Shown: one piece after another, positions 1 through 64,000 of the stretch | Layout of the letters: every line of letters starts with the position of its first letter | Position numbering within the stretch: the stretch's first letter is position 1 | NCBI GenBank assembly: GCA_037783545.1 | Contig: JBBELK010000067.1 | Span: 434,001 to 498,000 of the forward strand | DNA from: Henricia sp. BOLD:AAB3569 | Taxonomy: Eukaryota; Echinodermata; Asteroidea; Spinulosida; Echinasteridae | Length of the DNA stretch: 64,000 bases | Direction: 5' to 3' | The notes under the pieces: generated by a model | Database searches by the model: none | The model's input: only the letters and a program-made list of their open reading frames with translations | What the model was told of the DNA's origin: nothing | Made by a program: the position numbers and the translations under genes

Positions 1-2069
1 TCAGTCGTTCCATGCAGATCTCATCTAAGAATGCTCTGAATACACGCTACAGTCTCCTGCCATAAAGCTACACTCTCTTCCACAATGCACTCATCAATGG
101 CTTTATCTTCCCATGTCACCTTAATGTATAACGTGACAATGTTTCCTTTATCCAGGATCAAGACCCGACAGCCTTCAGTCGTTCCATGCAGATCTCATCT
201 AAGAATGCTCTGAATACACGCTACAGTCTCCTGTCATATAGCTACACTCTCTTCCACTATGCACTCATTAATGGCTTTATCTTCCCATGTCACCTTAATG
301 TATAACGTGACAATGTTTCCTTTGTCCAGGATCAAGACCCGACAGCCTTCAGTCGTTCCATGCAGATCTCATCTAAGAATGCTCTGAATACACGCTACAG
401 TCTCCTGCCATACAGCTACACTCTCTTCCACTATGCACTCATCAATGGCTTTATCTTCCCATGTCACCTTAATGTATAACGTGACAATGTTTCCTTTGTC
501 CAGGATCAAGACCCGACAGCCTTCAGTCGTTCCATGCAGATCTCATCTAAGAATGCTCTGAATACACGCTACAGTCTCCTGCCATATAGCTACACTCTCT
601 TCCACAATGCACTCATCAATGGCTTTATCTTCCCATGTCACCTTAATGTATAACGTGACAATGTTTCCTTTGTCTAGGATCAAGACCCGACAGCCTTCAG
701 TCGTTCCATGCAGATCTCATCTAAGAATGCACTGAATACACGCTACAGTCTCCTGCCATAAAGCTACACTCTCTTCCACTATGCACTCATCAATGGCTTT
801 ATCTTCCCATGTCACCTTAATGTATAACGTGACAATGTTTCCTTTATCCAGGATCAAGACCCGACAGCCTTCAGTCGTTCCATGCAGATCTCATCTAAGA
901 ATGCTCTGAATACACGCTACAGTCTCCTGTCATATAGCTACACTCTCTTCCACTATGCACTCATTAATGGCTTTATCTTCCCATGTCACCTTAATGTATA
1001 ACGTGACAATGTTTCCTTTGTCCAGGATCAAGACCCGACAGCCTTCAGTCGTTCCATGCAGATCTCATCTAAGAATGCTCTGAATACACGCTACAGTCTC
1101 CTGCCATACAGCTACACTCTCTTCCACTATGCACTCATCAATGGCTTTATCTTCCCATGTCACCTTAATGTATAACGTGACAATGTTTCCTTTGTCCAGG
1201 ATCAAGACCCGACAGCCTTCAGTCGTTCCATGCAGATCTCATCTAAGAATGCTCTGAATACACGCTACAGTCTCCTGCCATATAGCTACACTCTCTTCCA
1301 CTATGCACTCATCAATGGCTTTATCTTCCCATGTCACCTTAATGTATAACGTGACAATGTTTCCTTTGTCCAGGATCAAGACCCAACAGCCTTCAGTCGT
1401 TCCATGCAGATCTCATCTAAGAATGCTCTGAATACACGCTACAGTCTCCTGCCATATAGCTACACTCTCTTCCACTATGCACTCATCAATGGCTTTATCT
1501 TCCCATGTCACCTTAATGTATAACGTGACAATGTTTCCTTTGTCCAGGATCAAGACCCAACAGCCTTCAGTCGTTCCATGCAGATCTCATCTAAGAATGC
1601 TCTGAATACACGCTACAGTCTCCTGCCATAAAGCTACACTCTCTTCCACCATGCACTCATCAATGGCTTTATCTTACCATGTCACCTTAATGTATAACGT
1701 GACAATGTTTCCTTTGTCCAGGATCAAGACCCGACAGCCTTCAGTCGTTCCATGCAGATCTCATCTAAGAATGCTCTGAATACACGCTACAGTCTCCTGC
1801 CATATAGCTACACTCTCTTCCACTATACACTCATCAATGGCTTTATCTTCCCATGTCACCTTAATGTATAACGTGACAATGTTTCCTTTGTCCAGGATCA
1901 AGACCCGACAGCCTTCAGTCGTTCCATGCAGATCTCATCTAAGAATGCTCTGAATACACGCTACAGTCTCCTGCCATAAAGCTACACTCTCTTCCACAAT
2001 GCACTCATCAATGGCTTTATCTTCCCATGTCACCTTAATGTATAACGTGACAATGTTTCCTTTGTCTAG
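1..2069 (+). repeat. 174-bp tandem array built from a GH31 exon start
   Basis: About twelve head-to-tail units, each exactly 174 bp (unit starts at 1, 175, 349 and so on to 2089), over 95% alike by eye. Each unit contains a pyrimidine-rich splice acceptor (tttcctttgtccag) followed by an exon-like stretch reading DQDPTAFSRSMQ..., the same as the start of the real GH31 exon at 2070. Acceptors therefore sit before 156, 330, 504 and every 174 bp up to 2070. The exon-like part keeps its frame to ...YTLFHYAL, then runs into non-homologous sequence with an in-frame TAA, so units cannot be read through. Units starting at 1, 697, 1567 and 1915 also carry a TAA at the Tyr codon. The array runs off the left edge of the window. 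I infer amplification of an intron-exon boundary; most copies should be pseudo-exons in the intron. Confidence 0.93.
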
Positions 2070-2218
2070 GATCAAGACCCGACAGCCTTCAGTCGTTCCA
2101 TGCAGATCTCATCTAAGAATGCTCTGAATACACGCTACAGTCTCCTGCCATACATCTACACTCTCTTCCACAGTGCACACGTCGATGGCTCCACGGTCGC
2201 TAGGCCGCTCTTCTTTGA
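2070..2218 (+). CDS. GH31 exon 1 in window
   Basis: Acceptor tttgtctag before 2070, donor GTAAGTG at 2219. Encodes DQDPTAFS... through RYSLLPYIYTLFHSAHVDG to ARPLFFE, ending two bases into a codon (GA). This final copy differs from the array units in reading PYIYTLFHSAH rather than PYSYTLFHYAL and in continuing into real GH31 sequence, so it is the functional exon. Confidence 0.9.
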
Positions 2219-5200
2219 GTAAGTGTAGGGAGGCGTTTCAAAATAACATTAAAATTCAAGTTCGTGCCCTGTAACACACTACTCCGCAATAACTATCGGT
2301 TATTTTACATGTTTCATAAATGGGCTTGAATTGATCACTCTCAAATGACGTCTCTTGCTACAGATTGCCACGTGCATCAGGATCCTGAGCGTAAATTTTT
2401 GTGACGCGCATCAGCTGCAGTGTATATCAAACAAAATCAAGCAACACGCACTCGTGTTTGGAACATTTTCCATGATGTGCGTATGTGTACCCGATAGCAT
2501 GTAATACGCTGTTGTATTTTTGATACAGATGGCCATCTGTGAGAGTGGTCAATAGACCGATCCAATAAGCTCCGCCCATTTAGAAATTGCCTAGCAACAT
2601 GCCACACATGTGAGGCACGTGTGCAGTAGAGTCGTGTGGCCGTGCCGTGCGTCGGCGTCCGCGCCCTGGTCAGCGCGTATTGAAACACGCACACGCACAC
2701 AGAAACTGCACGCTCGAAAGCAAAATGTGCACTTAAGTATCCGGTCGTGTGCGTGCACGTACAACACGCCTGCATTACGCGTAACGCGCGCGATCGAACA
2801 AAAAACATCTCGACACACATCTAGAACGCAGTGAATGCACAACGTCATAGCAAAACGACAAGCTAATTTTTGTAAGTTTTTCCCGTTTACACAAAAACAC
2901 ATTTATGAAGGGATTAAAAGTAGGTTGGGATAGTCTTATACAATCTGTTTTAAACCGGCTAGGGTCCTCTGTACTGATAAAAATGATGTTTATGGTGTTT
3001 TTGCGTCACTCGTGCTGTATTTCGCCGTAGCTCTGTGCACAAAATTGAGGACTCGGGTAGCCAAAATGGCGATCTACTTTTTGGCTACCTGAGGCTGTGA
3101 TTGGTCAATTCCGAAATGGGCGGAGCTTACTGGATCGGTCTATTAAGCTTTATGTGCACCCACACTGGAATAGTTGTTTTACAAATACGTACATGTGTGT
3201 CCCTTGCGTAATGCAAAGTGTCATGTGCATGACAGAAATTTCTTTCTCACTTTGATATCTATTTACTGAAACAAATGGGCTGTGTTCGGGCATACAGTTC
3301 TCGCTACTCCGGAGTAATGCATACGGATTGCACTCGGGTCAAATTACGCGAATGGCCAGTTCGCAGTCCGCAAATGGCCATCAGTCAAGATGGCCATCTC
3401 TTGCCATGACTGCACAAAAAACGCTGTTTCACTACTGCTCACAAGAAACTGAAGAAAATACAGAGAACCTTTGATGCCGTCTAAAAAAACCTTAGTGAGT
3501 TGTTTCAGTTGTCCAGTTGACACGTTGAGCAAATTCACCAAAAATCCCACCCATATTCTGCCATCTTCGTACAAATCACATGACACTCGTCAGGAGTAAG
3601 AGCACACTCCCCATTTGTCGGGAGTAGCTAGAGCATACTCTCATTGACCCGGGTGTCGTTAATCTTGCCGTTCGCGCGCGCAGGCGCTTGTTCTCCCAAA
3701 CAATCGTGGACGTTTTAGGGAGGTCTAACAAAGAGAACAATATCGTCCGCGATTGGCAAGCGAACGTCCGCGATTCGCTCCTGTACAAAACCAACGAGAG
3801 TAAAGAAAAATAGACTATGTCCAAACAAAAGAGGAACAAAGGGACGTCCGCGATTGTATGTGGATTTGCACCTATACGAACACGAGCACTCACCCGAACG
3901 CAGCCTTAATGAGCCTGCTGAAAAGTACTTTATAACACTGCCACTTCACAAGAGGTATGATGTATACTCGTTCAAAATCTGTAACGTAAATGTCGGCATA
4001 GTCACCAGGTCCGTGACCTCACCACCCTATTGATGAACGGTGGCTGATGATGAATAGGGTGGCGAGGTCACGTACCCAGCCACTTTGCCGACATAATTAC
4101 GTTAAATATATGGTTATTAAAAGTGACCTGCTATCATTTCAGATTTCCCGGTGATGCCAAGTTGTATGATGTGGACAGGCAGTTTATGTTAGGCCCAGCC
4201 GTTGTTGTGACTCCAGTACTTGAACAAGGAGCAACGTCAGTCAATGGTACATTCCCTAAAGGAACGTGGTTTGGACTTTACCATGTGAGTACCTAAAGTC
4301 TGCTTAACTAACTTATAAAGGAAGAGAAAACACTTGCAGAAGCTTGCTTATTTCTCTAGCTTAGAAAAGTTTATAAAAGTAGCACATGGATGCCTATTTT
4401 TTGTAACTATCCCTCTGACCATTTGAAAAATCACTTTTAAAGGTACACACCGGCTTTGTTGGGCTATTTTGGGCTTGAAATTGACCCATACAAGATTCTG
4501 AATGCCCTTCCGAAATAAACTGAACATATCCTAAAAAGAAACCTTGGAATTTTGTCGTTTTTGAACAATTTAAAAAAAACAGAGGTCACGTGAAGTCACA
4601 TGGTCTTGCGAGTTAGTTTTGTGTCCAGCCGCATTGAAAGTTCCTTACTGCAGAACTGCACCAAATTCAACTCTGATTTCCCCCCAATATTTATAAGTAA
4701 TTGACAGAAGAGAGACTATTTATACAGGTATGAAACAAAGTTAAACATAAGTATGAAAATTCGAACATAAATGTTTGTTTCGAACGTCCAGAGAACGGGA
4801 GAGCGAGTGCGCGCTATACGGCAGGCTATTTGCCCAGCGCAGCACGGCAAATAGCCTGATGAGTGCACACACGGCTGGGTTAATGTGCTCCGGTGTACAT
4901 GTAGTACGTTCGTGAAGAAAAAACATGATGCCAATTTCTCCAAAGAAAACGTAAATTCCTATTTGTGAGTCGGGTCACGGCAGATTTGTCATACTTCAGG
5001 TCGTGTTAGGATCAGGAAACAAGCATTCAGTCCTTGGGTCGATTTCACTAACGCTTACGATCTTTGTATCTCGGGATGCGATAAGTTACCACTCCATTCT
5101 CGCGATGCGCCCTAAGAACGATTTCAAGAAACTTGTGATGAGTGTACCATGCATATATGCCATGGCAACGCACAGTAAGCTACGATGAGGCAATGGGTCA

Positions 5201-8200
5201 TCGTAGCGTACATTTTGACCAACGATGGTCGTGGTTTTTGCCGTTTTTGGAGACGAGACAAACATTGGCTCCCCGAAAAAATGAATGTCTTTTTGATAGA
5301 TTCTACGCTAAGTGATATAAGGAAGAGAAAATGTAAAATTTTGTACCTACGATTGTAGAAGGTGACAATAGTGTCACCTTAAAACTGTTCAGTGTCCGAT
5401 GTTTTTGCTGCATGCAAAAACACCGAAGCTACGCTGCAGTTGGCCATCCATTGTCTACGTCAGTCACAACAACATCGTGTGCGCATGGAATAACAATTTG
5501 AATGATGCTACTGTGTTCTACACACATTCTACACGCGTGAATTAAAAACGTGCAAACTAAAAAGCTTGTTGACTGCAAGGCATAGGAATGTATGGTACGC
5601 GTCCGTAAGCTGCGCGCAACATTTAACGCGCGCTACATTACGCAGAACGAACACGGAAACTTTTTAAACTTGTGAAGCCGACGACCGTTCGATTTAAAAC
5701 ATAATTCAGCTCAGCAAACAGCCAGAGCAAATATGCAAATGTCCCCTAATCGAAACGCATCGTGCTTACAATGGGTTTGGTGAAATCCACCACAACACCC
5801 ATCGTAGCCACGATCCATTGCAGCCCTAGGATCCATCGCAAGTCTTGTTATGGACCTTAACTTATGAAGAGTTTGGTGAAATCGACCCCTGGTGTCATCC
5901 ATGCAACTGTTGTTGTTGTATGGTTATCATTTTCCCTTTCAACATTTTAAATATGGCGCAGCGCGTAGCTGCATTGGCTTCAAGGTTATCATCAAAATTG
6001 TGTTGGCAACATCAAAAAAAAGAAAGTGCCCTGGCTTCCCATGAGGGTTTATATATTGGGCAATACATAGGTAGTATTTGTTATTACATGTAAATATGAC
6101 GATATTTCCAAACAAGTGTTTTCTCGCTCTTTGGCTGCGTTCAAGCAGTGTGTACTTGTGTTAACACGAGTATACTCCTGCATGCGCGAACGGCAAGAAT
6201 AACGATACTCTGGTCAGTGAGAGGTATGCTCTCACGACTCCTGACAAATGGGGAGTGTTCTCTTAATCCTGACGAGGTGAATTTGCTAAACGTGTCAACT
6301 CGATAACTGAAACAACGACTCACTCAGGTTTGTTCTAGACGGCATCAATAATTCTGCAAAGGTTTTTTCACGACTTATGGTCTGTATTTTCTTTAGTTTC
6401 TTGTGAGCAGTGAAACATTTTTTTTTTTAGCAGTCATGGCAAGAGACAGCCATCTTGACTGATGGCCATTCGCGCATGCAGACTACAGACTTACCGTTCG
6501 CGTAATGTGACCCGAGTGCAGTGCGCACACATTACTTCGGATTAACAAGAATGGTACGCTTGAACACAGCCATTAAAGTCTGCAATAAATCTTTGTGGCA
6601 GCCAATTTCAACACCCAAAAGACACTTTACTCTGACTTTTTGGATTCAATTTGCTTGTATTTTTACAATTTGTTCTAACCAGCATTATATTATTAGAAAT
6701 AAAGGTAATATCCTCCCCCCCTCCCCTCTCTCTCTCTACAACAGGGTGATCATTTCCGAGTGAACAGCACACAGACAGTAACACTCCCAGCACCCCTAGA
6801 TGAGATCAATGTGCATGTACGAGAAGGTCACATCATTCCATTGCAGTTGACTAACACCAGTACCACCACTGCCGAGTATCGCAAGCTGCCCTTTACTCTA
6901 CTCAATGCACGAAGTGACGATGGGCGTGGCAGTGGTCATCTCTTCTGGGATGATGGAGACTCTCTTGGTCAGTGCACAACTCTGTCCCTATATCCCCAAT
7001 GGGGTATCGTGGCCGAATGGTTCGGGTCATGGACTCGCAACAAGGGCGAAAACTTGATGTTATGGATTCGATACCAGGCCGTGGTACCTGTGCCCTTGAG
7101 CAAGGCACTCGACCACAAATGCTCCATCCTTCAGAAGGGATGTAAAGCCGTTGGTCCTGTGTGTTGTGTACTGTAAAAGCCAATATTATATTTTCGCGCA
7201 TTTCAAAATCACTGACATTTTCGCGAGTTGTTATTTTTGCGGATTGAAATTATGTTTTGTTTCAGGGATCGCCACAATTGTTGCAAACAATATTTTCGCG
7301 GGTTGTTATTTTCGCGGGCTCTGTCTGGTGCGCGAAATGCGCGAAAATAAAACCACCTCAAATATTTCAGCTTTTATATTAATGCACTTAAAAGATCCCA
7401 CAGCATTTTTTTGAGAAGAGTAAGGTGATTTCCCGGTGTCTCTGGCCTTCGGCTGCCAATGGCGCCACCCACCTATATATCTCGATGTTTAGGCGGACGA
7501 TACTTGTAAGCTTCATGCAATTCAGCCTACGGGCTACGATTTGAAGTTCATTAAACCCATTCAATAAATAAAGCCATTTTTTGCCTAAACTCCTTAATGT
7601 TCGATAGTCAAAACATTGCAGATGATAGAAGTTTTGGTTACCAGAGATTGTTGTCTTTTCAGACACATATGAGACTGGAAACTACCTGTCATTGGCATTG
7701 ACATCATCAGAAACGTCGTTGAACTCAACAGTAGAGCATGATGGGTATTCTGGAACGCATGACCTGAGTGTCAAGCTCATCATTCTAGCTGGTGTGCCCC
7801 GTCAAGTTAGTAGAGTGACTGTCAATGGGACAAATGTTGACTTCACATATAATGCCAAACTGCAGGTAAGAATTTCAACAGCTTAAAAATTGAATATTTG
7901 TACATTTTTTTTATCGTTTTTTGGGCTAGCTATCACACAGGTCTGACTGGCACTCGGTAGTATTGCTGATATTCATTCACATTGCCAGGTTTCTGTGGCA
8001 AGTTTTTCCACTGCGTTCATATCTCCTCGATCACAGGGCTTAATTCCATAGTTCAGTTTTATCGGAAGTCGGAGCTTGGGTCACATGTTGGTCACATGTA
8101 ATGACTTGAGTTATAGTTTGAATTAAATTTGCAAACTTTTGTCTTGCAGACTGTGTACGTGGATAATCTGAAAGTGCCCGTGCAGTATGATTTTTACGTT

Positions 8201-8224
8201 AACTGGATGTGGAAGATGGCCTAG
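2070..8224 (+). CDS. GH31 alpha-glucosidase (acid glucosidase/maltase type), 3' five exons
   Basis: Gene-level entry; the 5' part lies left of the window. Spliced exons 2070-2218, 4143-4284, 6745-6967, 7663-7865 and 8150-8224 give about 263 C-terminal residues with matching splice phases. Family marks in order: RYSLLPYIYTLFH (end of the catalytic barrel), ARPLFFEFPGD, QFMLGPAVVVTPVLEQGA, FPKGTWFGLYH, LPAPLDEINVHVREGHIIPLQ, HLFWDDGDSLDTYETGNY and a final beta-rich domain. This order is that of lysosomal acid alpha-glucosidase and intestinal maltase-glucoamylase, which release glucose from alpha-1,4-glucans in the lysosome or outside the cell. The catalytic acids lie upstream and cannot be checked. 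Several N-x-S/T sequons fit a secreted or lysosomal glycoprotein. Which paralogue it is cannot be decided from the C-terminus. Confidence 0.93.
2551..3144. mobile_element. TIR element, family A, copy 1
   Basis: Ends are near-perfect inverted repeats of about 31 bp (aatagaccgatccaataagc on the left, the complement on the right with one change). Its interior, with alternating purine-pyrimidine tgcgtgcgcgtac-type sequence, recurs at 13790-14170, 33117-33425 and 39567-40100. No clear target duplication; no transposase ORF. Confidence 0.75.
3278..3905. mobile_element. TIR element, family G, copy 1
   Basis: Starts ggctgtgttcggg and ends cccgaacgcagcc. Interior includes a recurrent block around ggagtaagagcacactcccc. 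Further copies at 6133-6571 and 23995-24463. Non-autonomous; no coding capacity seen. Confidence 0.75.
4143..4284 (+). CDS. GH31 exon 2 in window
   Basis: Acceptor tcatttcag before 4143, donor GTGAGT at 4285. Completes the Glu codon and reads FPGDAKLYDVDRQFMLGPAV and on to FPKGTWFGLYH, ending at a codon boundary. The segment matches the post-barrel sheet of GH31 enzymes (LLGPAxLVTPVL and the FPxGxWYD motif). Confidence 0.93.
4285..6744 (+). other. GH31 intron with repeat fragments
   Basis: No coding sequence seen. TTAA at 4437-4440 starts a fragment of family D (aggtacacaccggctttgttgg) that fades out near 4700. Around 5025-5220 is a diverged repeat (gtcgatttcactaacgctta) related to 37455-37560. 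A family G copy lies at 6133-6571. A CT-rich tract at 6711-6738 supplies the acceptor's polypyrimidine run. Confidence 0.75.
6133..6571. mobile_element. TIR element, family G, copy 2
   Basis: Begins ggctgcgttcaagc and ends gcttgaacacagcc. Interior matches copies 1 and 3 in opposite orientation. About 440 bp, no ORF. Confidence 0.75.
6745..6967 (+). CDS. GH31 exon 3 in window
   Basis: Acceptor tctctacaacag before 6745, donor GTCAGT at 6968. Reads GDHFRVNSTQTVTLPAPLDE, then INVHVREGHIIPLQ and FWDDGDSL, ending one base into a codon. LPAPLDxINVHVRxGxIxP and LFWDDG are GH31 signatures following the barrel. Confidence 0.95.
7001..7447 (+). repeat. tRNA-derived SINE interrupted by a small TIR element
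   Basis: Starts about 33 bp after the exon 3 donor. It has a tRNA-like head (tggccgaatggttcgggtc as box A, ggattcgataccag as box B) and a body gagcaaggcactcgacc. The body breaks at 7168 and resumes near 7384 (aagatcccacagc ... cggtgtctctggcc). The break is filled by the TIR element at 7169-7381. An uninterrupted copy of this SINE lies in reverse at 40133-40396. Confidence 0.75.
7169..7381. mobile_element. MITE with tactgtaaaagc ends, copy 1
   Basis: Left end tactgtaaaagccaatatt; right end a decayed complement. Interior carries repeated ttttcgcg words. Same family at 22230-22447 (inverse) and 54809-55033 (best preserved). Confidence 0.8.
7663..7865 (+). CDS. GH31 exon 4 in window
   Basis: Acceptor ttgtcttttcag before 7663, donor GTAAGAA at 7866. 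Joined to exon 3 it gives FWDDGDSLDTYETGNYLSLA, then SVKLIILAGVPRQVSRVTVN and YNAKLQ. DGxSxDTYxxGxY is the conserved start of the C-terminal beta domain of maltase-type GH31 enzymes. Confidence 0.93.
8150..8224 (+). CDS. GH31 terminal exon with stop
   Basis: Acceptor tttgtcttgcag before 8150. Reads TVYVDNLKVPVQYDFYVNWM then WKMA and TAG at 8222-8224. Phase zero agrees with exon 4. Polyadenylation site not certain; AATAAA words occur near 9247 and 9287. Confidence 0.88.
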   Translation, partial: TVYVDNLKVPVQYDFYVNWMWKMA

Positions 8225-8334
8225 ACCTACGTGCAGAGTAGTGAGTGCCAGTGTAGTAATTATATGATTTGGTTTCCAACTTCAGACGACTTGATCATAT
8301 CCAGTCATGTGCCCATAATGCACCTATTCATTGT

Positions 8335-8399
<65 letters not shown>

Positions 8400-10167
8400 T
8401 GGGGCTGGAGGCTTGATGACTAGTTTTTATTTCAAGCCGTAAATCAATCTTATTTCCCAAGTCCAGTCATTTTCTCCAGAGTCAAGTCACAGGTCAAAAA
8501 CAAAAAAAACTGACTTGACCCCAAGCCAACAAGATGAGAGACCAGCTCTGCCATGGTAGTACTATGGACTTATAACTGCCCCCAAGACGTACACTCGCAC
8601 TTAGAAATCTACATATGCAGTTCCCTGTTGTGAAGGGGTTAATGTGTACAAAAACATGCATCCTTGAGAATTTATAACAAAAGAGCCTTTCAAGACTCCA
8701 GAATAGCTCTAAATTACACCAGAAAGCTCTAAAATGTACCACACATTTTCAAACTTTTAATGGGGACAACCTTATGACTACCAAATTTTTCTAATTTATT
8801 TACTTAAATGTGGTTATTGCAAACATTAATGGTCGACTGTGTAAAAAGAACAACCAGAAATTTTAACGGTAACCGGGCCATTTGAAATGTCGACGGGCCA
8901 GTGAAGATTTCAGCCAACTGGCCCTGTTGGCCAGTTTGGGAAAAAGTTAAGGGCAAATGCTGCGGCCATAAAAATAACTACATGTATGTTTAGCGTAACT
9001 TTCAAACCTGCGCGTCAAAGGTTTTTTTTAAACTTAGACATGCACCATCTGTTGAGTGTTTCGATTAAAAACATGCCTGTTGGCTTCATGTCAACTTGAC
9101 TTTATTGCTTGTAATCCACTTACCAAACCCCCGCCCCCCCCCCAAAAGGCGTCACCGCATCATTTTGGGAGACTTCAACTTACGCTAAACATAGTTAATT
9201 TGTTTATTTGGCCTTACTGTACCACGTTTGTAAGCGCTCAAATGCCAATAAATGGAAAAGGCACCTTAAATTCGACCAATTCAATCAATAAAATGTTGTC
9301 CGAACTTGTCACAAAACAAAAAATGTTTGACCTTTACTTTCCGGTTTGCAAGTACCTTTGTGAAATACAGGCTCAGGCTTGGTGCATCTCAGAAATATGA
9401 ACGAGGCTTAACAATTCCTGGTTTGAACGACAACTTGAACGTTCACTTCTGTTGAGAGTAGATAAAACTACCACCAAAAACCAAAACAAATAAAGTACAC
9501 ATGGTCAGGATGGAAAATTCGGAAATCGCAAAGACAGTCTGAAGCTAAATCAGGAACTTTTGAAAACGCCCATAATACATCGTCTTCACGCCAACTACAC
9601 TGCGCCAAAATATTCGCGTCACTTGCTGACTACCAGCAAAGCGCTGTCATGGCTGTGTGGTTTTTTATTACGTGTAGGGTTACCAGTTTGTTTCAGAGAT
9701 GGAAATAACTTTTCGCACGGGTAATAAATGTGATTTTAAGAGTTTTTACAGTGGACCCCGAATCGGTAGGTGGAACTTCTAATTTTGACATGGTGTCAAA
9801 ATGGTAGCGAGAAAAAAAATGGTTGCTGCATGTGCTTAAGCTTCCTATGTATGTGATCTCCGGAAGTCGACGAGTCTCGCAGAGTCCCACACGTTCTCAA
9901 GGTAAACTTACACGGTCTATTCATGTAATTGGAAAATACTGCAAAGCATGAAATTAATATGCCTCCTAAATAAAATAAATCTACAGTGGGCCATCATAGA
10001 ATGCTTCAAGGGATTGAACTGCAGTATCCAATGCATACACGTTGAATAGAGAAATGGCCGGTACTTAAAAGAGTTTTATATGAGAAACAGCTTTATATCA
10101 GGACTTCAGGGAACGTTATAGACCATTACCATGATGGAAACCATCCCTGCATCTCCGCCATAGACAT
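8225..10167. other. 3' flank of GH31 gene, no gene seen
   Basis: Contains the poly-C tract at 8336-8397, an AT-rich likely 3' UTR, a smaller C-run near 9133, and unassigned sequence. ORFs here are short; the proline-rich one is only the C-run translated. Confidence 0.6.
8336..8397 (+). repeat. Uninterrupted 62-base poly-C tract
   Basis: 62 consecutive C residues 112 bp after the stop codon, probably inside the 3' UTR. Such a run can form i-motif/G-quadruplex structures, and its exact length is prone to sequencing error. Confidence 0.95.
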
Positions 10168-10170
10168 AAT

Positions 10171-10440
10171 GATTCTGTCCCTATGGGTTACCGTAGGGAC
10201 AGAACACACCCTTTACATGTAGTGGCTGGTTGTCATTTTGCCTCGAAATTGGAATCACACACACAAATTTCCAGCTTGTTGTGTCCTCTAGTGGTTTTAG
10301 ATGTCCATGATTGGAAAAGAATGAAAAGGAATACTTACAACACCGTTTTTGAAGCAAAGATTTTCTCTCACGTAAAATCCTGTCCGCAGATTTTGTATCC
10401 GTATGCAGAACGGTGAGGGCGCTATACGTCACGGCCGGAA
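10171..10440 (+). mobile_element. Solo arm of foldback family K
   Basis: Starts with a terminal hairpin (ttctgtccctatgg / ccgtagggacagaa, 10173-10204), then tggttgtcattttgcctcgaaatt and further sequence shared with both arms of the element at 37945-39307. Only one arm is present. Confidence 0.7.
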
Positions 10441-10447
10441 AGCTAGC

Positions 10448-10530
10448 GCAACTTCGATCAAGCGACTGTAACATAAATTATCCATTATTCAAAGGACTCT
10501 AGTCGACTATAGTCGCTTGATCGAAGTTGC
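10448..10530. repeat. Perfect 20-bp inverted repeat
   Basis: gcaacttcgatcaagcgact at 10448-10467 and its exact complement at 10511-10530, 43 bp apart. Confidence 0.9.
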
Positions 10531-10951
10531 CCTAATTTACCGGCATGGATGCGCGCTGTTCGATTTAACAACGCAAAACGCACAGTCTATGCACTGGAAA
10601 AAGCTGCGTCAGCTATGGCGGACGTGTACACTAACGGGAAATGCGTCCTGGGAATAGTCTATAGCAAAGGTTTTTGTATTTATCATTCATTTTTTACTAC
10701 TAACTATAAATAAAAGTTAATTGCGAGTTGTATAAATGTGGATGAAAAGAGTAAACAAAAAAGCTGGAAATGTTTAAATAGCTCGGACAGTACCTATTTT
10801 ATACAAAATTAATCGTTGATGAACTTTCCTTTAATTTTAAGACATAGATTATCTGAAATTATGAGAACAATGGCAATACTCCGTAAGTATATGTAAATGT
10901 TTGTGTGTGAGAACGGTTGATTTGCACACTCTAAAATTTGAGTTTACTTAA

Positions 10952-11064
10952 AGGCACAGGCTGGTCAGAAATGCGCGCGCACACGCGGCTCCATAGCAGA
11001 GGCATGGAGCTGCGTGTTTTGTGGCACGAATTTGGCGCGCGCGATATGCTGACGAGCCTGTGCC
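10952..11064. mobile_element. Small palindromic MITE, family C, copy 1
   Basis: TTAA at 10948-10951, then aggcacaggctggtc; ends gacgagcctgtgcctt. An internal inverted pair (gctccatagcagaggcatggagc) forms a hairpin. The right TTAA is lost. A better copy is at 33855-33986. Confidence 0.75.
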
Positions 11065-11390
11065 TTGCTTCTTTTCTGTAAATTTGGCAATTTTATTGAA
11101 AATTTATAAATTTATTTACAAAAGTGCATATGTGTTTCGATTTACTCCAACCTAATGAATCATGAAAATTCAAATGTAATGTTTGTTACCTGAAATAATA
11201 AACTGTACTACTTTAATATTGCACATTATCCTTTTTGTTTGAATTATTTTACCGTTATTTTCTTTTGTTGAGCAGCACAGTCTTTCTTTGTTGATTTTGT
11301 CGTTTTTAAATCCATGAACTTATCAACCGGCCCAAAAGGTTAATGTTTGAATACCATATTCATTTGGTGGACAATGTGATGGAGAGTAAA

Positions 11391-11690
11391 GGCGGATACA
11401 CACTTTCGCGGAAAAATCACACTTTCGCGCTGCGCTCACCGCATTGCATGAGCTCCCAATCGCCGATTATTCCAAAATAGAAAATTCCACTCTGGTAACT
11501 TAGGGCTTCTCTGATACCTCATTGGCTGCGCGTTGGAAAGGTCAGCGCACCGCGGTCAAAGTTCAACAAAATTGAACTTTGACCCAGCTCAAAATGTTTT
11601 GCGCGTCGCGATAGGCCACGCACAAGCGGCAAACCAGTTTGTGTACAAACCAATGGAACAGTGTGATTTTTCTGCGATAGTGTGAACTCC
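11391..11690. mobile_element. MITE with atcacactttcgc ends
   Basis: Left ggcggatacacactttcgcg...aaaaatcacac is mirrored by gtgtgatttttctgcg...tgtgaactcc at the right. About 300 bp with CAAT-like words inside; no ORF. Confidence 0.6.
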
Positions 11691-11822
11691 CCTTAACCCC
11701 TCCCCCACTCCTATGTAACATATTGTATAACATACAAAATTAATACAAATGTGGACAAATGCATGTCCATGTGTTTGGGAAATCTGGATACAGTGAAAAG
11801 CAACTTTGCTCCACCGAGAATA

Positions 11823-12064
11823 GTCCATACTATGGCACGCCAAAGCGAAAAGTTATTCAACACTGATAATTTAATGTTAACGCATATTTTCGCAAATGTT
11901 GCGCAAGAAAAAAAGTTGGCATGACTTTTAAATGTTGATAGACTGAAACCGGCATACCGTGCTTTTGTTGGCAAGTTTTTAAAAATGTTGAGACTTGTTT
12001 TTCAGGGTTGATGGCAAAATTATCAGTGTTGAAATATTTCCGCTTTGGTGTGCCATAGTATGGA
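11823..12064. mobile_element. Palindromic MITE, 240 bp
   Basis: gtccatactatggcac opens and its complement gtgccatagtatggac closes the element; inverted similarity continues through ttcaacactgataattt for about 50 bp on each side. Confidence 0.8.
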
Positions 12065-12750
12065 CACATTAATTGCAGATATGATAGTTGTTGACGTCAC
12101 GCCAAGCACGGTTTTTGTGCATGAATGAATGGCTAAAAAAAACTTGCCTACAGGCTATCTTTGAAGATTCAAAACATTGTCATTTATCTCATGAATGGGG
12201 GAAATTCAGACGAAATAATTTCACAGGATGATTACTACCATTACCATCTTGATAACAAGTAAGCTTAAAGATGATAATTCAGAATTGTTTTGGAGGGTAA
12301 TTACCAAACAAGTAAGACTACTTTTAATGGATTATTTTCTGGTAAAATTAAATCATCTCGGGCGGAAACGTCAGAGATGTAATTTGGGGCGAATTGAATT
12401 CTCATGAGACGAAAACTAATTGTTTTACTAATTTCTCAAAGACTATAGCACTTTAATTCAGACAAAACCTTTTCTACGGTCATCATGTTTATATTGTGTA
12501 AGTCTGTGAACATTTCTGATTTTCGAGATTACCAATGATGTATACTGCCTTTAAGCAAAATGTACAGCCCTTTTCCCTCCTATTTTGTGTCATAAATCTG
12601 TGTTTTTCTTTGTACTCGCGTCACGACTCAAAACTGTCCGCCATGTTTTAATACTCGCGGTTACTAGGTGACGTCATTACACCGAGCCTTACAACAGAGA
12701 CACTGTCGCTAGCTCGGGCAGTGGTGGCTGCCACCGGGGAAGACTCGTGT

Positions 12751-13053
12751 ATGCACGTGATGGTTAAAAGAACGCTCCAGTGTAAGTTGGTGTTACACGG
12801 TGTAAGCATCTCGAACGCCCGTATTGAGTATATACAGGACTTCACAAAGGAATACAGAGCAGGGAGCTACCATAGAATTGATTTAGATGATAAGGTGGAA
12901 AAAACTGGCATAGACGTGGGACTCTCACAAGTTTGTGGCAACGGAAAGGAACAAAGGAAATGGCACAGGGTTTTCACTAACCCAGTTGGCATAGAGGAAT
13001 GGGACACACAGGAGTCTTTCCACGGTAAAGGGGCATTTTGGCAACACAGCTAG
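12751..13053 (+). CDS. Unrecognised ORF, possible gene fragment
   Basis: An open frame of about 100 codons from the ATG at 12751 (open further back to 12721). The sequence looks protein-like, not low-complexity: LVLHGVSISNARIEYIQDF ... KWHRVFTNPVGIEEWDTQE. I do not recognise a family. Its last 12 codons lie in the terminal repeat of the MITE at 13018-13328, so the stop is transposon-derived and any real reading frame was probably cut or ends by splicing earlier. Upstream 12600-12720 has tgacgtca and a YY1-like gccatgtt. May equally be chance. Confidence 0.25.
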   Translation: MHVMVKRTLQCKLVLHGVSISNARIEYIQDFTKEYRAGSYHRIDLDDKVEKTGIDVGLSQVCGNGKEQRKWHRVFTNPVGIEEWDTQESFHGKGAFWQHS

Positions 13054-13328
13054 ACCATCTTTTCCAGAAAATACCTTTGAATTTCCAATATACGCTCGTA
13101 ACCGAGACGGCCTAAAAGGTAATAAGTGTCCATCCCGGTTATGAGCGTATATTGGAAATTTATACACCAAGTTTTTAGAAAGGCATGTTGTCACACTATT
13201 TGTAACCTATTTTGGGCCTAAGTTATCTCTTCAGAACAACTTAAACTTATTTTTTTTATTTTGAGACCAGACAAAGGTATTTCCTTGAAAATATGGTCTG
13301 TGTTGCCAAAATGCCCCCTTTACTGTGG
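13018..13328. mobile_element. MITE with two nested inverted repeats
   Basis: Outer pair: ctttccacggtaaagggg...ggcaacacag at the left and ctgtgttgcc...ccccctttactgtggaaag at the right. Inner pair: aatttccaatatacgctc (about 13080) and gagcgtatattggaaattt (about 13143). The inner pair folds as a separate hairpin. Confidence 0.8.
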
Positions 13329-14369
13329 AAAGACCCATGTTCCCTACCAACTGTGGACATTCCTTTTAAGAAAACTGTCACTTTTTTTTAAAATCAAAAC
13401 AGTTCTCTTCTAAACTGTTTATACCTAAACCCTCATCCTATTTTTCAAGCTTAGACAACCCGACTGTGGATGCGTTAGTCCACATAACGTCCATTTTTCC
13501 TGCCAAGTGTGGAAATCCTTTGTTCGCCAGTCCACAGGTGCGTTTATAATGACAAAGTCACCATTCATAAATATAAACTAATTACATGCAAAACAAATAA
13601 ACTTGACTTCAGTCATTCCTAATCAGTCAATGGCCTTTATATTTCATAGAAATTAAAGAAATAACATAAAAATTCATTAAATGCAATTTGGGATTAGACG
13701 AGTTGGTTTTCATTATAAATCATTACAACTATACATGTACTACATTTACTAATGGAATAAAATTGTTTTACCATGTACCGTAAGGAGAGGGCTATTATCA
13801 GCCTCCAGGTCCCCAGCCGGCTTTAAACATATGTTTAAGACTGGCAAAACACACTTTTATTCCCATTCATAAATACCTTTTTGTGTAAATCAGTAAAACT
13901 CCCAAAATACTTCGGCAATAAATGTCGCAGTTTGGCCATTTTGCAAAGTATTTTCCTACAAGCGTCGTGCACGTTGTTGCAAACGTCCGGGTAAATACAC
14001 TGCATCAAATTTCCTTGTATGCATGTGTGGTTTTTGTTTGCGCATGTTCCATACATGCTGAAACTGACTAGGGCGAGGCCGTGAGTCGGAGTAAAAAAGT
14101 TTAAGACTGCCCATGTGACATGCTCTCAGCCAATAGGGATGCATAAACTGTCGGGTATTTATGAATGTAATTTTACTTTGTACTTTCCAATATTCTATGC
14201 ATATTAAACACACCATGACATTTATTAATAAAGCTGTATGGGTACTATTACTAATACCCTAGTACAGCTCAAGCACCTGAAAGTATCTAACCCAAACTTA
14301 GCATTCTATACCAAGGATATTACATGTATATGCTGCACGATATGAAAGCGAGTGAACCCCCTACCGCCG
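13329..14369. other. Intergenic, AT-rich, with family A copy
   Basis: 13790-14170 is a reversed family A copy: tattatcagcctccaggt, then ttcataaatacc, ending agccaatagggatgcataa. The remainder shows nothing I can assign. Confidence 0.6.
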
Positions 14370-14655
14370 CGTGTGGTTGTGTGGGTATACAGCCGTGCTC
14401 GTGATCAAAGGGTTACGGGTTCAAGCCCCACTCCGTGGGCAAGACACTTAATCTCAATTGCCTCATCAACCCAAGCGATATATGGGGAGCTGTTAGGGGA
14501 AATGCCACAATCTAACTGCTGATAGGGTTGTGCGCCTTGGCCAGGTAGCCACCTAGTTGAAGCGAAATGGTTCTAGTGATTACCTGATGGCAGTGGTAAT
14601 AATGGCAACAGCGGCAGGAGCACCCCCGCAGTATCCACCATTATTATTAACACAC
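14370..14655 (+). repeat. tRNA-type SINE
   Basis: Box B-like gggttacgggttcaagcccc, body gggcaagacacttaatctc, then gccacctagttgaagcgaa and a trinucleotide tail ccattattatt. The 3' part recurs at 33455-33620. Confidence 0.65.
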
Positions 14656-15082
14656 CCTGAAACCTAGAAGGAAATTCCTTGGATGGTTTGACACACAATT
14701 AGGGAACAATGAAAGGGGGGAGTTCACTCGGCCTCATATCATGCACAATAGGAAGGATAATGTCCACTTCAGCTGGGGTTGAGTTATTTTTGCTTTTTAT
14801 CCACGCGCATGCCAAAAGCACAAGCATAGTAAACTACTCGCGGCTGCCAGGAAAATAGTACACTGCGCACACACTTTGTGAAGCATTCTTTCTCAGCAGC
14901 CCGGAAATAGTACACTACGCATGCGCTTTACGAAACAACCGGGCGTACGCGCTACAGCACCGCGCGGGTACAACACACGTGCATGCACATGAGCTGAATG
15001 AAAAGATGGATGCACAAGCAAAACTTTACTCCTGCGGTTAGTGATTTCAAACTGGGGAAGAATATGTATGAGGTATGGTAAT

Positions 15083-15389
15083 AAAGTCACAGCTTGTACG
15101 CCGAGGTATGAAGAATATACAAATATCACATGGTTCATTTTGGGTGGATATATTATACAAATATTGACTGCAATGAGGGGCATGGTTAAGATTATAGGCC
15201 CAAGTTGATCTCGAGGCCATGACTATGCCCCGAGGCGGAAGCCGAGGGGTATATTAATGGCTTCGAGATCACCGAGGGCCTATAATATTAACCATGCCCC
15301 GAATTGCAGTCAATATTTGTATACTATCTACCCTCAAACCATGTAATATTTGTATATTCTTCATACCTCGGCGTACAAGCCGTGACTTG
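15083..15389. repeat. 307-bp palindrome (hairpin MITE)
   Basis: Left arm aagtcacagcttgtacgccg through gaggggcatggttaa to gatctcgaggcc; right arm is its imperfect complement, ending cgtacaagccgtgactt. Only about 40 bp around 15220-15260 is unpaired. Arms of about 130 bp. Confidence 0.88.
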
Positions 15390-15833
15390 TATTTCAAAAA
15401 TTATGCTACTTGAGTTCATGCAGTTTTATAAATTACAAACTTTACTGAAAATACAACTCTGAAAATAGCTTTCTCCAAATTCATGAGACAGCTAACAACA
15501 ACAAATCCCAGGAGATTTTTAGATGTTTTTAGGACGTCAACTAATTTCCCGAGAGTGTTGTGCAAAATTGGAGAGAGATCTGCCATTGTTGCAATGGACA
15601 GACCTGCACTTACTATCCTGGGAGTTTACTGACAGTAGATTACTTTTCCAGGTAAATCAGCCCCTTGATGAGTACATGTATTTAAAGGAGCGTCTCCAGA
15701 TCACATTATTGAACCCATGGGTATTAAGATGTTGATGTTATATTTTTCTCATTACCTGTCTAAAATTTTGCGCTCTCAATCCGTTTTATTTGCAAGGATA
15801 TCATTTTGAAAACTCATTTATCCGGTTCTATAA

Positions 15834-17023
15834 GGGTCTGTTCACGAAAAGGGGTCACCAATGCAGTTGGCTAAAAAGTTAATCACTATTTCCTTAATCC
15901 TCCCTATTTAGTGGAACAATTTATATACACTCGACCAAAAAAGTTCTGTCGTAAGATATTTATTATTAAATTGGATTTAATGTAGGAAAATAATATATCA
16001 AATTTTAGCTTAACATATCCCTCAAAGGAATAGAGCTCAAGAGAGATCATGATGGCAAGCTTCACTGAACAGGAATGCAACAAAGGAGTGTGGGGTCAGA
16101 ATGAAAAAATGAAGAACAATGCAACTAGTGATTTAGGCAATTTGTGTGTAGACAATTAGGAAATGTTTAAGTGAGTTTGGATTTATCAATGTCTTGTCAA
16201 AAACATCCAAATCAAAATTGTCCAATCTGAATCGTGCCATTGCATTAGGTATAGTGGAAGCAAAATACTGAAATGTAACTCCCCTTGCTTGAGTGCAATA
16301 ATGTTGACATCGTTGTTCTTTTTCATTCTGACCCCACACTCCTTTGTTGCATTCCTGTTCAGTGAAGCTTGCCATCATGATCTCTCTTGAGCTCTATTCC
16401 TTTGAGGGATATGTTCAGCTAAAATTTGATATATTATGTTCCTACATTAAATCCAATTTAATAATAAATATATATAAATGTCTTACTGGTGACAGAACTT
16501 TTTTGGTCGAGTGTAGATAAGATCCCTATCCTAGAAGATATACTACAGACAAAATTGCGGGATTTCGATCGAAGGATTTTATTTTTAAAGACAAAACTCC
16601 AAGACCCCCAAATTTGTGACATGGCCCACCTCAAAAGTGTCTTCAAATAGATGTACAATAAATATAAGCATTATGCCAATTAAATAGTGTGTTGGAATGC
16701 CTGTATTCTGAAGGTAATCATCCGTTAGGCCGACATGAGGCCAAAACAGTGGTGGTGAATGTAATGTTACGTCTTTGCATGTTACGTTTAAAACCTCGTT
16801 TTCAGACTCTCTAATAAAGGAGTCAAATTTGTTTTGTATGACTTACCTCAAAGATTCACATTTTTCCATCATACAGAAAATCCACAAGTTATCTCCCAAA
16901 GTATTTTTTTGTAATCTTTAAAATCCATAGATTAATACTGGATGATTTATTTCAGTATGTGCTAAAACTTCAGAAATTGATCCCCATGTCGCAAATTGGT
17001 GACCCCTTTCCGTGAACAGACCC
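15834..17023. mobile_element. Middle element with gggtctgttcacg ends
   Basis: gggtctgttcacgaaaaggg at the left and cctttccgtgaacagaccc at the right form TIRs of about 28 bp. It interrupts family H at a point where the copy at 20446 is continuous. Confidence 0.82.
15926..16518. mobile_element. Inner foldback with about 190-bp arms
   Basis: Arm 1 (15926-16108) runs ctcgaccaaaaaagttctgt ... gagagatcatgatggcaagc ... ggggtcagaatgaaaaa; arm 2 (about 16316-16516) is its nearly exact complement, including cattctgaccccacactcc. About 207 bp of spacer lies between. Confidence 0.88.
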
Positions 17024-17247
17024 ATGCAGCAGTAATTACACCAACCTTTTTGCTTCCACATCCAAATTGGAGATTGCAAATTTCCCGAAACATATGAACA
17101 CGCTCCTTTAAAGTAATCGGGTTCTAAAACTGACACAGTATCTATCCGGGCATTACACTCCTTTAGCAGTGCTTTGCGCGCGCCACTTTAGTTTGCCCGC
17201 TCCAACCACTGCTAAACTTCGCCGCAAATCCTGCGAAGCGCGTGGGT

Positions 17248-17332
17248 GTGACGTCACCCAACACCGAGCCTGGATGACACTTGCCATGATTGGCTAGATT
17301 CTGTCACATGACCTGCATCTGACACAGTAAAG
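17248..17332 (+). promoter_or_regulatory. Promoter-like block inside the Mutator-like element
   Basis: gtgacgtcac (CRE palindrome) at 17248-17257, reverse CCAAT (gattggc) at 17288-17294, tcacatgac E-box-like at about 17303, and aagatggctgc over the ATG. CRE, CCAAT and YY1-like spacing is typical of TATA-less animal promoters, but function is inferred. Confidence 0.35.
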
Positions 17333-17434
17333 ATGGCTGCGCCCAGGTACGTCAACACTAACGTTGCTTTGCCCACTGTAGCGTCGACTTTTTTTGTCAT
17401 TATTTCGTCCTGGTTGTTAGTGTGGTTTTACACA
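17333..17434 (+). CDS. Candidate first coding exon with a membrane segment
   Basis: ATG in good context (aagATGgc) opens 34 codons, MAAPRYVNTN then VALPTVASTFFVIISSWLLV and WFYT, followed directly by a strong donor GTAAGTATT. Residues 11-33 are a plausible signal anchor or transmembrane helix. I do not recognise the protein and found no second exon. It lies wholly inside the Mutator-like element, so it could be a captured gene fragment or an internal gene start. An alternative donor GTACGT lies at 17347. Confidence 0.35.
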
Positions 17435-17586
17435 GTAAGTATTTGTTTCACGGACATCACTATAATCCTTCATCGTGATCATGTACATCCCTATAGAAAG
17501 GTGGGGAAATCACATTTTTCAAGCTCTTCTTTTACCGCGAAATCATGTGTGTATGATTATTAGGGTAGCGCTGGAGATGAATAATG

Positions 17587-17998
17587 GGTATTTTTTTCAT
17601 ATACATTGAACACGGATTTGGGTAAATTTATATGTTGGAATCGATAGCTTATTCAATTCTAAGATATACTTCCACTGACACTTCCGTCGCAAATGTTGCA
17701 TTTCTGAGATAAATAAATGTACTGCATAAAGTAATGCACAAAATGACGTGGCGAGCGGTCTGTGCGTAAGCGCGACAACAGAGGGCGCTGCGCGCGCGCG
17801 TGAATGGTTATCTTGTGCACTAACTGAAGGCAATTTGAGGAAGAAAACGTGATTTTTCTACAGAAAAGCAACATTTGCGACAAAAGTGCAAGTGGGAAGT
17901 AGGCCTTTATCTTAAAATTACATTATGTGTTGATTCCAGGAGGTAATTTCCTTAAAATCTTTGTTCAATGTATACGAAAAAAAATACCGAAGAATGCG
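17587..17998. mobile_element. Family F MITE, copy 1 (8-bp TSD)
   Basis: Ends ggtatttttttcatatacat and its complement. Flanked by gaataatg and gaagaatg, an 8-bp duplication with one change. Related copies at 41976-42379 and 47362-47741 have perfect 8-bp duplications. Confidence 0.85.
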
Positions 17999-19932
17999 GT
18001 GCAGTATGAAGCGCCCCCACAGAGATATATTGCGCCAAGCCAGCGAATAATTCCTCAACTTCAAGTCTGATCAGTCTTATAGTTCAACACGCTGTCTCGT
18101 TTTCTGCTAAACTATAAGCTTGGTCACAAAAGCCTAAATGCAGCAGGAGTACGTTGTCGTAGCACACGTGGGGGCACGCAACGTCGTTGTCAACGTAATA
18201 GCACACATTTACGCCTGGAATGAAAACTACGCACTCGAAGAAGCTCACGAAGAGGAACTGATAATCACTTTTGTGTGCTAAAACAAACAAAGGCATGTTT
18301 TTTACACTGAAATTGTGCACAAACACAGACAACAATCTCCCCAAACTGTCGCTGGTTTCACAAGTCTGTTTCGCAACACAAACTACCCTGTTTGGACCAG
18401 AAATCTCACCGTCAAACCAACATCTTGCTGTGTTCCAATTTAAATATTTAAAAAAAATTGTTTTAAAAATAAATATCGTCAGAGAGTATTCTTTTATTTT
18501 CAGTATCTATTCAAAAAGTTGGAATTGAACAATGCTGTTAAGGAGTTTAATTAATAATATTTTTTCATGATGTACTCTCTGCAACAGCAAAACTTTTTAA
18601 TTGATGTGACTATTTATTCAGCAGATGGTTTTGCATGTACAGTGTATTATGGGTTACATTTTTGGCAATATTTACGTTTTTGAAATCCACCATGTCATAT
18701 TTATCAGTTGTGTAGTGACTGTGTAAAGTTGTGTGACGGTGAATAAATAAAGAAAACCGTTAACAGTCTATCATTTTATGTCATGATGTGTTTCTGTGTC
18801 ACAAAAACAAGACCATAATATATATTTTTCCCAAAGTGAGTTGGGCTGTTTATTTACATTTATTTGGGCAGATGTAAACATAGAGCAAGGAAACAGAAGA
18901 TTGGGAAATAGAGTAGCTGACCTTTACTTAAATCTTGTGTACAACAAAGTAAAATCTTCAGACTTAAATTTGAACTTGCAAATCCTTGCTGAGTGATTTT
19001 AAGTAAAAACTTATCAAAACTTATGCACGCCTGGCTTATTGGCTATGCTTCGAGTTTTAATAGCTTATTGGTTTTTATTTAGTGGGGCTTAATATACTGT
19101 TCAAAGAAGAGAAATATAGATATTAAAAAAAATAAGGTATGTGTACTTGAATTCGGGGCGATTCAATAAAGCTCTTTGCGTACAACTTAACCAACGCAAA
19201 ATAGGTGGACCGTAAAGCAGTCTAATCTGGAACGAGCAATGACGTCATCGTTAGCCAATCAGACTACGGGAAACCAAACGGCGCCACGGCGGTAATTTTT
19301 GATTTCTGTTTTTTCGGAATGCCGTTAGATTTCGTTGGATCCCGACTGGACTAGACAAATGTACGTAGAATTTTCATTATTTATGGGTAGAATATTACAT
19401 ATTCTTTGTGTAGAAGGGAAACATGGACTGTTTTGAGTATTAGCAGTGGGAAATATTTGCCGATTTTTGGGGTGTGTTTCATCGTCTTTTTTTGCAAGCG
19501 TATATTTCACTTCTCGCGCTGCGGACCGGCTGTATATATGCATATGCATGAACGTTAGGAGGCGCGGCGCGATACCCGATTGTGATTGGCTATCGTGCAA
19601 CAATCCTAACGATTTTGTAAGCGGTGTGCTGATTGGCTTCGCAGGATATGCGGCGAAGTTTAGCAGTGGTTAGAGCGGGCAAACTAAAGTGGCGCGCGCA
19701 AAGCACTGCTAAAGGAGTGTATCCGGGCATAAGATTCAGTGCATATACAGAGCAATAAATGTAGTAAATATTACATATAGTACAAGTAAAAAGAAATAAT
19801 AAAATTCTGTATCTGTCCATTTATCTTTAGCATGCAGCATGTACTGTACAAAAAATCCCTTTGAGATACATTGTACATAGAGAATTGTTTACTGAGCTTG
19901 TGCAGAACTAGTCTTGACCCAAGACTACTCTA

Positions 19933-20387
19933 GTCGATATTGGTTTGTGTACGCATTGGCCATTCCCAGTAGTGCGCCCTCTTGCAGCACTAACTGGCCA
20001 GCCCTTTGCTCACTAGAGTAGTCTAAGGAATCTCTCCTAACCGTTTCATCGTTGCTAATATTTTCGGTGGCATAAGTTTCTTGGCAAATGTTTGCGAATA
20101 TATTTACAAACATGTTTGCAAAGGCGTATGACATCGCAAAATACACTTGTTTATGAAGATAATTGCGACATTGCAAATATTTGCAAAGATATCTGTGGTA
20201 TGCCATGTCCCTTGTGTGCCATCATAAAACCCTCTGCAGCTATTTACATAAAACGGTACCGCCCCCAATGCTGAACTTCCGGGAGAGATTCCCAAGACTA
20301 CTCTAGTGAGCAAAGTGCTGGTCAGTTAGTGCTGCAAGAGGGCGCACTACTGGGAATGGCCAACGCGTACACAAACAAATATCGACT
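19933..20387. repeat. TIR element with about 92-bp arms
   Basis: Left arm tcgatattggtttgtgtacg ... cttgcagcactaactggcc ... ctcactagagtagtct; right arm 20297-20387 is its complement. Centre contains repeated tttgcaaa/atttgcg words. Confidence 0.85.
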
Positions 20388-20445
20388 ATTGCAGAACAAG
20401 TGTCCAAAAAAACTACGGCATAAGAAAATCCATTTTACCTTTTAA

Positions 20446-20764
20446 AGGAGCGTGACCAGATCACATTTTTGCACCCCCCCAACCCCCTCCCCCATTATTT
20501 CAATGGGTGTTGAGATTTGTATACCACATGTGTCATAATTATTTTCTTATTACCATTCTGAAATCTTGCACCCTCGATCCATATATTTCCAGAGATACAT
20601 GTATCATCAAAAATCCACCGAACATTTTCGGTAATACATAAAGCAGTGCTGTGATGATTACACCTATTTTCTTCCCATGGATAGTATTTTTGGGGAGGTA
20701 TTTTATAAGATTGTTCGGGAAGAACATATAAATCCCTTTTTTTTTTATCTGGCCACGCTTCTTT
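20446..20764. mobile_element. Family H copy without the middle insertion
   Basis: TTAA at 20442-20445 then aggagcgtgaccagatcac. Collinear with 15686-15833 plus 17024-17107; right end is worn (ggccacgcttctttta). Confidence 0.65.
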
Positions 20765-20800
20765 TAGGTCCTGAAATGGAATTTTTCACTTTTAGTTTTT

Positions 20801-21800
20801 GGGTCTGTCCACACCAACAGTTACAACTCATAACTTTGGGGGTGAGATATGGCAGGTTGATTTCAAAACAGGTTTTTTGCAATTTATTATTTTCTAGGCA
20901 TTTCTGCATTATTCATGAGTGCACTGACAAATAAATAGGCCATGATCCACTGGATATGTAGGAAATTACTGGGTCATCTTTAACATAAAACGGATGATGT
21001 TAGGGAGGTTTCGGTCGCATACGGTTAGGCAAAACGACGACTATTAGTGAATTTTACGTCATCGATTTGTGCGTACTTGTGGCGTTTACACAAATATCCC
21101 AAGTGTAGTTTTGTTGTTTACACTGATAGCAACGCCTTTACACCTTAGTAAAAAACGGACAGCGAAGGTAACGATTTTGAGGTTTGGCTTGTCGTAATCA
21201 CTAACCGTGCACACCGAAACCTCACTAATGTTCATAACATAGGACAGACATTCTTGTATCATACTGGTATATTGTTCTGGACCTTGTTCCATTATATTAC
21301 TTGGTAAATATAGAATTGTTGTCACTCCAAACTAAAGCAATTTATTTATCATTTGTGAAATTAGGATGTCTTTTAAACAACGTTCATATCACTGACAGAC
21401 ATTTTGTGACAAATGTCTGTCCCCGTTATGAATGGAAGTCTTGAAGATGTACACCCTGTAGTTTAAAATATACCGAGAGGTTTAACCTAAGATAGGCCAG
21501 TGGTAGTCCCTCAGTGTACAGCTTTGCATTAGGAACACAATTTGGGATAATTTATGCATTTCATTTATACTACTACCCAACACTTTATGATGAAATGTCT
21601 GTCCATGTTATGAACGTTAAATCTTGCAGATGATCTTCTTGAATACCAAGAAATTTTTTCAACTTTGTGGTGGACAATGTTTTACCAAGGACATGGGATG
21701 TAGAGAAAAAGAAAACATGAGAAATTCTTCGATGCATCGACTCCTGTCCTTGATTCCTTAAAAATGTCACACTTTCGTAACCGTTAGTGTGGACAGACCC
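20801..21800. mobile_element. 1-kb TIR element with gggtctgtccacac ends
   Basis: gggtctgtccacaccaacag at the left; the complement of gggtctgtccacactaac at the right. Shares the first nine bases of its termini with the element at 15834-17023. No ORF above background. Confidence 0.75.
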
Positions 21801-22229
21801 TTTTATGCAAGTGGAAACTACTACAGTGGTTTGCTACCTAATGTTTTTCCTTTACTTTTCACTAGTAGGTTCCCAAAGTGGTATCATCACACAAAGGGTG
21901 CCCTCTCTTGGCAAAAAAGTTGAAAGGCATAAAAAACTCCTTCCATTTGATTTCTGTTAGTATAATAATCCACGTAGGGCAAGGAATGAGCCAAAATTAG
22001 CCTTTTGCGTGTTTCGCACGAAAGGCATCTAGTGCACTAACGTACTTCTTTTCACGTGCACATTTATATTGCTAAGTGGTGCACACGGCAGGTGTGAAGT
22101 ACAGAATCAATACCGTGTTTACCGTAGGAGAGAATGACAAAGCAACCAGACTATTAGTTGCTATGCAATGGCCTGCACCACGTAGCAACAACAGCACAGT
22201 ATGTGACTTTCTAAACTAAATTTGAAAGT
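21801..22229. other. Downstream flank of NDE1, nothing assigned
   Basis: AT-rich, without recognisable repeat ends or ORFs. Confidence 0.5.
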
Positions 22230-22447
22230 GAAGATTTCAAAGATATTCGCAGTGGTTTTATTTACGCGCATTTCGCGTACCAGACAGAGCCCGCGAAAAT
22301 AACAACCCCCGGAAATATTGTTTGCAACAATTGTGGCGATCCCTGAAACAAAACATAATTTCCATCCGCAAAAATAACAACTCGCGAAAATGTCAGTGAT
22401 GTTGATGGCGAAAATATCTGTACGCGAAAATATTGGCTTTTACAGTA
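22230..22447. mobile_element. MITE with tactgtaaaagc ends, copy 2 (inverse)
   Basis: Right end tattggcttttacagta is intact; left end (aagatttcaaagatattcgc) is worn. Interior caacaattgtggcgatccctg matches the other copies. Lies about 150 bp beyond the NDE1 stop, so it may fall in its 3' UTR. Confidence 0.75.
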
Positions 22448-22593
22448 TGCAAATGTTACACACAAAAGGCTAATTAACAGACCATTTTAGGGCCCTTTAA
22501 GAGCAAGTGTCCCCAACTATGCAATGATTCTATTTACATATTGACTTCCATCCAAGTTACCATGCATGTGCATGTATGTACACATTGAGATGA

Positions 22594-22666
22594 TCATACA
22601 GTAATCTTGACCATTCCTTGCACAGTGCTTGATGACGTCCCAGTTCGGTTGATTCTTTTTGCAGCC
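22594..22666 (-). CDS. NDE1: NDE1 terminal exon (probable)
   Basis: Acceptor tatttgtgtattag before 22666 in the needed phase; completes Arg and codes [20 protein letters not shown] then ITV and TGA. Chosen because phase, a pyrimidine-rich acceptor, length and the SSxxxGMxxxxV ending match the vertebrate C-terminus. Less certain than the other exons since the region is weakly conserved and more than 2 kb from exon 8. Confidence 0.7.
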
Positions 22667-25600
22667 CTAATACACAAATACAAGCAAAGTGAAATCCTGC
22701 TGTATTAGAAACAAGTGAACAGGTAGGAGCACTAATTATATAATATTGTATGGCTTGGGAAAGACATCCAATATTATTATTGTTATATAAATGAAGCTTT
22801 GTTTTGAAAGATTTCTGCGAGATTTTTTTCTGTTTGGCGTTGAAAACTTAAGTTTACAACTGCATGCGCTTTTGTTATTGTTGTACAGTATTTTTTGTTA
22901 TTATATAAAATGAAGCTTTTGCGGACACTGTGTGTTTCTGTTACTGTGCAGCACAGAGCCCAGATTCGATGTGCGTGCACGTTGGGCGCACCACGAACAC
23001 ACTGATAAGCGCGCGTCATGGATCGAGGGAATGGATTGCATGCGAGTGCAACGCGCGCCAGAGTACAGTAACAAAAAATACTGTACAACAGTAACAAAAG
23101 TGCATGCATTTGTAAACTGACGTTTTCAACACCAAACAGACAAAAATCTCGCAAAACAAAGCTTCATTTTATATAACAATAATAATATTGGATGTCTTTT
23201 CGGTATATTCTCATATCACCCTCAAAGCCATCCAATATTATATAATTACTGTACTCTTGTGCGCGTAGCACACACGTGCAGTCCATTCACTGGATGCACG
23301 CATACGCATGTGCTTGGCTGCGGCCAGCGTGCACACGCATCAGATTAGGGCTCTGTGCTGCACAGTATCAGAAACGCACGGTATCCGCAAAAGCTTCTTT
23401 TTATATACTAATAAGCATTACCGGTATTTAAAATAATTATTGCATTTATATATTGCACATTGCATATGATTATGCTCATGTGCACTGCACATTATAATAA
23501 TGGGTATATGAAACACAAAGGGGCTGTGTCATTGTTTGCGCATGCGCCAAAACTTTCCAATGTTTTGCTGTACGTACATGTGCGTGCGCACGCAGCTGTG
23601 TAGGGCCACTGTCATTGGTTATTTGCGTGCTTATTGAATGGGCGCGTTCCACGCGTCATGGATGCGCGCTGTTCGATTTAACAACAATACAAAACGCACA
23701 GTCCATGCAATGGATGGCTCCTAGCTATGGAAGGAGTCCCAAGTTACTGGATTTCTCTATATACGACAAATAAGTAACACTCAAAATTGTTGCATAATGT
23801 AGTTATCAGCGTGGTGTCCGGGTTTGTGGGGTCGCCACCTTATTCATCAGCTATTGTTTTTAATAGGGTGGCGGTGTCGCGGGCCTGGCGACAATGCCGA
23901 CATATGCGTTAGTATACAATGTACCATAATTATTAACTAAGGTTGCTAGATCTTGCATAAGCCTTGGCTTTTTATCTAGAATCCTATACACTTCGGCTCC
24001 GTTTGGGCGTGCAATTCTCGTTACTCGGGAGTAATGCGTGTGCATTGCACTCGGGTCACATCACGCGAACGGCAAGTCCGCAGTCCGCGTGCGGCGAAAG
24101 GCAATCAGTGAAGATTGCTGTCTCTTGCCATCACTGCACAAAAAATGCCGTTTCATTGCTCACAAGAAACTGAGGAAATACAGGCCGCAAGTCGTGAGAA
24201 CCTTTGATGCTGTCTAAAACAAACCTTAGTGAGTTGTTGTTTCAGTTATTGAGTTGACACGTTGAGCAAATTCACAAAAAATCCTACCCATATTCCTCCA
24301 TCTTCGTACAAATCACATGACACTTGTCAGGAGTAAGAGCACACTCCCCGTTTGTCGGGGAGTAGTTAGAGCATACTCTCACTGACCCGAGTGTCGTTAA
24401 TCTTGCCGTTCACGCGCACAGGAGTATACTCGTGTTAACACGAGTACACGCCCGAACGCAGCCTTCATGTGTACTTACTTTTCTGTAAATTGTCTTTTCA
24501 TATGAAAATATGTATTTTGCATGAATGTGTATGAAATGCACCATACCATACATGTACCATACCACACCATACAAAAAAAAAATCCAACACGAGTCTAACA
24601 AGTATCCTGACGATCCTCAGCGATTCTCAAAGAACTGACAATTGGGGGGAAATCAGGACCGACGATTGACATAGTGTATTAACCAATGCAGAAGTCCTTT
24701 GAACTTGGCCATGATACTAATTACCGATTCCCATCTTACAATCAAGCATAAACACCATTATAGTTGGTGTTAATCTGAAAACCTTACATTACCTTGGAGA
24801 CTCAACCGGACTGTTTGCTTTCCTCTGTTGCTCTCTTGTAAAGTTTCTACATGATGCTAGCTTGGACTCTAGTGCCTGAAAATAAACAAGTCAGCAGCAC
24901 TAGTATTAATAATTAACGTCATTTCTATGGAGGCGACAACAGTAGTAATATACAAATAATGTTTATGAGTTCAATTATACAATTCATATTTTCATGAGTT
25001 GAAAGATGGAATGTTCCATTCAACGAGGTGGAGCCGAGTTGAATGTAATAATTTCATCTTTCAACGAATAAAAATATTCGTTCCATTGAACGAGTGGAAA
25101 ATATTCATTATTCGTTTTTATATAACGCCCAAAGAGATCATTGTAATTTGATTGGAAAACACCCACCAGCCTGAAGATATGAACAAATACTTAAGACCCT
25201 AGTCCCTGACATCCCTCGTATCACAACGACCAAATCCGACTCTGCCACACGTGCGTCTTGCAATGTCACGCGCGTACACGAACACCGCTTGCATTAAACA
25301 TGCATGCACAGTGCGCATACCGTGCAATGTAAACAGGCGCGCCGTGCAATGGAAAAAATTGTATGGAACAAAAATGCACGGTTGGTGACGTAGCATTAAA
25401 TGGTTCAATTATTTAACGCCATGTGACCTGCTATCGTCCAATCAAATGACAGGGATCTACTTGGGCGTTATATCATTTGTTATGATCCACATTCTGCAAG
25501 TTCCTACCGTTAGATGTTCAGAAACTAAAGCCCCTTTTACACTTACACGATTTTGGATACGAACCTTTACGATTTTGAATCATGAGCTTTCGTAAGGGCA

Positions 25601-28600
25601 TTCGTAAAGACAATCGTAAACATTCTTAAACGTTCGTAATGATTCGTGTTGGTCGCAAAGTCATTACAAACTTTTTGGAATGTCATGTCTTCGCAACCGG
25701 TCGTAAGATTGTAATAAAGTCGTAATGTGTCTTAACAAGGTCGTAAATAATCCTAATGCATCGTGAAGGTTCTTAACCAATCCTTCAGCACTATTTCAAT
25801 ACGAGCTTTTAAGATCTTTTAAGTTTTCTTTATGATTTGATACAGATGTAATTAATTCACGTGATCGTCATTCACGTGATCGTCCAGGAAACAGAGAATC
25901 GCTTACAGGTCGCCAAAAATTGTAAAGAATCGCAAGCAATCGTAAGGGCATCGCATACGATCGTAAAAAGTCGTAAAGCAATCGGGATGCATTGTAAAAC
26001 GTCGCAATATGATCGCAAACATACGCAGTGTCGTATCAGATTCGCATCAACATCGCATTGAGGTCGTATGTGGTCTTGACCTGTTGTAACGGAATCGCAA
26101 TATGTTCTTTTCAGTCGTGTCCGTCACGGTAATTAGGGATTTCCAGGTTTTTTTCATTTCTATGTAATGCGATTCTTACGCCGTGTTGATTCGTATCGAT
26201 TCGTATCAAAAATCATGTAACTTGTGTAAACGAGGCTTAAACATATCTTAGCAGCGTGGAATGTCTGGATTAGATTAGAATTTGCTGTTTTACTTACCCC
26301 AACTTTTCTTAGCAGATCACCAACAATGGTAAGCGCTGTAACTCTAGCAGAAGGAGTAAGCGGTGTATTGCCAGTACTTCCACTTGAATCAGTTGCTGTT
26401 ATTCCTGAACAAAAAATAAACAAATCACCAAACTGAAGTTCAATATTGTATATACATATACTGTCAAATCTCAAAAACAGAAGCACGGTTAATTCAGCAT
26501 TTTGCTTAATAAGGGACCATTCCAAATAGTCAATGTTAAAACATTTTGATCTTTTTTCAAAATTGTGGGTGGGTCGGTCAAAAGAAATAACTGAAAATCT
26601 AAAGTCGTGCTTTGCTTCTTTCGACCTCATTGAACGTTGTTTCGATACCATTATACCCAACACGATATGGGACAAAGGGACTCCTTGCTGGGACAATATT
26701 TTTCAAAATCAGTTTCAACACCATTTATTTAGTAAATTTGTACCAATTTCGATTGCATTTGAACAGATACATTTAGAGTATTATATGGCAAAAATTACCA
26801 GTTTTGACCAAAAATGGTCAAAACAATTCCCCAAAATGGGTCATCATCATTGATGTGGCATATTCCGTCAATGTGAACAAGCAGAATCGGATTAAGCACG
26901 ATCGAATTAGTACCTAAATTTACTTGAAAGTTTTGTGCCCCCCAGACCCTATTCAACTAGAATTGACAGAGAAACTCTCTAAACACGACTTGCGTACAAA
27001 ACCGACCCTACCCCTAGACTAATCGGTGTTTTGACGATATCCTTGAAAATATATGTATTAAAGGGGCTATGTCACGGTTTGCGCATGCGCAGCAAAACTT
27101 GAAAAAGTGTGGCTAACTTTTTCAAGTTTTGTCGCCAGGTTTTGCATATCCTATTCAATCTTTGCCATCCCTTATAATTCTTTAGTAATTTTGGCAGTGG
27201 TGTACTTGTCAACGTCCAGGATGTCCTGATGCATTACTTTTTACTTGGAATCGCACTGTTTGCCGTATTTTTAAGCCGCCAAACATTGACATCACCATGT
27301 GTGCGGCCGTCGTTAAAAAGAGAGTTTTTTTCATCCCATCAAAAAACTCGACAAAACATGACAGAAACAGCATCGAATGATATGAATGACATGGTTGGAT
27401 ACAGCAATTTACTTAACCTAGTTTTCCATCAAAACTGACATGCTTATTTGGTCCTGACAATAATTTTACAGCATACCTTCTGTCCTTGGAAAGACACAGT
27501 GGCTGCCACCACTGTACGATTTTGTTTTTCCGTGCAATCGCGTGCGCGCAATGCCAAATCGAACAAATGCGCGCACACGATGCACAATGTAGTTGAATTC
27601 TGCGTATTGTAAACACTCATGAACGAACACACTGCCCATGCGGCACGTGCTAAGTACACGATGTACACAACTATAGCACATGCACCAATGGCGTTGTGTA
27701 ACGAAATTGCACTACATTCATCTGAGCCCGCACGTATGTCAAAATATGAAAGAAAAACCGTGACATAGCCCCTTTAAGAGCGTGAAATTTCAAAATGCTA
27801 ATGAGAAACATATGAGTGAACACATGAGTGAACACATGTGGGTAGAACCTTATATAAAGGCTCGAGGATTTCTTGAACGTTCTCGGTTAGAGCCCTATGC
27901 CATGTGCGATGGATCAAGTATCTCGGCAGTGCAGCTCGGAACCAACGTTTCTATGTTGTAGTCTACCTTTGGATGCGGATGTCGTGGCTGACACTCTACC
28001 TGGGGCTGTCGTGGCTAACCCTACAGTGTACTCGTCTGGCTGACCCTACCACTACCGTAAACTACCATGTAGCATTGCATGTTCTCGGAGACGTTGGCCC
28101 GATGACTGCACCGCAGTTTATGGGGCACTGACCGGGCGAGCCTATCCTGCTTAGTTCTTCATGAAGAGCAAGTTAGGTAATTATATTCGGCCGGCTATAA
28201 TTTTGCCACTTAATTGATTTATATTAATTGCTTATTGCATTTACAGTGGTCTTGCTAACTTGTGATTTAATTTGCTATACTGCTACTTTTACTTTTGCTT
28301 AGCTTAATTATTTGCTGATTGTTTTGCTTATATTTGCCTGGCCCATAATTAATTCATTACTCCTGCTTATTTTATGTTGACTTATGCTAACTAGCATGCC
28401 CAAGCAAGTTGCTCAATATGCATGAAGTTAATTTATTAATAAATAATTTCAGAATTGTATTTGCTTGTCATGAAATCGTTTGCTTTCAGAGTTGTTTTGC
28501 ATTGAAACTGTTTAGGCGAGTTTAATGTCTTTTGAACTCTTTCTGCCATGCGCCAGGGATTGGGGTCCTAGTCAGGAACTCATCCCGCTGTCACGTAACA

Positions 28601-31600
28601 CGTGCTATGATCGATTTCACAAAACTCGTCTTTTACAAGACCTGTCGCAACTGCTTATAATTAATTTATCAACGGCTGTACCATGTTTATTAACAGTACC
28701 GAATACAACAGCCGTCAACACACATTACAAATCAAAATGGCGGACTTTGTAGTGTCGTCTGCTTGAAGTATTGACGCATTTTGTCAGCAGTTATGAAAGG
28801 TAAATAATGTGAAAAATGCAAGCCAATGTACTTAAACCTAGATGTACAATCCCAGGGATGCCAGTTGCTCTTACCTTCAGGGCCAGAAAGAAATCCACTA
28901 TCATATCTGCATGTATGTACGTACGTACGTGTGCACATGGACTTGCCAGCACATTGACGGTATGCAATGTCACCACTGTTGTATGGATACAGCGCCCTCT
29001 GCTAGACTGGTTAGCCGCAGTAAACGTCATGAACACATAACTCCTATTTTGCAGTCATTGCATTGGCTCCCTGTATCACACCGTGTTATCTACAAAACGC
29101 TTATATTGACTTTCAAGGTGATTCATCATCAGGCTCCATCTTATCTTCAGGACTTGGTTCAGCGCTACCGCCCAATCCGTGCATTAAGGTCTTCCACACA
29201 GACTCTTCTCTGCCCACCAACACAACGCCCAATGACTAGTTCATATGGGGCCAGGGCCTTCTGTGGAACAATCTGCCATCACCCCTCAGAGAAATTCATT
29301 CCATTGATCTTTTTAGGGCTCATCTTAAGACTTACCTTTTTAAACAGTGTTTTGGAAAATTTCAGAATTTTGATTTTATTTATTGTATTTGTCTTAATTT
29401 TTTATAAATAAACATTTGGGTAAATCTTAGTGTTTTTATTCTATTCTAAATCTAAATTTGTATATATAGCGCTTGGAGGCCTTATTGGCAATTGTGCGCT
29501 TATTATTATTATTATAGTAGTATGTAATATGATCAATAGTCTGGTTTCGTGGTACTTTAGCCGTGAATGATTATGGCTGGGATACAGACATACTGCATGT
29601 GTGCAAATCATGTACATAGGCTGTACATACATGACATAGGGCATATCCGGACATCGTTGATCAGTAAGTGAGACAATCTTCCACGTTTTTTTTTACTTGA
29701 AGAGTTGAAAATAATATTTCCGGCCGTTTATTTTTCCGGCCTGGAAAAAAGGCTTAGCCGGATTTCTTTTTCCAAAATAGACTGGCATCCCATCTGTAGG
29801 CCTATCGTTCGGCTGTAAAAATGGCACACTCACATTTATGTGCAGAGCAGTATGCTTGATGGGAAAAAAATTAAATGTGTATTTATCTAATTTACATAAA
29901 TGTATATTTTCGGGAGCATTGCCAGACTAGCACGCACGCATCATGTATCACAAGTAACTTTCAACCTGTGCTTTCAACACAGTACAAAGTGTACATGTAC
30001 ATGTATTTCATGGTTTTTATGGATACGTTTTGCCAAAATCATGCTTTACGTATGTAAACGTCGAGAAACCCTGAGCTACATGCAAGTTATGTCGTCTTCA
30101 TGTTGATGGACATAAAAATGCTTATATCCTGTGCGGTAAGTGCATTTCTGCGATTTAAATTACGCCCCATTTTCAAGAGAATTTCACCTATCGCGGCAAA
30201 GGAAAATCCCGCCTGTATGTCGCCTGTAGCTTCGCGATCGGCAAGCAGAAGATAAGCGCCATCGGTGACTGCATTTACTCAATGCATTCGTACAGATAAG
30301 ACGACCCAAACAGCTATGGGTATTAGGATGAATTGAACGCATCTTAACTTTTGTGAAATCGGTCCTAGGATTAGTTCCAAGATAAGACGAGTAACGCTTC
30401 CTAGGACGAATCTTAGCGCTTTGTGACATCGGCCCCTGGACATGCTCCTTTGAATCCTCAATGATCAATCCTTGCATGTGTAGGGGATCGGAAATTGCTA
30501 CCTCCTTGAAATACATGTAATTGTAATGCACCATTAGCATATTATTCATATTGATCTTTATGCAAATTTATTTACATATTTTTCCCGCGCAAGGAAAATG
30601 TGTCACTACCTTAATGGTATTCATGAGCTAAGAATTAAGTTAGTGCCTGGGTTTATGACAAAATTGTGTAAGCTAGACTCCCTGTATTGACAGTATATGC
30701 TCATCTTCTTCATTATGATAGCATACTTGATATATTATTTGATAATTTGTGCCTTGTCTGGAGTACAATTTACGAGCGTATTTCACTGTGGCGCATTAAT
30801 ATAGTTGTTATTAGGTCGCGCACGCGTGTGTAAAAGTTGGAACTTTTTGGAGCTCCGAGCTTTGTTTTTGTGTCGTTCGTCCGTGAATTATGAAACGTAC
30901 CAACAATATTTCTGTAACGTCCGAGTTTTAGCCAACATTTGCGGCCATGTGATGGGTTAGACACCGTGTGTCTCCCAGAAAACCCCCAGTGAGTATTTTG
31001 TTACCATATATTCATACTTACTTTGGATGTAAAGCTGTATTTATGACCGTAAATCCACGATATTTTGTGAGTGTTGTGCGTGGCTTGTCGCTGTGTACAT
31101 GAAACATACCATAAATCATGCGCGTGTGTGTGTATAACCATGTTGCTTTTCTTGTTTTTCCACCGCCGGGTTTTTCGGGTGGAGGTTTTTCTATCGGCTA
31201 CTATACTCGCACATTGAGGTTTTCGTCGCCATGCAGTATTTTCTCCATGTAACTCTAGTACTAGCCTACTGTATAAACTGTAAGAAGCTTATGATGATGA
31301 TGCTCGCAGGCCTGCAATAAAACTTGTTTCAAAACTGTTGTTTCTTGTCGTCGTATGCTGTTCCTCCGTCTCCGGACTTTGTGTGTCTCATTCGCGTGCC
31401 TGGTTCTAGTCTGCTAGTTAGTTGTTTGCTCGACGCTCCGCGGTCCGCGTTTTTCCAAAGCCGGACTTCGATGCTCGTCCTCTTGTCGTGAGAGGGCCGG
31501 ACTCACCTTCCCCGTCCCCCTAATCATTACACATGGTACCGGTATGTCAATATAAACACCTACCTCTATTTAAACTTGGTGTAGTATTTGTTTCTGCTTC

Positions 31601-34600
31601 ATGCAAGACCTTGTTGTCTATTTTAGGTTTCTGTGGAGTAACGTCCATCTTCTCACTGTCTGGTATAACCTGAGGAGGTCGCACTGTCATCATCTTGCCT
31701 TGAACTGCTAATTCGTGCGCCATATCTATTCAGCACAAAGAAAACATGTAAATAGTGAACAACTGCACAATGAACTTTCATAATAATAAAAATAATCTTC
31801 AATAGCGCCAAATGCCAGGGCCTCTAGGCGCTTTACACTGTAAAGTCAAAAACACATCAAGGGGATAAAATACAAAATTAAGAACAAGATTAAAAGTTAA
31901 ACACTTAAAAATACCAAAATGAGTACTCAAAAGCATCAAGACTGGTAATACTGAATACAAAGGTGTGTCTTAAGCTGGGACTTGAAATTACTGATGGAGT
32001 GAATTTGACGCATGCTGTTTAATAGGAAGACTGTTGCAGAGGTGTGCCGCTGCATAAACAAATGATCTGTCACCATAGAATTTTGTTGATGAGCGAACAC
32101 TACAGGTGCTCTCAGAGAGACTTGGATGGCGTATACAACTGGACAAGGTCGGAAAGATAATTGAAGCCATGTTATGGATGGCCTTGAAGGTAAGTAAAAT
32201 AATCTTGAATGCTAGTCTTTGCTTTTAAAATAGACTGCCGAAGTGAATACGTCATCTTTTGTTAGTTGCCTAGTCAATTGGCTCGAAACTAAAAATCACT
32301 CAACCGTGTCCCTGTGCTTTTGCAATGGTACTTTTTCCAACGTTCATGATAGTTCAGAGACAATTACCATGGCAACGCACGTCACACTTCGGCTGTCTAT
32401 TGGAAGCCAATGGAGCTGAAAAAGAACTAGTGTAATGTGCTCATGTCGAGAGACACGTGAAAAACAGCCCCCCGACAATGCCCGACGGTCCCACGACTGA
32501 CTTGTAACACACTCACGACATAACCACGACATATCTTTTTTTCTGTCGCGTCCCCATCGCTAAACCATCTTTAATGTGTCGTAGCCCTTGTGACCACTTG
32601 AAATAGATTTCGGGCATGCATGTTGCAAGATCTGGCCACGACAAATATTTTATGGGTCTACCAAGACAAAATTGTGTACGATCCGTTGTGCCCGGGGCTT
32701 TAAGGAGCCCACAGTTCTCCTGCATTTATTTGGACATTCTTGTTTCTTACCCCTTGCTTCATCCTTCATTCTCTGCACTGTGACTTCTAAACTCTCCTTT
32801 TCGTCAAGTTCATTCTCAAGAAATGCATTTCTCTCAATAGCCTGAAATATAATAAGCCAAGTCCAATGAAACCATTATGTGTGTCATTAACGGACCGTTT
32901 GCACTCGCTTCGCTTTGGGCAAATCGACTCCACAATTTCCAAAAAGGCAAGTTGAAGCCGGGTAGGCGCTAAGTGTAAATAAATGCAAAAGGTGTATTGA
33001 AAAAGGCGGATCTGACCTGGGTCTGTCCGTCTGTGTAAATTAATTAAACTCACCAAAATTTGATTGCCATTTTGCCATATTTTGCATTGTATTTTTGTAT
33101 GCATCGCATTGTTCATTCAAACTGCTAGCTGTACGTTGAGTGGTTTTTGTTCGATCCCGCGTGTTACGCGTAATGCAGACGTGTTGTACTCGCACGCACA
33201 CAACGGGGTACTTTGTACCTTTTTGCTTTTGAGTGTTGGCAGTTTCTGTGTGTGTGCGCGTGTTCTATACGCGCTGACTACATGTATGGCGCGGGCACAA
33301 ACGCGAGCCAGGCAATGAAGTGTTTGAACTAGCCGGCCGGTCTTTATCATCTAATTAAGACTGGCCACGTGACGTGCTCTCAGCCAATAGGGATGCGTAA
33401 ACTGTATAAGGTATTTATGAATATCTATTTATTAACTGTAATCATAGAACAACATTGTTCCCTGAGCAAGGCACTTGCAGCCACCTACATGTAGATGAAG
33501 CGAAATTGTTCTGGTGATTCCCTGATGGCAGCATTAATAATGCCAACAATGCCAGGAGTATCCTGCAGGGCAGACATGTGTGCTTTACAAGAATCCCTCG
33601 TTGTTGTTATTTAAATGTGATTATTATTAATAAGCGACCATTTCTATATTATCATTATTTTTATTTTTATTTTGGGTGGGGGTGGGGAGGGGGTGGAGGG
33701 GGTGAATTCTGTAATTCATTTATGGTATAGGCCTACTCACCAAATTTAACCTGGCTTCAAAGTCCTCTAGAGATGTAACTGTGGTTCTGTGGGTGAAAAC
33801 ATTGAAAAAAACTTAGTTTTTAGGAAAGGTTTAGGGAAAGGCTGTATGACTTAAAGGCACAGGCTCGTGAGCAATGCGCGCCCACCGAATGTGTGCCACG
33901 CAATACGCAGCTCCATAGCAAAGGCATGGAGCTGGGTGTTTCGAGCACAAATTTGGCGGGCGCGCATTGCTGACGAGCCTGTGCCTTTAAAGGGGCTGTG
34001 TCAAGGTTTGTGCATGCGCAGCAAAACTTGAAAAAGTTGGACTAACTTTTTCAAATGTTGTCCTATTCAATCCTATTCAATCTCTGCCATCCCTTATAAT
34101 TCTTTAGTAATTTTGGCAGTGGTGTACTTGTCAACGCCAAGGTTGTCCTGATGCATCACTTTTTACTTGAAATGGAGCCGTTTGCTGTATTTTTAAGCCG
34201 CAAAACATCAATATCACCTTGGCTGCTTTCGAGAGCGGCACCGGGTGCTCCATGGTGCTCCATGGTGCTCGCCCGAAAGCGTGTGTAAGCATGTGTGTGA
34301 CGTAACGTTTCCACCACCTGGGAGCACCAGGGACGAGCGCTCGAAAGCAGCCCAGGTGTGCGGCCGTCGTTCAAAAGAGAGCTTTTTCATCCCATCAAAA
34401 AAGTTGACAAAACACGACAGAAACGACATCGAATGATATGAATGACATGGTTGAATACAGCAATTTGTTCAACCTTGATTTCCACCAAAACTGGTATGCT
34501 TATTTGGTCCTGACAGACATTTTTTCCAGACATTGATCGCGCGTGCGCGATGCCAAATTGAAAGAAAGTGCGCAATTGCGCAACACGATGTACTATGTAG

Positions 34601-37600
34601 TTGAATTCTTCGTATTGTAAACACTCATGAATAAACACACACTGCCCATGCAGCACGTGCTAAGTACACGATGTACACAACCAATGGCGTTGTGTAACGA
34701 AATTGCACTACATTCATCTGAGCAGGCACGTATGTCAAAAATTGAAAGGATTTGGCGCATGCGCAAACCGTGACACAGCCCCTTTAACTTTTGTTTCAGA
34801 ACCACTGCCCTGGCAACTGACTAAAGGTGACATGCTCACTCTGGCTGCAATAGCTAGGGCCAGATTAGATTGATCTAATAAGCCCTGCCAATAAGGACAT
34901 GCATCTGGCAATAGGCCGTATCGAGTAGCCGCCATCTTGTGGGGCAGTTTCTTTGTTCCTTGAGGACATGCATGGTTGTACATATCCAGTGATCTCCACT
35001 GCCGGTTTTGTCCGGGGGCCCCGCCCGGACAAAATCATCACAGGTACCGTTAGTGCCCGGACAAAAATTTGCCGCCCGGACAAAAATAACAAATAATAAT
35101 CAATTTTCCCCTCTAAAACACTATGAAAGTACAGCCATTTCATTTCAAAGTTAGGTTCAAATTCTCCGAACGGGATTCGCTAGCCACTGATGGCATTTTC
35201 ATGATTATCGTTTACTTACCATCCACGCATATCTATCCGATCGGTGGCAGAGACCAAATGTGAATAAATTGGGATTGCTATTCAATGTGTGCAGTTCTCG
35301 CCAACTCTGTAACCTTGCCAAATTTATTAAGATTATTCTGACTAAGTTTCCGTAAACTCATTATTTGTTTGCTCTTATACATGTAGTTTGCATTTAACTT
35401 CCACTATTTAAAGTCTCATGTTTAAATTGTATTTTATTTTATTTTTTAGTTTTGATAATTAATGTTCTTTTTGTTTTATAGTTACTTAGCTTTTTATAGC
35501 ATAAAAAGTTTTGTAATTTAAGCTGGCTCTCATACCCCATGCTGGGGTCGCAGAGGTTAATAAACCATTTAAACCATTCAAACCATTCAAACCATCAGAA
35601 GCTACATGTACCCACGTATAGATGTGTATACACCCTGTTTACACTTGATCCCGAGCTCGGGGTCGAACACCGAGCTCGGGATCACTATCAGCCCCGGATC
35701 ACAAACTGAGTCTAAACGTTCTCTGGACCAAATTGGTCCCGGATCAGACCCCGAGATTTTGGTCTCGCGTTGGCTGAAGGTTCGATCCCGAGCTCGAGAT
35801 CAGTTTGCGGTTAGATAAGCAATTAATCTTTACCGTATCCTTCCGCATCCGCTCCACAGCCATAGCGAGGAAAAAGCCTGCGAAATTCAAGTGGCCTTGT
35901 ACACTGTACATGCACAACAACATGCACACATTGATCAGTACATGCACACACAGAGCATGACCTTTGACTGCAACTTCTGGCACCGCGCTCGAGATAAACT
36001 ACAGAATGTAAACGCGGCACTCGGGATCATTGCGGTTAACACTGATGCATTCTTATCAGGGGATCAATCTTGATCCAGAGCTTGGGACCAGTGTAAATAC
36101 AGTTATAATGCATTGATAATTCACTGACCTCTTGGCTCTCTCCAAGTCATCATTGTGTTGCTCCAATTCTCTGATATATTTGGCGAGTTCTTCACGAATC
36201 GCCTTGATCTGAGCTAATTCATCTTGAAGTTCATTGATTTGACGTAGATATTCATTTTGGGAGTGCTCTAACTTTTCCTGAAAGAAGAGAACGGAACAGA
36301 AAATGTCATTTTATTCATATAATCTGAGAGACCATTTATTGCTGGGATTATCTGGGAACAAAATAACCCCTGGTACAAAGTGATTTATCAAAAACTGTAT
36401 TAGAAAAAGCTAAGATACCCCTACTCCCCTGAACTCTGAACTTACTACGTCAGAGTTACTGAAATTTATCATCAATGCACCATACTTTACAGGAGTGTAG
36501 TAATGACTCAGACTCGAGACTCAGACTCGAGTCGACTCAAGTCCCGATTTGTACTGACTTGACTTGAGACTCGAACCTTAAATGACTTGATTTGACTTGA
36601 CTCGGACTTGTACATGTTTTGATTTGGGTCTACCAAAAATGAAATAAGCATTTTGCTTTTAAAGCATTTTTTGGTCATTTTGAGGACCGAATTGTTTTTT
36701 AAAACTGAAGCTTTCTTTTAACATGGAGCATTGTTGGCCAGAACAAAAAAAATACCCTACACAAATGCAGGATTCAGGGTTTAGACTCATTTTGAAATTA
36801 GCTTGAACAAATACTACTTGACTTGAACCGACTCGAACCGAACCGACTCGAACCTAGTTCGACTCGAACGAACCGACTCGACCAACATGCCTGACTTGTA
36901 TGCAGGAGGTCGTGGGTTCGAGTCCTACCCGAGCACGCTATGAAGTTTTTCATAGTGTCTCGGGAAAGCACTGAGTATACAGTGTTAATAATTACGTCGG
37001 GTAAGGGCAAAAACAACCTTACTTAAGATTCAATTTCCCCGACGCAAGTCTAAAATCAACTTATGACTAATTGCAATCCCCGTTGCGAAATGATTCGAAC
37101 CGGCCATTCAACACCGGCTAGCTCGGTGGTCGAGTGGTTAAGACGTCTGCCTTGTATGCAGGAGGTCGTGGGTTCGAGTCCCACCCGAGCACGCTATGAA
37201 GTTTTTCATAGTGTCTCGGGAAAGCACTGAGTATACAGTGTTAATAATTACGTCGGGTAAGGGCAAAAACAACCTTACTTAACATGCCTGACTTGACTTG
37301 ACTTGGAGGCCATTTGACTTGACTTGGGGCTCGAGCAGAGGGAGACTTGTTACAACTCTGCTTTACCTGTACAGTAAACTTTCGTTACTGCGCTCTTTGT
37401 AGAACTAAACTTATGTGAGCTCTATATCAATAGAGATCTACATCTATAACCAGGGGTCGATTTCACTAACGTTTACGATCCTTCGTAACTCGAGATGTAA
37501 TGGGTTACCGCTCGGTAACTCGTGTTGCGTCCTCGTAAATTTTGTGAATTTGCCAACGGAACATCAGCAGCCATTTGGTCAGTTCTGAACGGGAATGGAA

Positions 37601-40600
37601 ATGCGCTACCTGCTAAACCGCTTGGACCTATCGCCCGTCACATCCAAATTACTACATGTTAAATGTTAGATCCAGCTTGAAAATAAACACTTCCTTGCAC
37701 CACTTTATTAACCAAATTTGCTGTGCTGGCAATATTTTGGAGAAACAAGCAACATTATGCGAGTGTTTTCTCTTCCTTTAAGTTGTGAAATGGCAGGTCA
37801 CTGGAATAAAGTACACAGCTGGATTTTGTCATCTGACAATTTAAGTACTCTGATCTCAGATTTTAACTGCCAGATTTTGAATGTACATGTTAAAACCAAA
37901 ATATCAAAAAGGATCATCTGGGATTATCCTAGTCAGTGAGCTTTCCTTTCATAAAGTGGATTGTTGTCATTTTGCCTCGAAATTAGAATCACACCCAAAA
38001 TATTCCTCCTAGTTGTGTCCTGCAGTGGTTTTAGATGTCCATGATTGGAAAATGATTGGAAAGAAATACTTACAACACCGTTTTTGAAGCCAAAACGTTG
38101 TCCAACGTACAAATTGAACGGCTGGTTCTGTCGATGCCGTGATAATATGTCTCGACGTGAAATCTCGCGAGAAGGCGCTTTCCTACGTGAAAATAAATTA
38201 CAGTTGGGCCTGCCCAATATCAAGCCTTACCGTTAATTGGGCACAAATACACTTACACGTACGCAGTCCTTTCCGTGCCGCTAGCGCTATACGCACTGAG
38301 GAAATGACTTGGCTGCTCTTTCCGACGGCTGTTTCATTACTTAAAGGCCCTGTAGATGATCTGTTTTTGAGCGATTCTGCGACTAAAACCATTATAAATC
38401 TAAAGAAAGACATCAACAAACACATCCAAAGAAGTTTCAGCTTTGTCAAATCTACCACGTTTAAAAAAACCATGAAAATCCATATGCATTTTCCTGGTCT
38501 TGGCGGGGTGTTTCAAATATTAGTTCTTAGTTGATCGGGTACTATGTGGCTTGCGTCATGCACTCTGCGGCGCACATACTGCGTGTGCGCGCAATCCATA
38601 AAAATGCATCGCGTTGGAACACGCACAAGGAGTACACAGCGCCCATGCATTTTGGACCGCGTAGATCCGAACCAAAAATAAGTAAATCGTTTGCAAACGA
38701 TCTAAATAATTTCAACTTTACGGATAATTTTCTGGTAAAATTATATCATTTTGAGCGAAAACCTTTCAATGGATAGTTGCTATTAATTCAATCTTTACTT
38801 TCACAACTTTTCCCCTGTAAACTCGTCGATTACTTTTTGGGGTCATTGCAAATGATCCACTGGGCCTTTAACACTTAATGTCAACCATGTCCATCTACTA
38901 AAATGTGGACATGGTTGAGCGGAATGAGCAGCCAAGTCATTTCCTCAGTGCGTACAGCGCTAGCGGCACGGAAAGGACTGCGTACGTGTAAATGTATTTG
39001 TGCCCGATTAACGGTAAGGCTTGATATTGGGCAGGCCCAACTGTAATTTATTTTCACGTAGGAAAGCGCCTTCTCGCAAGATTTCACGTCGAGACATATT
39101 ATCACGGCACCGACAGAACCAGCCGTTCAATTTGTACGTTGGACAACATTTTGGCTTCAAAAACGGTGTTGTATTAAAGTATTTCTTTCCAATCATTTTC
39201 CAATCATGGACATCTAAAACCACTGCAGGACACAACTAGGAGAAAATTTTTGTTTGGGTGTGATTCTAATTTCGAGGCAAAATGACAACAATCCACTTTA
39301 TGAAAGGGGTACCTTCTGTCCCTACGGGAAATCCCGTAGGGACAGAATCATTCTGTCTAGGATTATCCAAGCTATTTGGGGATTAACCTTGAGATTATCA
39401 GCTTCATTTTGAAGTCTTTCCTTAGCAGCCGTCAGTTCCTTGACTTTTCCTTCAGCAGCTTCAAGTTGTGTTTCTAATTCTGCCTCTAATTCTTGACTGC
39501 TGATCTGAAACTCATCAAGCTCTTCTTTGGCCTCTTCCCAGCTGAAATACACAAAAAATGAATTCATAAATACCTTAGACGGATTACTCATCCCTATTGG
39601 CTGAGAGCACATCACATGGCCACTCTAAACGGACGATAAAGATTAGTGATAAAGACCGACTGGCTGACTCGCGTTTGCGCCCACGTCCTAGTCAGCACGT
39701 ATGGGATACGCACACGCACACAGAAACTGCACGTTACCGAAAGCAAAATGTGCACTGTGACAAAATCTACCCGGTTGTGTGCGTGCGCGTACAACATGCC
39801 TGCATTACGCCTAACACAAGTGATCGAACAAACAACTCGACGCACAGCTAACAACAGTTTGACAAAACGTGATTAAGGAAAAAGTGAATGCAAAACATAG
39901 CAAAATGACAGGAATTTTGTTGTGAGTTTTACTGATTTACACAATAAAGGTATTTATGAATGGTATTAAAAGTCTTAAACAATCAGTTTAAAACCGGCGA
40001 CTGGTAGGGGCCTGGACGCTGATAATGGCCCTCGCCTGGCGGCTCGGGCCATTATCAGCGTGGTGGCTCGGGCCATTATCAGCGTCCAGGCCCCTAGCCG
40101 GTCTTAAACCAATAAAGAATTAGAAATTAGAAATGGCCAGAGACACCGGGGAATCCCCTTGCTCTTCACGAAAGAATGCTCTGGGATTTTTAAAGTGTGT
40201 TACTGTTAACCAACACACTGGACCAACGGCTTTACATCCCTTCCAAAGGATGGAGCAAGTGTGGTTGAGTGCCTTGCTCAAGGGCACAGGTACTGCAGCC
40301 GGGGGCAGATTCGAACCCACAACCCCAATTTTTACCTACTTTTCTTGTATGATTGTGAGTCAATGACCCAAACCACTCGACCACGGCTACCCCACAAACA
40401 TGACAAAGGAAGAAACGTGCGGGGATCCTGACAAATTGTGACAAAAGTGCGCCGTCCATAAAATAATTTTAGCATTTGCTATTCCTTGCCTTCTTTCATC
40501 AATGTTTGCACACCCCCACTGTTTTATGTTTTGACGGTTGAGTTCAATGGAAACAGGACAAATCGTACCCGGGACAACTCGAACCCGAGACAACTCGAAC

Positions 40601-41313
40601 CCATTCCATCATGTACGTGCGCGGCACTTTATGAAACCGTTTCACTGAACGACACTTGAAGTTTTCAGGACCTTTATCGGGAATTTCCTGGGACGTTTGC
40701 CAAGACTTTCGGACTTTTGGCGTGTGTTTTGGTGCCACTTTTGCCGGCACTACATGTAGTTTTACAAACATTTCTCCTGATTTCATTTTCAGCCGCAACT
40801 TTTGCCACATTTCCTGGCAAATTTTATTTTTGCCGGGAAATTTGCAGGGATTTTTGCCAGGATTTTGTTGAAACTTTCGCCGGGATTTTTGTTGCGACTT
40901 CACTGACTTTCGCCGCAATGTTTGCGGGAACATTTGTTGGGTCTTTTGGGGACGTTTTGCAGGACATTTAAAAAGTTACAACAAAATGATAATAACAAAA
41001 GCGGTACGAGTTGTCCCGGGTACGAGTTGTCCCGGGTACGAGTTGTCCCGGGTACGAGTTGTCCAGGGGTCGAGTTGTGCCGGGTACGAGTTGTGCCGGG
41101 TACGAGTTGTCCCGGATACGAGTTGTCCAGCATGATCATGAATGATGATGTCACTCATAGACATGGTGAACGGTGAACATATTTTACCGTACGCGTCCAA
41201 AATTGAACACGGAAACAGTTCACTTACTTCTGTCTGTATTCATCTGCCAAGTTCTTCCAATATTCTATCTCATCCTCTGGATTCATGAACGATGGTTTCG
41301 TCTTCTCAGCCAT
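22594..41313 (-). CDS. NDE1: nudE-family dynein regulator, complete nine-exon gene
   Basis: Nine exons on the minus strand join without frame conflict into 316 residues; human NDE1 and NDEL1 are about 335-346. Residues 8-180 form the coiled coil ([92 protein letters not shown]), which in the family dimerises and binds LIS1 and dynein intermediate chain. Residues 242-275 ([20 protein letters not shown] then [13 protein letters not shown]) are the conserved C-terminal motif. The PLTP threonine is residue 246 and the Cys of KLASC is 274; as I recall these correspond to a CDK site and a palmitoylation site in mammals. Role: dynein-LIS1 regulation in mitosis and nuclear movement. Its 5' end faces MARF1. 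Invertebrates usually have a single gene of this type, so NDE1 versus NDEL1 is not meaningful here. Confidence 0.95.
22763..23196. repeat. Long inverted repeat in NDE1 last intron
   Basis: gacatccaatattattatt ... atgaagctttgtttt ... at the left is mirrored by aaaacaaagcttcatttt ... aataatattggatgtc at the right. Inside, cagtaacaaaaaatactgt pairs with acagtattttttgttatt. A further inverse of 22905-22990 lies at about 23260-23410, so two elements have probably merged. Confidence 0.75.
23995..24463. mobile_element. TIR element, family G, copy 3
   Basis: Begins ggctccgtttgggcgtgc and ends acgcccgaacgcagcc. Same orientation as copy 1. Confidence 0.75.
24793..24875 (-). CDS. NDE1: NDE1 exon 8
   Basis: Acceptor tttattttcag before 24875; codes [20 protein letters not shown] then NSPVESP plus AG; donor GTAATG. 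ALESKLAxCRNF continues the conserved motif. Confidence 0.95.
24876..26297. other. NDE1 intron 7: two DNA elements
   Basis: 25117-25474 is a MITE with atataacgcccaa / ttgggcgttatat ends. 25529-26243 is the periodic TCGTAA element described separately. No coding sequence seen. Confidence 0.75.
25529..26243. mobile_element. TIR element packed with periodic tcgtaa words
   Basis: Left end aagccccttttacacttaca with gattttggatacgaa; right end complement (ttcgtatcaaaaatcatgtaa ... gtgtaaacgaggctta). Between them tcgtaa, tcgcaa and similar words recur every 8-12 bases, as in ttcgtaagggcattcgtaa. No ORF explains this. Confidence 0.75.
26298..26404 (-). CDS. NDE1: NDE1 exon 7 (C-terminal motif)
   Basis: Acceptor ttttttgttcag before 26404; codes [20 protein letters not shown] then [16 protein letters not shown]; donor GTAAGT. 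[22 protein letters not shown] is diagnostic of the family. Confidence 0.96.
27062..27773. mobile_element. Family B element, copy 1 (TTAA)
   Basis: TTAA at 27058-27061 and 27774-27777. Termini aggggctatgtcacggttt and its complement. Copy 2 at 33991-34793 is collinear except for a nested insertion. TTAA targets suggest a piggyBac- or Kolobok-type source. Confidence 0.88.
27778..28990. other. NDE1 intron 6 part, no assigned repeat
   Basis: Has a TATA-like tatataaagg at about 27852 followed by an open frame that resembles no protein I know, and AT-rich sequence with repeated cttattgcatt words. Nothing firm. Confidence 0.4.
28993..29515 (+). mobile_element. L2/CR1-type LINE 3' end
   Basis: Open frame reads [49 protein letters not shown], the typical end of L2/CR1 reverse transcriptases, then frameshifts and a tail gcgcttggaggcc ... 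ttattattatt. 5'-truncated, antisense to NDE1. Confidence 0.88.
29516..30966. other. NDE1 intron 6 continued, unassigned
   Basis: AT-rich. Around 30290-30440 is a diverged dispersed repeat (gataagacg, cctaggattag, tgacatcggcccctgg). Nothing coding seen. Confidence 0.45.
30967..31531 (+). repeat. Possible solo LTR
   Basis: Starts tgtgtctccc, ends cattaca, and has an AATAAA at about 31316 followed by a pyrimidine-rich U5-like stretch. No target duplication is convincing, so this is tentative. Confidence 0.28.
31564..31725 (-). CDS. NDE1: NDE1 exon 6 (linker)
   Basis: Acceptor tgctgaatag before 31725; completes Asp then [19 protein letters not shown] and a less conserved polar linker ending TTPSLNR plus G; donor GTAGGT. 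Only the first residues (DLRQELAV-like) and an EKMD motif match vertebrate proteins. Confidence 0.88.
31780..32470 (-). mobile_element. L2/CR1-type LINE fragment split by a MITE
   Basis: Reading down the minus strand: [16 protein letters not shown] (near 32440-32400), a break, then frameshifted LINE sequence around [13 protein letters not shown] and [19 protein letters not shown], and a 3' tail cgcctagaggccctggc plus attattattat. The break is the TIR element at 32233-32397. Confidence 0.85.
32233..32397. mobile_element. Family J MITE, short copy, TA target
   Basis: Between TA dinucleotides; gactgccgaagtg and the complement of gacagccgaagtg form the ends. It sits inside a LINE fragment whose two halves are collinear. 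Longer copy at 59946-60559. Confidence 0.82.
32751..32841 (-). CDS. NDE1: NDE1 exon 5
   Basis: Acceptor attatatttcag before 32841; codes [20 protein letters not shown] then [10 protein letters not shown] plus G; donor GTAAGA. Confidence 0.95.
32842..33740. other. NDE1 intron 4: family A copy and SINE tail
   Basis: 33117-33425 is a family A copy (gtttctgtgtgtgtgcgcg, ending agccaatagggatgcgtaa). 33455-33620 matches the SINE 3' body at 14550-14655 (gagcaaggcacttgcagcca). 33673-33702 is G-rich. Confidence 0.7.
33741..33786 (-). CDS. NDE1: NDE1 exon 4 (46 bp)
   Basis: Acceptor ttcacccacag before 33786; completes Arg and codes [15 protein letters not shown]; donor GTGAGT. A very short exon but phase and family sequence (VSLEDFEQRLNQ) agree. 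Confidence 0.94.
33855..33986. mobile_element. Family C MITE, copy 2 (TTAA)
   Basis: TTAA at 33851-33854 and 33987-33990; ends aggcacaggctcg and cgagcctgtgcct, with an internal catggagct hairpin. Its right TTAA is also the left TTAA of the next element. Confidence 0.88.
33991..34793. mobile_element. Family B element, copy 2 (TTAA), with nested insertion
   Basis: TTAA at 33987-33990 and 34794-34797; ends aggggctgtgtcaaggttt and complement. Collinear with 27062-27773 except for extra DNA at 34217-34355. Confidence 0.88.
34217..34355. mobile_element. Nested hairpin element in family B
   Basis: ggctgctttcgagagcg at the left and cgctcgaaagcagcc at the right; absent from the matching place in copy 1 (near 27296). 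Interior repeats ggtgctccat. Confidence 0.85.
34798..36128. other. NDE1 intron 3: two repeat blocks
   Basis: 34985-35090 has four copies of gcccggacaaaa in both orientations. 35630-36105 is a TIR element with ctgtttacacttgatcccga and its partner tgggaccagtgtaaatacag at the ends and several gatcccgagctcg words, each containing the palindrome cgagctcg. Confidence 0.7.
36129..36277 (-). CDS. NDE1: NDE1 exon 3
   Basis: Acceptor cttctttcag before 36277; codes [40 protein letters not shown] and HNDDLERAK plus AG; donor GTCAGT. [20 protein letters not shown] is nearly invariant in nudE proteins. Confidence 0.96.
36480..36880 (+). repeat. Degenerate acttgac/gactcga simple repeat
   Basis: Irregular runs of gactcgagactc, acttgacttgag and cgaaccgactcg. 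It is the target of the SINE at 36899-37280 and resumes at 37296. Similar short runs occur near 8470-8520, 47770-47840 and 53190-53310. Confidence 0.8.
36899..37280 (+). mobile_element. Dimeric tRNA-Thr-derived SINE with 15-bp TSD
   Basis: Flanked by aacatgcctgacttg at 36884-36898 and 37281-37295. Two monomers in tandem: the first starts inside the tRNA anticodon arm (tatgcaggaggtcgtggg), the second has a full tRNA-like head at 37121-37191. Both share the tail cgctatgaagtttttcatag to aacaaccttactt. 5' truncation and a long target duplication fit LINE-driven integration. Confidence 0.9.
37121..37191 (+). tRNA. tRNA-Thr(TGT)-like SINE head, probably not a functional tRNA
   Basis: Box A tggtcgagtgg and box B ggttcgagtcc are intact. 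Anticodon stem ctgc/gcag with loop cttgtat gives TGT; T arm gtggg/cccac. The acceptor stem pairs gctcgg with ccgagc but is one base short on the 3' side, and the sequence is fused to a SINE body, so it is a promoter-bearing SINE head. Confidence 0.6.
37296..37944. other. NDE1 intron 2 part, repeat fragments
   Basis: 37455-37560 is a dispersed repeat also seen near 5025 (gtcgatttcactaacgttta). The rest shows nothing I can assign. Confidence 0.5.
37945..39307. mobile_element. Foldback element, family K, about 380-bp arms
   Basis: Left arm 37945-38318 and right arm 38926-39307 are inverse copies of about 95% identity by eye (ctttcataaagtggattg outer, gacttggctgctc inner) around a 607-bp spacer without a coding frame. 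The spacer ends in its own hairpin tcaaccatgtcca/tggacatggttga (38881-38918). A terminal hairpin follows the right arm at 39314-39347. A single arm with a similar hairpin lies at 10171-10440. Confidence 0.9.
39314..39347. repeat. Perfect 15-bp terminal hairpin
   Basis: ttctgtccctacggg and its exact complement separated by four bases (aaat). The equivalent hairpin at 10173-10204 shows it belongs to foldback family K. Confidence 0.92.
39388..39541 (-). CDS. NDE1: NDE1 exon 2
   Basis: Acceptor gtatttcag before 39541; codes [20 protein letters not shown], then [20 protein letters not shown] and [11 protein letters not shown], ending at a codon boundary; donor GTTAAT. Matches the family's ELEAELEAQL block. 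Confidence 0.95.
39567..40100. mobile_element. Family A copy with compound palindromic end
   Basis: Starts ataaataccttagacgg, includes catccctattggctgagag, the tgtgcgtgcgcgtaca core, and ends in inverted blocks of gctgataatggccc around 40015-40095. Confidence 0.7.
40133..40396 (-). repeat. Uninterrupted SINE copy (reverse)
   Basis: Reverse complement matches 7001-7168 followed directly by 7384-7447, with box B-like gtgggttcgaatctgcc and ttgagcaaggcactcaacc. It gives the empty-site form for the MITE at 7169-7381. Confidence 0.78.
40557..41133. mobile_element. Foldback-like element with 16-bp tandem repeat arms
   Basis: Right arm 41005-41130: eight units of tacgagttgtcccggg, period exactly 16. 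Left arm 40557-40604: about three inverted units (acaactcg at 40574 and 40590, again 16 apart). The core 40650-40980 is full of spaced tttgcc/gggaa words. Terminal arms made of short tandem repeats recall Drosophila FB elements. It ends 94 bp before NDE1 exon 1. Confidence 0.8.
41228..41313 (-). CDS. NDE1: NDE1 exon 1 (start codon)
   Basis: ATG at 41313-41311 opens [20 protein letters not shown] then NLADEYRQ; two bases (AA) carry over. Donor GTAAGTG at 41227. The DEIEYWKxLAxEY match to vertebrate EETAYWKELSLKYKQ fixes the start. Confidence 0.93.
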
Positions 41314-41975
41314 GACTTTTTGGAGCAAATGTCGAAAAATATAAATTGGTTAATAACAGTTGACACAACCAACTGACCAACAGTGCAGTGTGTCGCCGGT
41401 TTCCAGTCATTTCGCCCCTTCTATTTTCACAACAGTCTATGGGTTTTTTCGCCCCTTGTACCATGTCGTAATTTCCAAAAACTGAACTCTCTCTCAGACG
41501 CCGCTAGCGGCGCTATACAATTTTTGCTTTCAACTTCGCCTCTCCTCATTTTCGCCCCCTAATTGGTAGCATTAACAAGAGGCGAAGTTGAAAACGGGCC
41601 ATTTTGCGGGGGCTTATTTTATTAAATGCTTTAAGCTCGACTTACATCGTCCGAAGCTCGTTACGCGCATATGAGCATCGGTGTTGCTGATGAGTAAGGG
41701 TGCTGTTTCGGTGTCTTAAAACCAAAAATATTGAGTTAAAATACGTCAATTGCGATCTCACTGGGTAAATGATCATGATGATTGTCTTGTAATAGTGTAG
41801 ATCGCTCTCACAACGGAAAATGTGGTGGTTTTTTTTGGAAAGAATTTACAAGTCGGACGTCACTAGACTGGTTCCCGCTCCACATATTCCACATACAACG
41901 ACTGAATATGAGGACCAGCTACTGTCATGTCGTGTTTAAAATAGCACTTTAAGCATTACGTCATTCTTTTATTTT

Positions 41976-42379
41976 GGTATTTTTTTCGTATACATTGAAC
42001 AAGGATTTTAAGGAAATTACCTCCTGGAATCAACAGATAATGTAATTTTAAGATATACTTCCCACTTGCACTTTTGTCGCAAATGTTGCTTTTCTGTATA
42101 AAAATCACATTTTCTTCTTCAAAAATTGCCTTCAGTATAGTGCACAAGATAACCATTCACGCGCGCGCAGCGCCCTCTGTTGTCGCGCTTACGCACAGAC
42201 CGCTCGCCGCGTCATTTTGTGCATTACTTTATGCAGTAATTTTATCATTTATTTATCTCAGAAATGCAACATTTGCGACGGAAGTGTCAGTGGGAAGTAT
42301 ATCTTAGAATTGAATAAGCTATCGATTCCAATATATAAATTTACCCAAATCCGTGTTCAATGTATATGAAAAAAATACC
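41976..42379. mobile_element. Family F MITE, copy 2 (perfect 8-bp TSD)
   Basis: ggtatttttttcgtatacat and complement at the ends, flanked on both sides by tttatttt. Opposite orientation to copies 1 and 3. Confidence 0.92.
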
Positions 42380-43611
42380 TTTATTTTTAGGAGCACATAT
42401 TCCGTTAATTTTCAAAGCGCGCTGCGCGCTATATGGCATGAGTGTACAACAATTTGAAAGGGGTTATTCCTTATTTGACCAATACAAATTTAATATACCG
42501 GGGTAGGCCCATTACTATTAGTATTAACCTTAAAATATTAAATTTTAATGTAGGCTAGCAAAAGTACATGTAGCATCAAAAAAAAAAATTAAAACCTTGT
42601 CTGAGTGCATCACCCAGTGAGACCCTACGGTTACCGTAACTATAGCCACTGCGTAGTTTTAAATCCGTGGCATCACCATAAATACACACGCAGCGGCACG
42701 CGTATGTGCACGCGACGTCAATTCAAATTCTCGGAACAATGACGAATTGTATCCGACGACCGGACGTGCATTCGGGTAACTTCGGGAACCTTCGGGAAAA
42801 AGGAGGAATTCCTCCTGTTTCAAAATGGCGAAAATTGGTGGCTGCCGGACCTTAAATTCAGTCTAGTCAAAGAATGTTTGGTCCGGGTACCAGACTAGGA
42901 CGTCACCTGGTCACATGCTCAGGCTCATGCACTGGGTCCCATGCACTATAGCCTATGGCTATGGGACAACTCGGAAATATTCTAAGTTTTTCTAGTAAAT
43001 TCTTCATATTTTTTCCCCTTAAAATTTTGGTTTTTTTATTAGGCAAATGAAATTAGATTACTAGTTTCTCATCAACCATTTATCAAATTTTGGTGAGGGA
43101 TTTTTTTCATTATTCATTATTTAGTCAAGGAAAAATACAACCTTTTAATTTGTATACACATACACGAACTGCCATTTAGAAACTGATTATTAAGGATCTA
43201 AACTCACCCAGAAATGATTTGGTGCCAGTATTAATTAGCTTGCGTTAGAAGGAACAAGTTGAGATGGCAAAATCATGGGAAATGACAAAGGAGATGTCTA
43301 GTTATGAAAGAGCAATATATCTGAATATAAACACAAAAGTTGCAAAACACAGATCGCGACTGCACAACTCAAATGGAAACTTTTCACTTGGGAGTATTAA
43401 AATTGCATCTGATTTTTCCCCTTTTTTTGCAAAATAATTAAATTTTGGCATAATTAAATTTGTTGGTGCGGGGTCAAAATCACAAGCGGGCGCTGACGAG
43501 AAACTAGTAATTTTATTTTATTGGCCTTGTATTTGCACATATTGATGTATAATAAATCAATTTAAGGCAAAATTAGTGACGTCTGAGTACTAAATTCTTA
43601 CCCTCGCAATA

Positions 43612-43897
43612 TGCTTGAAGCAAAATCGGAGGTTCGAATATCCGTTTATCGTTTATAGGTAGATCGTTGGTTTCTCTCAGCTCCAATATACATTGATCAA
43701 ATTACATAACATTATGTAGGCCTAATATAAATTGTAATGCGAGTATAGTATACTCGCATTACAATTTAATAGGCCTAGGCCTACATAATGTTATGTAATT
43801 CGTTCAATGTATATTGGAGCTGGGAGAAACCGACGATCTACCTATAAATGATAAACGGATATTCGAACCTCCAATTTTGCTTCAAGCATATCGCGAG
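43612..43897. repeat. 286-bp near-perfect palindrome
   Basis: Arms of about 140 bp, ctcgcaatatgcttgaag outer and gcgagtat inner, meeting at agt near 43747-43749 with almost no spacer. Few mismatches. Confidence 0.93.
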
Positions 43898-44188
43898 CAC
43901 CAAAGCATCGCAAAACACCGCTAAGTCTGCATGCTGACCAGGGGTGGATCCAGGGGGGACGTGGGGGGCGCACGACCCACCACCCCCCCTTTTCAAAAGA
44001 AATAATAAAAAATTAAACAAATCCACTTTTTGTGCACACTTTTTCTGCTATTGCCCCAGATCGCACCACAGAATCCATCTAGAAGCCGTTAGGCCCCCCC
44101 TTTTCAAAATCCTGGATCCGTCCCTGCTGACACAGGCATAGTTCAAGTATTACTTGGATGCCTACAATATCGCTTTTTTTCATGGGGA

Positions 44189-44732
44189 CGTGGTTTGCGA
44201 TATATGTAGGGTCCAAGGTCATCGGCCTCAACAAGTATCCATTAATTCCCAGCTCTCGCACGCCCCAAAAAAGCAACAGTTTTCACCCTCAAAATGGCCA
44301 CAAATACACTTTACACGACATCTGAGGAACAAATGGGTATTGAGGTTCAAGCTGAGGTGTAATAACTACTTACCCTTTTGGAAAAAGTGCAATTTTCTTT
44401 CCGATTTCCAGACCATTCCTTCAGTTACGAATTTCTAGCGTGACACGCACGCATTGTTTGAACATGTGCGTGTCACACTAGAAATTTGTAACAGAAGAAA
44501 TGGTCTCGAAATCGGACAGAAATTGCACTTTTTCCAAAAAGGAAAGTTATTACTGTCCTCAGCGTGAACTAAATACCCATTTGTTGTTCTGATGTCGTGT
44601 CAAGTGTACATGTATTTGTGGTCATTTTGAGGGTTGAGAATTGTTGCTTTTTTGAGGCGTGTGAGAGCTTGGAATTAATGGATACTCATTGAGGCTGATG
44701 ACCTTGGACCCTACATATATCGCATACCACGT
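44189..44732. repeat. 544-bp palindrome
   Basis: Arms of about 265 bp (acgtggtttgcgatatatgt outer, tgacacgcac inner) around a spacer of about 15 bp at 44456. Roughly 90% matched by eye. Confidence 0.92.
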
Positions 44733-45813
44733 GATGTCGCCAACAGTAAAATAATTTACTGACCTTTTACTAGTATTGGTTCCTCACAAAATAGTAAAAA
44801 TGCCATTAAAGACGGAGGCTCGTCAACGAATTTCACCGCGCTCCACACCTTGCCTGAGTAGGGTAGCTGCTTTTACAATCCCAGAGGGTGGAGGCTCATT
44901 ATTTATGCGAGCTCGCCACAGTGTATTACTGTTTATACGTTGCTAGGCTAATCGAATTAACCGGTTTCCGAATTAACCGTAAATTCCCATCCCTACAAAT
45001 GTTTTACCATTCATTCAACACAAAAACCGTACATGGATTTTTCAGGTTTTCCAAAGTATTACTGCATCTATGTGGTTGAAATTCCTACCGTAGAAGGCAG
45101 TTTATAAACAATATTCTTTAGTTATGTAATGTTGTTCCTGTTTTTAAAAGTTTTCCAATCATGTAATCTATCTTTAAAGGACGTGTGAAATAGGGTTTTT
45201 ATTAAATATAATAATAGTAGAGGGTGTGTTTTACACATTTTGGTCAATTTTCGCAAAATTTGATTGTTCCGTTTTGGTGTAATTGCAAGTTTTCTATTTT
45301 TATTCTAATGAGAATTTCCATATTCATGAGCAAATCCGTGATGTCATCTCAGGACAACAGAGGAAATCTCCATTGACTTGTGTACAAAAGATTTTGCCAT
45401 TTTCAGTGACTTCTTGGTGTTATGATCTGTATCAGTTTACTGAGTTTGTTTAGTATGTCATTTGCAACAATCCCAACAAGTTTGTTTGGGTCAGAAATGG
45501 ATCAGTGGGGTATCATTACAGTTTGAAATGTAATGTTCTTTCTTTGTTTTTCAACTGTGGGTTCCCTCCATGACTAGCAATAAACAGCGCCCTCGTCTGT
45601 CAAGAAAATTTTGAAGTAGAGAAAAGGTCACTTCTTTCTGAAATGAAAACAAATTTGAGTTTGCCCCTTTGTCTGCAACACTGTGATCTTCTGATTCGTG
45701 TATAAAAACAAATGGTTGATAATTTTCACTTCACTAAACCTTTAATACAAATAACATAAAACATGACATTTTGTGTTTCCCTAACACACAATCTTTTAAT
45801 CAGTTAAAGAATC

Positions 45814-47140
45814 ATGGAGCATGCGAAACAAGAAGATCCAGAAGTATGGTGCCAGAGCTACTCAAGGAACGACGAAGCCAGAGCATCAGTGGATCAGTCA
45901 AAGTTGAGAATGCGTCGTTCCAAAAGCCACAGTCCAAATACTCGCTTCAGTAACTCATGTGGTGTGAAGGATTCGGAAGACCAGAAAGATTATTCACAAC
46001 CACATCCTCTCAGCGAGCGAAAACAAACCAAGGAGAAAAGAGATCAAGGTGGAAAACGAAAGAAGAAAAAAGGGAAATCGCAGTCACATGACCGAGCATC
46101 TGTCAGGTTCATGAGAAAAATTCAAGCTGATGACAAGCGTGGAACTGAGCAAATCCCAACTAGCCGTTTCAGTTCCTGTAGTGAAGTGGAAACGTCAGAT
46201 GACATTAACAAAAACAGAGACAAAACAGGGATTCCACAAAACGCCTCATATTTAGACTCGAGCAAAGTAACCCCAGTCATGGCATGCAACATTCAGTCAG
46301 AAACTAGCAAGATGCTTGGATATCATCCGCCATGTTGCACGTCGTTATGTCGAGCTGGCGTGTGTGGCTTAGGACCCGCGATGACCCACGATGCATACGT
46401 TTTCCACTGGCTACAACAGCAAACCAATCACCAGAGAAGCCAATCTCAAAACCCGCAGTTTGGACCAAGCCTCGTGGGTTGCCAAGCCAGCCCTTGTCAT
46501 CAATCGTCATTAGGAGCCACTCCTGGCAATATGTGCTATCCAACACACAGCCCAATGCATCAGCCGCAGCCAGCTTACAGCAGCTGTGCTTGTACTCCAA
46601 CACCTAACCGGCAAGATATGGCAAATGAACTCATGACCATGTTTCAACAAGAAGCACTTGAAAACACTTTACATCCAGTGTCTTGTCAAAATCAGAGCCA
46701 GATACCTCTACCTCCAGATGCTCAATCATTCCTAGCGATGCTTCAAAACAGACCCGAGGCTAACGTACCTGCCACGCCTTGTAACCACTGTCCAACGTAT
46801 TCGCCATCTCTCAGACACGCATTAGCAAAAGGTCCCTGTCATCATACCAACGAGACTAGATCAACATTTGGCCAAACCAACAGTTCACAGTGTCAGAGTT
46901 GCCTACCAGCCGCCAGCCCAGCCCACGCTAGTACGTGGACACAGAATGGCAGCCCTTGCAATCACCGCATGCCATCTACCGGTACCCCCAAACAGTGCTC
47001 CATAGAACATGCTGCTACTTTCCTGCACCATGGAAGCCCTATGAGACAGCCATACAGTCCCATCAACCCATGTCAAGATGCCTGCTCTGTTGCATCACCT
47101 GGGACCCCATTCTGTAGAAGTACTCCGGACAGGAACAAGT
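45814..47140 (+). CDS. MARF1: MARF1 exon with start codon
   Basis: ATG at 45814; in-frame TAA at 45805-45807 excludes a longer start, and a likely acceptor ends at 45803, so the exon also has a short 5' UTR. Codes 442 residues plus T; donor GTAAGA at 47141 is in the phase required by the next exon. The open frame runs on to 47351, but that part would be intron read-through. Confidence 0.9.
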
Positions 47141-50100
47141 GTAAGAACAGCTTTGCTTTTCCTAAAACACAAGCATGTACCCATGCTTTCAGTTGTGCAA
47201 GAATTATCTTGGTATTTTTCTGGAATTTAACTGTTGAAGTTGACAGTTCATATAATTATAACCCCTTTGCAGTGGCTAACCATTTTCCAATTTATTCCTC
47301 TGGAGCGGGAGGCTGCACTTGTAGTTTTGGGGGCAAGAGACTTGATAACTAAATTTAATTTGGAATTTTTTTTTTTCATATACGTTGAACACGGATTTCG
47401 ATGAATTTATATATTGGAATCGATAGCTTATTCAATTCTAAGATATACTTCCCACTGACACTTCCGTCGCAAATGTTGCATTTCTGAGATAAATAAATGA
47501 TAAAATTACTGCATGAAGTAATGCAAAAAATTACGTGGCGAGCGGTCTGTGCGTAAGTGCGACAACAGAGGACACTGCGCGCACGCGTGAATGGTTATCT
47601 TGTGCACTAACTGAAGGCAATTTTTGAAGAAGAAAATGTGATTTTTCTCCACAAAAGTGCAAGTGGGAAGTATATATCTTAAAATTACATTATATGTTAA
47701 TTTCCTTAAAATCTCTGTTCAATGTATACAAAAAAAATACCTTTAATTTCAAGTCGTAAATCAATTTTATTTCCTAAGTCTGGTCACAAGTCATTTTCAT
47801 CCAGAGTCAAGTCACAGGTAAAAAAACAAAAACTGACTTGAGCCCAAGCCAACAGGTTGAGAGACCAGCAGCCGATTTTACGAATCCTTACGCACTGCGT
47901 AAGCCCGCTTGCGCAACTTTGTATTGCGTAAGCTGCGCAACATTCATGTGATAATTACACGCAAGCCTATGGGGCTTATGCCATTTTCAAAAATTGCGCA
48001 AGCTACGAAATCTTTCGTGAAATTGGCTGCTGCTGCTCTGGTAGTACTGACCCATGGGCTAATTCTGTATAACTGCCCCCAAGACACACTTAAAACTGCA
48101 TACAATGTATGCAGTTCCAGTTTCGAAACCTAATTTCTCTTGCTAAAGCTCCATTTTCTTGTAAAATCTATTTGTTTTAATGTGGACTTTAATGTTAAAT
48201 GTCAACATCAACAAAATTAACGGGACATACCGGCTTTGTTGGGTTATTTTGGGATCGAAATAGACTCATACATGTACATGATTCTGAAAGTCTTTCTGAA
48301 ATAGACTGAAGAGAACCTAAAAAGAAACCCCAAAATTTTGCCGTTTTTGAGCAATTTTCAAAAATCAAGGTCGCGTGATTTATCCGAACCAGATTTCTAA
48401 ATTTCGCCCTAAAAACAGTGTTTTTTTCAAAACGAGCTCGTCAAATTTACATGTGTTAAGGCGTGAAAAGCTCAGTGTGAACACAGCTAGCCTTAATCAA
48501 GCGAAACTAAATTGTCTGACATTGTGAGAAAGGAGATCACAAAGGGGATCACTGTAGAAATAGTTTTCGAGTATCCAGCATTCTTTTGGCAGTTATTAGT
48601 GCAGGTGCATCCTTAATAAGTTAGCATTTCTTTAATAAAGACGGAGGCTCGTCAATGCACAACGAGCAAATTTGTGCCATGAAATTCACAATGCTCCATA
48701 CCTTGGAGGACCACTCAAGATGCTGGCTGACTAGTCAAGATGTAACCACAGTGGTCCGGGTGGCCAGTGTTAAAAAAAGTTATGGGGAATCCCTGGTAGT
48801 ACAGTTGTGGGGTGTTATAGCCGAGCGGTCTAGTGCGTCGAACTTAAGTTCCTGTGCTAGTACTAGAATGTAGGTTCGATTCCGGGCCGCGACGGGTTGT
48901 GGCACCTGTGCCCCTGAGCAAGGCACTCAACCACACTTGCTCCCATTCCTGTAATTGGCGGTCCCTCCGCTGTTGGATGTGGTGAATGAATAAATAAATA
49001 AATAAATAAAAATAAATAAGTATGTTGAATGGTTTTGCTGAACAGTTGTGCTTTGTGGAAGATCCAATACAATACTGTTAAAGTACTAATCAGTTGATCA
49101 ATTCCTTTTTGCTCTTTTCAGGTGATGAAAATTCCCGTCCAATCGGAGTCTTTTGGGATATTGAGAACTGTGCCGTGCCTCGGGGCAAGTCAGCCTTGGT
49201 CGTTGTGCAGAGTATTAGAGATCGGTTCTTTGCCAATCATAGAGAAGCAGAGTTCATGTGTGTGTGTGACATCAACAAGCAGAATGCAACGGTAATCCAA
49301 GAACTCAATGATGCGCAGGTAATGAGCTTTCATATTGTACTCCATTTTGTGACTCCATTTCTAGACCTCACTGAAATGCACAAAGCCTTAACATCGACGT
49401 CATCACGCCGCAGTCCACATAGTTGACGTGACAATCAAAAACTCCCTATTGAGAGCTAGGGTGAAGACACGGGAAACAAAGTGCCCCAGGTGCAATATTC
49501 AGGTTTTCCCCCCACATTATTGAAGTGTAAATGAGTTTATTGAAGCCTATGATTTGTATTTTGTGAAGAATGCTTCAGGAACATTCACTACAAATAACGA
49601 AAATGGAGTTGAATGTTGTATCGGTGAAAATGAAGTTTAAATTTTAAATACTTGTAAAAACAAACCGAATCGGCAAAAACCGTTTAATGCCGATTCTCCT
49701 AATAGAAACGCACTCATTTATGTGACCCGCTCTGGAAAATGGAGTTTATAATGCTGCACAGTCTGGTTGAACTTTTTCTAATCATAACCAGAAATCCGTT
49801 TAGTCATTTCACAAATTTGACTAATGGTGATCTTTGAGTGATGAAGCTCAAACCTGCCCATTGGTTCAACCAGAAGCACATTTTAGTTATCGTCACAAAA
49901 ACCCCAGCCCAGGTCTAGGCTGTGCAATATTGGACGCATGCATGCAGAGCAGTTTAAAGGAACACACCGGCTAACTGTTTACATAATTTAGTGATGTAGC
50001 ATCATTGACAATATTTTTTTGATTGTTCTCGTGAAAAAAGATCATCAAAATGTCCTGTAATTAACTGAAAAAAATTAAAATAAACAAAAACAGTCAATAG

Positions 50101-53100
50101 TCGGGTTATACGCTTTACCAGCCGTTCACTATCGCGCGAGCCTCACGACTTTGTAGCAAACGATTCGCTCTTCACTTGATAGCTTTTGCTTTGGATATCT
50201 CTTATTTTCTGCTGATTATTTCACTGGACAGCCCGGACCACCGAATGGGTTTTTCCGTTTCTTTGGAGGAGCTGACATTTATGGTTTGTTTTCACGAACA
50301 TACAACTACCGGTAGCAACCGGCTGTTGTGACAGTTCCGCGTACGTGGAGCTACCGGTAGAGTAGGTGTACAGACTAAAACACCTAATGACGAAACACAC
50401 CTGGCAGTCTGGCTCCAAGAACCACGACACCGTACCGGTCGCAGTGTGTGTGTGCCATGGGGCTAAATGTCACGTTCACCCGTGCACTGTCCACTGTAAA
50501 ACTCGCTTCGGTTCCTCAGATTTTTTGAGTCAAAATTTTATTTCGATTTTTCTTAGTTATGTTTAACTTTGTTTCATATTAAACCATCCTGAGATCTCAG
50601 GGAATTTCCACTCTGCAAAGCGACGTGACAATACCCTGAGGATATACACGCAAATCTGTGGAGCGAGCCGGCTGTTGTCTTGAGCCAACTCACGCCCGAG
50701 TCATTTTGATGTAATTTAATCAATTTGGTCATGTTATGCCGAAAAGAAAAAATTTCTATACTTTCCAGAAATTGTATTGGGTTCCCTTCCTTATGACTGT
50801 CCCATTCCTACCAAACTTTCAAACAACGAACCTTATTTACTCCGCAGTTTTTCAAATTAATAACAGGGATGCATGCTGACGAATAATTGCCGACGCGGAC
50901 AACGGCCAGCATTACCGAGTACATGTATCACATGCATGCACGTTGTTTACAATCTGCGCGCGTTACATTTGAATGCCTGCAATCGTGCTGCAATGCACTG
51001 CAAGCGTCCTGATTGGTCCAACAGAGGCGACAAGATTTCTGTCGCTAGTCCCACTGCCAAATGGGGCCTTTTTCAACAGGGCCACTGTACGCAGGAGTTA
51101 GGGAGTGCGTTAAAGGGGCACTGTTGCAAGAGGATGTATTAAACCTGAATAAATACAGTAGTTCTTTTGTCAAATACTAATAAATATTTTGAGCTGAATT
51201 TGATTATCAGAGCTGAATTTTATGCAGTACTGCAGTAATAAACTTTCATACGGCTGGAAATAAAACTAACTCCAAAAACATGTGACCTTGATTTTTTTTA
51301 AAATGCTCAAAAATGGCAAAATTCGGTGGTTTCTTTTCAGGACTACTTCACTCTATTTCAGAAAGACCTTTAGAATCATGGTCTATTTCAAACCCAAAAT
51401 AGCCCGACAAAGCCGGTGTGTTCCTTTAACATATATATTTTTCATTGATTGTATTGATGTACAAATAGAAACCTTTAGGTACTTATAATAGGATTGATAG
51501 GCATACTCTGTTGTTCTGTAGGTGACTGTGGCTCACATCAATGCAACAGCCAAGAATGCAGCTGATGATAAACTCAAACAGAGTTTGCGTCGATTTGCCG
51601 ACACACACAACCCACCTGCAACCGTTGTTCTTATATCAGGTATGTGGTTTGTATCACTTATTGAGAATATATAGCCCAACCAGTAAACGATGTTGTGCTA
51701 TTGTGGCAAGTATGTTTTGCATCAATTGCTCTTTTGAACGTTGACACAATACAACATCCAGTCCTGTTGACCATGTTGACCAGTTCACACTTAAAGGGCC
51801 CCTTATTTAGGATTTTTATCAATGAAATCTATGCTTTAAAACCACTCTACTCAGTTAAAGTCATAAAAATTCTATTTGGAGCTTGCTTTGGGGGTTAAAA
51901 CAAAGGTTTTTAGTTTTTATGCTAATGAAAATATGCATATTCATGACCAAGGTCACATTCAACTGTGCACAAAAGATTCCACTTTTTTCTCAATTTTCCT
52001 GAAACTTGTAATCCATGGCTGTTTGAGTTTGTTTTACATGTTGCCTGCTGTAAGCCATGACAAAACTGGGGGTAGAAACTGCAGCAATTTGCCAAGTCCA
52101 ACTTGAAGTCTTATGTTTTTTCTTAACTTTTCCCTTCTGTCTTCCTTACGTGATGCACTCCAAACAGCGCCCTCTGTCTGTGATTTATTGCAATGAAATC
52201 TTTAAAGTTGAAAAAGGCCACCTTTTATTGATTTTACATCCAAACGAACAATAGTATGTCTTGCTGAACAAGTAATCCGTCATTATGAAGCAAAGCTTAG
52301 GCACAAAGTTGTTTAGCATGTCACAGGCCCTTTAAGATTTGTATCATCCTACACATGCTGAGTAACTCAAAAGGACATGCAGAAATTGGACCATAAAACA
52401 GCTTTAAGCCTGGTTTAATACTTCATACATCTGATGTCAAACGTTGAAGTGAAAACTTTGCTGTGAGGTCAAATTCATGTTTGCTTTCGTGTGAAATATG
52501 AACTGGACTTTAGGCTGTCAATGCAGTCACTCTCGACTCCCCATTGGGTGGCACACGGAAAAAAAATGTGATTTCATGTGGGGCAGCATGGCTGAGAGGT
52601 GTAGCATGTTGAATCCAAGACTATGGTAAATCCACAGGTCAAATCCCATCCCGGCTTGTCCATGGTGCGTGTGCTCTTGGGCAAGGCACTTTGCCATGAA
52701 TTGCCCCTCTACACCCAGGAGGAAATGGGTATCTGTGAGGGTAGAGAAAGCTTAGTCCTTGTGCACACAAGCAGCATGGGACTGTACATGTATACTCCAC
52801 AGGGAGTTGGAAGGATTAAGGAATGATATTACTGAGCCCAATGACCAGGGGTAATAATGCAGAAAGCGCATTGAGAGATCGGGAGATCTGAAATGCGCTA
52901 TATAAGAACTGCCTATTATTAATATTATGTACTCACTCTGCCATGTCTTTGTAGATCTTTTAGCTTGCCTTCCTGAGCGATGGTAACTAACGCACAAATG
53001 TATTGCTGAAATAGAAATCTATCCAAACTTAGTGAGCAATGTAATTGAAGTTAATGATAGTTTTTATATCAGTGAAATCGGCCCCTGGTTTTAATATATC

Positions 53101-56100
53101 GGTGGTCACATTTTTAATAAATGTTAACGTGTTTACTGTGCACATTTGTGGTTTATTAGTACCAGGGTTGTACATGTAGTTGAGTCTATCATAAGTCCCT
53201 GGGTCTTAATTCAAGTCACAAGCTATTCAAATGAACTCCAAAAAAATGCATTCTTTTGTGCATGTTCATCCTTCTTGTGACGGACTTGTGCGGGACTTGT
53301 ACAACTTAGTACAACTTGGTGGTTTTTGCATACTTCAGGTGATATCAACTTTGCTCGAGACTTGTCGGACTTGCGTCATCGCAAAAACTTGCGAGTCATT
53401 CTCGTTCATCGAGACGAAGCTTCAGAGGCACTCTTGGCATGTGCTAATGAGGCAGTTAGATACCAAGACATGGTCCAGGAATTGCCCTTCAGGTCACCAG
53501 TCAAGGTGCGTAGATTCCCCGATCTAGAGAGTCTTTGTAGATCAAATTCTATTAAATAAATACTCATCTGCTGTCCCACGATGTGGCCTCTAAGGCTGGC
53601 TACATCATGAGACAGCAGATGAGTATGTTTATTGCGATTACCACGATGAATACATTTGATTGTTCTTAACCCATTCGCAATGGGGAACTGCATATGCAGT
53701 TTTAAGTGCGAGTGTCTTGGGGCGGTTGTACATAATTAGCCAATGGGTCAGTACTACCAGGGCAGAGCAACAGCTGATTTCACGAAACTTACGCTGCGAT
53801 GGGATTAACAGAGATTCACCATAAAATTATGAGTAATGTTTTGACTTTGCTCATCTCACACGCAAAGCAAATTACTCATATAGCACCTTATTATTTCCCC
53901 TCATACCTCATACCCTCCGACAGTGTGACTGTCCCCCCCCCCCCCCCCCCCCCCCACCCCCCCCCACCCCCCCGTCATGGCCGCCCCTGCAAGGGGTCTA
54001 TACATTCACATTTAATTTTTGTAATTGCAGGCTGCTGTGGAAAGTTCCACTCTTATTGTTCACAATCTTCCAAGTCGTAAAGATGTTACTCAACTGCGGA
54101 ATCGTCTCAAACAGCTCTCGGATAATTGCGGGGGTAAAGTGGTCCACGTGTCATTCAAGAATGCTGTCATCCAGTTCCCCACTGCAGAAAATGCAAGCAG
54201 GTAAATACCAGTTACTGGAAGTAGTTCTTAAAAGTAGTCCTTCAAAATATGAGGCGAATTTTTAATCGCCATTGATCATCTTGTATCAGTAACCTAATCT
54301 TGCTACAAATATAAGGCAATAAAATTATGTTATCCAGTTGATGCGAGAATTATTTTTCGCAAAAACAATTGTTTTTTTTTAAAAGGCAGATGTGCTTGGC
54401 CAAATATTAAGACCTGGGGCCAATTTCATAGAGCTGCTTAAGCATTACAAATTGCTTAAGCATGAAAAACCTTGCTTGATAAAACGAAGTTACCAGCAAC
54501 AATTTCATGAGATTTTCATGGTAATGAAACAGTTCTCTAACACTGGTCATACACTATTTCTATCACATGAAGATTTCACTGGTAACATTCTCTACTAAGA
54601 AAGAGTTTTTTGTACTTAAGCAAATTTTCGTGCTTAAACACCTCTATGAAATTGGCCCCTGGTCAAGCGCCACAAATACTGACTCTTGGGAGTCATTTCT
54701 ACATTTATTGTAGAATTTTCTCACCAAAAGATCATACTTTGCAACATTCTAAGGCTGCCGCCACGGAACGAGATTTGCTACACTGACAGGCCGTCAACAG
54801 CCGTCAAGTACTGTAAAAGCCAATATTTTCGCGTACAGATATTTTCGCGCATTTCAACATCACTGACATTTTTGCGAGTTGTTATTTTCGCGGATGGAAA
54901 TCATGTCACCTTAACAGGGATCGCCACAATTGTTGCAAACAATATTTTCGCGGGTTGTTATTTTCGCTGGCTCTGTCTGGTGCGCGAAATGCACGAAAAT
55001 AAAACCACCGCGAATATTTCAGCTTTTACAGTACACATTGTGTACAAATAAATGGTGTTCTGTGAAAGACAGCTCAGCAAAGAGCATCTGACGAATTAAT
55101 TCGTCTACTGCCCCTGTGACTATACATTGCCAGAACGTGTTTATACGTTAAGAGTTCATTTGCAAACACAGATAAGTGCCGTTCAAGATATCTCAATGCA
55201 GTAGAAGTGACTTGATTTTACCAAATTAATACCTTTCTTTTACATTTTGCTTGATATTTTCTGAAATGTACATAAAAAAAATCACGAGCTACATAAAAAA
55301 TATTAATTGTGAAGTCTCTGATTTTTAGCGGATTTCCTCTTTTTTGTTGTGTGTTTTCTGATCCACATTTCCGCTTTTTTGCCCTTCCAGCGGGCCATAT
55401 TTTTGTTAACGAGCGCCCTCAATTGATTCCGTAATTTTACGAACCAAACTTGTGCAAGTCTAGTCGCCCCTCAAGTGCCATGACATAGAGCGCTGTACCA
55501 TGTATGTATGTATTGTTCCGCTCTACGAGCAGACCGAGACTGCAACGAGTAGCGAAGCAGACGTGTACAAGTCTAATCCCTAAGAAAGCGCCATCTTTGC
55601 CTGCATAGTAAACTGGCAACAGTCATGCATTGCGTGTGGTGTGTAATGCATGTACGTGTGCAGTGCGCAGCTAGCGCGATGCGGCAAGCAGTAGGCAACG
55701 AACGATTTTACTCTCCGCTTTTGCCTCACCGTCTTCGACGATCAATGTTGCCTAGATTCTTTTTAATATTATCCACATTTGTACAAGGTAAATATTTAAA
55801 ACAAAACTGGTTCTTGTCATACCTGGTTAAACTTTTTTTGACATTGCAATTTGCACGATGGTGGTGTTTAAAACGATCCCAAAAGCTCAAATCTTTATAG
55901 TCTCTACGTCTCTTCCCCGCCCCCTCCCCCAAGGAAGCCAGGCCCCTTCCGATTTTGTTCTTCCGGAGTTTTTGTTTTCCTCCAATCTCACCCTGAGCGC
56001 TTATCTGTTTTTGCAAATGATCTCTTCACGTGTTTACACGTCCTCTGGCGTCAAGTGGTTAAATTTTTACTTGATTTGACCAGAGCCAAGATCAGACTAG

Positions 56101-59100
56101 ATGGAGAGAATGTCTTTGGAAGCAAGATTTCCGTAGCTTACCCCAAGAACAAACAGGCAGCCTACAACTACAGTTCACCAAATAGGGGTTCGTCCCAGAA
56201 GAACACCCCACAGTCGGTGCAGGATAGCTGTGAAGACAATAGTAACAAGGAGGAAGATGATTGTAATGACAAGACTGAAGGAGTAGATGAGGTACCGGAT
56301 ACACAGCAGCAAGGTATGCAAGCTGTACATGTTGCATAATTCGTCGCATTTTTTGCATGGTGGTGAAAGAGTAGTTTTTACCAAAATTTCATTTTTCGGG
56401 TGCTAATGAATATGGGTAATTCCCAAAATTAGTGGTCCAAAAGTGTGACATGCTTTTTAAGATTTCCAAGTGTTTTTAATGATTGAAAGTGGTTTCCCAG
56501 TAGAAACTAATTATTTTTATTTGAACAAATGCCACTCAAATTTAATGTTTGTGTGTAGATATGGCACCAAGGTTAATGCAAACTCATTCTACTGGCGTAG
56601 GTAACCCGGGAAACCAAACTCCTATCCAATACCATGGAACAAATTATAAGCCTTTATGGTCTTTTGTTTTAAATATTTTTCAGGAATAAAAAACCCAAAT
56701 ATTGAAGAAAATGATGCTGCCCCCTATAATCACAGGCCACAGTCCATTACTGAGAATTTGTGGTCATAAGTGGTGATTTTTGAAGCAGAGAGTGTCCTAC
56801 GTAGCTGGGACACCAAACATTTTGGACCCCTAATTTTGGGAATTACCCATATGCTAATTTTAATTTCTGAATGTTTTAAATCAAAATTTTATTTGGTTTT
56901 TTAGTTATGAAAAAGCACACAAGGGCGAATAAGCTCATAAAATGCGCAGCATTTTTTGCATAGTGACGAATACTGACATTACGCTGGTGACCGGTGGGGC
57001 CTTGCGCATTACAAGGCGGCGCCTCCTGCCGGGAACCAGCAAACATTGCATGAATCAAACAACTCTTAACTTGGGGGAAAAATAACCACACTGTGAAATT
57101 TGCAGCATTTAAAAAAGGAATTATTTTATCAATGTAAGTATGACCCTTGTCTAAAATCTAGGTGGGAAAATATCAATGACGAAAGTTAAAGGAACACACC
57201 AGCTTCGTTTGGCTATTTTGGGCTCGAAATAGACCCATACATTATTCTGAAAGTCTTTCCGAAATAAACTAAAAAGAAAACCATCAAATTTGGCAATTTT
57301 TGAGCATTTTTCAAAAAATCAAGGTCACACGATTTATCCGAACCAGATTTCTGGTTCGGATAAATCACGTGGTCTTGGAGTTAGTTTTATTCCCAGCCAT
57401 TTGTCATGCGCGGTTAGTTTCTCTTCTTGTTAGAAAATAATGTCCTACGAACACTATGTACATACCGTACTGTATTTTCCAATTTATACACAAAAACTTC
57501 CAACAGATTTCATAAGAAGGGTGTCTGCTTCACGGCGATAAATAATATCCAAAGAAAAAAACGGCATATTGCGGACGTTGGAGAAACCGAATAGTTGCGT
57601 TCGAGTTGCTTCCTCGAGTCAGCGCTGACCTGGGGGGATCACGCAAGGTGTGATGAGTCAAGGGAAACAAGGTTAAACACGTGTCGAACGCCACATTTAT
57701 TTACAAACACATGATACATAATACATCGCAACGGCTGGTAAAGCGTATAGCCCAACATTTCGTCGCAAAGCTGACATAGTGACGAATATGCAGTGTTAAA
57801 GCCATTGCATATTCGTCACTATGTCAGTTTTGCGACGATTTAGTCTCTTTTGTTAATTTTAAACATTTCTAGTTAATTACGTGACATTTTGAGAATTTTT
57901 TTCACAACGACCATCGAAAAATTATTCTCAAGGATGCTAGATCGCTACATTATATAAACAGTAAGCCGGTGTGTCCCTTTAAGAAGACGGGTTTAGATTT
58001 TTACAGACACGCGCAAAAGAATAGAAGTGGCGAATAAGTATGTACAGCCGCTTGCATTTTTTGCATAGTGACGAATTGTGAAACGTCCATAGCGTTACGA
58101 GTGGCGAATAAGATGCACGTGGTATTTTAATATTTTTATCATAGTGAGGAAAACAGTTTGTGACATCAAAATTCCCCCTATATTACCCTTACACGTACCA
58201 AAATCCCAACATAAATTTAGCAAAACTATTCACTGATAACACTATTCTAACAAAAATCGAAATTTTATACGAAAAAGAAATGAAATCCACGAACCAGAAA
58301 AAGCATTACTAAAAAGCCGTATTTCTCAAAAGTGGAATGTTGGCTGATTTGCCACTGTGCGAAAAATGTGACGTTTTTACCTTTATCACGGTGTGTCCAT
58401 CTTCGTCTTGTTCCCCACAGTACGTGTCGGGCACTTTCAGTGCATCTGCACGATACCAGTGATACTGATTATAATTTGAGAGAATCACTGTCCGCGCTGC
58501 GTGTTTGCGTAATCGTGCTACATGTATGTATGTGTCATTGTGATGCACACGATGAACAATTTTTCCTGTCATCCTAGCTTTGGTTACGTTGATTTTTAAT
58601 AGATTGCTTTCGACCACATGCAACATCCGGGAATGTTTGGGTGTCACCGGCCACGCGCGTACATGCACGAGCCAATAGACGCACCTAATCATGCGTAAAA
58701 AATACCTACCAGAAAATGCCACACGTGCACGTTGCGATACGTTCAAATTATTGAGCATGTACTCGGCTTGTAAAAAACGAAAGTTTTATCTTTCTCGATA
58801 CAACAGCCGTGGCGCAACAACATAAAGCAAGGTTGTGCAACAGAGGTAAGTGCAACCAATACGCTTTTCTTGCTCTTTTTGCTGGTTAGCACTCGGGCCA
58901 CGTGGGTCATGATTGTCAAAAGACACCCAAAATGGTTGAAGTCGTGACGTCACCGTAAAGCAGTCTCTAGGAGAAAAGGGAAGATCAATCAATCAATCAA
59001 TCGTTTCTGCCTCGCAACGCGTCGATACGTGCTATGAGGGGTGCTTCCATTTAAGCACCTAATTCAAAACTCCCCACTTCGTGCCATACGGATAAACTGG

Positions 59101-61407
59101 TCTCTTTCAAGCTAGGTGGATGAAACTGTTTGTTCAAGAAGAGTTCCAATACGATTACCCGACTGTTTATATCTTAGTGTGACGTGAGTTTGGTTGGCGG
59201 ATCGTATGGGCGACGAATTTTTGACGTTGTTTGTTGATGTACGTGATCAGATCACTCGTGTTGCAAAGGTTGAGGATGCGCTCGTTGGTCAGGACTAGAC
59301 GGAAGTCGTGCTCGTGCTCGTTGCGTCGCTAACCCTCCTTGAATCATGCGACGTAGAAATTGCATGTGCGTGCTGTTAAGTTTGCATGTTTGTTTGCTGG
59401 TTATAGCGTCCAGGTTTGACTTGCATACATGTATGTGAGACGACTCCGGCTGCAACATGATAAAGGTCTATAGGGTACTAAAGTGAAAACTTGTCTGTTG
59501 CCAAAGGGTCTACAGTACTCGGTAAAGACTAAAATCAATAAAGTGTTTCCCTGGGCTTTAGCAATAGAAATTTCCGATAATCAGTGAGCGTTTAGACTTA
59601 GTTATACATGTACCAGCAACTGATGTCACGCTATGGTAGACTCGTTTCTGCTGAGTGTGATTACCGTTTCAGAAATGCTTCAGTACTGTTAATCAATCTA
59701 GTAGAAACGGCTTTCAACAGTTATATGCCAATGCATAAACCCTGCTCGAAGAAGGTTTTACCACTGTGCACAACGGTATTTTCGCAGTTGAAATGGCCGA
59801 TAATACTCTTTTTCATAGGGCAGTGACATCATTTTATTAGGGCAGGCTAAAAGAACTAGGGGTTGATGTCAAGTTTCCTGGGAAAAAAATTCATATACAT
59901 GTACGTGTTCGTCAGTTGAGACTCCATGCACTATTAAAGTCTATAGACTGCCAAAGTGAATACATCTTCTTTTGTTGGTTGCCTAGGCAATGCATAGTTC
60001 CGAGTTTGCCTAGTTAGCGCCGCCCCCTTGGATATTGTTGCTATGGCTCACACGCTATCGTCAAAATGTCGTCACACACTGCACAAAGCAATGGGACTTT
60101 CAACGGAAAGCACAGATTCATTGGAGAAAACTCAAAGGTATTCATGTTTCAGGGTCGACAGTTATCTTAGAACACACTGAGTAAAGGGCCAGTAATACAG
60201 GGATGTCATATAATGACATACGTGCTTTCGTACCTTTGAACAACGAAACGACCGGCCTTGAAACCAAATTTTCACCCGGATCGTCGCATACAACACTGTA
60301 CAAATTATATGGGGCCGGCAGAACATATCGCGTGATCATGTTGTTGTGAGACAGTGCACTTTTACCTATGTGGGTGATGTCTGCTAGCTCTGTTGTGATT
60401 GGTCGGCGGGTTCGGTTGATTGACAGGTCGGAACTATGCATTGGCTCTAAACTAAAAATCACTGGAATATGTCCCTGTGCTTTGCAATGGTACTTTTTCC
60501 TACGGCCATGATAGTTTAGAGCAAATTGCCATGGCAACCCACGTCACACTTCGGCTGTCTATAGAGTATGACATAAAAATCTAAAGTAAATTTGTGTTTA
60601 TCACCAATTTTACATTTTCTAGACTAATTATTTTGTCATATTGTGACAAATTAATGATGAACGTGTATGGAATTTATACTGTTTACTGCTGTCAGAGGGT
60701 TGAGAATGAAACTAAATTTATCGTGATCTTTGAATTGTTTCTTTCCAGAGGAGCTAGCAACCTCTTCAGCGCCCCAGCATGCAGGCAATATTGATGTCTT
60801 TAAGCCAAGCTGTGCGATCAGACCATGTCATTCTGATAGTCCTAAACTGGATCCCTCCCAGCTTCAAACATCAGCTAGTCGAATAGCTGCAGCTTTCAGA
60901 CCCATACAGCACGACCGAGGTCACACAGAAACGGACAAACACAAGCAAGTTGTTGAGATCTGGCCACGGCAGACATACCCCGATACTAACACCCACGCTG
61001 GGATTTCTACTGCCTCAAAGATGAACTGGCAATCATTGTACACACAGACTTGCATCCTGCCAGTAAACACACAACAGAGAGCATTCAATGATGACATCCG
61101 ACCCGGTCTCGTGCCTTTCAAACCGATCCCAACCGTTCAGCGTATTCCCACTCCTCCAGTAGCTCTTAATGCATGGAACAGATCACAGTGTGAGCAGACA
61201 GTGCCCTCGCCCACCCTAAGAGGAATCTATCGACCACCGTCTCCAATGCTAGCTAATCCTATGGGTGATTGGCAATACATGTCTATCCAGGACTCTGATA
61301 GTAGCGCTAGGAAAGGAGCTGAACTATTGGTGACGAACTTGGACAATAAAATGTCAAGGGAGGAGTTGAAACAGTGCTTGCTAGCAAAACTCAAGGATCA
61401 CTGCAAG
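45814..61407 (+). CDS. MARF1: MARF1/limkain-b1, first seven coding exons
   Basis: Gene-level entry; 3' part lies beyond the window. Seven phase-consistent exons give 956 residues. Residues 69-90 are strongly basic (KRKKKKGK). About 180-440 is rich in Cys, His, Ser, Pro and Gln without a known fold. The NYN/PIN-like RNase domain spans about 450-603, with candidate metal-binding Asp at 455 (VFWDIEN), 492 (CVCDINK), 549 (SGDINFA) and 555/558 ([10 protein letters not shown]). RRM1 follows ([14 protein letters not shown] ... KISVAYPKN, about 608-685), then an acidic and Pro-rich linker, and the first half of RRM2 ([20 protein letters not shown], from about 928). MARF1 is a ribonuclease needed for mouse oocyte meiosis and retrotransposon silencing; the LOTUS repeats should lie downstream. 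Confidence 0.96.
47362..47741. mobile_element. Family F MITE, copy 3 (perfect 8-bp TSD)
   Basis: Flanked by tttaattt at 47354-47361 and 47742-47749. Same interior as 17587-17998, including cgagcggtctgtgcgtaag. Confidence 0.92.
48810..49020 (+). repeat. tRNA-Leu-like SINE with (aaat)n tail
   Basis: Head tatagccgagcggtctag and box B aggttcgattccgggcc with a long variable arm, body gagcaaggcactcaacc, tail of repeated aaat units at 48988-49019. Confidence 0.82.
49122..49318 (+). CDS. MARF1: MARF1 exon 2 (NYN domain start)
   Basis: Acceptor gctcttttcag; completes Cys, then [20 protein letters not shown] ... [15 protein letters not shown] ... ELNDAQ; donor GTAATG. Near-identical to vertebrate MARF1 here. 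Confidence 0.97.
49958..51425. mobile_element. Family D element (TTAA) with a nested element
   Basis: TTAA at 49954-49957 and 51426-51429; ends aggaacacaccggct and gccggtgtgttcct. 50588-51134 is a second element whose inverse copy is at 62206-62783. Another D copy is at 57190-57978; fragments at 4441 and 48220. Confidence 0.85.
50588..51134 (+). mobile_element. Family E element nested in family D
   Basis: Starts ctgagatctcagggaatttc, includes cggacaacggccagcatta and gattggtccaacagaggcga, ends gttaaaggggcactgttgca. Inverse copy, about 85% alike by eye, at 62206-62783. Confidence 0.75.
51522..51639 (+). CDS. MARF1: MARF1 exon 3
   Basis: Acceptor tgttctgtag; [20 protein letters not shown] then [19 protein letters not shown] plus G; donor [28 protein letters not shown] is conserved in the family. 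Confidence 0.97.
51640..53338 (+). other. MARF1 intron 3: TTAA element and SINE
   Basis: 51795-52331 is an element between TTAA sites (agggccccttattt and complement at ends). 52570-52925 is a SINE. 53190-53310 carries acttgtacaactt simple repeats just before the acceptor. Confidence 0.75.
52570..52925 (+). repeat. tRNA-derived SINE with gcgctatataagaac tail
   Basis: Head gcatggctgagaggtgtagc, box B-like caggtcaaatcccatcc, body gggcaaggcactttgcc, 3' end cagaaagcgcattgagag ... aatgcgctatataagaactg and tattattaat. I associate this 3' end with echinoderm SINEs. Confidence 0.8.
53339..53505 (+). CDS. MARF1: MARF1 exon 4 (NYN domain end)
   Basis: Acceptor gcatacttcag; completes Gly, then [55 protein letters not shown]; donor GTGCGT. 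Confidence 0.97.
53933..53973 (+). repeat. C-rich tract with two A interruptions
   Basis: About 41 bp of C broken by A twice, 58 bp upstream of the MARF1 exon 5 acceptor. Confidence 0.95.
54031..54200 (+). CDS. MARF1: MARF1 exon 5 (RRM1, first part)
   Basis: Acceptor gtaattgcag; [20 protein letters not shown] ... [20 protein letters not shown] ... [13 protein letters not shown] plus AG; donor GTAAAT. LxVYNLPxxxD and [13 protein letters not shown] are conserved. Confidence 0.96.
54413..54662. mobile_element. MITE with cctggggccaatttcat ends
   Basis: cctggggccaatttcatag at the left, ctatgaaattggcccctgg at the right, interior gcttaagcat words. This type is widespread in echinoderm DNA as I recall. 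Half-copies of the gatttc/gcccctgg end occur elsewhere in the window (53080, 30430). Confidence 0.82.
54809..55033. mobile_element. MITE with tactgtaaaagc ends, copy 3 (best preserved)
   Basis: tactgtaaaagccaatattt and the complement of gcttttacagta, TIRs of about 25 bp. Interior attttcgcgggttgttatt. Confidence 0.9.
55034..56083 (+). other. MARF1 intron 5 remainder, nothing assigned
   Basis: AT-rich, then a GC-richer stretch around 55440-55750 without repeat ends I recognise. No extra exon seen. Confidence 0.5.
56084..56313 (+). CDS. MARF1: MARF1 exon 6 (RRM1 end, acidic linker)
   Basis: Acceptor ttgatttgaccag; completes Arg, then [24 protein letters not shown] split by the linker [14 protein letters not shown]; ends CAA plus G; donor [16 protein letters not shown] matches EDVFGNRIIVSF in vertebrates. 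Confidence 0.93.
57190..57978. mobile_element. Family D element, copy 2 (TTAA)
   Basis: TTAA at 57186-57189 and 57979-57982; ends aggaacacaccagct and agccggtgtgtccct. Confidence 0.85.
57761..57837. repeat. Hairpin with about 32-bp arms
   Basis: cgtcgcaaagctgacatagt gacgaatatgca at the left, tgcatattcgtcactatgtc agttttgcgacg at the right, one mismatch, about 13 bp loop. Lies inside family D copy 2. Confidence 0.9.
59946..60559. mobile_element. Family J MITE, long copy with nested element
   Basis: Flanked by TATA at both ends (TA target); gactgccaaagtg and complement of gacagccgaagtg. Compared with the short copy at 32233-32397, 59991-60440 is extra and is bounded by tgcatagttccg and cggaactatgca. 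Confidence 0.82.
60749..61407 (+). CDS. MARF1: MARF1 exon 7 (linker and RRM2 start)
   Basis: Acceptor tttctttccag; completes Glu, then [17 protein letters not shown] and a long polar, Pro-rich linker ending [31 protein letters not shown] in frame; donor GTAAGT. The second RRM's first strand and helix match ADVQVSNIDYRLSRKELQQ of vertebrates. Confidence 0.93.
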
Positions 61408-62205
61408 GTAAGTACCCACACATTTAAAGCACTCAAGCCCCTTTCACACATTCACGGATGAGATGCCGGATGATGCCGGAAGAGCAGTTTCGGCCATCTG
61501 GGGTGATCTGGCATGTCAAAATGCTTTGACGTCGGTCTAAGCACGGCGGGCAGATGGATAACTAGTGTCTCTTCCTGGCAGACTGCGGTCGCTTGCCGGA
61601 GATGTTCTCGGTCTATGTGGGGATGGCACCGGACCGAAGAAGTAATGTTCCGAAAGACAAATTCATTCAGTGCCTTGTAATGGGGCGTACCGTTCATACT
61701 GCTGTGCGAGTGCGTCAAATAACCGGTATTTTGTCTCCAGTAGAAACAGACAGGATAACAAGGCATTACGCACCGCATCGTCCAAAAACCGTTTAATGCT
61801 GGTCAGGGTTCTCCCCAGGTTGTTTGAAAATGTATGGGGGCCCAATTCTGTAAAGACTTGATAACCTGCGAAGCCGGTTACAAGCTTTCGGGTGCATTTA
61901 GAGCTATCCTGGGGTCTTGAAGGGCTTGTTCTGAATTCTTTAAGATTGTTTTTGTGCAGATAAAAAAAATTGTTAAAACAAAAAAATCTTTAAAAGACTA
62001 GGACTAACTGTAATAAAGCATCGATGAGTGCAGATTTAATGAAAAAACTCGAAATTTTTGAGTGAGAATTTTAAAAAAATTTCAGTCTGCCTCATGTTTT
62101 GCACACAAGGTTTGAAGCCATGATCAACTACATGAACATGTACTCAATTCTTTTCCATATCGCGCCCATTCATGTGGCCTTGGCCCACCGCGCCCCATCC
62201 TCTTG

Positions 62206-62783
62206 CAACAGTGCCCCTTTAACGCACTCCCTAACTCCTGCGTACAGTGGCCCTGTTGAAAAAGGCCTCATTTGGCGGTGGGACTAGCGACAGAAATCTT
62301 GTCGCCTCTGCTGGACCAATCAGAACGCTTGCAGTGCATTGTAGCACGTTTGCAGGCATTCAAATGTAACGCGCGCAGATTGTAAACACCGTGCATGCAT
62401 GGGATACATGTACTCGGTAATGCTGGCCGTTGTCCGCGTCAGCGATTGGCTGCTATTTAAAGCATACTGGGGAATCCGTTCCATTACATTCGTCAGCATG
62501 CATCCCTGTTATTAATGTGAACAACTGCGGAGTAAATAAGGTTCGTCGTTTTAAAGTTTGGTAGGAATGGGACAGTCATAAGGAACGGAACCCAATACAA
62601 TTTCTGGAAAGTATAGAAATTGTTTCTTTTCGGCATAACATGACCGAATTGATTAAATTACATCAAATTTACTCGGGCGTGAGTTGGCTCAAGACAACAG
62701 CCGGCTCGCTCCACAGATTTGCGTGTATTTCCTCGGGGTATTGTCACGTCGCTTCGAATAGTGGAAATTCCCTGAGATATCAT
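62206..62783 (-). mobile_element. Family E element, inverse copy
   Basis: Starts gcaacagtgcccctttaacg and ends gaattccctgaga; reverse complement of 50588-51134 with scattered changes and an extra stretch near 62445-62490. Confidence 0.78.
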
Positions 62784-63140
62784 GATGACCGCGCCCTAGG
62801 GCCTACGCCTCAGTCTTCCGGGTTCCCGGTCCATTACCCGCGTGCTGCATGCAGACAGAGTGGCAGCCCGCCCGGCAGGCTTGACGCGACACGGCAGGCT
62901 TGACGCGACACAGCCGCCGCCGGCTGGTCATTGCCGGTAGTTGGTGACCATTCCACACGAAATATTCTCATTTCTCAAATATATTTTTGCACATTATCCA
63001 TGGGAGTTGACGATATTTTCCATAAAAATGACAATCAAGCAAAACACGGTCGCTGCGATGCACGAAAAAACGATCACAAAAAAACGATCACAAAAATTAC
63101 GATCGACAACCCAGCTACATGTATGTCATGTACGTACGTG

Positions 63141-63214
63141 CAGGGGATTTCACGTACAGGGGATTTCACGTGCATGGATTTCACATGCAGGGGATTTCAT
63201 GTGCAGGGAATTCC
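63141..63214 (+). repeat. Minisatellite, 16-bp unit, about 4.5 copies
   Basis: aggggatttcacgtac at 63142, again at 63158, 63174 (one base short), 63189 and a partial at 63205. Confidence 0.85.
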
Positions 63215-64000
63215 CCGTTCAGAGTAAGAGGCCAACTCGTGTTGTAAAACGCATGCTGATTGGCTGATAACAATAATATGACCTGTTGCTAGTAAATTCT
63301 GGCCAATGACGTTCAAGTTAACAAAACGGTGATCGGCATGAGTTGGACTGGTTACCGCCCAACTAAAGCCGGGAATCTTATGGTCCGGAAACCAGACTAG
63401 GCATGTTCGCTGGAACGTGGACCAGCCGGGCCGTCTGTACCGTATCGAGAGCTGTTTTTGGTCGGCCGTACGTGCGAATCAGAATGAATTATTGTTTGCC
63501 ATGAATTCTCTGTGCATGCATGGTTCTTTTATTACGAGAGAAAATTTATGTATGGTAATTTTATTGTATTCTTTAGCAGCACCATGTGTGATATTTTTGA
63601 TTTGTTGTTGTGCGTATCGGGAGCTGAATTTTTTGATCGGCAATTTTTCCTGCGTATCGGGCCGGAATTTCAGCATATCGGACCGATACGCACGTTTGTA
63701 CGTGGGGAGAACCCTGCTGGTGCTTACAGTAACATGCTCTAGGATTGGTGCAATAGATCACCAGCTGATTTCACAAAAAAAGTGTGTAGCTTGCGCGACT
63801 TTTGAAAATAGCATAAATTGCATTAAAATGATGTGTAAGCAGATATGCAGTTGAGTAAGATTTTGTGAAATCAGCTGCAGGCCATAACACCCCACTAATT
63901 AGCCTTTTGAGTGCAAAATTTGCATTTGACTAGCGCCCCGAATTCTTCACTTTCAAATGGAGGTGGAGTTTAGAAAGTCGCATACTACGCTATTGTTGCT

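Follow-up and report, generated by a model that had tools for sequence, protein, structure and literature searches.

In the sea star Henricia sp., the gene for NudE, a dynein regulator (NDE1 in human), adjoins in divergent orientation the gene for MARF1, an oocyte and neural RNase. The order of the mitochondrial genes also indicates a sea star. Within the window (the whole 64-kb stretch of DNA analysed), NudE starts on the minus strand with its ATG at 41313, and MARF1 on the plus strand with a proposed ATG at 45814. The ancient linkage of the two genes is well supported, and common inheritance of the pair by echinoderms and vertebrates, as judged from these two lineages, is the likeliest explanation, whereas shared control of NudE and MARF1 is unproven. 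We regard as evenly balanced the composite proposal that the head-to-head pair was inherited and that regulatory DNA in the interval starts both genes, where we infer both the start-site positions and the regulatory sharing.

Arrangement of NudE and MARF1 on two contigs

NudE and MARF1 each occupy one locus in the 740.7-Mb assembly, carried by two collinear contigs (C67, which contains the window, and C1038) that look like two haplotypes; the NUDE_C domain was matched twice genome-wide, one match being the NudE exon 5 ORF. C1038 carries the same arrangement as the window, and on both contigs the genes are adjacent and divergent with no recognisable gene between them. The interval between the start codons (positions 41314–45813) measures 4500 bp in the window and 3936 bp on C1038. 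That an assembly artefact joins NudE to MARF1 is scarcely credible, because the arrangement occurs on two contigs differing by substitutions and insertions, and we found nothing in favour of such an artefact. To look for a third gene, we scanned every ORF of 60 aa or longer overlapping the interval, the MARF1 ORF excluded; there were 19, a set that genes having only short exons could escape. None reached its Pfam cutoff: 18 had no match at E 0.01, and the remaining one had a sub-cutoff match to DUF1106 within a foldback repeat.

Identification of the two genes

Judged by its sequence, the minus-strand gene is NudE, the orthologue of NDE1/NDEL1, with at least seven coding exons from 41313 down to approximately 24.79 kb. 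Exon 1 (41228–41313, donor GTAAGT) is in frame with exons 2–5 and has its ATG exactly where the initial annotation had placed the start of the gene. The coiled coil is encoded by exon 2 (39388–39541, acceptor TTTCAG, weak donor GTTAAT) and exon 3 (36129–36277), followed by exon 4 (33741–33786, acceptor CACAG, donor GTGAGT) and exon 5 (32751–32841), where the NUDE_C domain starts; exons 2 and 4 join in frame, and exons 1–5 form one open frame. Exon 6 (26298–26404), which has splice signals and joins in frame to exon 7 (24789–24875), forms another with it, and exon 7 ends at 24793 with a donor or at 24789 with a stop codon.

NudE-specific database matches were obtained for exons 3 and 5 only. 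Exon 3 matched the NDEL1 structure 2v66 (E = 1.3e-13) and the NDE1 structure 7e1t (E = 9.3e-10), and this similarity points to the N-terminal coiled coil, the LIS1/dynein-binding region in the NudE family. The exon 5 ORF (32653–32874) matched Pfam NUDE_C (E = 6.4e-12, 46.7 bits against a cutoff of 30.9) over ORF residues 11–47, covering only profile positions 11–51 of 177. Coiled-coil-type Pfam matches numbered 7 for the exon 2 ORF and 38 for the exon 3 ORF, all of those listed being below cutoff, and the long ORF of exon 6 had no Pfam match. Exons 1, 2, 4, 6 and 7 were recognised by their presumed likeness to human NDE1.

The plus-strand gene is MARF1, again on sequence grounds. A MARF1-type NYN RNase domain is predicted from matches to the sequences of the structures 6fdl and 5yaa, and is divided among three exons: 49122–49318 (6fdl, human MARF1, E = 3.1e-28; a 114-aa frame identical on C1038), 51522–51639 (Pfam NYN, E = 0.0029, with splice signals) and 53339–53505 (6fdl, E = 4.3e-14), and in Pfam the NYN hits for the first and second exons fell below cutoff. 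A search for relatives of an NYN exon gave one Lokiarchaeota match over 29 residues in a prokaryotic collection and none in a viral one. RRM1 follows at 54031–54200 (Pfam RRM_MARF1, E = 8e-10, above cutoff), and the ORF at 60727–61458 probably contains an exon with the start of RRM2, to judge by a weak match to KIAA0430 structure 2dgx (E = 0.052); its sole Pfam match was a sub-cutoff one to Octopine_DH (E = 0.018). The initial annotation had ended MARF1 at 61407, but the gene runs on past the window: LOTUS exons lie at approximately 88.9, 93.5 and 96.0 kb in window coordinates, where LOTUS/OST-HTH (PF12872) was above cutoff in all three ORFs picked by eye, and the last exon is probably near 102.9 kb.

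The proposed first coding exon of MARF1 (45804–47140) also agrees with the start at 45814 that had been annotated. The ORF with this ATG had no Pfam match, and we assigned it to MARF1 because it joins the NYN exon in frame through a stop-free splice from 47140 to 49122 and is open on both haplotypes. An acceptor-like AG lies 10 bp before the ATG on both haplotypes and ends at 45803. Haplotype differences in this exon (10 synonymous, 15 not) gave no strong coding signal.

Origin of the pairing

The initial annotation described the pair as head to head, as in human; adjacency and divergence hold here on both contigs, and one report gives the adjacency in human (PMC7775536). Assuming 25,000 genes, the chance for a named divergent pair is 1/25000 × 1/2 = 2e-5, or below 1e-4 when the few pairs examined are allowed for, and common inheritance is therefore the likeliest origin. 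Although only two lineages were compared and the pair was picked after a handful of gene pairs had been examined, these values make it very unlikely that the adjacency arose by coincidence, once on the way to the sea star and once on the way to vertebrates. Among the papers listed for NDE1 together with KIAA0430/MARF1, supplementary tables aside, none was seen to describe the pair outside vertebrates, which is weak evidence that it is unpublished.

Sequence features of the interval

A stretch undepleted in CpG at 41400–42900 is the putative promoter region. In windows centred on 41500–42800, the CpG observed/expected ratio reached the 70th–99th percentile; this peak includes a CpG-rich foldback (MITE-like) repeat, and the ratio is likewise high at 40.5–41.2 and 43.5–43.8 kb, both of which count against the stretch as a promoter. 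The low ratio at 45.2–45.7 kb corresponds to a haplotype-specific insertion. The foldback repeat (41976–42379, self-inverted) has relatives at 17587–17991, at 47370–47741 and to the left of the window, and was unaligned by blastn on C1038, where 439 bp of the window are represented by approximately 164 bp. Two inverted-repeat elements follow, one at 43603–43897 in a region not alignable between the haplotypes and one at 44188–44732 on both. An insertion-like segment of 568 bp (45171–45738) is missing from the C1038 haplotype, on which a related copy (86.7%) lies at 228510–229086.

The CpG stretch at 41.5–42.8 kb and the acceptor-like site would be compatible with a 5΄ exon of MARF1 close to NudE. 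A scan for splice donors with a weight matrix gave 3 plus-strand sites in the interval scoring above 2.0 (best 3.4) and 10 minus-strand sites, the strongest of which (6.4) is at 44374, within a repeat yet on both haplotypes. Because the minus-strand donors are stronger, the case for a distant 5΄ exon of NudE, far to the right, is no weaker than that for a 5΄ exon of MARF1 close to NudE. Among 24 motif patterns scanned in the interval, two were more frequent than expected, by 1 and 2 occurrences, which was not significant.

Shared control or passive retention

In the scenario that we propose, the head-to-head pair would go back at least to the last ancestor shared by echinoderms and vertebrates, and would predate the separation of NDE1 from NDEL1 in vertebrates. 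Transcription of both genes would most likely begin from regulatory DNA within the interval, running leftward for NudE and rightward for MARF1. Our best guess for this DNA is the CpG-rich stretch beside NudE (approximately 41.4–42.9 kb). A 5΄ noncoding exon of MARF1 would then splice to the acceptor-like site at 45803, and later insertions would have moved the start codons further apart. The stronger claim, that one bidirectional promoter has been common to NudE and MARF1 since before echinoderms and vertebrates separated, so that the human pair is a relic and no vertebrate novelty, we consider rather unlikely. Against a shared start region stand the distance of 3.9–4.5 kb between the start codons, with 5΄ noncoding exons possible on both sides, and the insertion-like haplotype differences inside the interval. 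The retention of the pair from invertebrate to human is well supported, but the shared promoter or co-regulation that the initial annotation read into it is unproven, given this distance and an interval that tolerates insertions.

The same distance and tolerated insertions, and the lack of a clear motif signal, are what one would see if the two genes, each with its own promoter and without a regulatory tie, were ancestral neighbours that simply were never separated in the two lineages. Where the interval could be aligned, haplotype mismatches numbered 9/671 (41200–41899), 19/818 (42400–43299) and 10/800 (44200–44999), much as in the first exon of MARF1 (8/400, 45800–46199), and there is thus no sign of extra constraint; as a signal of promoter constraint, haplotype divergence was uninformative. 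Such passive retention is quite possible, if short of probable, and two observations weigh against it. First, conserved divergent pairs are uncommon: in one survey, 14 of 1447 human head-to-head pairs were kept in mouse, chicken and fugu (PMC3024869). Second, the order around the pair seems changed. Taking the neighbours in 16p13.11 from a published gene list (PMC4170211) and assigning a Pfam family to each, we found no match to the four families tested on C67 (1.12 Mb) or C1038 (0.55 Mb), beyond which looser linkage could lie. PF01576 had at least 38 matches (43 of 66 candidates scored), on C870, C438, C274, C245 and C803; PF12130 had 5 (C38, C372), PF09398 had 2 (C821, C152) and PF04117 had 6 (C384, C720, C564, C15).

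If the arrangement is general, NudE–MARF1 would belong to the few divergent pairs conserved between invertebrate deuterostomes and human, and would offer a simple test case for the long-term cohesion of gene pairs. An ancient bidirectional promoter would couple NudE, which regulates dynein, to the oocyte and neural RNase MARF1. Copy number of 16p13.11 is linked to human brain disorders, and shared control, if true, would bear on dosage effects. Both NDE1 (PMC7775536) and MARF1 (PMC5430739) are reported to act in cortical development.

Comparison with human 16p13.11 and with bidirectional promoters

In PMC7775536, human NDE1 is a forward-strand gene of 16p13.11 situated between MARF1 and MYH11, the latter being its 3΄ neighbour, and PMC5430739 describes Marf1 as contiguous to miR-484 in 16p13.11. 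Because MYH11 is 3΄ of NDE1, MARF1 is its 5΄ neighbour. As in human, where MARF1 is on the reverse strand, the sea star orthologues are adjacent and divergent, and MARF1 lies 5΄ of NudE. On the 3΄ side of NudE, a GH31 glycosidase gene (perhaps not the immediate neighbour) is found in the sea star in place of MYH11. An actin gene lies beyond MARF1 in the sea star, perhaps also not immediately. The start sites of human NDE1 and MARF1 are presumably approximately 0.1 kb apart, compared with 3.9–4.5 kb between the sea star start codons. Genes divergently paired at bidirectional promoters usually have start sites within 1 kb, whereas the sea star pair is known by its start codons only, 3936 or 4500 bp apart; in adjacency, in divergence and in having no recognisable gene in between, the sea star pair is like them.

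Gene models of the divergent pair

We placed at least seven coding exons of NudE, the NDE1/NDEL1 orthologue, in order by their splice signals on the minus strand: exons 1 (41313–41228), 2 (39541–39388), 3 (36277–36129), 4 (33786–33741), 5 (32841–32751), 6 (26404–26298) and 7 (24875–24793). The ORF of exon 3 matched NDEL1 (E = 1.3e-13) and NDE1 (E = 9.3e-10) in PDB, and that of exon 5 matched NUDE_C in Pfam (E = 6.4e-12); exons 1, 2, 4, 6 and 7 were identified by splice signals and by likeness to human NDE1. The strand and the start at 41313 proposed in the initial annotation are thereby borne out. One open frame runs across exons 1–5 and a separate one across exons 6 and 7, and further exons may lie between and beyond those placed. 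The in-frame stop right after exon 7 is equally readable as part of a splice donor, and NudE may end there or run further. A tRNA-Thr (TGT) gene (60 bits; 37120–37192), possibly a tRNA-derived repeat, lies within a NudE intron and overlaps a duplicated segment (36884–37029 and 37140–37285).

MARF1 lies on the plus strand. Its first (49122–49318) and third (53339–53505) NYN exons matched human MARF1 structures in PDB; a second NYN exon lies at 51522–51639, and the MARF1-specific RRM was found by Pfam at 54031–54200. The start at 45814 given for this gene earlier stays a proposal: the long ORF with that ATG had no Pfam match, but it stays open on each haplotype (512 and 523 aa) and an in-frame splice joins its position 47140 to the first NYN exon, on which grounds we regard this ORF as the first coding exon. 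The gene does not end at 61407, as had been claimed, but runs out of the window, with LOTUS domains in all three downstream ORFs chosen by eye (~88.9, 93.5 and 96.0 kb); by resemblance, its last exon is probably near 102.9 kb in window coordinates. A short NYN-like match to the MARF1 NYN exon (45% identity, query residues 18–46) was also seen on a Lokiarchaeota contig (L030, 10001–10087).

With the extents so corrected, the adjacency and divergence of NudE and MARF1 are confirmed.

Two probable haplotypes of the locus

Profile and sequence searches covered the 740.7-Mb assembly (2104 contigs). NUDE_C and the MARF1 NYN exon each matched twice, on C67, whose positions 434001–498000 make up the window, and on C1038. 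Taken in the opposite orientation, C1038 is collinear with C67 (main blocks ~88–99% identity, one 1-kb block 80%), and we read it as the other haplotype. The divergent arrangement is present on both, with start codons 4500 bp (C67) and 3936 bp (C1038) apart.

Tandem copies of a 174-bp unit occupy window positions 1–2190 (12.6 copies) and extend left to ~C67:432085. From BLAST extents we estimate ~23 copies in all on C67 and ~7–8 on C1038, so that copy number seems to differ between haplotypes. The unit resembles a piece of a GH31-type exon together with the splice acceptor, and the final copy continues into what appears to be the real exon. The window also holds 62 consecutive C (8336–8397).

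The mitochondrial genome was present once as C2104 (16,221 bp), and C955 of the same assembly carried three copies of mitochondrial cox1 spaced 16,221 bp apart, probably an assembly artefact. In C2104, annotation covered protein and tRNA genes: cox1 was located by Pfam, other protein genes by reading translations and tRNAs by ARAGORN. The order is cox1, trnR, nad4L, cox2, trnK, atp6, cox3, trnS (reversed), nad3, nad4, trnH, trnS, nad5, nad6 (reversed), cytb and trnF, then trnE and trnT, while nad2, nad1 and 9 of a cluster's 13 tRNAs lie reversed ahead of cox1; this matches the sea star order. PMC7947835 describes asteroid order as stable, with ND1 and 16S positions differing from sea urchins, and a reference listed by PMC11423521 reports that mitochondrial DNA of sea stars carries a major inversion.

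Sequence and signals between the start codons

Between the start codons (41314–45813) there are 19 ORFs of 60 aa or longer, and every one was scanned with Pfam; 18 had no match, and the other had only a sub-cutoff DUF match within a repeat. Inverted-repeat elements lie at 41976–42379, 43603–43897 and 44188–44732. The first of these, which had no alignment on C1038, belongs to a foldback MITE-like family of ~400 bp with further copies at 17587–17991 and 47370–47741, the latter just past the proposed first MARF1 exon. The stretch 43.6–44.1 kb does not align between haplotypes, and a 568-bp segment (45171–45738) is missing from C1038. Mismatches numbered 9/671, 19/818 and 10/800 in three alignable parts, with 5–8% in the 43300–43599 bins and 8/400 where the MARF1 exon begins; these values are therefore uninformative on constraint, either way.

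The initial annotation had suggested a shared promoter or a co-regulation constraint. On the reading that we favour, regulatory DNA between the genes, at best guess adjoining NudE, would serve both, and insertions together with 5' noncoding exons would have driven the start codons apart. We nevertheless consider such common regulatory DNA and a passive retention of the adjacency about equally probable. CpG observed/expected, ranked against the 154 kb examined, reached the 70th–99th percentile in windows centred from 41.5 to 42.8 kb, and fell to the 6th–14th at 43.0–43.2 kb and the 2nd–31st at 45.2–45.8 kb. As a promoter sign this peak is only a hint, because it is partly repeat, the low values at 45.2–45.7 kb reflect an insertion, and other stretches (40.5–41.2 and 43.5–43.8 kb) are high too.

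Both haplotypes show a polypyrimidine-rich tract and AG 10 bp upstream of the MARF1 ATG, with slight differences between the two; an upstream noncoding exon would predict such a site. Three plus-strand donors scored above 2.0, at 43092 (3.4), 45223 (3.1) and 42775 (2.5), compared with 0.3, 3.5 and 4.6 for the donors of three coding exons here; those at 43092 and 42775 are common to both haplotypes, and 45223 sits in the 568-bp insertion. Ten minus-strand donors exceeded 2.0 (best 6.4 at 44374). By this measure a 5' exon of NudE lying well to the right would be at least as likely, and these better donors therefore count against a promoter near NudE. In a scan with 24 motifs, two kinds of site were in excess, without significance across the 24 tests: a YY1-like site at 42822 (1 versus 0.12 expected; both haplotypes) and half-CRE sites (2 versus 0.34; context not identical on C1038).

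Origin of the pair and comparison with known divergent pairs

The likeness to human, also claimed initially, stands: the two genes are adjacent there too, and divergent, human MARF1 being on the reverse strand. If genes are placed randomly, assuming 25,000 genes, the chance of MARF1 being the divergent 5' neighbour of NudE is ~2e-5. Inheritance of the pair from a common ancestor with human is therefore strongly favoured, and an ancient linkage is likely. Human NDE1 is on the forward strand at 16p13.11 between MARF1 and MYH11, with MYH11 on its 3' side (PMC7775536). The surroundings of the pair are different here: a GH31 glycosidase is found on the NudE side and an actin gene beyond MARF1, both as candidate immediate neighbours, and the myosin-tail, bMERB, FOP_dimer and Mpv17 families, taken to represent human neighbours of the pair, had no matches on C67 or C1038.

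Besides its action in oocytes, MARF1 promotes cortical neurogenesis (PMC5430739), and NDE1 is required for cortical development (PMC7775536), so that a functional tie is thinkable. Short divergent intergenic regions are described as enriched in land vertebrates and not in fishes or non-vertebrate animals (PMC2871058), which calls for caution in applying the human promoter arrangement to a sea star. Most human divergent pairs were suggested to postdate the deuterostome–protostome split (PMC2670823). Long-kept pairs, as reported in two studies, are few and tend toward positive co-expression (PMC3024869, PMC12672016): 14 of 1447 human divergent pairs were retained in mouse, chicken and fugu (PMC3024869), and the other survey gives 66 human pairs as conserved in Drosophila (PMC12672016). 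The sea star NudE–MARF1 locus is a fresh example of this known type, the divergent gene pair.
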